A stretch of 33,560 nucleotides of DNA from a virus. Location of the stretch: positions 1 to 33,560 of the IMG/VR virus record IMGVR_UViG_3300029951_000382; one strand, given 5' to 3'. The notes beneath the pieces were generated by a model, which was not told the origin of the DNA, ran no database searches, and saw nothing but the letters and a program-made list of their open reading frames with translations. Shown one piece after another: positions 1 through 33,560 of this stretch (position 1 is its first letter; each line of letters opens with the position of its first letter). The position numbers were made by a program, and so were the translations under genes.

Positions 1-927
1 AACGGCTGGGACAAGTCGTTCAACCAGGACGTGCTGAAACTGATCCAGCGGGACGGCCGTTACTACTCGGTCCCGGTGGACATCCACCACATCAATGTCC
101 TGTGGTCCAACAAGCGGCTCTGCGACAGGGTCGGCGTCCCGACGAATCCGCAGACCATCCCGGAGTTCATCGCCGCGCTGGGCAAGATCCAGCAGTCCGG
201 GCACATCCCGCTGGCGATATCCCGCGACCCGTCCGAGTCCTGGCAGCTCCAGCACGTGATGGAGGCCATGCTGATCGGCACGCTGGGGCCGGAGGGCTGG
301 GCGGCGCTGTGGCTGCCGGGCGCCGACTGGGCGTCGGCGGGCGTCACCCAGGCGCTGGAGCACTTCCACCAGGTGATGCTGCACGCGCCCGGCACCGGCG
401 GCAACATGTCCTGGGACCAGGTCAGCGCCCAGGTCGCGCAGGGCCAGGCGGCGTACCAGATCATGGGCGACTGGACCGAGGCGAGCTTCACCGTCACCTT
501 CAACCTCCAGCCGCACGTGGACTACGACTGGGCCCCCAGCCCGGGCACCACCGGGGTCTTCGACTTCGCCTCGGACTGCTTCACGCTGCCCAAGGGCGCC
601 CCGCACCGGGACGCCACCATCGCCTGGCTGAACGAGTGCGGCAGCCAGGAGGGGCAGGACTCGTTCACCACGGTGAAGGGCGCCATCCCGCCGCGCGCCA
701 GCATCGGCGCACAGGAGCGCACACTGTTCGACAGCTACCTCCAGTGGTCGCTGGACGAGTGGGCGAAGGACAAGATCGTCGGCTCGCTCACCCACGGTGT
801 GGTCGCGCCCGGCGCCTGGAACAACGACATCCTGACGGCGATCGGGGTCTACCTGACCGACCCGGACACCGGCAAGCTGCAGACCAGCCTGGAGGCCGCC
901 GCCGCCAAGCACTTCGCCGCGACCTGA
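1..927 (+). CDS. Sugar ABC transporter extracellular substrate-binding protein (5' end outside window)
   Basis: The reading frame is open from the first base and ends at TGA 925-927, so the N-terminus, signal peptide and lipobox lie outside the window. The visible 308 residues look like the C-terminal two thirds of a family 1 extracellular solute-binding protein. There is a helix-rich segment around EFIAALGKIQQSGHIP, an aromatic MGDWTEASF stretch typical of the hinge and ligand pocket, and the usual late FDFASDCFTLPKGAPH region. Such proteins capture sugars or oligosaccharides outside the membrane and hand them to an ABC permease. The next gene, on the opposite strand, is a DeoR-type sugar regulator, which fits a carbohydrate locus. 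The substrate cannot be read from sequence. Confidence 0.85.
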   Translation, partial: NGWDKSFNQDVLKLIQRDGRYYSVPVDIHHINVLWSNKRLCDRVGVPTNPQTIPEFIAALGKIQQSGHIPLAISRDPSESWQLQHVMEAMLIGTLGPEGWAALWLPGADWASAGVTQALEHFHQVMLHAPGTGGNMSWDQVSAQVAQGQAAYQIMGDWTEASFTVTFNLQPHVDYDWAPSPGTTGVFDFASDCFTLPKGAPHRDATIAWLNECGSQEGQDSFTTVKGAIPPRASIGAQERTLFDSYLQWSLDEWAKDKIVGSLTHGVVAPGAWNNDILTAIGVYLTDPDTGKLQTSLEAAAAKHFAAT

Positions 928-955
928 GCCGGGGCCGCCGGGCCGGCGGCGCCGC

Positions 956-1747
956 TCAGCGGGCCGGGGCCGCCGCCACGACGAGTCTGCCGACCGTCGC
1001 GGCGGCGGCCTCCCTGGTGGCGGCGGGCATCGCCTCGTCGGTGATCAGGGTGTCCACCGCCGACAGCGGCGCGTAGGAACTGAGGCTGACCATCCCCCAC
1101 TTGCTGTGGTCCGCCAGTACCACCACCTGCGAGGCGCAGCCCATCAGTGCCCGGTTGGTCTCCGACTCGGCCAGGTTGGGGGTGGTCAGTCCGGCGTCCT
1201 GGTCTATCCCGTGGCAGCCCATGAACAACTGATCGACGTGCAGGTCGTGCAGGGCGAGCGCGGCGATCGGGCCGACCAGGGCGTCCGAGGGGGTGCGTAC
1301 GCCCCCGGTGAGCACCACCACCGGGCCGGTCCGGCCGGGGCGGCGGGCCTCCTCGAAGACGTCGGCCACCCGTACCGAGTTGGTCACCACGGTGAGCCGC
1401 TGCACCCGCAGCAGGTGCCGGGCGAGGGCGTGCGTGGTGGTCCCCGCCGACAGCGCGATGGCGGTGCCGGGGCGGACCAGGGCGGCCGCCGCCTGGGCGA
1501 TCTCGTCCTTGGCCTCCGGATCCCATTCGGTCTTGGCCTCGAAGCCCGGCTCGATCCGGCTGACCGCGTCCGAGAGCAGCGCGCCGCCGTGCACCTTCTC
1601 CACCAGACCCTGCCGGGCCAGGTCGGACAGGTCGCGACGGATCGTCATGTCGGAGACCCCGAAGCGCAGCGAGAGCTCCCCGACCCGGACGCTGCCCGCC
1701 CGCCGGACCTCGGCCAGGATCACCGATTGGCGCCGTTTCGCCAGCAT
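956..1747 (-). CDS. DeoR-family transcriptional regulator of sugar metabolism
   Basis: This 263-residue protein begins MLAKRRQSVILAEV at ATG 1747, preceded by an AGGGGG ribosome-binding site. A longer frame reaches 1801, but the family normally starts at this MLAxxR sequence. Residues about 5-57 are the DeoR winged helix-turn-helix, with VSDMTIRRDLSDL as recognition helix and the family signature VEKVHGGAL just after it. The rest is the sugar-phosphate-binding DeoR C-terminal domain (ISOCOT fold), recognisable by ALSAGTTTHALARHL and VVVLTGG. It probably represses sugar catabolic or transport genes until a phosphorylated sugar binds. It converges on the binding-protein gene with 28 bp between the stops. 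It is host DNA, with base composition like its neighbours. Confidence 0.88.
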   Translation of the reverse strand: MLAKRRQSVILAEVRRAGSVRVGELSLRFGVSDMTIRRDLSDLARQGLVEKVHGGALLSDAVSRIEPGFEAKTEWDPEAKDEIAQAAAALVRPGTAIALSAGTTTHALARHLLRVQRLTVVTNSVRVADVFEEARRPGRTGPVVVLTGGVRTPSDALVGPIAALALHDLHVDQLFMGCHGIDQDAGLTTPNLAESETNRALMGCASQVVVLADHSKWGMVSLSSYAPLSAVDTLITDEAMPAATREAAAATVGRLVVAAAPAR

Positions 1748-1865
1748 GGCATCCCCCTGCGGCCAAAGCCTGCACAGTCCGACACGGTCCAACGCAATCA
1801 AACAGGAACGCGCATATCACATGCCCCAGCGGGGGCACTGTCAAGAGTTCTCACAGCAAGCGCTC

Positions 1866-2497
1866 TCATACGGAGCGCGATCGCCGGTCGGCGGTCAGCG
1901 CCGCGGCGGGCCCCTCCGGCGGCGCCACCAGCGGCCGTGCCCGGCGCGCCTGCCGCACCCCGTCCCAGGTCAGCACCAGCAGCGCGGACCAGACCAGGCC
2001 GAAGCCCGCCCAGGCCGCCGCCGACATCCGCTCATGGAACACCAGGATGCCCAGGGCGAACTGGAACACCGGCGCCAGATACTGCAACAGCCCCAGGGTG
2101 GTCAGCGGCACCCGTACCGCCGCCGCGCCGAAGGCCAGCAGCGGCAGCGCGGTGACCACCCCGCAGAGCAGCAGCAGCGCGCTGTGCCCCCAGCCGTAGG
2201 AGCCGGGCACGGTCCGGCCCAGCGTCCCGGTGCCCTCGGCGGTCAGGTAGACCAGGTACCCGGCGGCGGGCAGGAACTGGAAGGCGGTCTCCCCGGCCAG
2301 GCTCTCCAGGCCGCTCAGGCCGACCTTCTTCTTGATCAGGCCGTACACCCCGAAGGAGAAGGCGAGGGTCAGCGCCAGCCACGGCAGGTGCCCGTAGCCG
2401 ACGGTGAGCACCGCGACCGCGAGCGCGCCGACCCCCACCGCCGTCCACTGCGCCGGGCGCAGCTTCTCCCGGTAGACCAGGACGCCGAACGGAGTGG
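1866..2497 (-). pseudogene. rarD: RarD/EamA-family permease, interrupted by prophage insertion (C-terminal part only)
   Basis: About 210 residues match the C-terminal two thirds of a RarD-type drug/metabolite transporter. They start at FGVLVYREKLRPAQW and include several hydrophobic segments (VGVGALAVAVLTVGYG, LALTLAFSFGVYGLIKKK, SALLLLCGVVTALPLLAFG, LTTLGLLQYLAPVFQFALGILVF). Full RarD proteins have about 300 residues and ten membrane helices. Upstream of FGVLVY the frame runs to a GTG at 2558 but encodes a hydrophilic stretch (PDRSAGEAVDAHP) unlike any permease, and GC content falls there. So the gene is cut at about 2497 and its 5' part should lie beyond the far end of the prophage. Precise excision would restore it. 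The RarD label is by pattern; other EamA members are possible. Confidence 0.85.
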
Positions 2498-2516
2498 TTT
2501 CCCCACTCGCAGGATG
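2484..2516. other. Prophage/host junction, probable attachment site (attL or attR)
   Basis: Host RarD coding sequence stops making sense here and the lower-GC phage DNA begins. GAGTGG (2492-2497), TTTCC, CCACTC (2503-2508) is a perfect 6-bp inverted repeat lying across the break. A short imperfect palindrome around a two-base core is the usual design of large serine integrase sites. That fits insertion inside a protein gene rather than a tRNA gene. The assignment to serine integrase is an inference, because no integrase gene is in the window and the other end is not visible. Confidence 0.6.
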
Positions 2517-2678
2517 TGCGTCCACGGCTTCACCTGCGGATCGATCGGGAATCCGCACAGCTTCGAACAGTCCTGACTGCCGCGTGACATCAAGGGCACG
2601 CTATGATTCGAACGTATCTTCGATCCTTCTACCTGAGTGCTTCCGGCCAAACCGCTGTGATCGCGTCATGACGGTTAG

Positions 2679-2715
2679 TTGACACTTGACACCCGATCCT
2701 GCGGGTATCTATGGT
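2679..2715 (+). promoter_or_regulatory. Repressor-gene promoter overlapping operator-like site 1
   Basis: TTGACACTTGACA (2679-2691) is a one-base variant of the 13-bp motif repeated in this prophage. Its second TTGACA (2686-2691) has the right spacing (18 bp) to TATGGT (2710-2715), a TANNNT-type -10 box. The spacer contains the inverted repeat ACCCG/CGGGT. Transcription would start near 2722 and give a leader of about 40 bases before the repressor gene at 2761. The site overlaps the -35 box, so autoregulation by the repressor is the natural reading. Confidence 0.65.
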
Positions 2716-2760
2716 CTTGGTAGGCAATCACGTTCGCGGCGCTAGAAGGGTCGAGATTAA

Positions 2761-3279
2761 ATGCCACGACCGAGGACACTGCCTGATGATGAAATTCTGG
2801 TGCGGGACAAAGATTTCCTGGGTCTGAGTCTCAATGAAATCGCGGACAAGTACGGCGTGAGCAAGCAGGCCGTAAGCGCGCTTTTCATTGAGATGGGTAG
2901 ACCATGGGGCGCGGTAGCGCCGGTAAATTACCGGGACTATCTGCCCTGGGACATCGGTCGCGATCATCAGGCCCTTGATGCCGCACAGAGGCTCAGGGCA
3001 CACATCAGGTGGAGGACAGGACACCCGTCGACAGACGCGCAGTTGCGTCGTCTGTCCAACTGGCATGCACGCATCACACGCGAGAATGTAACAGTTGTGT
3101 ACGATCCTGTCCTGCCGTCGCCGTGGATCTACGTGCCGCGCACGGCTTCTGACGGAGAGTTGATCATCCGCTGGCCGGCAGACATAGAGCCTCCGACCGA
3201 CGTTCAGCGCGCTGTCCTGCTGCTACCCAGGGGCCCTGAGCTGGGCGAACGGCATGTCAGGGAGACTCTGAGTAGCTAG
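2761..3279 (+). CDS. Phage immunity repressor, mycobacteriophage L5 gp71-like
   Basis: This 172-residue protein has an N-terminal helix-turn-helix at residues about 21-45 (LSLNEIADKYGVSKQAVSAL). The rest shares features with L5 gp71 as I remember it. Both have ExADxYGVxxQAVS in the helix-turn-helix, then PWD with a downstream A-QRLR, a W-x(5)-R segment, a V-x-(F/Y)-DP strand, then YVPR-x(4)-D-x(2)-LxIR and WP-x-DIE. Length is also close (183 in L5). L5 gp71 binds asymmetric sites to silence the lytic promoter and to stop elongating polymerase at many stoperators. Here the gene is the first in the prophage next to the attachment site, with its own promoter/operator and a terminator behind it, as expected for a gene expressed alone in the lysogen. 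ATG 2761 has an AGAAGG ribosome-binding site 11 bases upstream. A generic phage DNA-binding protein is the alternative. Confidence 0.72.
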   Translation: MPRPRTLPDDEILVRDKDFLGLSLNEIADKYGVSKQAVSALFIEMGRPWGAVAPVNYRDYLPWDIGRDHQALDAAQRLRAHIRWRTGHPSTDAQLRRLSNWHARITRENVTVVYDPVLPSPWIYVPRTASDGELIIRWPADIEPPTDVQRAVLLLPRGPELGERHVRETLSS

Positions 3280-3312
3280 CCTTTACAACTTCATTACACA
3301 TCGTCACATGTC

Positions 3313-3344
3313 AGTGCTCGGTCCTAGAGTGGGCCGAGCACTTT
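3313..3344 (+). terminator. Rho-independent-type terminator after the repressor gene
   Basis: AGTGCTCGG (3313-3321) pairs perfectly with CCGAGCACT (3334-3342) around a 12-base loop and is followed by TTCGTTG. It lies 34 bases behind the repressor stop and just before the next promoter, so it separates repressor transcription from the early operon. Confidence 0.75.
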
Positions 3345-3359
3345 CGTTGTAGGTTGAAC

Positions 3360-3397
3360 TTGACGCTTGACAGGCGCACAAAGTGCGCGCGTATGAT
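3360..3397 (+). promoter_or_regulatory. Early promoter overlapping operator-like site 2
   Basis: TTGACGCTTGACA (3360-3372) is a perfect copy of the repeated motif, and TTGAAC six bases before it adds a third TTGA-type step. TTGACA (3367-3372) is followed 19 bases later by a near-consensus TATGAT (3392-3397). The spacer carries GCGCAC-AAA-GTGCGC, a perfect inverted repeat. This is the best promoter in the window and the likely start of the rightward early operon. A repressor bound here would shut that operon off. Confidence 0.75.
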
Positions 3398-3423
3398 CGT
3401 CGTCACACATCAAGCGGAGCGGG

Positions 3424-3477
3424 ATGGGTCAGTTGCGTGACAGATGTGATGGAACAGCGTCAGCGGGGGGCAGTTGA
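3424..3477 (+). CDS. Possible 17-residue leader peptide
   Basis: An ATG at 3424 with GCGGAGCGGG in front opens a 17-codon frame (MGQLRDRCDG...) whose TGA at 3475-3477 overlaps the ATG 3477 of the next gene. The overlap geometry resembles that of the other early genes, so it could couple translation. It is too short to distinguish from chance. Confidence 0.25.
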   Translation: MGQLRDRCDGTASAGGS

Positions 3478-3827
3478 TGACATTGGCGTCCGTACTGCCG
3501 GACGAACGTGGGCCGCAGACGGCCAAAACCGAAACCTTGTACGATGATGCGCCGTATGCCCGATTGATGGTCTTTCACTACCAGTGGGCAGATGTGTACT
3601 GGCTCTACGTCAGCGAGCACACCGACCCGGACGCCATCGAAGATCTCTGGACACACCTTCCCAAGACTGCCCGCTTCTCCGAATCAGAACCGTGCGCACG
3701 TGGATTCGGCAACGACGCAACACGATGCGTCGTGCACACCTTTATTGCTCGGAGAGGAGAACTGATTGAGTCAAGTCTCACGCCGGAGGTCTTTTTCACA
3801 AGTCAAGTCATGGGCCAGCTGCTCTGA
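3477..3827 (+). CDS. Early protein of unknown function
   Basis: The 116-residue product is not recognised. Its middle is aromatic and acidic (YARLMVFHYQWADVYWLYVSEHTDPDAIEDLW), suggesting a small alpha/beta fold. It is the first substantial gene behind the early promoter. The frame can start at TTG 3474 or ATG 3477, both close behind GCGGGGGGC. ATG is preferred. The last 62 bases overlap the start of the following nuclease gene, an unusually long overlap here. Either this C-terminus is tolerated or this frame is not fully used. Confidence 0.55.
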   Translation: MTLASVLPDERGPQTAKTETLYDDAPYARLMVFHYQWADVYWLYVSEHTDPDAIEDLWTHLPKTARFSESEPCARGFGNDATRCVVHTFIARRGELIESSLTPEVFFTSQVMGQLL

Positions 3828-4572
3828 GGCGTACCGACTGGAGCGCATTGTACGGGCCCCGCGACGGCCGGCAGCATGGTTCACTCATGGCACCGCATTT
3901 CACGCCGCCGTAGAGGCGTACGAGCGCTCTGGACGCACACTGACACCGGATCAGTGCATCGCCGAATTCGAGGCCGCATGGGCTGTCAGCATCATGCAGG
4001 ATTTTGAGAAGGAACCTGATCTGTCGGTGTGGATGACCGGTGGCCGGCGCAAGCCGGAGATGGACATCGAAGTCCGCTACGCCGAAGGCAAAGACATGGT
4101 CCTCCAGTACCTTGACTACATCTCCAAGAGTGGTGAGACGATCTGGACGGCGCCCGATGGGCGCCTAGCGGTCGAGCTGGAAATTGAGTTTGAACTCTCC
4201 GGCGTTCGCGTTATCGTCTACATCGACCAAGTCATCGTGACCAACGCTGGCCGGCTGGTCGTCCGGGATCTGAAGACCGGATCATCCTTCAACAGCCCGA
4301 TCCAGCTTGGCACTTACGATCTGGCGCTTTCCGCCGAGTACGGCGTCAGGACCGGTTGGGGTGACTTCTACCTGGCCAAGAAGAATAAGCCGTCGGCACC
4401 AATCGATCTGAGTCCCTACACGCCTGAGCGTGTAGGTGCATGGTTCAAGGCCATGGACTCTGCCGAGTCTCAGGGCATCTACATTCCGAGTCCTGGCGAT
4501 CACTGCCGCGTATGCGGCGTATCCCAATGGTGTGTCGCCAACGGCGGCACCGACTATCAGGAGGCATCTTGA
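3766..4572 (+). CDS. Cas4/RecB-like PD-(D/E)XK exonuclease
   Basis: The 268-residue protein shows the RecB/Cas4 nuclease order. First comes SFSQVKSWASCSEAYRLE (residues about 9-26) with the first cysteine, then HGTAFHAAVEA. The catalytic block follows: an acidic strand around VELEIEFEL, then VVRDLKTG (D-x-K of PD-(D/E)XK) and the QLGTYDLAL motif. It ends in HCRVCGVSQWC. One cysteine near the N-terminus plus three at the C-terminus is the 4Fe-4S pattern of Cas4 and AddB nucleases. It probably processes DNA ends during phage recombination or replication. The start is TTG 3766 because GGAGAGGAGA lies just upstream and the first cysteine motif would be lost with a later start. No cas genes are nearby, so a CRISPR role is unlikely. 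Confidence 0.85.
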   Translation: MSQVSRRRSFSQVKSWASCSEAYRLERIVRAPRRPAAWFTHGTAFHAAVEAYERSGRTLTPDQCIAEFEAAWAVSIMQDFEKEPDLSVWMTGGRRKPEMDIEVRYAEGKDMVLQYLDYISKSGETIWTAPDGRLAVELEIEFELSGVRVIVYIDQVIVTNAGRLVVRDLKTGSSFNSPIQLGTYDLALSAEYGVRTGWGDFYLAKKNKPSAPIDLSPYTPERVGAWFKAMDSAESQGIYIPSPGDHCRVCGVSQWCVANGGTDYQEAS

Positions 4573-5102
4573 CCACGCCATACGGCGCCCCTACTCCTTC
4601 GACTCCGCCGGAGTCTCCTCTCAGCATCAACTTCAGGATCCCCGAGGTCCCTGGCGGTCCTCAGCTCACTGTCCGCGCGGGCAACGGCAATGAACTTGCC
4701 GGGCTGACCGAGGATGTTGCGCACGCTGGTGCGCGAATCGGACATGCCTTGACCGAGTTCCGGGCCGGCTTCCTTGCCGGCTCCGGGATGCCTGCCGAGG
4801 CTCCGTCAGTTCCGGCCGTAGCGGCGCCCCAGCCGCCCTATCAGGCTCCGCCGGAGCAGCAGTATCAGAATCCCTCTGGTCCGCCCCCCTGGATGGCTCC
4901 CGCCACGCCGCCTCAGCAGGGATACTCGATGCCTGCGCAGCCTCAGCCGCCGCAGACCGGTAGTGGTCCAGTGCCGATGTGTCCTCATGGTCCGCGGACC
5001 TACAAGTCTGGCATTTCCAAGGCTGGCAAGCCGTATGCCATGTGGACATGCACTCAGCCGCAGGGACCGAGCCAGTGCGAACCTGAGTGGGCCAAGAGCT
5101 AA
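4569..5102 (+). CDS. Proline/glutamine-rich protein with C-terminal zinc ribbon
   Basis: TTG 4569 overlaps the TGA of the nuclease gene (TTGA) and has AGGAGG at 4559-4564, so it beats the upstream start at 4440. The product has 177 residues. There is an N-terminal globular part (LSINFRIPEVPGGPQLTVRAG, then a helix LTEDVAHAGARIGHALTEFRAGF), a long low-complexity Pro/Gln/Ala linker (about 78-140), and a C-terminal domain. That domain has cysteines in MCPHGPR, MWTCTQP and SQCEPEW, which could bind zinc with the histidine. Its place between a nuclease and a helicase suggests a DNA-binding accessory, possibly single-strand binding. That is inference. Confidence 0.7.
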   Translation: MTTPYGAPTPSTPPESPLSINFRIPEVPGGPQLTVRAGNGNELAGLTEDVAHAGARIGHALTEFRAGFLAGSGMPAEAPSVPAVAAPQPPYQAPPEQQYQNPSGPPPWMAPATPPQQGYSMPAQPQPPQTGSGPVPMCPHGPRTYKSGISKAGKPYAMWTCTQPQGPSQCEPEWAKS

Positions 5103-5121
5103 CTCTCTTTTGCCTCATTAA

Positions 5122-5158
5122 TTGACGCTTGACAGGTAGCCGCTTCGGCGGCTACCTT
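5122..5158 (+). promoter_or_regulatory. Promoter overlapping operator-like site 3, with a hairpin in the spacer
   Basis: TTGACGCTTGACA (5122-5134) is a perfect motif copy. Its second half is a consensus -35, and TACCTT (5153-5158) 18 bases later fits a TANNNT -10. The whole spacer is GGTAGCCGC-TTCG-GCGGCTACC (5135-5156), a 9-bp perfect stem with a TTCG tetraloop. That could be a second protein site or a terminator for the upstream genes. The gap lies between the zinc-ribbon gene and the helicase gene. Confidence 0.65.
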
Positions 5159-5177
5159 CAGGGCAGAGAGAGGGGAA

Positions 5178-5981
5178 TTGCTTACTCTCACTCAAGCGAA
5201 AAACCAGCGGGGATCCGCTGGTGAGCCTCTACCGGACATCTTCCAGTCCTTTGCGCAGAACGGCATCTATATCCGGCAGGGACAGTTGACTCTGATCTCT
5301 GCCGCTCCGGGGATCGGCAAGAGTGTCTTGTCTCAGACGATCGCCACGAAATGCGGTCTTCCTGGATACTACTTCTCTGCGGACAGCGACCAGTTCGAAA
5401 TGTATTGCCGCTGTGCGGCGATGCTGACTGGCTGGCGAAAGCAAGACATCGAATCGAGTGTTCTCGCCGGGCGCACGGAGACGATCGATGCTCGACTGTC
5501 CCAGTCTGCGATGCTGAGATATGACTTCAGTGGCTCGCCGACAACGGATTACATCGATGATGAGCTGAAGGCTTACGCGATGTATGCCGGCCGGTGGCCG
5601 GCGCTGATCGTGATGGACAACATCAGCAACATCGATATCGGGGGCAGCGCCACCGATACGGCTGCACTTGAAGAAGCTTGCGCTTACCTGCATGACGTCG
5701 CCCGGGAAACGGGCGCTGCGGTAATCGCACTGCATCACGTGCAGGGAACGTATAACGATGGCAATCAGCCGGTTCCGCTGTCTGGCCTCAGGGGCCAGAT
5801 CGGGCGAGTCCCCGAAGTCGTCCTGACTCTGCACAACGCATCGACTGAGATCGAGATGTTCAATGGCGTCAATATTCTCGGCGTGAATGCGGTCAAGAAT
5901 CGTGGCGGCAAAGCCGATCCTGCTGCACGGAACACGATTCGACTGGACTTCTATCCGGAGCGTATGGAGCTGCGGGGATAG
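5178..5981 (+). CDS. DnaB-like replicative helicase ATPase (RecA fold)
   Basis: The 267-residue protein is a compact RecA-type ATPase. It has Walker A SAAPGIGKS (about 42-50), Walker B PALIVMDNIS (about 140-149), a sensor-like ALHHVQGTYND (about 181-191) and then LSGLRGQIGRVPEVVLTL, the glycine/arginine segment seen in DnaB C-terminal domains. The N-terminal primase-interacting domain of DnaB is absent. It should act with the split primase at 7817-8729 at the phage fork. The start is TTG 5178 behind GAGAGAGGGGAA. Other family members (RadA-like or RepA helicases) remain possible. Confidence 0.8.
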   Translation: MLTLTQAKNQRGSAGEPLPDIFQSFAQNGIYIRQGQLTLISAAPGIGKSVLSQTIATKCGLPGYYFSADSDQFEMYCRCAAMLTGWRKQDIESSVLAGRTETIDARLSQSAMLRYDFSGSPTTDYIDDELKAYAMYAGRWPALIVMDNISNIDIGGSATDTAALEEACAYLHDVARETGAAVIALHHVQGTYNDGNQPVPLSGLRGQIGRVPEVVLTLHNASTEIEMFNGVNILGVNAVKNRGGKADPAARNTIRLDFYPERMELRG

Positions 5982-6031
5982 TCAAGATCATCTTTAACTG
6001 ACACTGTCGAAAATTTCTTAGGGGAGCACAC

Positions 6032-6169
6032 GTGGACTACAAGTTGTGGATGGCCGAGGCGATGACTCGGCTGATGAAGCCGGCCAAGCCGGCATACGCG
6101 CCGAATCGTGCCGGCAGGCGCGCGGCGATGCGGAGCACTCAGAAGCGAGGAAAGGGGTTCACCAAGTGA
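6032..6169 (+). CDS. Small basic early protein (45 residues)
   Basis: GTG 6032 follows AGGGGAG at a good distance, and the TGA (6167-6169) overlaps the next gene's GTG in a GTGA arrangement. The product begins with a short amphipathic part (YKLWMAEAMTRLMKP) and ends strongly basic (RAGRRAAMRSTQKRGKG). That suggests nucleic-acid binding, but there is no recognisable family. Translational coupling on both sides is the main support. Confidence 0.6.
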   Translation: MDYKLWMAEAMTRLMKPAKPAYAPNRAGRRAAMRSTQKRGKGFTK

Positions 6170-6432
6170 CCTATCGCGAGATTCGCGTCTATGACGAGAA
6201 CATTCATCTCGTCACCGAGACTGACGGAACTCACACCGTGAGCAAGCTTTTCGGCAAGTCTCCTTACTTCGGCACGAATCAAATCGAGCTGTCTCGGGGT
6301 GAAGCCTTCCGGCATCCTCATGACGAAGAGTACGACAGGATCGGGCAGTATCTCGCTGTTCGACGTGCCCTGTTGGCTGAAGCTGAGGTGCTTGCCAAGG
6401 CTCTTGCCCTTCTTGGTGTGACCGTCGATTGA
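6166..6432 (+). CDS. Early protein of unknown function (88 residues)
   Basis: The start is GTG 6166, overlapping the stop of the small basic gene; the longer frame from 6046 would bury that gene. The product opens with strands (YREIRVYDENIHLVTETDGTHTVSKLF) and ends with a helix of leucine and alanine (RRALLAEAEVLAKALALLG), perhaps a dimerisation helix. No family is recognised. Its stop overlaps the TTG of the endonuclease VII gene, so it belongs to one translationally coupled chain. Confidence 0.65.
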   Translation: MTYREIRVYDENIHLVTETDGTHTVSKLFGKSPYFGTNQIELSRGEAFRHPHDEEYDRIGQYLAVRRALLAEAEVLAKALALLGVTVD

Positions 6433-6869
6433 CCGCACGTAAGGGCTATCGACCCTGCAAGAAGTGCCACCGAGATCGGGCAGAGAGATTCTTCACCTCG
6501 GCCAGAGGCCATACGTGCTCATCGTGTCGCAAGAATGGCCGCTCTGCGGCCGGACATGAGGCCAGAGTCATGGCCACCTATGGACTCGCCAAGGGCGAGT
6601 ATGAAGCACTCTTCAAGGCTCAGGACGGCCGATGTGCCATCTGTGGTGGAAGGCGCCGAGAGCGCCTATCGGTAGACCACTGCCACAAGACTGGGCTCAT
6701 CCGAGGACTTCTCTGCCGAATGTGTAATGGCCGTCTGCTGACGGCTGCACGAGACAAGCCGGATGTTCTACGTGCCGGCGCTGACTATCTCGACAATCCA
6801 CCCGCAGCGCGGGTGATCGGACAACGCTTCTACACGGGCGAAGACAAGAAAGCGGGGAAACTATGGTGA
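6429..6869 (+). CDS. Recombination endonuclease VII (HNH/treble-clef nuclease)
   Basis: The 146-residue protein carries the endonuclease VII signature. After YGLAKGEYEALFKAQDGRCAICGG come SVDHCHKTGLIRGLLCRMCN, where CAIC and CRMC bind the structural zinc and the DH-x-H element is catalytic. An additional N-terminal pair, CKKCHRD and CSSCRK (about 10-34), is seen in many actinophage versions. T4 endonuclease VII resolves branched DNA before packaging; related phage enzymes may instead nick host DNA. TTG 6429 overlaps the previous stop (TTGA). No typical intron or homing context surrounds it. Confidence 0.87.
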   Translation: MTARKGYRPCKKCHRDRAERFFTSARGHTCSSCRKNGRSAAGHEARVMATYGLAKGEYEALFKAQDGRCAICGGRRRERLSVDHCHKTGLIRGLLCRMCNGRLLTAARDKPDVLRAGADYLDNPPAARVIGQRFYTGEDKKAGKLW

Positions 6870-7267
6870 GCACCGAGAAGACACTTCCCGAGATCTATCG
6901 TGAGGCTGCCGAGCTAGTCCTGAAGGACGGCAAGGTGACAGGCCAAATGAAGAAGATTGCCGAGGATCGATGCTTCGGCTTCTGTACCATGGGCGCGGTT
7001 TTCGAGGCATCGGGCAACCTCGAAAAGTATGGCTCCCTCTCGTCCGACTTTGACGAGTCGGACGAGTATTACCGGCTGGTCAACCCGGTTGCCAATCAGA
7101 TCACTGAATCTGGAAGGCTCGACACAATCCCGGGCCGCGATCCATTCTGGGTCATCGCGGACTGGAACGACAATCCGAGCAGCGACAAGGCTGCCCCTTC
7201 GGCTGAGGATGTTGCTGTCCTGCTTCGCGAGACTGCCGATCGCATCGAGAATGGAGACAACGCCTGA
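6863..7267 (+). CDS. DUF6197-like protein
   Basis: The 134-residue product matches by eye the DUF6197 pattern common in Streptomyces and its phages. It has an N-terminal helix (LPEIYREAAELVLKDGKVTG), a cysteine-containing FGFCTMGAVFEASG core, a WNDNPS motif, and a C-terminal helix VAVLLRETADRIENG. The function of the family is unknown to me. It overlaps the preceding gene by 7 bases from ATG 6863; GTG 6866 would give the GTGA overlap used by neighbours and is equally possible. Confidence 0.7.
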   Translation: MVSTEKTLPEIYREAAELVLKDGKVTGQMKKIAEDRCFGFCTMGAVFEASGNLEKYGSLSSDFDESDEYYRLVNPVANQITESGRLDTIPGRDPFWVIADWNDNPSSDKAAPSAEDVAVLLRETADRIENGDNA

Positions 7268-7866
7268 TGGCAACTGCCGAGAAGACGACCATCAAGGTCG
7301 AGAAGACGATCCAGGCCGATGAGGATGCCTATATCCTGACGCTGTCCAAGGATGAGGCCGAGACCCTTCGCGCCGTCGTGGGAATGCACGTTAACGGCGC
7401 CGGCCGGCGCAAGCATACCGACGCCATCTGGCACGCACTTAATGCGGCTGGCATCAATCCGGGCCGTATCAGTGGGATCAAGGGCATGATCACCATGGAG
7501 AATGGCCCGGATCCGGCGAAGCCCAAGATCGGCGATCGAGTGAGGATCACCCGCGCCGACGATTACCCGGATTGGGTTGGTTGGGTTGGCATCCTTGTGG
7601 ACCTTGATACCGATGACGAACCCTATTTCGTGGACAGCATCGGATGGGTTAACGACGTTGAGACGGTCAATGACTCGCCCATCAAGGTTGGGGATCGAGT
7701 GAAGATCCTTGAGGCGTACTGTGCAGAGCAGTATGTCGGAGAAATGGGAGTAGTGACTAGTGTCACCGACACTTGGCACTGCGCCGCAGGACCCCACCCC
7801 TATCGAGTTCACAGGGATGGCGGTACAGGAGAACTTCACGTCAAGCGCGTTGAGCGCGTCAGCTAA
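7267..7866 (+). CDS. Protein with two SH3/KOW-like repeats, function unknown
   Basis: The 199-residue product has an N-terminal half with a helix-rich part (LSKDEAETLRAVVGMHVNGAGRRKHTDAIWHALN). Two similar beta modules follow, PKIGDRVRITRADDYPDWVG (about 87) and IKVGDRVKILEAYCAEQYVG (about 141). The GDRV-x-I start followed by a V-G-x-x-G turn resembles KOW or SH3-like barrels that bind nucleic acid or protein. The products of 10220-10579 and 12326-12691 have one related module each. ATG 7267 abuts the previous stop. Its 3' end overlaps the primase gene. Confidence 0.65.
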   Translation: MATAEKTTIKVEKTIQADEDAYILTLSKDEAETLRAVVGMHVNGAGRRKHTDAIWHALNAAGINPGRISGIKGMITMENGPDPAKPKIGDRVRITRADDYPDWVGWVGILVDLDTDDEPYFVDSIGWVNDVETVNDSPIKVGDRVKILEAYCAEQYVGEMGVVTSVTDTWHCAAGPHPYRVHRDGGTGELHVKRVERVS

Positions 7867-8251
7867 ACCCCCCATCGCCGACGTTGTCCGGCACTACCAT
7901 CCCGATGCGGTAGTGCCGGACCGCGAATACGGCTGGCAGAAAATGAGATGCCCGTTCCATGGGGAACGGAACGCCTCAGCATCCATCAATCTGGAAGCCG
8001 ACTTCTTTCAATGCTTCGCGTGTGACGCGTCGGGTGATTCGTGGAGTATCATCATGAGGGAGGAATCATGTGACTTTCGCGGTGCCGTCGAAATCGCAGA
8101 AAGATTTTTTGGGTTCAGCGGCGGCTCAGTACGCGGCGGATCTGGCCGTGCACGGCGCGGCACAAGCTTGGCTGATGAAGCGGGCCCTGTCCGAGGCCAG
8201 CGCACGATCTTTTCAGCTAGGCGTGGTCGCAAACCCCTTGCCGAGTCATGA
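7817..8251 (+). CDS. DNA primase zinc-binding (CHC2) domain protein
   Basis: The DnaG-type zinc ribbon is clear: CPFHGERNASASI, then FFQCFACDASGDSWSIIM, giving ligands Cys, His, Cys, Cys. The helical REESCDFRGAVEIAERFFG that normally closes this domain follows. Here it should recognise the initiation site on single-stranded template. The start is uncertain: ATG 7817 is used, and TTG 7850 would give a closer match to the domain edge. After about 8110 this frame reads like a shadow (arginine/glycine-rich) while the +1 frame continues the primase. The gene is therefore half of a split primase; see the T-run and the Toprim entry. Confidence 0.75.
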   Translation: MAVQENFTSSALSASAKPPIADVVRHYHPDAVVPDREYGWQKMRCPFHGERNASASINLEADFFQCFACDASGDSWSIIMREESCDFRGAVEIAERFFGFSGGSVRGGSGRARRGTSLADEAGPVRGQRTIFSARRGRKPLAES

Positions 8252-8729
8252 GCAGTACCGTGGCCGGCTGGCCATCCCGTATCTGACACTCTCTGGTGTC
8301 TGCGGGATGGCCTTCCGATGCCTTGAGTCTCACGACTGCAAAGAGGCTCATGGAGGCACCAAGTACTTGTACTCCAAGGGCGACAGCAGGCGCATGTTCA
8401 ACACTCCGGCCTTGGATACTCAGTCCCCATGGATTGCGATCTGTGAGGGCGAGATGGACACCATTGCAGCCACTCAGGCCGGTGTGCCGGCTGTAGGAGT
8501 CCCTGGCGTGACCAACTGGCAGAGATACTGGGCCAGATGCTTCAAGGGCTTCGATACGGTCTACATCTTGGCTGATGCGGATGATGTCGGCCAAGGATCC
8601 GAGATGGCCAAGAAGATCGAGAGCCACGTGCCGCAGGCACGAACCATCCTCATGCCTCAAGGGCATGACGTGAACTCGCTCATTATCGAGCAAGGACCAG
8701 AAGCGCTGATAGCGCGGATTGGAGCATGA
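8070..8729 (+). CDS. DNA primase Toprim (catalytic) domain protein
   Basis: The 219-residue frame starts at GTG 8070 right after GGGAGGAATCAT, an excellent ribosome-binding site. After about 15 residues that overlap the zinc-domain gene, it continues with the primase linker (AAQYAADLAVHGAAQAWLMKR). The Toprim core follows: WIAICEGEMDTIAATQAG (catalytic Glu) and DTVYILADADDVGQGSEMA (DxD). It synthesises primers for replication together with the helicase. It overlaps the zinc-domain frame by 182 bp. A separate Toprim subunit, a frameshifted full-length primase, or both could be made. Confidence 0.82.
   Translation: MTFAVPSKSQKDFLGSAAAQYAADLAVHGAAQAWLMKRALSEASARSFQLGVVANPLPSHEQYRGRLAIPYLTLSGVCGMAFRCLESHDCKEAHGGTKYLYSKGDSRRMFNTPALDTQSPWIAICEGEMDTIAATQAGVPAVGVPGVTNWQRYWARCFKGFDTVYILADADDVGQGSEMAKKIESHVPQARTILMPQGHDVNSLIIEQGPEALIARIGA
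8105..8110 (+). other. T6 run at the primase frame crossover, possible slippage site
   Basis: Six T residues are read TTT-TTT in the zinc-domain frame and (T)TTT-TTG in the Toprim frame. The run sits exactly where homology to DnaG passes from one frame to the other. A +1 or -2 shift, or polymerase slippage on the run, would fuse both domains into one DnaG-like chain. The strong internal start at 8070 makes simple re-initiation the more economical reading. Confidence 0.35.
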
Positions 8730-8926
8730 TGGCAGCGAAACGCTGGTATGCCCTAATTGATGTGGACGAGAGGGGCCCGTACCTGTCTTTCACGGGATTT
8801 CCTAGCGCCAAACATGCGCGGGAGTGGGGAAGCCTTCTTGTAGAGAAGAACCACAAGGGGAAGCTGATCGACGTCATCAAGCTGTCCGTCAATTCGCGCG
8901 GGGCATTGGGGAGGCTGAAGAAGTGA
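8726..8926 (+). CDS. Small early protein of unknown function (66 residues)
   Basis: ATG 8726 overlaps the primase stop (ATGA). The product is a mixed alpha/beta miniature with a strand (KRWYALIDVDERGPYLSFTGF), a helix (AKHAREWGSLLVEKN) and a basic end (GRLKK). I do not recognise a family. Its own stop overlaps the next gene's GTG. Confidence 0.65.
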   Translation: MMAAKRWYALIDVDERGPYLSFTGFPSAKHAREWGSLLVEKNHKGKLIDVIKLSVNSRGALGRLKK

Positions 8927-9216
8927 CTAGTCCGGTACCGAGTCCTAGCGCGGGATCGAAGAAGCCGAAGATGAACGGCATTCGGCCTGCCGGCGTGATC
9001 GTGGACGAGACGCGCAGCGTCCTGACAACCCAGATGTGGTTTGCCGTGATGGAGCGGCCCGATGGCTCGATGTGGATTCGCTCCATCGGATATGGCACGC
9101 AAGAGGAATCAGAGCGAGAGACCATGAGAGAGGATTGGGAGGCCGATCCCATTGCGCATATCTGCATGTCCCAGCTCACCCGGGACGCACTTCAGAACAA
9201 CCATATCTACTTCTGA
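8923..9216 (+). CDS. Early protein of unknown function (97 residues)
   Basis: GTG 8923 (GTGA overlap, GGGAGG upstream) is chosen over the long upstream extension to 8824, which would overlap the previous gene by 100 bases. After a Ser/Pro/Lys-rich start the product has two strands (TTQMWFAVMERPDGSMWIRSIGYG) and acidic helices (EESERETMREDWEADPI). No function can be assigned. It is the last gene before operator-like site 4. Confidence 0.62.
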   Translation: MTSPVPSPSAGSKKPKMNGIRPAGVIVDETRSVLTTQMWFAVMERPDGSMWIRSIGYGTQEESERETMREDWEADPIAHICMSQLTRDALQNNHIYF

Positions 9217-9224
9217 GCTATTTC

Positions 9225-9237
9225 TTGACGCTTGACA
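9225..9237 (+). promoter_or_regulatory. Stoperator-like site 4
   Basis: This is a perfect TTGACGCTTGACA in the 33-bp gap between 9216 and 9250, in the direction of transcription. No TANNNT box lies 16-19 bases downstream, so it is unlikely to be a promoter. It shares the 19-bp string TATTTCTTGACGCTTGACA with site 5 on the other arm, showing conservation beyond the 13 bases. Confidence 0.7.
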
Positions 9238-9249
9238 GATTGGGGCACG

Positions 9250-9465
9250 ATGAAGAGCTTTGACATGGCTGGTGGCTGGGACTTCGAAGAGATCGAGAGG
9301 GAAGAGAAAGACCGATCGGCAAACATGATTCGCGACAGCTATAGGCGAATCGTGGAGACTGCCGTAGGCATCGAGGTGGACGCAATCAACGCTGGCGCCC
9401 CCAAGGATCTTGCGAAGGCAGTTTCTCGCCTTGCGCTTGCTCGCATGCTGGGACTGACGACTTGA
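9250..9465 (+). CDS. Small acidic helical protein of unknown function (71 residues)
   Basis: The frame could start at TTG 9232, inside the operator-like motif, but ATG 9250 with GGGG in front is more sensible. The product is largely helical and charged (DFEEIEREEKDRSANMIRDSYRRIVETAVG, then DLAKAVSRLALARMLGL). No family is recognised. The stop overlaps the TTG of the metallophosphatase gene. Confidence 0.6.
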   Translation: MKSFDMAGGWDFEEIEREEKDRSANMIRDSYRRIVETAVGIEVDAINAGAPKDLAKAVSRLALARMLGLTT

Positions 9466-10223
9466 CCAAGGAACAAACGATCCTGGTATGGCCCGATACC
9501 CAGATCCCAGAGCAGGACAATCGCGCGGTCAACGCGCTGATCTCCTTCATCAACGACTTCGGCCCTGATGGCATCGTTGACATCGGCGACTGGATGGATT
9601 TCAGCCCTCCGTCCCGCTGGTCCAAGGGCACCGCCCAGGAATACGACACAAGTCTGACCCGTGACCTCAAGGTGGCTCATGGAATTCAGGCGCGTGTCCG
9701 CGCGGTGCATGATGGTTGGTGGAAGCGTCATCTCGGAAATCACGATATGCGAGTGGCCGACTCTGTTCGCCGTTACTCGCCGTGGCTGTACGGCTATGAG
9801 GGCATCTCGTACGACTCCATGCTGAAGCACGAGGAGTACGGGATCGAGACTCTGCCGCTGATCTACGACATTGCCCCGGGCTGGATCAGTACCCATGGCC
9901 ATAAAGGCACTCACATGTCTCAGCGGCCGGCAGGCACGGCCATGAGCCTGGTCAAGAGGACCAGCAAGAGCGTCGTAATCGGCCATACACATCGTGCCGG
10001 GCTGGAGCCCTGGGATAGGGGCTACAACGGCCATACGGACCGACTGTGGGCTATGGAAGTCGGGAACCTGATGGATATGCGCAAGGCGTCCTATCTGGAG
10101 ATCGGCTCCGCGAACTGGCAGACCGCTTTTGGTCTGCTTCACGTCAAGGGCCGGCAGGTCCGGCCTGAGGTCATCTACATCACGAACGGCCGTTTCGTTG
10201 TCGATGGGAAGGAGTACAGGTGA
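9462..10223 (+). CDS. Calcineurin-like metallophosphoesterase
   Basis: The 253-residue protein shows all metallophosphatase blocks in order: DTQIPEQ (D-x-Q in place of the usual D-x-H), GDWMDF (GD-x2-D), GNHDMR (GNHD), STHGHKG and VIGHTHRAG (GHxH). These ligate two metal ions. Phage members of the family are thought to cleave phosphodiesters in nucleic acid or nucleotides, though the substrate here is unknown. The D-x-Q change also occurs in other phage members and should keep metal binding. The start is TTG 9462, overlapping the preceding stop. Confidence 0.87.
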   Translation: MTKEQTILVWPDTQIPEQDNRAVNALISFINDFGPDGIVDIGDWMDFSPPSRWSKGTAQEYDTSLTRDLKVAHGIQARVRAVHDGWWKRHLGNHDMRVADSVRRYSPWLYGYEGISYDSMLKHEEYGIETLPLIYDIAPGWISTHGHKGTHMSQRPAGTAMSLVKRTSKSVVIGHTHRAGLEPWDRGYNGHTDRLWAMEVGNLMDMRKASYLEIGSANWQTAFGLLHVKGRQVRPEVIYITNGRFVVDGKEYR

Positions 10224-10579
10224 CAGACGAGTGGACTGGCCGCAAGTACGTCGGCATTGGAGCGGACGCGCGTCCGCTGGAAATCATCTCGGAGCCCTTC
10301 AAGGGTGGCGAGATTCAATACGTGGCCTTCAAGAGCGGACTCGAAGTTGCAGTTGTCCGCACGGACTCTCTCGATGAAGGCCGCTTCGGTCTCTTCCGGC
10401 GCATCATTGAGCCGAAGTACAAGGTTGGCGACAGGGTTGTTATCGGTGACGACGTCTACACCATCGATGCAGTGTCGTCCAAGCCCGATAAGGATGGAGA
10501 ATTCCTTTACATCCTCAATAGCCCAGAGGACATCGATTACTCATGGCAGCTCTACATCGACCGTAAGGCCGATGCATGA
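10220..10579 (+). CDS. Protein with one SH3/KOW-like module, function unknown
   Basis: GTG 10220 overlaps the metallophosphatase stop (GTGA). The 119-residue product has a beta-rich N-terminal half (PLEIISEPFKGGEIQYVAFKSGLEVAVV) and a KYKVGDRVVIGDDVYTIDAV module like those at 7267-7866. It may act as a small binding or anti-host protein. No family is recognised. Confidence 0.62.
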   Translation: MTDEWTGRKYVGIGADARPLEIISEPFKGGEIQYVAFKSGLEVAVVRTDSLDEGRFGLFRRIIEPKYKVGDRVVIGDDVYTIDAVSSKPDKDGEFLYILNSPEDIDYSWQLYIDRKADA

Positions 10580-11184
10580 CAGATATCGACTGGCAACCGA
10601 TCACCGAACTCGCGAAGCGAGTCGGGAAGAAGTACGCGGCCAAGTATCCGGGCATTGATGCCGAGGACATCTCTCAGGAAGTCCTGGTGAAGCTTGTCGA
10701 GCATCCCGACATCCTTCGGGCCTTCCCGGAGAACATTGCCGTTGTCACGGCTCTCATGGGCAAGCTTGCCGCCGGCTATGCGTCGATGGAGCGATACGAC
10801 TACACGGTTCGATCGGCGAAGTACCTCTACACACCGGACGAAGTCAGGGCACTTCTTGAGCATGCCTACTGGGATGAGTCCCTGAGAGAGACATCAGTCC
10901 CGACAGGACCGGACGACAGGACGGCACTGGTCGTCTGGCAGAACGTCTGCGTTGCCCTCTGGGATCTCGATGCCGCATTCACCGCGCTCAATCCGGCCGA
11001 TGCATTCCGGCTCCAGTCGCGTTACTGGATGGGGAACGAGTTCCCGACCGATGCAGCGAAGAAGGCTTGCTATCGAGCCGTGGACACTCTCACTCGATAC
11101 CTGAATGAACGGGTCAATCGGAGCACTGTTGACCACGACGGACCAGGATCCCGTAAGGCCGGCAAGCTGCCGGCCGCAGCATAA
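10576..11184 (+). CDS. RNA polymerase sigma-factor-like protein
   Basis: The 202-residue protein contains KYPGIDAEDISQEVLVKLVEHP (about 23-44), the DAEDLxQE-x-(F/V)-hallmark of sigma-70 region 2.1. Its C-terminal part (FRLQSRYWMGNEFPTDAAKKACYRAVDTLTRYLNE, about 151-185) resembles region 4. A phage sigma or sigma-like regulator near the end of the early operon could switch on the late operon. The divergence of region 2.4 means DNA recognition cannot be predicted. ATG 10576 overlaps the previous stop. A non-sigma helical DNA-binding protein is the alternative. Confidence 0.6.
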   Translation: MTDIDWQPITELAKRVGKKYAAKYPGIDAEDISQEVLVKLVEHPDILRAFPENIAVVTALMGKLAAGYASMERYDYTVRSAKYLYTPDEVRALLEHAYWDESLRETSVPTGPDDRTALVVWQNVCVALWDLDAAFTALNPADAFRLQSRYWMGNEFPTDAAKKACYRAVDTLTRYLNERVNRSTVDHDGPGSRKAGKLPAAA

Positions 11185-11194
11185 GGAGGATGGC

Positions 11195-11395
11195 GTGAAC
11201 TCTGAAACGTCGGTAGGACTTGCGTGTGTTGGAGTGTTCTTCGGGCTCCTGGCAATCCTGGGCATTGATGCCCTAGTGGCCCAGGGACTTCACTGGCTCT
11301 TCCCCCACTTCTGGGGATTCTGGCGTGACTTTGTTGGAGTCATCATCGCCGTATTCTTCCTCAATCATCTGCGCGCACGCTCCGTCAAGAGCTGA
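11195..11395 (+). CDS. Small membrane protein
   Basis: GTG 11195 follows a strong AAGGAGG at 11183-11189, so the upstream extension to 11105 is rejected. The 66-residue product has two hydrophobic segments, VGLACVGVFFGLLAILGIDALV (about 7-28) and FVGVIIAVFFLNHL (about 46-59), with a short aromatic loop between and a basic tail (RARSVKS). Function is unknown. A holin-like or superinfection-exclusion role is possible, but its position in the early operon does not favour lysis. Confidence 0.65.
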   Translation: MNSETSVGLACVGVFFGLLAILGIDALVAQGLHWLFPHFWGFWRDFVGVIIAVFFLNHLRARSVKS

Positions 11396-11499
11396 TGTAC
11401 AAGCGACTGTTTGAAAACCTTGAACGGCGGGGCATCAGCCCCGCCGTTTCGGCAAATCTCAAGCGCATATCGATGCGATGGATAGGAGAGAAGCGGTGA
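11395..11499 (+). CDS. Possible 34-residue basic peptide
   Basis: ATG 11395 overlaps the membrane-protein stop (TGATG), and its TGA overlaps GTG 11496 (GTGA), the coupling pattern of real neighbours. The product is basic (MYKRLFENLERRG...). However, a perfect 10-bp hairpin (11424-11447) lies inside the frame, so this may be an intergenic terminator region read by chance. Confidence 0.35.
   Translation: MYKRLFENLERRGISPAVSANLKRISMRWIGEKR
11424..11449 (+). terminator. Perfect GC-rich hairpin, probable terminator or attenuator
   Basis: ACGGCGGGGC (11424-11433), loop ATCA, GCCCCGCCGT (11438-11447), then TT. There is an A-rich flank (GAAAACC) upstream. It has the same ATCA loop as the strong terminator at 12699-12728. 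The T tail is short, so partial termination is more likely than a full stop. It would lower expression of the genes behind it. Confidence 0.55.
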
Positions 11500-11732
11500 G
11501 CCTGAACATGGAAAAGTACACGACAGTCTATCTGGAAGTCACGTGGTCCAGTGGCGATAGCGAGAAGCTGACACTCCTAGATGGCACGAAGCTTGATGAC
11601 GTGGTGTCAACTCTTGACGACATCAATTCGGAAGAGTTCTTTGGACTCATCCAGTGGGACACTTCCGTCGTATGCCTGCGACTTGATCTGATTCGTAAGA
11701 TCAAACTCTGGACCGAAGAGAGGTACCGATGA
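11496..11732 (+). CDS. Early protein of unknown function (78 residues)
   Basis: GTG 11496 with ATAGGAGAGAAG directly before it is preferred to ATG 11478, which would overlap the ribosome-binding site. The product is acidic, with strands (TTVYLEVTWSSGDSEKLTLLDG) and a helix-strand end (DSSVV-like core CLRLDLIRKIKLW). No family is recognised. Its stop overlaps the SLOG gene ATG. Confidence 0.6.
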   Translation: MSLNMEKYTTVYLEVTWSSGDSEKLTLLDGTKLDDVVSTLDDINSEEFFGLIQWDTSVVCLRLDLIRKIKLWTEERYR

Positions 11733-12133
11733 GGATCCTCATTACCGGCTCGCGTCAGTGGACGGACCAGACAAGGCTAGAGACAGAGATTTTCAAGGCG
11801 GTAGCGCAGGCGCACGGCGAAGCCTTCATGGGCTATCGGATCCCAGTCACCTTCGTTCACGGCGCCTGTCCCCTCGGCGCAGACCAGATGGCCTCTGACT
11901 ACATCACGAAGATTCAGGCAGTCAACGAGCCTGGTCGCATCTACCATGAGAAGCATCCTGCCGATTGGGAGAAGCACGGTAAGTCTGCTGGCCTCATCAG
12001 GAATGCCGAGATGGTCAAGCTCGGTGCTGACCTCTGCATTGCCTTCATCGTTCCCGGCCGCAGCCGGGGAACAGAGCATACTGTCCGGCTTGCCCGCACT
12101 GCGGGCATCGAAGTCTGTGCGGTGATCGCCTAA
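11729..12133 (+). CDS. YspA-type SLOG domain protein (DUF2493)
   Basis: The 134-residue protein has a Rossmann-like SLOG fold: MRILITGSRQW (nucleotide loop), FVHGACPLGADQMAS (G-A-D motif), HPADWEKHGKSAGLIRNAEMV (the HPADW...G..AG..RN signature) and GADLCIAFI with SRGTEHTVRLA. SLOG domains bind nucleotides or NAD-derived signals. Some act in anti-phage systems, while stand-alone YspA proteins are frequent in actinophages with unknown roles. ATG 11729 overlaps the previous stop (ATGA). Confidence 0.85.
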   Translation: MRILITGSRQWTDQTRLETEIFKAVAQAHGEAFMGYRIPVTFVHGACPLGADQMASDYITKIQAVNEPGRIYHEKHPADWEKHGKSAGLIRNAEMVKLGADLCIAFIVPGRSRGTEHTVRLARTAGIEVCAVIA

Positions 12134-12333
12134 TGGCTATCCGAATCAGAGCAACATTCGTTATCGAGTACGATGCGGATCCCGGTGACTATGGCACTGA
12201 CGTACCGGCAGATATGGCATCGGTTGATGAGGAGAATTACACTAGCGGCTCCGTAAGTCTGGATGAGCTTGCCTATGGTGGCGATGACGTCACGATAGCT
12301 GCGACTTTCGAAGGGCTGGTAGTCAATGACTGA
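12133..12333 (+). CDS. Small acidic early protein of unknown function (66 residues)
   Basis: ATG 12133 shares its first base with the TAA of the SLOG gene. The product is acidic and beta-rich (IRIRATFVIEYDADPGDYG, then DVTIAATFEGLVVND). No family is recognised. Confidence 0.6.
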   Translation: MAIRIRATFVIEYDADPGDYGTDVPADMASVDEENYTSGSVSLDELAYGGDDVTIAATFEGLVVND

Positions 12334-12691
12334 GTTCGAGGTCGGAGACATCATTGAGTGCCCCACCGACGATAAAGAGCGGGAGCGATACGAAGTCAAG
12401 TACGTCATCCGTCAGCCCGATGGCCGAGTCTTCTACATCGGCAAGGTATTGACCGGCGATCGTGTCGGACATGAGCTTTGGGGGATCTTCAGTACGGCTC
12501 GCAAGGTCGAACCATTCTTTGAAGCTGGCAAGACATATCGGGATCACGACGGAGAGCTGTTCGAGGTGCAGCACGTATCGGAGCGATACGGCAAGAAGAT
12601 CGCGGCCGGCTGGGCTAAGTATCCGGACATGGATGATGGATACTGGATTTCCAAGACCATGTTCGGTCGGTGGACCGAGGTGAAGGACTAG
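12326..12691 (+). CDS. Protein with SH3-like N-terminal module, last gene of the early operon
   Basis: ATG 12326 overlaps the previous gene by 8 bases. The 121-residue product begins TEFEVGDIIECPTDD, a shortened version of the VGDRV module seen twice at 7267-7866 and once at 10220-10579. A second beta-rich part (FFEAGKTYRDHDGELFEVQHV) could be another copy. A terminator follows eight bases after its stop. Confidence 0.6.
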   Translation: MTEFEVGDIIECPTDDKERERYEVKYVIRQPDGRVFYIGKVLTGDRVGHELWGIFSTARKVEPFFEAGKTYRDHDGELFEVQHVSERYGKKIAAGWAKYPDMDDGYWISKTMFGRWTEVKD

Positions 12692-12698
12692 AACGACA

Positions 12699-12728
12699 GA
12701 AAGCCCCCGCCATCAGGCGGGGGCTTTC
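12699..12728. terminator. Strong bidirectional terminator ending the early operon
   Basis: GAAAGCCCCCGCC (12699-12711), loop ATCA, GGCGGGGGCTTTC (12716-12728) is a perfect 13-bp stem with A and T ends, working in both directions. It separates the rightward early operon from the leftward DUF397/XRE genes. The 75 bases from 12729 to 12803 hold nothing else that I can recognise. Confidence 0.88.
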
Positions 12729-12803
12729 GTGTTTCGGCAGTAAGTAATCCGTGACTCACGTCAGGTACTGCCTGATGCCAGCCCATTGGAGCCGACCCTG
12801 ATA

Positions 12804-12998
12804 TCAGCCTAGCTCACCGTTCTTGATCGCGGAGACGAACGCCGACCAGGCTTCAGAGCCGAACTGAAGTGCCGGCCCCTGGGGGTCCTTCGTGTCGCCT
12901 ACAGCGACACCATCAACAGCGGCAACCTCTACACAGTCGCCAGACGCATTGCTGTAGCTGGCCTTACGCCAGGTGCCCTCGATACCGTGCTTCATCAT
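12804..12998 (-). CDS. DUF397 protein, Scr2/WhiJ-partner type
   Basis: The 64-residue protein is a typical DUF397: WRKASYSNASGDCVEVA, then VAVGDTKDPQGPALQF and W-x-AFVSAIKNGE. Such proteins are almost always encoded next to an XRE/DUF5753 regulator in Streptomyces. They are thought to act with it in development or as a toxin-antitoxin-like pair (Scr1/Scr2, WhiJ loci). Here the start (ATG 12998 or 12995) overlaps the regulator stop, so they are co-translated. Confidence 0.88.
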   Translation of the reverse strand: MMKHGIEGTWRKASYSNASGDCVEVAAVDGVAVGDTKDPQGPALQFGSEAWSAFVSAIKNGELG

Positions 12999-13849
12999 GG
13001 CGCATACTCCTTAGCGAGTTGGTGTAGCCAGTCGCGCGTTCGCTCTGGCGGATCCGCAGACGCCATGAGTCGACTGAAAGCGTCTTCATGGCGATCGAGG
13101 TCTGATGGTCGGTCCATATAAAGTGCACCGGTCATAGCCTCTGTATAGGCCACGGTTCCGGGCACTTCGTCAGTGAACTCGAAGAGCACGAAGCTTTGTC
13201 CCATGCTGGCATGGGCTCCGGCAGTGAAGGGCAGGAACTGCACCACAACCTTGGAACTTCGCGAAAGATCGGCCAGCTTGAGTAGCTGAGCTGCCATAAT
13301 GGCCGGCGATCCAACAGGGCGCCGGGCAACAGCTTCGCTCATGACTGCCCAGATCTGCGGACCCTCTGGACGATCAAGGATCGCCTGGCGCTCCATCCGA
13401 AGCGCAACACGTTGATCAATCTGGTCGCTGGTCTCCAGTGGATGCCCCACTTGGAACACTGCCCGAGCGTAGTCCTGGGTCTGGAACAAGCCGGGGATCA
13501 ACTCCTGCTGGAACGTGCGGATCCTGGCAGCGTCAGCCTCAAACCCTACGTAGTCGGCGAACCAGCCGGGCACCGAGTCTCCGTAGGACTGCCACCATCC
13601 TCGCTGCCGGCTACGGCGAGCAAGATCTCTGATCGATCGCACCTCGTCATCGGCCGTTACCCCATAGATTTCAAGCAGGGGACGTACGTCCGCATCCCGA
13701 AGGGCGATCTCTCCCGACTCGATACGAGACAGCTTGCTCAGCGACCAGCCGAGCGGGGCACAGACGTCCTTGGCTGCGATGTTCTGGTCTGACCGCAACT
13801 TGCGCAGCGACGCGCCCAGACGTCGCCTCAGCACGGTTGGACTCTGCAC
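12995..13849 (-). CDS. XRE-family regulator with DUF5753 domain (Scr1/WhiJ type)
   Basis: The start is GTG 13849, behind GGGAGAGG. The longer frame to 13900 adds only an Arg/Gly-rich stretch. Residues about 5-60 are a Cro/C1-type helix-turn-helix (ASLRKLRSDQNIAAKDVCAPLGWSLSKLSRIESGE). Residues about 90-265 are DUF5753 (YVGFEADAARIRTFQQELIPGLFQTQDYARAV, then QILR-like RQAILDRPEGPQIWAVMSEAVARRPVG and VQFLPFTAGAH). Chromosomal relatives control sporulation, antibiotic production or act as an antitoxin. In a prophage it may bring lysogenic conversion or silence its own locus. Its own upstream region carries a direct repeat. Confidence 0.9.
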   Translation of the reverse strand: MQSPTVLRRRLGASLRKLRSDQNIAAKDVCAPLGWSLSKLSRIESGEIALRDADVRPLLEIYGVTADDEVRSIRDLARRSRQRGWWQSYGDSVPGWFADYVGFEADAARIRTFQQELIPGLFQTQDYARAVFQVGHPLETSDQIDQRVALRMERQAILDRPEGPQIWAVMSEAVARRPVGSPAIMAAQLLKLADLSRSSKVVVQFLPFTAGAHASMGQSFVLFEFTDEVPGTVAYTEAMTGALYMDRPSDLDRHEDAFSRLMASADPPERTRDWLHQLAKEYAP

Positions 13850-13933
13850 GCTGCCTCTCCCAGGTCGATGACGCACATACAGTCTCCCACCACCTCTCAC
13901 CTGATCAACCCCCGGCTCGCGCGATCATGCAAC

Positions 13934-13961
13934 TTGCACTTGCTGTCAAATTTGCACTTGC
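13934..13961. repeat. Two 10-bp direct repeats in the divergent promoter region
   Basis: TTGCACTTGC occurs at 13934-13943 and 13952-13961, exactly 18 bp apart, in the 177-bp space between the divergent XRE and ATPase genes. Read on the minus strand, TTGACA (13950-13945) lies between the copies and could be the -35 of the XRE gene, with GCAAGTGCAA covering its spacer. This is a natural operator layout for the XRE protein, inferred from position only. Confidence 0.5.
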
Positions 13962-14026
13962 ATCGGAGCCTACCTGCGGGGCATCATGAAGTCAGGAAGA
14001 TTGCTCATAGTGATCGCGAGTCGCCC

Positions 14027-14491
14027 ATGAGTGATCTTGATCCGGCATCAGATTGGATCATCATGGGATCAGCCGTGTTAGCTGTGGCTTGGAGACGCTT
14101 CTACGTCAGTACGCCCGAAGGGCTTTCGTCGCTCAGGCGACACTGCCGTCGGTCCATGGAGCTGCAATGGCTCCTACTCAATCCCGTCCTCGATGCCGCA
14201 GAGCTGGTCATCAGCGAGCTAGCCACGAACGCGATCAGGCACGCCGATGGTGTGGAGGGCATAGACCTGCGGATCGTAGACGTCTACTACGACCATCCCG
14301 TCCTGACGATCGAGTGCCGAGATGGATCCCCCGTCTTCGATGTTGTGGCGCCCGGCAACTCCCTCTCAGACAGCTGTCGCGGTCTGGGTATCGTCACCGC
14401 GCTCACGGACCACTGGCACATAGAGCCCAGGGGTTCAGGCAAGTCAGTGATCGCGGTCATCGACACGTCACTCAAACGGGTGAAGCTGTAG
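14027..14491 (+). CDS. RsbW/SpoIIAB-like histidine-kinase-type ATPase (anti-sigma-like)
   Basis: This 154-residue protein has the HATPase_c_2 motifs. The N box is ELVISELATNAIRHA, the G1-like box is CRDGSPVFD and the G2 box is SCRGLGIVTALTDHWHIEPRGSGKSVIAVI. Proteins of this kind bind ATP and may phosphorylate anti-anti-sigma factors. In Streptomyces chromosomes they commonly stand next to DUF5753/DUF397 pairs, as here. The start is uncertain: ATG 14027 has a poor ribosome-binding site, ATG 14063 is also possible, and the frame is open from 13868. Confidence 0.82.
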   Translation: MSDLDPASDWIIMGSAVLAVAWRRFYVSTPEGLSSLRRHCRRSMELQWLLLNPVLDAAELVISELATNAIRHADGVEGIDLRIVDVYYDHPVLTIECRDGSPVFDVVAPGNSLSDSCRGLGIVTALTDHWHIEPRGSGKSVIAVIDTSLKRVKL

Positions 14492-14542
14492 ACCAGACGC
14501 TTTGATGAAGGCGCGAGGGGCAAGATGCCCCTTCCATAGACT

Positions 14543-14578
14543 CCTCCGGAGAGTCGCTGACCCTTCTATCTCCGGAGG
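14543..14578. repeat. Inverted repeat between the ATPase gene and the lysis cassette
   Basis: CCTCCGGAGA (14543-14552) pairs perfectly with TCTCCGGAGG (14569-14578) around 16 bases. A second, weaker stem (GCGTGG/CCACGC) lies at 14581-14606. Both sit between the ATPase stop and the strong terminator and may help stop transcription coming from either side. Confidence 0.5.
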
Positions 14579-14609
14579 ACGCGTGGCCGTCGGTCGGCCG
14601 CCACGCAAA

Positions 14610-14639
14610 GAAGCCCCCCGCCTGATGGCGGGGGGCTTC
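14610..14639. terminator. Strong bidirectional terminator between the cargo genes and the late operon
   Basis: GAAGCCCCCCGCC (14610-14622), loop TGAT, GGCGGGGGGCTTC (14627-14639) is a perfect 13-bp stem. It ends the rightward ATPase gene and, on the other strand, lies six bases behind the last late gene. Its stem is close to that of the terminator at 12699-12728, so the cargo island is closed by near-copies of one terminator type. Confidence 0.88.
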
Positions 14640-14645
14640 GTCGTT

Positions 14646-14876
14646 CTAGCTACTGGACTCCAGCTGAGTCACACGCTGGTCCAGCGCGGTAAGGGCCGTG
14701 GATGTGTTGGTGGCGTGCTGACTCAGCTCATCGCCAAGACGCACAACCGCAGCAGTGTTCTCGGCAACTGCCGTGACGAAGTCATGAAGCTTCGCCAGAC
14801 TCTTGGCACACATGGCCAGTAGGGCACCCGCAGTGCCTATCGCAGCCATGATGGTCGTAATGGTGTCGATGCTCAT
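14646..14876 (-). CDS. Small membrane protein, probable holin
   Basis: The 76-residue product has one hydrophobic N-terminal segment (TIMAAIGTAGALLAMCAKSLAKL, about 7-29). A polar helical tail follows with heptad-like hydrophobics (AAVVRLGDELSQHATNTSTALTALDQRVTQLE), like a coiled coil. This single-span form and the position two genes behind the endolysin suggest a holin or a lysis accessory. The holin call is inferred from context and not from family similarity. It is the last gene of the late operon. Confidence 0.6.
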   Translation of the reverse strand: MSIDTITTIMAAIGTAGALLAMCAKSLAKLHDFVTAVAENTAAVVRLGDELSQHATNTSTALTALDQRVTQLESSS

Positions 14877-14886
14877 AACTCAGTCA

Positions 14887-15255
14887 TCACGCACCAGGCG
14901 CGACAGGCGCCTCAGCCGCCGGAGCGGCTGGCACAGCTATCGGCACTGCACTGGCCGCATGCTCAACAGCCGCAGCCAGCTTCCGCAGCTCGGCCGCAGC
15001 ATCAGCCCGAACACGATCAACATCGGCCGTGGCCTGAGCCTTCAGCTTGGCCACCTCAGCCTCAACTGCCTTGGCAACGCTCGGATCATGAGTCTCTACA
15101 TAGTCCACAACGCCCGTAGCGTCGTGCTGAAGGGTGGCCACGTTGCCAGTAGCCACGGCGGTTGCAACGCCAGTCAGACGGGCGCTGACGTAGCTCAGCG
15201 CGTTGTGCAGAGTGACACCAGACCCAACGACAGTCAGCAGTTCAACAAGGCTCAT
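14887..15255 (-). CDS. Alanine-rich coiled-coil protein of the lysis cassette
   Basis: ATG 15255 overlaps the endolysin stop (ATGA), so it is co-translated with it. The 122-residue product starts with a weakly hydrophobic part (SLVELLTVVGSGVTLHNALSYVSARL). A long charged helix follows (KAVEAEVAKLKAQATADVDRVRADAAAELRKLAAAVEHAA) and the end is Pro/Ala-rich. It may help release or anchor lysis proteins. No family is recognised. Confidence 0.6.
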   Translation of the reverse strand: MSLVELLTVVGSGVTLHNALSYVSARLTGVATAVATGNVATLQHDATGVVDYVETHDPSVAKAVEAEVAKLKAQATADVDRVRADAAAELRKLAAAVEHAASAVPIAVPAAPAAEAPVAPGA

Positions 15256-16121
15256 CAGACAGCACTTCCCTTCAGGGCAGACAGGAGATTGGCGACCATG
15301 GCCGCATAGCCGGCCTCAACAGCCGCAGTGATCTGAGCGGCGGACGGACCGCCAATGGATGCAATGGTGGCGAGATCGGCCTTGATGGCTGCGGTCTGCG
15401 CGTCGCGCTCATAATCGACGTACGCCATGACGCCACCAGGCGTCATGGCCTTCTTAGTGGCAACGTTCGTCATCTGGAAATTCCAGACAGCGGCAGCGAT
15501 GTTCTTGAGGTCGTCGGCATCGAGAGTGGCCAAGACATCCTCCTTCGGTCGTGGGTACTGCCCATAGTCGGCAGTCTGGGCATAGTCGTAATCGGCAGAG
15601 CCGCTGAACAGCGTTCCCTCTTGACGGATATTGGCGTGAGCACTCCACTTGCCATCCGACCAGGCCATGGTCTGCCAGAAGAAAGATGCTGTGGCTGGCG
15701 AAGCCGCCACGCTCTCAACCGCGTAGTAGCCACCGTAGAATCCGGATCGGCTAATGCCGATCACAGAATTCACGCCATCCATGTACTGATTGATTGTGTG
15801 GAACCGCGATCCGCTCGCATCGAAGTCACAGGCGAAATAGATGACCGTGTCATCGGGAAGGCCAACCGCCTTCCGCTGTGCATCGGCAGTCTGGGCATCG
15901 GCCACGCCAGCGGCATAGCCGCCAAGCATTCGATTCGCAGCGCCTTCCCAGACCACGATGATATCCAGGCCGTGAGCCTGATAGTCGGTGACCTCGGACG
16001 CGGTAATGTTCTTGGTGGAATCAGGACTCAGATATCGGGCCACAAAGTGGGCGCCAGACGCCAGGATCTGACTTGTATCAGGCCGTGCCCAAGCGATATC
16101 GATTCCCATCACGTCAGTCAA
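15255..16121 (-). CDS. Endolysin with DUF1906 (glycoside hydrolase-like) domain
   Basis: The start is TTG 16121 behind AAGGAGG. Residues about 5-200 form a DUF1906 domain as in mycobacterial Rv2525c: MGIDIAWARPD, FVARYLS, GLDIIVVWEGAA, DTVIYFACDFD, GFYGGYYAVES and FFWQTMAW. This TIM-barrel-like fold is used in actinophage endolysins to cut peptidoglycan glycan or linked sugars, though the bond has not been settled for this family. The C-terminal 85 residues are Ala-rich helices and may bind the cell wall. With the two following genes it forms the lysis cassette. No amidase or peptidase domain is seen. Confidence 0.82.
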   Translation of the reverse strand: MTDVMGIDIAWARPDTSQILASGAHFVARYLSPDSTKNITASEVTDYQAHGLDIIVVWEGAANRMLGGYAAGVADAQTADAQRKAVGLPDDTVIYFACDFDASGSRFHTINQYMDGVNSVIGISRSGFYGGYYAVESVAASPATASFFWQTMAWSDGKWSAHANIRQEGTLFSGSADYDYAQTADYGQYPRPKEDVLATLDADDLKNIAAAVWNFQMTNVATKKAMTPGGVMAYVDYERDAQTAAIKADLATIASIGGPSAAQITAAVEAGYAAMVANLLSALKGSAV

Positions 16122-16130
16122 GGTGCCTCC

Positions 16131-16772
16131 TTACACGGTCTGGTAGGTCATCTGAATCCGCATGTACGACGTCGCGGACGTCCACGTATATCCGCTGCCA
16201 GAGCCAACGGCAACGTAGCTCTGTGAAGAGCTGAGCGCCATTACGCTAGCAAAGGTGGCTGCTGATCCCACATCGGAAAGCAGCGGATGCCATACGGCAC
16301 TTGCATCACGGAATTTCCCTGTGCCCTGCCAGCCCATATCTCCAGACACAGTGGCCGATTGGATGGGCAGAGACACATTGATGGATCCAGTACCGAGAGT
16401 AGATCCAGTGCCCCACTCAAGATCGGCAGTAACGAAACACGTCTTACCGACTTGCGCATAGAGGCCCCGGGCCACAGAGGCGCCGAGAGCCGACAGTCCA
16501 GACCACGTAGGCGTGTATGGCTGCCAGGCGCCAAGCGTGATGTTATTCCAGGCTGTTCCGTCCCATTGCTGATAGCAATCCAGATCGTAGCGATAACACA
16601 TGTCGCCTGTCGCAGGAGACGGATTCGCGGCAGTCTGAGCGATTGAAGAAGTGTACTTCGGAATCACTATGCCATCGAGGTCAGTGGCCAACGTCTGGAG
16701 GGACGCCGGCACATTCGGTGAATCGGCCAGCGATGGATAGGTCAGTCCGGACTTGGGTGTGCTTGCAGACAT
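16131..16772 (-). CDS. Minor tail or fibre-tip protein
   Basis: The 213-residue product starts behind GAGAGGAG and ends just before the endolysin. An N-terminal collar-like part (PNVPASLQTLATDLDGIVIPKY) and the stretch ATGDMCYRYDLDCYQQWDGTAWNN are common in the tail-associated proteins of actinophages. The rest is rich in Ser/Thr/Gly and beta strands and ends RIQMTYQTV, like a receptor-facing beta sandwich. It probably lies at the tail tip and may bind the host surface. Confidence 0.65.
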   Translation of the reverse strand: MSASTPKSGLTYPSLADSPNVPASLQTLATDLDGIVIPKYTSSIAQTAANPSPATGDMCYRYDLDCYQQWDGTAWNNITLGAWQPYTPTWSGLSALGASVARGLYAQVGKTCFVTADLEWGTGSTLGTGSINVSLPIQSATVSGDMGWQGTGKFRDASAVWHPLLSDVGSAATFASVMALSSSQSYVAVGSGSGYTWTSATSYMRIQMTYQTV

Positions 16773-16783
16773 TCAATCTCCTC

Positions 16784-17089
16784 TCAAGATCCAGCCAGAG
16801 TGATATCCCCGAGCTGAATACCGAGGATGATGAAAGATCCGCCAAGGGATCCGATCAGTAGAACTGTTCCCGCCGATGGCGCCGTGGACCAGGCGCTACT
16901 CAATCGCGGCACCCATCGGAAAGTTTCTGATCCGATCGTCACCTGTGACAGATTCGCGTCAGCAGTCTCGGACGCGACAAAGAGTGCCTTGTAACATTTC
17001 ATCGCCGTACCAAGACCAGCAGCACCAGGAGACTTTTTGGGTGAGGCAGCCACGGAGTTTGCGAGACGTCTCACAGAATTGACTGACAT
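16784..17089 (-). CDS. Small tail-associated protein of unknown function
   Basis: ATG 17089 overlaps the previous stop (ATGA) and has GGGAGG six bases upstream; GTG 17092 is a poorer choice. The product has 101 residues. The second half is hydrophobic and glycine-rich (SAGTVLLIGSLGGSFIILGIQLGDITLAG), which fits a beta-barrel or OB-like element as in tail-tip or fibre-head proteins. A membrane span is possible but less likely in this position. Confidence 0.55.
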   Translation of the reverse strand: MSVNSVRRLANSVAASPKKSPGAAGLGTAMKCYKALFVASETADANLSQVTIGSETFRWVPRLSSAWSTAPSAGTVLLIGSLGGSFIILGIQLGDITLAGS

Positions 17090-18279
17090 CACGTGCCTCC
17101 CGACAGTTGATAAGTGAGGGTCCTTGTGGTGCCGGTGAACTGCTCGCCAGGTCCCAAAGGAATCGTGAAGGTGTCCAGCAAGTGCAATTCGGTCTTGCCG
17201 TCCGGATAGACGACCAGAACGATATCTCCGGCCTCAAGAGCTGGATTGGGGCACACTGTGAAAGATAGCGATCGGGCCAGTCCAAGGAAGTTCTGGAGCT
17301 GCGCCTCAGCCGCTACTGCGGCATCTGCAATCGTTGTGATCAGGCTGTTGGTGTAGCGGTAAGTGCTGGCACCGAACGGCCCCTGGGGATTGCCCGTAGC
17401 AGACGGACCGTAATACGTAGGACTCCGTGGATCCGTGTCACACGCATAGCCAACCGGGGGCGGTCCAGATCCAGTTGAGGATCCGTAGCACGACACTGCG
17501 TTGTAGACGCCGGACCGGCTGACAGTCCTCTGTGCCTGCACCAGGACGCCAGTGGATGATCCTCCGGCCGCGATAGCAGCCGGCGTGCTGGCGTCCATTA
17601 CCCACACCGCCGCACTGGTCGGCGTGGACTGACTCAGTGATGGAATCGGAACGTATTGGGCAATACCGTTGGCATCGAAGTAGCACTCTGCGTTCAGGAA
17701 TCCTGCAATGGTGCTGACTGCATCCCATCGGTCGGTATCGAAAGTCGTGCCTCCAGGAGTTGTTCCGTCACCAAGACCAGGCGCGAACTTCACTGCTGCA
17801 TACGGGACGACGTCCTGAATCAGGCGCGTTCCCACAGAGACAACGTCCTGTCCGGACCTGTCGATCGGATCCAGGAAGCTGGCCTCGATGACCGCTTGAG
17901 AGCGGTCGAAGAAATCCACGATGGGCAATCCACCATTGGACTGCCCGGGGGCAGTCTCCTCATAAACGTCTTCGATCCTGAACCAGCCGAGACTGATCAT
18001 CTCGGTCGTTCCATCGGGAAAGGTGATGCCCTGTTTGATATTCAGCTCGGCGCCATACGGGGCCAAAGCAGAGTTCGCGAAGGTGGGGAAAAAAGTCGGG
18101 TCACCGATCGTGCATGTTCCCGAGCGTCGGGTCTTCGACGTCCGATCGACCGTGATCGTGCCATCCACGATCGGCACACCAGCAACGACAAGCGCTTGGT
18201 TGTACCAGACGTCTACGGTCGTAATGGTGACGTGAGAGCCCCTGAGGGCCGTCAGGAAGCGGTCGGATACTGGCAGCAT
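17089..18279 (-). CDS. Minor tail protein with DUF5047 domain
   Basis: The 396-residue product has the DUF5047 beginning: MLPVSDRFLTALRGSHVTITTVDVW, then VDGTITVDRTSKTRRSGTCTIGDP, ALAPYGAELNIKQGITFPDGTTEMISLGWFRI. DUF5047 is found in actinophage baseplate/tail-hub proteins beside the distal-tail gene. The C-terminal half (ALEAGDIVLVVYPDGKTELHLLDTFTIPLG) resembles the hub folds of tail-tip proteins. ATG 18279 overlaps the preceding stop. Confidence 0.82.
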   Translation of the reverse strand: MLPVSDRFLTALRGSHVTITTVDVWYNQALVVAGVPIVDGTITVDRTSKTRRSGTCTIGDPTFFPTFANSALAPYGAELNIKQGITFPDGTTEMISLGWFRIEDVYEETAPGQSNGGLPIVDFFDRSQAVIEASFLDPIDRSGQDVVSVGTRLIQDVVPYAAVKFAPGLGDGTTPGGTTFDTDRWDAVSTIAGFLNAECYFDANGIAQYVPIPSLSQSTPTSAAVWVMDASTPAAIAAGGSSTGVLVQAQRTVSRSGVYNAVSCYGSSTGSGPPPVGYACDTDPRSPTYYGPSATGNPQGPFGASTYRYTNSLITTIADAAVAAEAQLQNFLGLARSLSFTVCPNPALEAGDIVLVVYPDGKTELHLLDTFTIPLGPGEQFTGTTRTLTYQLSGGT

Positions 18280-19568
18280 CAAATACCACCGGGGCCCGTG
18301 CCGTAGGCTTCGTCAAGAACGCTCAGGTAGGTTGCACGGTCATCAAGCAGGTTCTGGTAAGTCCCGAAGTTCGTCACCAGCAGATAAGAGTTGCCGGGGA
18401 TCGATGTAAGAGCGCCGGAAGGCGAATCGACCTCGGTGAAATCGATCTGCCAAATACGAGTCAGGTCAGACGACGTCTGCGCCGGCCGCTGTTCTGTGAC
18501 GTCACCAGCGATGAAATACATGTCGGCGAAGTAGTCATCAGGTGTAGCCTGAAAGAACAGGGTAGTTCCAGGCTGGAGAAGACCCAGGATCGACTGATAG
18601 TCGGTCGTGCCAATCGTCATCAGACTCAGCGTGCCTGTACGTCCGGTAAGGACGTCCGAGACAACCACCGGATTCGATCTGCCAACCACGGGATAGACCT
18701 GCTGACGAGACGGACGCTTGACGTCCGACAGAGTCTGAATGGTGACCTGAGTATTCAGAGCCGACTGGGACAAGTTTTTGAGCCAGCCGACACTACTCGA
18801 CACAGGGATCGTCACTGCTGGCGAGACGATCTGATATGTGGTTGTGGTGCCATCAGGCTGCGGCTGTTCCACGATCACCGCATAGGTACATGCGGCGCCG
18901 AGAGGCGCCTCAACATCGAAGCCAGTCCACGCATCCACTCCACCAGTCGAGATGCCGTTGGCAGACCGAATGATGGATTGGGATCCGTCAGGATTGGTCC
19001 TCTGGATCGAGAAGGTAGTCCATCCGGTCAGTCCACTCACCGAGATCTCGTTATAGGCGAGAGACCCATTTGGTGTCACGGTCACGGCCAGAGCCGGAGA
19101 GCCGAGATACATTTGGTCAAAGTAGAAGAGATTACCGCTGCTGGCCGCCTGCGGATGCATGACCAGTGAAGCACCAACTGCGCCAGCCGGCGCAGTCAGA
19201 ACCATCGACAGCTGACTGAACACCCCCGGCGCAAGAACGTAAGGTGCAGCCGGATTCTCTAGAACATAGAGGTTGTGCCCCGAGGAATCGTAATAGTCGA
19301 TCTCGATAAGGACGGAGTTGTAGGTATTGTTCCAGCAGCTGAAGTACGCCTGATAGGTCTCACCCGCCGTGATGGGTACGCCAGCGTTGAGAACGATGGA
19401 GATTGAACCAGCTCCAGTAGACGTACACAGCAGAGAGTACGTGCCGTCAAGAGCCTCGGCTGAGCTTTGAGAGAGAGTGCCTGGACCACTCGTGATGGTC
19501 CAGGCACTCGTATCGGTCTCAATCGACTGTGCGTTGTAGGAAAGTAGATTCCCAGGAATCAACGTCAT
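18279..19568 (-). CDS. Minor tail protein with N-terminal carbohydrate-binding-like domain
   Basis: The 429-residue protein has a jelly-roll-like N-terminal domain at residues about 5-155: NLLSYNAQSIETDTSAW, AGVPITAGETYQAYFSCW and GNLFYFDQMYLG follow the CBM/discoidin style. A beta-rich middle (about 160-260) resembles a fibronectin III fold. The C-terminal part (SRQQVYPVVGRSNPVVVSDVLTGRTGTLSL) looks like a distal-tail hub. The N-terminal module could bind cell-wall sugar. It is encoded immediately behind the tape measure and overlaps it (ATGA). Confidence 0.75.
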   Translation of the reverse strand: MTLIPGNLLSYNAQSIETDTSAWTITSGPGTLSQSSAEALDGTYSLLCTSTGAGSISIVLNAGVPITAGETYQAYFSCWNNTYNSVLIEIDYYDSSGHNLYVLENPAAPYVLAPGVFSQLSMVLTAPAGAVGASLVMHPQAASSGNLFYFDQMYLGSPALAVTVTPNGSLAYNEISVSGLTGWTTFSIQRTNPDGSQSIIRSANGISTGGVDAWTGFDVEAPLGAACTYAVIVEQPQPDGTTTTYQIVSPAVTIPVSSSVGWLKNLSQSALNTQVTIQTLSDVKRPSRQQVYPVVGRSNPVVVSDVLTGRTGTLSLMTIGTTDYQSILGLLQPGTTLFFQATPDDYFADMYFIAGDVTEQRPAQTSSDLTRIWQIDFTEVDSPSGALTSIPGNSYLLVTNFGTYQNLLDDRATYLSVLDEAYGTGPGGI

Positions 19569-22500
19569 CCAGTTCTTCCCCCATTCAACGCACGGACTAG
19601 CTGGTTATTGTTCTTGTCGATCTTGACTTCGATTCGAGCATCCAGCTCTTGGCCGTCCAGGAGAACCTTGACGTCGAAGTACGGGGCGCCAGCGGCAGCA
19701 GCCTGAGAGGCCGTCTGATAGGCGCCCAGAGAAGACGACGGACGAGACACGGGAACAGAAGCGGCAGCCACACCGAGCCGCTTTGCAGCGGACTCGATGG
19801 CCGGCACCGAGGCATCCATGCCGTCCACGATTCCCTGACCAGTCATCAGGCCGACCTCATTGCGCAGCCGTTGAGACGGAGAGTGGATGTCCAGTTCCTT
19901 CTTGACTGTCCCGACCACCGTGTCTGCGATGGTCTTCATCTCGGCCGCAATCGCGGACTCCTGGCTTTTCAGCCCGGACAGGAATCCCTTGCCGGCATTC
20001 GCCCCTGTGTCGTACAGCTCATCCGCAACGGACTGCCCGTAGGTAGTCGTCTCCGCAGAGACCTGAGACAGAAGGCTGTTGACCTGAGATGCCTGAGACG
20101 AACTGGCAGACGCCAGAGCCTCCGCATACACGGCACCAGATGATGGACCCATGGCCGCAACCTGCTGAATCACCGAGGTCGAGTAGCCAAGCTTCTTGAG
20201 CTTTGACATGTCGGCGATGAAAGTCTTCAGCTGAGAGTCGTTGCCTTGGAGACCAGAGATGATGTCTCCCACTCCGGAGACCCCGGAGAGGTTGAGCCCA
20301 GACAGGTCACCGAAAGAGCTTGCCGCAGACGTCAGAGATGCCGCATATGTGGTGGCTGTCTTCATAGTGGCTGCGATAGCAGTCTTATCGGTGCTCAGTG
20401 TGGCCAGCTTTGCGGCAGCAACGCTGTCCGCATGCACAACCTGCTGAGCATGCGTGTTACTGGTGATGCCAAGGATCAACTTGTTCAGGGCATCTACCAG
20501 TGTCTTCACGCTGGTAGCGGTGAAGTCGCTCGATGTCAGATCGCCAAAGTCCGTATCAGCTGTGTAGATCTGATCGGCCGTCAGGGTCTTCGGAGCAACA
20601 GTCTTCTTGGCCTTCTTCTTCGTCCCTGTGGCATAGCCCAGAACCTGGGCATGCATCGAGAGACTGTCTTCATGGTCAAGGACTGTCTCCCCGCCGGCGA
20701 AGTTCACCAGCTCTGGGCCGGCTTCACCAACCCAGTGCCATCCCGCCACGGCACCATCAGTACCGCTGGCATAGCCTTCATACGGGCCACCGGCAGCAAG
20801 GCTCACCAGACCAGGCACATTAGCGATGCTGTGATACCTGGCTTGGATGTAGCGAATCCCAGCCACGATGTTTGCAAGCCCGTCAAAGATATTGTCGGGC
20901 AAGGACTGGTCGCGGTACTGCTGGAATGTCGCCATGATGGTTTGCATCAGGCCGCGCGACGGGTCGCCGGCAGCCGCATTGGAGTCGCTTAGATTCTCGG
21001 CATTGGGATTCCCGCCAGACTCGTGAGCGATGATGGCAGCAAGTCCACTAGACCAGCTAGAACCAACGCCCGTAATCTGCTCTGCTTGTTGAATCCAGCT
21101 CATGACCTGAGCACTCAGAGAAGCGCCGGCATTCGCAGTGAACTGCTCTTGCGCCTTCTGGTCCTTGCCTCCGAAGAAGCTCAGGACATCATTGATCATC
21201 CCAGTGGGGATCCCGGTCAGAAGCTGCTTGACGGGCGAATTCCCGGGAATCATCGAGCTGATCCCGGCCTTGAGCGGAGCGAGCATCGAAGATGCCGCAT
21301 CCTTCAGACCGCCAGCTACAATGCTTCCGGCATAGTGAGTCAGATCACCAACACCGGAAGTGACCATGTGAGCGCCGGAGGAAACTAGTCCTCCGATGCC
21401 GTCAAGGATTCCGCCGAGACTGTAGTGCCCATCCGGCGATCCCTTTCGGGATCCGCCACCGAGCACACTACGGAGGGCATTGAAGCCCTTCTCGCCACCT
21501 AGCGCATTCATCTCGGGGATAGACAGGATGCCTTCGCCAGCAGTGCCGTACAGCGGCACCCAGTCCCCTTGAGACCTGTCTCCGGGAACCACACCACCAG
21601 TAGCGAAGTGCGGAGCCGGAGGCAGATCCTTGATGCCAACTGCGTTGGCGATGAAATCCCAGACCTCACGGATGCCGTTGGTGTAAACGGTATTCACAAT
21701 GAAGTTCAGGGGCCCGTCAAGGATCTTGACCAGTCCACCCCAGAGTGAAGAGATTCCGGAAACGGCCGACTTGAAAGCGGACTCCACATCGTGCATGGTG
21801 TCCGAGATCACGGAACCGATGTCTCGGAAAATCGGCTTGACGTCGTTGTTGTAAAGTCCCGCTACCCAAGATCCGAAGGAGTCGAATCCTTGACCAACCT
21901 TCGCGAAGGTTGGCTGTACCGCTTCCTTCCAGAGCCAGGTGAAGACGGCTCCGATAAGAGAGAAGACGGGTCCGAGAGTCCTGCTATACAGCCACTCAGC
22001 AGCATCTCCGATTCCGGAGAAAGCTGGGCCGAGAGCGTTATTCCAGAGCCACATGCCAGCAGCACCAACCGCGCCAATGGCGATCTCAACAGCGGACGCA
22101 ACGGGGCTGATGACATTCGACTCCAGCCAAGAAAAGGCTGAACCGATCCAGCTTATCGCCGGGCCGATGGCATTGTTGTATAGCCACATCGCCACGGCAC
22201 CAATGCCGTGGAAAGCAGGCTCGAAAACGTCATGCCACAGCGGCATGACCACGCTTCCGCCAAAATTGGTAAACAGGCCACCAATGAATCGGAAGGTTGG
22301 GCCGAGAGCGTTCGACCAAAGCCAGCTAGCAAGCCACCCGATCCCCTTGAAAGCAGGATCAAAGACGTCCTGCCAAAGTGCAGTGATCAGCGGAGACAGG
22401 ATGTGATAGGCGATTACGAAAGGTGTCGCCAGCAGGGTTCCAACAATAACGACCAGGAGGCGCACGCCAAAAGAGATGGCATCGAAAACCGGGGCAAGTA

Positions 22501-24589
22501 CGTTGTGCCAGAGCCAGCCCATTACATCACCGACGGCATGGACAGCGTCCATGACCCCGTGCTCCAAGTCGCCGAAGTATTTGATGACCTCGATGACAAA
22601 GAGCGCCAAGACCCCAATGGGTCCGGCGGCAAAAAGCACGTACAGATGGTCTTTGATGAAATCGAAGCCGGCACCTAGGGCCGACTTGACCCAGTCAAAT
22701 CCGGTCACGATCCCGGACCACACCAAGGAGGCCACATGGCCAATGTCGCCAAGGATGTCGCGGAAAGTCTTACTGTGCTGGTACAGCGCAACAACGCCGA
22801 TAACAGCGGCAGCTACACCCATCACGATGAGGGTGAATACGTTGGCGTCGGACAGCGCATCGAAAATCGCCATCTGGATGTTCAGCAGCATCACTGAGCT
22901 TCGCCAGATCAGGAACGCTTCGGCGATATCCGAGATGATCTTAGCCGCGATAGCGTTGTGGCCAATGGCGCCAATCGCCTGAGCAATATCCAGGACCAAC
23001 GGCGCGACCAGAGAGAGAATCCCCTTGGTCGCACTGAACTTTCCGAAGTTCCCTACAATGTCCTTAACCAGCGGAGCCGCTGGACGGAGATCCGTGACCA
23101 GTTCAGAGATGAACTTGCGAACATCCCCAATGCCCTTGCTGACATCGGCCGCGATCGGCGCGACCATATTCTGAAGGCCAGTCGATGAAGAGAATCCAGC
23201 GAAGCGGGATGACAGCGAGTTCAGCTCATTGAACACGGGCCTAAAGGCGCCAGCAGCGAACTGCGTCAAGCCGTCCTTGATGTTCGACAGGGATCCTGCG
23301 AAAGTCTTAGACTGGGCAGCCATCTCGCCACCCATTGCGCGGGTGGCGGAAGTGCCGTTCTCGATACCCTTGATCAGGATCGGCAGAGCCTGCGTCGCCA
23401 TGATCTTGCCGGCAGTGATGTTCTTCGACATCTGAGTCGTAGTCTCGCCATAGCCGGCAGCAAGAATCTGGAGCGCGGGGATTCCCCGGATCTCCAGCTC
23501 CCTGAGCTGGGTTTCCATGATCTGGCCCTTGGACTGCATCTCGCCGAAAACTTGTACGACGGAATCCAGGGTCGAGCTGTTGCCGCCGATGGCGGATACG
23601 GCATCTCCAAGACCAGTGAGGTCCGGGATGATGCTTTGGGCGTTGACGCCCAAAGCAAGAAGCTCTTGAGCATCCTGGGTGAGGTCTTCGAACTGGAACG
23701 GCGTGCCCAGGCTGAAGGACTTGATCTGAGCGATCATGGCCGTAGCCTTCGACGCTGAACCAAGCAGCGTCGTAAACGAGATCTGCGCGGTCTGCATCTC
23801 TGAGTTGAAGTCGATGACGCTCGACTTGATCGCGTCGAATGCGCTGGAGATGCCGCGCGAGATCATCGAGCCGGCAACATAGCCGAGACCCCATGAGCCG
23901 ATCGTGTACTTGAGACCAGTACCGAGTTCTTTGAACGACTCGGAAATCGCTTCTCCGCCATCATAGCCACCAGCAGAGAGAGCAGAAGAAATAAGGCCCC
24001 TGGCCTGTCCGCCAAACGACTGGACATTGGCAAGCATTCCCTGCACGCCGATAGATCCAAAAACGGATCCAAGGGATGCAGTCGAGTCGTTGACGGTCTC
24101 GCTCAGACTCTCAGTCAGCGCCTCTCCGGCCTCACGGCCGGCCAGCGACGCCTGATATGTCAGATCGTCAGCATCGAAGAAAGACAGCTGAAAATTCTCG
24201 GCCGCAGCCTCAGTAAAATTCAGAGACAGCTGCTCGCCGGCTTCGGCGCCAGCCTCGGAAAGGGTCGATACGAGTGAGGCTGCCGCATCGGTCGCAGCAC
24301 TACCAACAGAGTTGGTGATGTTCTCAGAGATGTTAGTAGCAGCATCCCCAAGAGCCTCTGTGAGGCTCCGCGAGATGGATGTGCTCATTTCCCCGGCTGC
24401 TTCAGTTGCGGCCTCTACAATGGGCGCCAGCGCCTCAGAGCCATTGACCGTGAATGCCTTGGACAGCTCGCTCTGTGCTGCCTCAGCGGCAGCCCTGACA
24501 TACTTCTCGATATCCGAGACGAGTGCTGCCGTATCGCCTAGGGCCAGGTCAATATAGGCGACGCCGGCGGAGCGCGCGGAGCCAGCCAT
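19565..24589 (-). CDS. Tape measure protein with lytic transglycosylase (SLT) domain
   Basis: The 1674-residue protein is the largest in the window. The N-terminal 250 residues are Ala/Ser-rich helices. Residues about 270-450 match the phage tape-measure core (QTAQISFTTLLGSASKATAMIAQIK, then ELLALGVNAQSIIPDLTGLGDAVSAIGG). Hydrophobic spans lie at about 560-740. Ten copies of L(W/Y)-x(5)-P-x(4)-(I/V)G follow to about residue 930. An SLT domain at about 1175-1260 contains IIAHESGGN (Glu 1190, catalytic), GLMQTIMATF and NIVAGIRYIQARY. It sets tail length (about 250 nm if 0.15 nm per residue applies) and probably cuts peptidoglycan at entry. ATG 24589 has AGGGAGG upstream. Confidence 0.93.
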   Translation of the reverse strand: MAGSARSAGVAYIDLALGDTAALVSDIEKYVRAAAEAAQSELSKAFTVNGSEALAPIVEAATEAAGEMSTSISRSLTEALGDAATNISENITNSVGSAATDAAASLVSTLSEAGAEAGEQLSLNFTEAAAENFQLSFFDADDLTYQASLAGREAGEALTESLSETVNDSTASLGSVFGSIGVQGMLANVQSFGGQARGLISSALSAGGYDGGEAISESFKELGTGLKYTIGSWGLGYVAGSMISRGISSAFDAIKSSVIDFNSEMQTAQISFTTLLGSASKATAMIAQIKSFSLGTPFQFEDLTQDAQELLALGVNAQSIIPDLTGLGDAVSAIGGNSSTLDSVVQVFGEMQSKGQIMETQLRELEIRGIPALQILAAGYGETTTQMSKNITAGKIMATQALPILIKGIENGTSATRAMGGEMAAQSKTFAGSLSNIKDGLTQFAAGAFRPVFNELNSLSSRFAGFSSSTGLQNMVAPIAADVSKGIGDVRKFISELVTDLRPAAPLVKDIVGNFGKFSATKGILSLVAPLVLDIAQAIGAIGHNAIAAKIISDIAEAFLIWRSSVMLLNIQMAIFDALSDANVFTLIVMGVAAAVIGVVALYQHSKTFRDILGDIGHVASLVWSGIVTGFDWVKSALGAGFDFIKDHLYVLFAAGPIGVLALFVIEVIKYFGDLEHGVMDAVHAVGDVMGWLWHNVLAPVFDAISFGVRLLVVIVGTLLATPFVIAYHILSPLITALWQDVFDPAFKGIGWLASWLWSNALGPTFRFIGGLFTNFGGSVVMPLWHDVFEPAFHGIGAVAMWLYNNAIGPAISWIGSAFSWLESNVISPVASAVEIAIGAVGAAGMWLWNNALGPAFSGIGDAAEWLYSRTLGPVFSLIGAVFTWLWKEAVQPTFAKVGQGFDSFGSWVAGLYNNDVKPIFRDIGSVISDTMHDVESAFKSAVSGISSLWGGLVKILDGPLNFIVNTVYTNGIREVWDFIANAVGIKDLPPAPHFATGGVVPGDRSQGDWVPLYGTAGEGILSIPEMNALGGEKGFNALRSVLGGGSRKGSPDGHYSLGGILDGIGGLVSSGAHMVTSGVGDLTHYAGSIVAGGLKDAASSMLAPLKAGISSMIPGNSPVKQLLTGIPTGMINDVLSFFGGKDQKAQEQFTANAGASLSAQVMSWIQQAEQITGVGSSWSSGLAAIIAHESGGNPNAENLSDSNAAAGDPSRGLMQTIMATFQQYRDQSLPDNIFDGLANIVAGIRYIQARYHSIANVPGLVSLAAGGPYEGYASGTDGAVAGWHWVGEAGPELVNFAGGETVLDHEDSLSMHAQVLGYATGTKKKAKKTVAPKTLTADQIYTADTDFGDLTSSDFTATSVKTLVDALNKLILGITSNTHAQQVVHADSVAAAKLATLSTDKTAIAATMKTATTYAASLTSAASSFGDLSGLNLSGVSGVGDIISGLQGNDSQLKTFIADMSKLKKLGYSTSVIQQVAAMGPSSGAVYAEALASASSSQASQVNSLLSQVSAETTTYGQSVADELYDTGANAGKGFLSGLKSQESAIAAEMKTIADTVVGTVKKELDIHSPSQRLRNEVGLMTGQGIVDGMDASVPAIESAAKRLGVAAASVPVSRPSSSLGAYQTASQAAAAGAPYFDVKVLLDGQELDARIEVKIDKNNNQLVRALNGGRTG

Positions 24590-24598
24590 GTAGCCTCC

Positions 24599-25260
24599 CT
24601 AGGACATGAGGAATCCCGCGATATCGGCGTTAGATGCTGCGGGAACAAGAACTTCGGAATCGGAAATACCTGGACGCGGGATACGCGTCGGACGCGTCGG
24701 CTTCTCCTCGCCATGGACAGAGGAGTAGGCCCACTGGATCTCTCCAAGGAGATCGACAGTGATTGCTAGCAGGTGGTCGCTCCGCGACCAGTCAGCCATC
24801 TCGCCATTCGTATCGTGCGAGAGCTGAGAATCCTGTGGAAGCCGACGGATCAAATTCAGAAGCCGTCGGCTGGACAGTGTGCCCCTGTACCAGTCGTAGA
24901 TATCGACGCGGTAGTAGTGGAGGAGATCAGCTTCAATAGCCTCTGCGTGCTCGTTGATCAGCTCACAGAGGGCGAGTCTTCCCCCACGCTCGCACCAGTC
25001 TCAGAGCGCCACGCATCCAGAATCGCCCGGACATCCTGGACGGAAACCTTGTGGGCGAAAAACCGGGTCGATGCATCAACGTCGTTCATCACCGCGCTAA
25101 CAATCTGCTTCAGATCATTGCCGGCATTCGCCATCGTCTCCAGCACATCAACGGGCAGTTCCGTCGGAAAGTTGAAGGTCTCGCCATCAATCACAAACTC
25201 GAACTTCTCGCCGTTCGCCTCAAGGCGCTGAGCACGGGCGGCATTAACGTCAAAAGCCAT
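24599..25260 (-). CDS. Tail assembly chaperone, frameshifted long form (GT-like)
   Basis: After a -1 shift at 24979 the ribosome reads RLALCELINEHAEAIEADLL, then YDWYRGTLSSRRLLNLIRRLP, and runs to TAG 24601-24599. The total is 94 plus 126 residues. The -1 frame lacks a good start of its own for the first part and encodes conserved-looking helical sequence directly from the slippery site (LLAITVDLLGEIQWAYSSV). That is the classical signature of programmed frameshifting in siphovirus chaperones. The shorter frame from 24853 is only the tail end of this product. Confidence 0.85.
24958..25260 (-). CDS. Tail assembly chaperone, short form (G-like)
   Basis: The 100-residue product is read without frameshift. 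Helical segments (PVDVLETMANAGNDLKQIVSAVMNDVDASTRFFAHKV and VQDVRAILDAWR) fit the G family, between tail tube and tape measure where lambda G/GT-like chaperones sit. It binds the tape measure during tail polymerisation. The slippery site at 24979-24985 near its end gives the longer form. Confidence 0.85.
   Translation of the reverse strand: MAFDVNAARAQRLEANGEKFEFVIDGETFNFPTELPVDVLETMANAGNDLKQIVSAVMNDVDASTRFFAHKVSVQDVRAILDAWRSETGASVGEDSPSVS
24979..24985 (-). promoter_or_regulatory. Programmed -1 frameshift slippery heptamer G-GGG-GAA
   Basis: On the minus strand the short-form codons read GTG-GGG-GAA-GAC, giving G.GGG.GAA. Slipping one base back keeps perfect pairing for the Gly tRNA and two of three pairs for Glu. 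It joins the short chaperone frame to the open -1 frame that ends at 24599. Confidence 0.8.
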
Positions 25261-25286
25261 GGTGTGTAAATCCCTTCGAGAGGATG

Positions 25287-25316
25287 CCTGTCCCCGCCCC
25301 TCTAAGCGGGGACAGG
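25287..25316. terminator. Long stem-loop between tail tube and chaperone genes
   Basis: CCTGTCCCCGC (25287-25297), an eight-base loop, GCGGGGACAGG (25306-25316) is a perfect 11-bp stem. On the minus strand it follows the tail-tube stop by about 40 bases. It lacks a T run, so it may be a partial terminator or an mRNA-stabilising stem that keeps the tail-tube message more abundant than the chaperone message. Confidence 0.6.
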
Positions 25317-25327
25317 CCGAATATGGG

Positions 25328-25340
25328 TGTCAAGCGTCAA
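25328..25340 (-). promoter_or_regulatory. Stoperator-like site 5 in the late operon
   Basis: A perfect TTGACGCTTGACA on the minus strand, between the tail-tube stop and the stem-loop. As in the early arm it runs with transcription. No -10 box lies at the right distance. It is the only copy found in the late operon, and it matches site 4 over 19 bases (TATTTC before the 13-mer). Confidence 0.7.
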
Positions 25341-25355
25341 GAAATAAGGCGGCGA

Positions 25356-25940
25356 TCAGGGAGTCATGTTCGGGTCGTTGGTGTACCAGTAAACGAGAGG
25401 CGTCACGCCGTCGAGTCCCATCGCGTTGTACGTGATGCCAAGAGCCGCACTCTTGTCGCGAGTCAGGTTGATATCGGTGGTGTCGGTCACCTGACCACGC
25501 GGAATGATGATTCGGGTAGTGATAGCGCCGTTGTTGTCGGTCCACTCAATCCCAAGTGTCCGCTCGAAAGAGACAAGCGTCTCGGAGATGGTGTACAGGT
25601 ATCCGCTGGCGCCATTGGTGGCGACAGCGCCACCACCGGCCCACAGGGGCAGCGTGATGGCATTCATCTGCACGAGGCTGAACTTCGCGGTCATTGCCCG
25701 ACTCTTCGGCACGTAGCGACCGGGAACGGTCGTCTGCCAGAGATCGATCTCATCCCAGCTGTCCTTCTTGCCAAGGACCACGCCAGTGTCATCGGTGAAG
25801 CCGAGATCCTGCCACAGGGCAGAAACACTGGCCCAGGAAGCCACAACGTCAGTGGGGGCCGGAGTGCCCACGGGAGCAATATAGAGGTGGCCCTGTCCGG
25901 CCACTCGAATCTGTGAAGTCTGCTGGCCAGTAGCGGCCAT
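25356..25940 (-). CDS. Major tail tube protein
   Basis: This 194-residue protein has the actinophage tail-tube pattern: RVAGQGHLYIAPVGTPAP at the start, a beta core (DDTGVVLGKKDSWDEIDLWQTTVPGRYV, AMTAKFSLVQMNAITLPLW), and PRGQVTDTTDINLTRDKSAALGITYNAM near the end. It polymerises into the tail tube. It lies between the tail terminator gene and the chaperone, as expected. ATG 25940 follows AGGAGG. Confidence 0.85.
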   Translation of the reverse strand: MAATGQQTSQIRVAGQGHLYIAPVGTPAPTDVVASWASVSALWQDLGFTDDTGVVLGKKDSWDEIDLWQTTVPGRYVPKSRAMTAKFSLVQMNAITLPLWAGGGAVATNGASGYLYTISETLVSFERTLGIEWTDNNGAITTRIIIPRGQVTDTTDINLTRDKSAALGITYNAMGLDGVTPLVYWYTNDPNMTP

Positions 25941-25950
25941 GTTGCCTCCT

Positions 25951-26370
25951 TTAGGCGTGCACCATGACCGATATCTGAGTCAGATAACGGCCGGCATTTG
26001 GGTAATCTTCTTCGTCAAACCACTGCGGGCCAACGTCTTCATTGACCGATGTGACACACGCACCGAAGGACGAGAGATCGGCAAAGCGGATATCGAACGC
26101 CAGTGCACGACGTACGATCCGCGTGAGATTGAATGCCGTGGCCTTATCTGGGCCGAAGCAGTCGATGTCTAGTCGGGGGTTGTCAGACCACATGAGAAAA
26201 TCGGTGGATCCGCCAAGACGAACCACACGGACCACGGATTGAGAACCGTTGTAATCAGTCGGGACTCTCGTCCCGATCTGGACGCCGGCCAGAGCCGGCA
26301 GCGTCAACAGCCACTGAACGATGACTTCTTCGATGTCTGGCAGATCGGCAGGTTCAATCAGGCCGATCAC
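25951..26370 (-). CDS. Tail terminator protein
   Basis: The 139-residue product starts at GTG 26370 (AGGAGG, GTGA overlap). DLPDIEEVIVQWLLTLPALAGVQIGTRVP and VVRVVRLGG are typical of small tail-completion (terminator) proteins upstream of the tail tube gene. The middle (RLDIDCFGPDKATAFNLTRIVRRAL) forms the helix-strand core of that fold. It would cap the tail for joining to the head. Confidence 0.72.
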   Translation of the reverse strand: MIGLIEPADLPDIEEVIVQWLLTLPALAGVQIGTRVPTDYNGSQSVVRVVRLGGSTDFLMWSDNPRLDIDCFGPDKATAFNLTRIVRRALAFDIRFADLSSFGACVTSVNEDVGPQWFDEEDYPNAGRYLTQISVMVHA

Positions 26371-26765
26371 CTCCTGACACGGTCAGCCCATTCCCGGATG
26401 TTCTTCTCGACGGCACGCTTGTTGCGTCGCTTCTCGGCGACTTCGCCGTTATGGACAGCGGCTGTCTGCCACTTGCCAATAGCTCGACCGAGTACACGGT
26501 GCGGAGCGTCCTTCGCTGTGCCGAACTCAATTGAGTAGGCAGCAGGATCGTCAGACCACACGCGGTAGTAGGGCCGTCCGTTGGATGCCCTAAATACGGC
26601 GCCCCGAAGGGAGGCCTGAAATTGCCCTGTCCTGTTGTACTGCCCCGCGATTTCGCGGGCAGACGTGAGGACCGATTCCCCCATCTCATCGAACATGTCG
26701 ATCAGCTCAGGCGACTCGAACAGCTCTTCTTTGATCCAGTCCGGATCGAACGAGAAGCTAGCCAC
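26367..26765 (-). CDS. Neck protein, HK97 gp10-like
   Basis: The 132-residue protein contains LTSAREIAGQYNRTGQFQASLRGAVF and YSIEFGTAKDAPHRVLGRAI, the core of HK97 gp10-type neck proteins, where a helix and strands end in E-(F/Y)-GT. GTG 26765 overlaps the previous gene by 8 bases. The basic end (AEKRRNKRAVEKNIREWADRVRR) could contact DNA or the connector. Confidence 0.78.
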   Translation of the reverse strand: MASFSFDPDWIKEELFESPELIDMFDEMGESVLTSAREIAGQYNRTGQFQASLRGAVFRASNGRPYYRVWSDDPAAYSIEFGTAKDAPHRVLGRAIGKWQTAAVHNGEVAEKRRNKRAVEKNIREWADRVRR

Positions 26766-27099
26766 TGAACCTCTTAATCCGACACTCGATGTGATGGATA
26801 CCGAATCCCGGTCGGGGGACCGGAGCCGGAATGCCGTAAACCTGATAGGTCACGCCATTGATGATGAGCCGATCCGTACCAAGGACATCGGTGCCAGCCG
26901 GCAGGAAAGCATTGCCGTCGGATTCGAGAGCGTCCCGGTTGGTCTCTTGCTCACCCATCCGTCTCTGATTGGTGTCCAGCCATCCGGAGACAGTTGTCTC
27001 CGTGGTGTTGGACCAGTCGATGCCAGGATTGTTGTACTTGTCCACGGTGAAGCCGGCGCGCTGAATGATGATGGGCACCGTAAAGATGTTCTCTAGCAT
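26758..27099 (-). CDS. Head closure (stopper) protein
   Basis: The 113-residue product (VPIIIQRAGFTVDKYNNPGIDWSNTTETTVSGWLD ... DRLIINGVTYQVYGIP) resembles SPP1 gp16-type stoppers, small beta barrels placed after the adaptor gene. ATG 27099 overlaps the adaptor stop (ATGA). Confidence 0.68.
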   Translation of the reverse strand: MLENIFTVPIIIQRAGFTVDKYNNPGIDWSNTTETTVSGWLDTNQRRMGEQETNRDALESDGNAFLPAGTDVLGTDRLIINGVTYQVYGIPAPVPRPGFGIHHIECRIKRFSG

Positions 27100-27740
27100 C
27101 AGCGGAATTCAATCGTGCGGTTCTTGCGAGCGCAGAAAGGCTTCAGGACTTCTTCATCATCGGAAGTCATAGAGATGGCTGCCAGTGGCACGCCATCGGC
27201 CATGCGATACGAGTAGCCGCCGATCGTCTCTCCCACAACGCCAGGAGAACCAGGCGCCAAAAGAACGCGCATCACCATCGTCGCGCAGACGCCAACCACC
27301 TTGTCTGGAATGACCGAATAGCCATGGGTGTACGTCACTAGATAGGTGACGTTCCGCCAAAACCAGTCGTTGTCTACCCAAAACTCGGGAGCATTGATTA
27401 CCGCCGATGGCGGACCAAGCATGATGGTCTGAGCGCCATCCCAAGTGAAGATCGAGTAGGGCATGTAGCTATTGCCGCTAGGATCTACTCGCGCAAGAGC
27501 ATCAACGCTAATGGCGGGCCGCTGCGGCAAAATGATCTGGTTGTCCACCGGGGCAATGACCTCGGCAGTCTGGATCAAGTTGAAGGTCTGTTTGGTGAAG
27601 GACCGGATCCGTTCAGAGGCGTCTGTCAGAAGAAACGCTGACCGCGTCTGCTCTGCGGACGTCAACGGTCGAGGCATTCGGTTGGCCACATCGGTAACAG
27701 TGGCCAGTGCGGGCAGAGATGGAGGAGTCGGAATCGTCAC
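27099..27740 (-). CDS. Head-tail adaptor protein
   Basis: GTG 27740 overlaps the glycosyltransferase stop (GTGA) with GGTGGAG before it; the frame from 27761 is too long. The 213-residue product starts with a helix bundle (LPALATVTDVANRMPRPLTSAEQTRSAFLLTDASERIRSFTKQTF) like gp6/gp15 adaptors, then has a longer beta-rich extension. It should sit under the portal. Confidence 0.72.
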   Translation of the reverse strand: MTIPTPPSLPALATVTDVANRMPRPLTSAEQTRSAFLLTDASERIRSFTKQTFNLIQTAEVIAPVDNQIILPQRPAISVDALARVDPSGNSYMPYSIFTWDGAQTIMLGPPSAVINAPEFWVDNDWFWRNVTYLVTYTHGYSVIPDKVVGVCATMVMRVLLAPGSPGVVGETIGGYSYRMADGVPLAAISMTSDDEEVLKPFCARKNRTIEFR

Positions 27741-28708
27741 GCTGTCTCCACCATGAAGCACCAGTGATTCAGGTCCGCATCGCGGACCAGATCAAGTTCT
27801 TTGGATCGCTTCAGTGCGCGGCGCGACGCGCCATTCCACACGCGCCCATCAGACAGCCTCTCAATGGCCGTCTGCCAGCCGTCCAGATCATCCCTGGATA
27901 CATACGTGCCAGCGTCGCCCAGAGCCTCTGTGAGGCCGTTTGTGGGATTCGCAATCACCGGGATGCCGGAGGCCATAGCTTCCACCCCGACACGTCCCCA
28001 GGACTCATAGACGCTCGGCATCAGCAGGATCCGAGTCTGGCGATAGACACGGCTCATGCCATGCGGATCGACATGATTCACAATCGTCACGTTCGGAAGA
28101 TACTCAATGATCTGGTCGCCATGAGCGCCGACCACGCCGAGAAACTGTGTCTCAGACATGCGTCGAGCCAGCTCATAGAAAACGTGAGCACCCTTGTCCG
28201 CATTCAGATTGATCAGCGTGACCTTAGTACCCGGCTTCGTCCGGTACTCGTCCGCATTGATCGGCGGACGCACCACCAGCCAGTCAGGGACGGGCTGATA
28301 CTCCTGAAGCTCATCCCTGAGCCATTCAGAGTTATAGACCTGATAGACATCTGATGCGCCGGACCAGGCGCGCGTGTTGTCGAAATCGTTGTGATTCACA
28401 ACAAAAACCGGCTTGTGCATCCATCGCGCGAGCACAACGGCTCGCGCAGTATTCTCCAGATGCGTTACGACAACATCGCACTTAGGCATCAGATCAATCG
28501 GATCCTCCTTATCCCGGAAGGGATGGACTCGGATACCGTCGATCGTGTAGCCGTCATGCCGGTAAGAGGCGTTGAGCGGGGCGCGAGATTCCAGAACGTC
28601 AACCTCGTGCCCGCGCTCGACCAGTGCGCGGAGCATCGTGTGAAGCATTACCTCCGCACCACCATTGTGGTGCGGGACATACCAATGGACCATCGCGAGA
28701 ACGCGCAC
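27737..28708 (-). CDS. GT4-family glycosyltransferase inside the head gene cluster
   Basis: The 323-residue protein is a GT-B glycosyltransferase. An N-terminal Rossmann half opens MRVLAMVHWYVPHHNGGAEVMLHTMLRALVERGHEV, with the glycine-rich loop that binds acceptor or donor. The C-terminal donor half contains VTLINLNADKGAHVFYELAR and YESWGRVGVEAMASGIPVIANPTNGLTEALGDAG, the E-x(7)-E-like donor motif of GT4. GTG 28708 has AGGAGG upstream. The gene lies between capsid and adaptor with tight spacing, so it is made together with virion proteins. It probably adds sugar to the capsid or another virion protein. Glycosylated mycobacteriophage capsids are the precedent. Acceptor and sugar are unknown. 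Confidence 0.87.
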   Translation of the reverse strand: MRVLAMVHWYVPHHNGGAEVMLHTMLRALVERGHEVDVLESRAPLNASYRHDGYTIDGIRVHPFRDKEDPIDLMPKCDVVVTHLENTARAVVLARWMHKPVFVVNHNDFDNTRAWSGASDVYQVYNSEWLRDELQEYQPVPDWLVVRPPINADEYRTKPGTKVTLINLNADKGAHVFYELARRMSETQFLGVVGAHGDQIIEYLPNVTIVNHVDPHGMSRVYRQTRILLMPSVYESWGRVGVEAMASGIPVIANPTNGLTEALGDAGTYVSRDDLDGWQTAIERLSDGRVWNGASRRALKRSKELDLVRDADLNHWCFMVETA

Positions 28709-28721
28709 TGGATACCTCCTA

Positions 28722-29741
28722 TCAGGTCAGCTCAGCAACCGGGGCCATCACCGAGAACGGGAAGTAAGTCCCGCGCTTCTGACCCAGGGCAGTAACAGGG
28801 TTGGCCGTCGCAAAACCCAGGCGCATAACGCACCGAAGAGCAACGGAGTCCTGCTGCATCAGGTTCAGGACAATATTGCCGGAGCCATCCTGAATCACAC
28901 CATCGGTGTGCATCGTGAAAGTGATGTCCTGCCGCATACCGATGATTGCGTTGTCCCACTGGCCAGCAATCAGGCTGGCAGTCTGCGGATTGAAGGCGCC
29001 GTTCTTAGCCTCACTGGTAGAGAACCCATAGAGATTCCCGCCGGGAGTGCCATCAGTATTAGGCTGATAAATCGGCAGACCCTGCGGAGAACGGTACCCC
29101 GCGAGAGTCCAGCCAAAGCCAGGCGCAGTCGCAAACCCATCGATGCTGTAGCCCTGCTTAACCAGCTGGGCGCCCATCTGAGTAATGGCCACACCGAGAT
29201 CCGGCCCATTAGCACCAGACGCAGTAGCGGGAGTGATCGTGTTGCCGGCCGCAATGGCGGCAGTGTAGATATCGGTAGACCAAGTGGCCGGACGATTCAC
29301 GCCGAAAAGGCATGCCCCATCGATAGCGATACCCAGAGCCTCAACAATCCTAGGCCGCACCTCGGCCCAGATATCGACCTGAGCGTCATCAAGGTATGCC
29401 TGCGGAATCGGCACGATCACAGCAAGCTCTTCGGCAATCAGCGAAACATTCTTCCACTGCTGCTGAGTCGTGCTCTTGAGGTTGTAGTCACCAGCACCAG
29501 GAGTGCTAGAAGCATTCAGAAAGTATGCCTGCGGCAGCACGGAAAGGACCGGCTGGCGCTGAGTCAGCGCCGACATAGTCACCTTGCGTGCACGTGCAAG
29601 GGCAACCGATGCGGTAGGCAGTTCCTGAATGATCTGGGCGGATACCGGAGTCGGGACCAGGGGCTCGCCCCCGGCCGGCGACCCGGCATTACGATAAAGG
29701 CCAGAACCATACTGGCCACCCGAGAAGGGGTTAGTAGTCAA
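28722..29741 (-). CDS. Major capsid protein, HK97 fold
   Basis: The 339-residue protein begins MTTNPFSGGQYGSGLYRN at TTG 29741, after GGAGGA. It shows the actinophage HK97-type capsid order: an N-arm, then AELPTAS-like SAQIIQELPTASVALARARKV, E-loop-like LSVLPQAYFLNASS, a spine-helix block (WKNVSLIAEELAVIVPIPQAYLDDAQVDIWAEVRPRIVEALG) and the P-domain end. No protease domain is fused; the scaffold lies just upstream. It could be an acceptor for the adjacent glycosyltransferase. Confidence 0.88.
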   Translation of the reverse strand: MTTNPFSGGQYGSGLYRNAGSPAGGEPLVPTPVSAQIIQELPTASVALARARKVTMSALTQRQPVLSVLPQAYFLNASSTPGAGDYNLKSTTQQQWKNVSLIAEELAVIVPIPQAYLDDAQVDIWAEVRPRIVEALGIAIDGACLFGVNRPATWSTDIYTAAIAAGNTITPATASGANGPDLGVAITQMGAQLVKQGYSIDGFATAPGFGWTLAGYRSPQGLPIYQPNTDGTPGGNLYGFSTSEAKNGAFNPQTASLIAGQWDNAIIGMRQDITFTMHTDGVIQDGSGNIVLNLMQQDSVALRCVMRLGFATANPVTALGQKRGTYFPFSVMAPVAELT

Positions 29742-29757
29742 CAGTCCTCCAATGCAA

Positions 29758-29778
29758 AACGCCCGACCTCCGGGCGTT
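29758..29778 (-). terminator. Hairpin with T run between scaffold and capsid genes
   Basis: On the minus strand AACGCCCG, loop GAGGT, CGGGCGTT is followed by TTGC, giving a T4 run. It lies just before the capsid ribosome-binding site. As a partial terminator it would lower capsid transcription. As an RNA stem it could mark a processing site that stabilises capsid mRNA. The second is more plausible for a highly needed protein. Confidence 0.55.
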
Positions 29779-29801
29779 CACTGGAGTCGGGCTGAGCTGG
29801 G

Positions 29802-30311
29802 TTACTGACCTCCGGCCATTCGCCGGAGCCAAGCATTCGGATCCTGTGGCGCCGAAGTGGTGCCACGATTCCCCTGGCCCAGATTGGGAGCGCTAGGGGC
29901 AGCTGGCTGACGGCCAGCAAATTGCAGGAGTGCATCTGCCTGAGCGAGAAGAGTTGCCTCATCAGCTCCAGTCAAAAGCTCCACCGGAACACCCTTGGCC
30001 GCAGCCACCTGATACCGAGCGAGAGCCGCCTTAGCCTCTGCCGCATCGGCAGTGGCTTTATCTGCGATCTTCTGTGCCTTCTGTTCGGCGGAAAGCTGAG
30101 CATCCTTGATCTGCTGAAGCTCAGTAGCCGCAGCGGCGTTGGACTTGGCTCGCTCTTCGTTCTTGCGACTCATTGCCTGCCACTTGGCAAGTTCCTTGAG
30201 CGCCGAATCCAGATCAGCAGGAGGTGCCGGCGGAGTCGCCGGATCAGTCACACCGGCAGGCGGCGTATTCGGATCGGCGCCAGCGGGCGGAGTGGTTGGG
30301 TCGTCAGCCAT
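29802..30311 (-). CDS. Capsid scaffolding protein
   Basis: ATG 30311 after GGGAGA is chosen; the upstream frame to 30455 overlaps the MuF-like gene. The 169-residue product begins with a Pro/Asp/Thr linker, then a long charged coiled coil (ALKELAKWQAMSRKNEERAKSNAAAATELQQIKDAQLSAEQKAQKIADKA) and a short basic end (WLRRMAGGQ). This is the standard form of siphovirus scaffolds, which template the procapsid and then leave. Confidence 0.85.
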   Translation of the reverse strand: MADDPTTPPAGADPNTPPAGVTDPATPPAPPADLDSALKELAKWQAMSRKNEERAKSNAAAATELQQIKDAQLSAEQKAQKIADKATADAAEAKAALARYQVAAAKGVPVELLTGADEATLLAQADALLQFAGRQPAAPSAPNLGQGNRGTTSAPQDPNAWLRRMAGGQ

Positions 30312-30333
30312 ATTTGTGTCTCCCGTTTCGGGT

Positions 30334-31158
30334 CTAGGCTGCCGTTTCGGCCGCCGGAGGAATGTCAGAAGGACCACGGAAAGCCTGTCCCTTGACGGTA
30401 AGCACTGGGCCAATCTCGCCATTGTGGTGAACGGATAGCCCAGGATGATCGCCATAGAATGGCGAGAAGCTGCCAGACGTATCCGACGCTTCAGCGTCCG
30501 GACTCACGTACATGGCATCAATCTTCTGACCGATCTTCTTCGTGCCTTCGATCGGCGTTACGCCGCATGTGCAGTTCGGATGAATCGGCATCAAGTCGGT
30601 GATGTGATAGCGCTGCGTCGCAGCGATCTGACACAGGGCGCAAGCGCTGCCTGAAGTCAGGACACGGCGGTAGCCGACCACACCAACCCCAGGACCAGAC
30701 TGCTCAAGCGCGTACCGCGCTGAATGAGTCCTGGCCAACTGAAGATCGGTAGAGATCATCGTCATCGCGCGTTGCTCGCCGATGCCTACAGCCTCGGCAA
30801 AATCCTTGTCCTGCGAGAGCTGATACCAGATCTCCTTGAAGGGACGCTCATACTCAATCTCCGGCGTCACTCCGTTTCGGAGTGCAGCACCCGACGCCAT
30901 TTCGGCAGGGATACCAACCGGGTTGACTGTGTGTCCGCTCATGTCCGACAGGACCGCAGCGATGTAGATGTCAGTGAGAGTGGAGATCGTCTGCTGGCTC
31001 GCAGACATCAGAGGGACGATCTGAGAGAGCCATACGGCCAGACCAGCATCCGAGTAGTCCGGCGATGCCGACCAGGCGCGCTGAGCCTGGATGATCGTCC
31101 TGTGTCTGACAGCCGCCACAGCGGCATCAGCCCGTTGAGCCAGTACAGACGTGCTCAC
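30334..31158 (-). CDS. MuF-like minor head protein
   Basis: GTG 31158 overlaps the portal stop (GTGA). The 274-residue product has a helical N-terminus. It then has RVLTSGSACALCQIAATQRYHITDLMPIHPNCTCGVTP, the MuF/SPP1-gp7 signature with C-x2-C, HP-x-C-x-C zinc or disulfide residues. Such proteins join the portal and may be ejected or process the capsid. The last 70 residues (SPFYGDHPGLSVHHNGEIGPVL) are not recognised. Confidence 0.82.
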   Translation of the reverse strand: MSTSVLAQRADAAVAAVRHRTIIQAQRAWSASPDYSDAGLAVWLSQIVPLMSASQQTISTLTDIYIAAVLSDMSGHTVNPVGIPAEMASGAALRNGVTPEIEYERPFKEIWYQLSQDKDFAEAVGIGEQRAMTMISTDLQLARTHSARYALEQSGPGVGVVGYRRVLTSGSACALCQIAATQRYHITDLMPIHPNCTCGVTPIEGTKKIGQKIDAMYVSPDAEASDTSGSFSPFYGDHPGLSVHHNGEIGPVLTVKGQAFRGPSDIPPAAETAA

Positions 31159-32624
31159 CTAGTGGCCGGCTGCGGAGCCGGCTGAGGTGACGGAAGACCA
31201 GGAGGTGATGCAGCATCCAGCTGTCCCGGTTGTGTGAGAGCCATCGTGCTCGCACCTGGCGCCGCACCAGGATCGACAGAGAGCGGAGAGTTGAGGCTCG
31301 CGACCAGAGCATCTTTCATGCGCTCTGCTTCCATCCGGTCAACCTCGGCAGGAGTGAAACCCAACAGGGCCATGCGCTCCCTGAAGGGAACACCGGCGCT
31401 CTCGTACTTCACTGCGGCATCGGCAAGTTCGGAGAGACTGTGCCTCTCGGGATCGGCCCAGACGATGACACTGTCGTCGCCGACCTCACCATCCCCGTAC
31501 ATGGCAGCGAGTCTGAGGACCTTCTCCCATGCCTCACCGAACTCCACCGATCTATTGGTGACCTTGCTGGTAAGGCCGCTCTCTGCGGCCGTCAGGGCGT
31601 CACCAGACACGTTGACCATGTCTGCCAGCAGGTAGTGCGGAGGAGTGCGGCTGATAGCCGCCAAGTCGCGAATGTCAGATGAGCATGCGTCTAGGATCGG
31701 CTTCAGGTCGGTCTGTTGAAAGTCGCCGAATTGGGCATCCTCGTCTTCAACGATCCACAGAAGATCCGCGCCGGGATCGAAGGGTCGCTGAGGATTCCCG
31801 TTCTCGTCTTCAACGTTGATGCCCTTGGCCCAGCGCTGGCGATATGCCTGCATGGCCTGAGTGACGAGACGATCAAGGATCGTGACGTTGATGCGGTCCT
31901 GGATGTCAGTGACGTCCTCGAACTCACCCATGCCCATAGGCGCCCGGGGGCGCCGGTTGATGAAAGGGACCACGGGGACTTCGCCGAGAGGATTCGAAGC
32001 CGGTTCCTGCTTAACTTCCCAGGATCTCGGATCCCACTCCGCAGGATCCATGCCCGGCTGTACGGCCTGAAAGTAGAAGATCTGATCTGGCATGTAGACG
32101 ATCGCCAGTTGACGACCCTCAATCGAGTCGATCCATGTCTTCATCGCGGCCAGCAGCTTTCGCGGCCGGCACGGATCGGATTCGTGGATCACCTGAAGGG
32201 GAGACTCTGGAGTGATCAGGACGGCCGTACTGTCGTCAGGGTCCTGGCCCACGATCACATAGGATCGACCAGTGACCAGCGCCTGATGATGGACAATGTT
32301 GCAGTCGGCGTCGAGTGAATTCGCCTGCCAAATGCCCCATGCCTCATCATCGGTAGCGGGAGTTCCCTTGGATCCGGTACGGAATCCAGTAACTACCAGG
32401 CGCTCTTCAACAGCCTCAGCGACCAGACCCGTGTAATTGCTCCGGCCCATCTTCTGAAGGCGGTGGTAGGTATCCCGCATCTTCCTGTTGCCGACGGGCA
32501 ACGGATGATCCCCGGAGTCATACCGCATCAGATCCGCCATACGCGGCACATCGCCGCTCAGCGCCTTTCCTAGGCGCATCAGCCACCAACCGGGGGCATT
32601 CGAGACATCGGTATCATCGAGCAC
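31155..32624 (-). CDS. Portal protein (SPP1 gp6-like)
   Basis: The 489-residue protein starts at GTG 32624 behind AAGGGGG. LRYDSGDHPL-like MRYDSGDHPLPVGN, NYTGLVAEAVEERLVVTGF, EVPVVPFINRRPRAPMGMGEFEDVTDIQDRINVTILDRL and VSGDALTAAESGLTSKVTNRS are typical of actinophage portals. Twelve copies form the DNA channel at one capsid vertex. It lies between terminase and MuF-like genes, in the usual order. Confidence 0.92.
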   Translation of the reverse strand: MLDDTDVSNAPGWWLMRLGKALSGDVPRMADLMRYDSGDHPLPVGNRKMRDTYHRLQKMGRSNYTGLVAEAVEERLVVTGFRTGSKGTPATDDEAWGIWQANSLDADCNIVHHQALVTGRSYVIVGQDPDDSTAVLITPESPLQVIHESDPCRPRKLLAAMKTWIDSIEGRQLAIVYMPDQIFYFQAVQPGMDPAEWDPRSWEVKQEPASNPLGEVPVVPFINRRPRAPMGMGEFEDVTDIQDRINVTILDRLVTQAMQAYRQRWAKGINVEDENGNPQRPFDPGADLLWIVEDEDAQFGDFQQTDLKPILDACSSDIRDLAAISRTPPHYLLADMVNVSGDALTAAESGLTSKVTNRSVEFGEAWEKVLRLAAMYGDGEVGDDSVIVWADPERHSLSELADAAVKYESAGVPFRERMALLGFTPAEVDRMEAERMKDALVASLNSPLSVDPGAAPGASTMALTQPGQLDAASPPGLPSPQPAPQPATR

Positions 32625-32635
32625 GCATAACCCCC

Positions 32636-33560
32636 TTAGAATCGGTAGAGGCGCTTAGAGCGCTTTACGGGCGCCGTAGCGCCGGCGGCTAGAGCATCCT
32701 GGCGAGCCTTGAATGCCAAAGTGGCTGCAATAGCGGCATCAATTTTCCGTGGCGATGACGGATGCTCTTTGGCGATCGTCACGCCAGTACGACCGACGCG
32801 ACGTCGGGCATTGAGCATGTGACGCGTAAGCGCATAGGATCCGTCATGGGTCATCTCGTGATCGATGATCGCGTTATGCAGGATCTGCAAAGCACGGACA
32901 GTCAGAGTGAGCCGGCCACCGGTCATCCACCATTCGATCGGATGATTGGCGCTGGCCTTCACCTGTAGGCGCTTGCTGTACTTCGCTTCCCAGGTCGAGA
33001 TGTGGCCTTCCCACTTGGCAGGGTCGGCATAGAAGCCGACCACAGAGAAGCGTTCGAAAGCCTCATCCACCGCCGCAAGAACTTCAATGATCGGGACTTC
33101 CCAGTTCTCGCCCTCCGGGCCTTCAGGCTGTTCCCACACTGCGATCTGAAATATGTGACCATCGCTCACGCGACAGCCGATAAGGGCAGTCGCGTCAGTG
33201 ACATTGCGCATGCGCTTACGAGAACCGTCAAAGCCCAAGGTAATGACGTCACCAGGCTCGATGTCCTTCGTGTGATCCTGGCATCCCAGCCACTCCGGCT
33301 GGGATATCCAACTATCGGTCGCATGCGTGATCATGTTGAAGTAGAAGCGGTCACTGTCCTGGGGATCCGTAGCTGGATCCCAGATCTCCTCAATCAGACG
33401 ATCGAAATCAATCCAGGCAACAGCATCGCCATACACGTGAGTCAGAGCCGCGCGAATGGACTTCTCGTTGGTCTTGTCCACCTCGAAAGGTGGTTCCACA
33501 TGGTCATACAAGAGACCATTCCGGCGAAGCTTTCCCTCAAGCGCCTTCTGGGCTGTCTCG
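32636..33560 (-). CDS. Terminase large subunit, C-terminal part (5' end outside window)
   Basis: The frame stays open to the window edge, with in-frame codons reading ETAQKALEGKLRRNG before the TTG at 33511, so that TTG is not the start. The nuclease (RuvC-like) domain is visible: LGFDGSRKRMRNVTDATALIGCRV (metal Asp in GFDGS), a middle VVGFYADPAKWEGHISTWEAKYSKRL and the basic end KRSKRLYRF. It cuts and packages phage DNA; the ATPase half lies to the right. The last codon is TAA, 11 bases before the portal start. Confidence 0.9.
   Translation of the reverse strand, partial: ETAQKALEGKLRRNGLLYDHVEPPFEVDKTNEKSIRAALTHVYGDAVAWIDFDRLIEEIWDPATDPQDSDRFYFNMITHATDSWISQPEWLGCQDHTKDIEPGDVITLGFDGSRKRMRNVTDATALIGCRVSDGHIFQIAVWEQPEGPEGENWEVPIIEVLAAVDEAFERFSVVGFYADPAKWEGHISTWEAKYSKRLQVKASANHPIEWWMTGGRLTLTVRALQILHNAIIDHEMTHDGSYALTRHMLNARRRVGRTGVTIAKEHPSSPRKIDAAIAATLAFKARQDALAAGATAPVKRSKRLYRF

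Follow-up and report, generated by a model that had tools for sequence, protein, structure and literature searches.

Cluster A phages, which include L5 and TipsytheTRex, carry 20–30 sites (PMC6550527), and in the structure of the TipsytheTRex repressor bases are contacted by R45, Q46, and W50 of the HTH and by K75, D78, K79, K81, and R108 of a second domain (PMC9283540). Repressor–stoperator regulation has also been published for the R4 group of Streptomyces phages (PMC10276819), and gp29 of R4 is annotated as "similar to L5 gp71." Here, we analyzed an IMG/VR virus record (IMGVR_UViG_3300029951_000382), the whole 33,560-nt stretch of which we refer to as the window. From its sequence and by analogy, we consider it highly probable that this DNA encodes L5-type repressor/stoperator immunity in a tailed temperate phage with a serine integrase and a streptomycete-like host. 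The first-pass annotation of the window knew of no such system described in Streptomyces, which the R4 publication contradicts; systems of this kind have been described before, in Streptomyces too (R4 group), and the novelty lies in the sequence of the sites and in their association with an Ibantik-like repressor branch. The 13-mer in question was not found on either strand in the open-licence PMC papers searched.

The window phage resembles the L5/TipsytheTRex cluster A phages in having a homologous two-domain repressor, and asymmetric sites of 13–14 bp that start with CTTGA and lie between genes mostly in one orientation; a site in the early promoter, as in cluster A, is predicted for the window phage by sequence only. 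It differs from cluster A in having fewer sites (11 instead of 20–30) and from L5 and TipsytheTRex in the second half-site, which is TTGACA rather than KCCACC. With the R4 group (BD; gp29, PHROG_3929), it shares a repressor that matches PHROG_3929 and, with R4 itself, the early gene order repressor, exonuclease, helicase, and primase, whereas the R4 repeats (GCGACACTTGCAC / CGTCACTTACACA) are a different motif and a scan of 50 kb of R4 gave 0 copies of the window 13-mer. The TBLASTN matches listed between the repressor and R4-like Streptomyces phages begin at residue 59–61, in the second domain. Ibantik (gp55, "immunity repressor") and Ponzi (gp38) also resemble the window phage in early gene order and in having a (G/C)TTG-type repeat of their own; the motifs (GTTGACACGAGACA and CTTGAAACTGTCA, respectively) differ from that of the window, and the window 13-mer is absent at one mismatch or less from 50 kb of each. 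In Rhodococcus cluster CA (Rasputin, Takoda; TGTCTATTGTCAAG), the site CTTGACAATAGACA agrees with CTTGACGCTTGACA of the window phage at 11 of 14 positions and the HTH aligns gap-free with the window repressor (RQYVSW vs. KQAVSA), although the middle of the site and the host differ.

Distribution of the Motif in the Window

Four exact copies of TTGACGCTTGACA and one copy with a single mismatch are present in the window, all of them intergenic and on the sense strand (table 1). These are the five positions and the one-base variant listed in the first-pass annotation, which had also held that chance copies should be very rare and that the intergenic, sense-strand placement is stoperator-like; both statements are borne out. 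At one mismatch or less, the five matches in the window compare with a mean of 0.06 and a maximum of 2 in 100 dinucleotide shuffles. All five sites lie wholly outside genes, as do 7.0% of 13-base placements (hand-picked gene calls), and at each of them the motif reads in the coding sense of the neighboring genes. With up to three mismatches, 15 matches were obtained versus 8.1 in shuffles, and the ten extra matches found only at this looser limit were treated as background.

Table 1. Predicted features of the immunity system in the window
Feature	Coordinates	Strand	Description
Operator 1 (candidate)	2679–2691	+	TTGACACTTGACA, one mismatch to TTGACGCTTGACA; upstream of repressor gene; candidate autoregulatory operator
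Promoter-like pair TTGACA-18-TATGGT	2686–2715	+	Ahead of repressor gene; −35 inside operator 1; consensus match only
Putative L5-type two-domain immunity repressor, 172 aa	2761–3279	+	PHROG, PDB, and TBLASTN matches
Intrinsic-terminator-like hairpin	3313–3342	+	After repressor gene
Operator 2 (candidate)	3360–3372	+	Exact copy; within likely early lytic promoter
Promoter-like pair TTGACA-19-TATGAT	3367–3397	+	−35 inside operator 2; faces exonuclease, DnaB, and primase genes; consensus match
Putative stoperator	5122–5134	+	Exact copy; 19 nt past stop codon ending at 5102; hairpin 5135–5156 next
Putative stoperator	9225–9237	+	Exact copy; 8 nt past stop codon ending at 9216; 13 nt ahead of ATG at 9251; no good −10
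Putative stoperator	25328–25340	−	Exact copy; leftward structural operon; 15 nt past tail tube gene 25356–25940 (−)

Sites in the Remainder of the Phage

The same phage is represented in IMG/VR by 3300030617_000051 (G001) and 3300031964_000803 (G002), at 99.99–100% identity, and by a short third contig (L027; 99.98% identity) with three motif copies. Six more sites come from the other contigs (G002 coordinates 35353, 35388, 36349, 40438, 40566, and 42040), in agreement with the expectation of the first-pass annotation that the rest of the prophage would contain more copies, and the phage total is 11 sites in about 44.8 kb, eight exact and three with one mismatch. For the six nonwindow sites, the context was judged by eye on the basis of ORF lists and sequence, without a gene caller: three begin 3–8 nt past a stop codon, one lies just ahead of a start, and those at 35353 and 35388 precede a rightward ORF and are overlapped by a leftward ORF, with no PHROG match for either ORF. 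In the phage as a whole, 6 of 11 sites begin 3–19 nt past a stop codon, and orientation along transcription is firm, by ORF direction, for all sites except 35353 and 35388 (9 of 11). The motif is better written as the 14-mer CTTGACG-CTTGACA, which is a 7-bp tandem repeat; the leading C of this form is found in 9 of the 11 sites. An unbiased search for overrepresented 13-mers (see below) returned this motif as the top word of the phage, with 10 copies versus 0.11 expected, site 2679 being outside the stretch searched.

Left of about position 2485, the window consists of host-like DNA. In G001, by contrast, the integrase gene and the repressor region are directly contiguous, and G001 therefore looks like the unintegrated form of the phage. 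The host flank is about 69–75% identical to its matches in 392 Streptomyces genomes (among the matches listed), which does not sustain the earlier assignment to a Streptomyces host; the host is probably a streptomycete-like soil actinomycete.

Could the repeats have arisen by chance, or be neutral dispersed repeats? Among the matches listed, the 14-mer on its own turns up in many unrelated contigs of large collections, most loci having one copy, and seven loci outside this phage contain two copies (at one mismatch or less, some overlapping); none of these seven has a convincing repressor match, L110 reaching only 0.065. However, loci with three or more copies are all records of this phage (among the matches listed). 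Three whole actinobacterial genomes of 6.6–10.9 Mb, chosen because they contain the motif, have one exact copy each, and the shuffles as well as the intergenic, sense placement of all five window sites speak against chance. The site counts and shuffles already contradict this explanation, to which we assign a negligible probability. One locus (L082, record G003) combines a single window 14-mer with a related repressor, yet its own repeat differs; L248 and L249, relatives of the same kind, were left out of the analysis.

Promoter-Like Sequences and Hairpins at the Sites

Because the second half of most sites is a perfect −35 hexamer, the repeats might be promoter parts only, either TTGACA −35 boxes of several early promoters or sequences tied to transcription starts, used by a host or phage sigma factor, with the presence of a repressor homolog being incidental. 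Of the five window sites, those at 2679 and 3360 are the only ones followed by a −10 box with at least 4/6 matches; outside the window, 36349 (G002) has TAGAGT at a spacer of 18, also at least 4/6. At 5122 and 40438, there are 3/6 matches (TACCTT at 18 and CAGGAT at 17, respectively), and the best −10 at 9225 has no more than 3/6, all −10 boxes being consensus matches only. The first-pass annotation had credited three copies with supplying a −35 box, which is generous. A promoter scan of positions 2500–9500 listed only the pair at 2686, versus 2.5 in shuffles; the spacers scanned were 16–18, so the 19-spacer pair at 3367 was not listed. Against a role as promoter parts alone, 8 of the 11 sites have no −10 with 4/6 matches, the sites at 5122 and 25328 run into strong hairpins (the latter at about 25286–25317), the constant part of 13–14 bp exceeds what a −35 needs, and in relatives repeats of the same layout are not −35 boxes (e.g., GTTGATTCGAGACC) and track repressor residues. 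We, therefore, regard this explanation as improbable.

Terminator-like sites number 4 in the scanned region versus 4.2 in shuffles, and the hairpin after the repressor gene is weak evidence when taken alone. We also considered, and set aside, hairpins following the sites as part of the mechanism. The mean folding energy after the 11 sites is −13.2 kcal/mol compared with −11.0 kcal/mol at 4,000 random positions (P = 0.04); the case is weak, and the two strongest hairpins, after 25328 and 5122, may be ordinary terminators.

The Repressor Gene

The first gene of the prophage, which the first-pass annotation had likened to L5 gp71, matches PHROG_3929 (1.9e-13) and PHROG_357 (3.8e-12), both annotated as "transcriptional repressor." As positive controls, the repressor of Fredward (cluster A) matched PHROG_357 at 1e-82 and R4 gp29 matched PHROG_3929 at 1e-87. 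A phmmer search matched residues 2–137 to PDB 7r6r/7tz1 ("Immunity repressor") at 8.2e-9; we take this entry for the TipsytheTRex repressor, given that it fits the residues named in PMC9283540. By TBLASTN, the repressor matches 150 phage records with E values up to 1e-5, which by name are phages of Streptomyces (78), Mycobacterium (66), Rhodococcus (5), and Gordonia (1), with a query cover of at least 80% in 14 records. Its nearest named relative is Ibantik gp55 (35.3%), and the value for Ponzi gp38 is 32.5%. There was no Pfam match for this ORF. The homology spans both the HTH and the stoperator domains, and the PHROG, PDB, and TBLASTN matches, the last to repressors of cluster A as well as Streptomyces phages, uphold the likeness to gp71. 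An AlphaFold model was poor (mean pLDDT 48.7, three sequences in the input).

Repeats at Loci with Related Repressors

The unbiased search covered 27 loci, namely this phage and 26 others, each with a related repressor. Of the latter, 18 came from 16 of 392 Streptomyces genomes and 2 from 394 genomes of the class; the rest were Ibantik, Ponzi, R4, the Rhodococcus phage Takoda, and two IMG/VR contigs, one of which entered via the 14-mer scan. The criterion was overrepresentation of 13-mers at one mismatch or less against a third-order Markov background. Eleven of the 26 loci have their own repeat with the layout (C/G)TTGNN..., 3 have R4-type repeats (R4, G201a, and G105), and 12 have no clear repeat. 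The repeat found in Ibantik is shared by IMG/VR 2934411495, and that cited above as unlike a −35 box belongs to IMG/VR 3300049172. The Streptomyces and class-level loci yielded GTTGGAATGTGACA (G036), GTTGGGATGTGACA (G157), GTTGCCAAGAGGC (G269), GTTGATGTGCG (G046a), CTTGACCGGTAACC (G046b, the third-ranked word), and GTTGTCGTGAG (G313, resting on 4 copies); the Ponzi repeat rests on 5 copies, and the Takoda repeat, CTTGACAATAGAC, matches the published Rhodococcus cluster CA consensus (PMC13313380). The loci without a clear motif are G167, G042, G316, G301, G153, G068, G035, G201b, G250, G177, G649, and G706; among them, the top word was not followed up in G068 and G706, G177 and G250 are short (9.5 kb and 19.6 kb), and the protein of G649 (43% identity), a locus meant as a prediction test, had been examined before the site search, in which no motif was then found.

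At two mismatches or less, the copies run with transcription in 10 of 11 cases in Ibantik, 18 of 19 in Takoda, and 3 of 5 in Ponzi, where the other two oppose transcription; a match in Ibantik at 19214, with two mismatches and within the helicase gene, was set aside, and 3 of 10 sense sites in Ibantik lie inside annotated genes. The R4 word as written opposes transcription in 14 of 16 copies, and its complement is the sense form. Without gene calling, the copies on the repressor's strand amount to 9/13 in G036, 10/15 in G157, 10/12 in G269, 4/6 in G046a, 6/6 in G046b, and 4/4 in G313.

Probable Assignment of Repressor Domains to Half-Sites

In the alignment with 7r6r, with the numbering offset inferred, the HTH contacts R45, Q46, and W50 correspond to K35, Q36, and A40 of the window repressor. 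Four of the five base contacts of the second domain are changed relative to TipsytheTRex (K75 to R67, D78 to Q70, K79 to A71, and K81 to D73), whereas R108 is kept as R97; D104, which supports R108 in TipsytheTRex, aligns with A93 and is not conserved.

We compared residues with site bases in 12 repressor–site pairs, that is, the 11 distinct pairs from the search of relatives (this phage included) and L5 with its published site GGTGGMTGTCAAG (PMC3029335). Ibantik also stands for L251, the repressor of which is 90% identical to its own. The residue aligned with R45 is K or R in 6/6 pairs whose base 5 is C and in 0/6 of the others (Fisher P = 0.002, or 0.015 with the mixed G269 scored as C), and the residue aligned with W50 is K in 7/7 pairs whose base 0 is G and in 0/5 of the others (Fisher P = 0.001). 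When the residues of 22 HTH columns were classed, columns 35 and 40 gave the lowest permutation P values for bases 5 and 0, respectively (0.015 and 0.0016, unadjusted); at base 0, column 24 (P = 0.003) comes close to column 40, and at base 5, column 25 (P = 0.029) exceeds column 35 in mutual information. The 12 pairs are few and share ancestry, and the P values are to be read as guides. The rule was formed after the pairs had been seen and was first counted on 11 pairs; G046b, added later, was not blind, its word and protein being already known, and its base 0 is mixed (C in 4/6).

Most likely, the first heptamer (CTTGACG) is the half-site of the HTH, since the residues aligned with R45 and W50 track bases there, and TTGACA is that of the second domain. 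It is also the first heptamer that matches the L5 core, as it lines up with the TTG of the related motifs. The TCAAG end of the L5 site (CTTGA reversed) is invariant among the sites described in PMC5559632 and corresponds to (C)TTGACG, so the first-pass annotation, which placed the L5 core in the second CTTGACA, had chosen the wrong half. Alternatively, the HTHs of two repressor molecules could bind the direct repeat, one per heptamer, as the near identity of CTTGACG and CTTGACA in tandem and the frequent leading C would allow. In relatives, however, the second half is unlike the first (CGAGACA, TGTGACA, and AGAGGCC) while the layout is kept, and the solved homolog binds as a monomer (PMC9283540); binding by two HTHs is accordingly a poor candidate compared with one domain per half-site.

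Model of Repressor Action

The sequence analysis shows the homology, site number, placement, orientation, and the residue–base correlation. In the model that we favor, the two-domain repressor, probably as a monomer, would bind the asymmetric 14-bp site with its N-terminal HTH on the upstream heptamer and its C-terminal "stoperator" domain on the downstream TTGACA. At 3360, it would cover the −35 of the early promoter and block initiation; at 2679, it would cover the −35 of its own promoter, resulting in autoregulation; and initiation may perhaps be blocked also at 36349 (G002). At most other sites, which are intergenic and oriented along transcription, the bound repressor would stop elongating RNA polymerase. 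Very probably, then, the repressor switches off phage promoters and stops stray transcription at the 11 sites, as in L5. The L5 analogy for initiation block and elongation arrest is drawn from PMC6550527 and PMC9283540; it is strong in sequence and layout, and from it we infer the biochemical steps, namely binding, the domain/half-site assignment, initiation block, autoregulation, elongation arrest, and immunity.

Tentatively, we further suggest a two-residue HTH code, in which residue 45 sets base 5 and residue 50 sets base 0, that may hold from mycobacterial to streptomycete phages. In the window phage, the HTH and the second domain would then read nearly the same heptamer, hence the tandem direct repeat.

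Stoperator immunity was worked out in mycobacteriophages, and the present system would add another branch of streptomycete prophages that has its own sites. The repressor–site pairs supply a concrete and cheaply testable rule, in which residues would set operator bases, and this rule has implications for the splitting of phage immunity groups. The system may also help the annotation of actinophage repressors and operators from sequence alone, and if the two-residue code is true, immunity groups would be predictable from sequence.

Regulatory and structural genes

Pairing of an HTH_31-DUF5753 regulator with a HATPase_c_2 protein occurs in streptomycete regulatory loci, and the divergent pair found here (window 12995–14491) is possibly a second prophage regulator. 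Strong hairpins follow two copies of the repressor site, the repeat predicted to act as operator/stoperator, and across all 11 sites the excess folding energy downstream is marginal. On L001, a contig of the same phage, a repressor site begins 3 nt past the stop codon of the DNA polymerase III alpha gene.

Features of the phage and its host-like flank (window coordinates unless marked)
Feature	Position	Strand	Remark
Solute-binding protein	31–927	+	host-like flank
DeoR-type regulator	956–1801	-	host-like flank
EamA-type transporter ORF	1866–2558	-	host-like flank, apparently interrupted by prophage
Strong hairpin	5135–5156		directly past site 5122
HTH_31-DUF5753 regulator	12995–13900	-	divergent from HATPase_c_2 gene
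HATPase_c_2 protein	13868–14491	+	divergent from HTH_31-DUF5753 gene
Strong hairpin	~25286–25317		past site 25328
Glycosyltransferase gene	27737–28708	-	adjoins major head protein gene
Major head protein gene	28722–29741		adjoins glycosyltransferase gene
DNA polymerase III alpha	L001 76–2907		phage-borne; 943 aa, PHP domain
DUF4096 (IS4/5 transposase) domain	serine integrase 535–597		in the serine integrase (gene at L001 5115–7127)

Integration junction

The host-like flank (window 1–2484) shows about 69–75% identity to Streptomyces DNA among the matches listed, and its EamA-type transporter ORF appears to have been broken by the prophage. The integration junction at window ~2485 falls in the serine integrase gene, within its 3' end at about codon 638 of 670; therefore, judging from the one junction seen, integration would alter the C-terminus of the enzyme.
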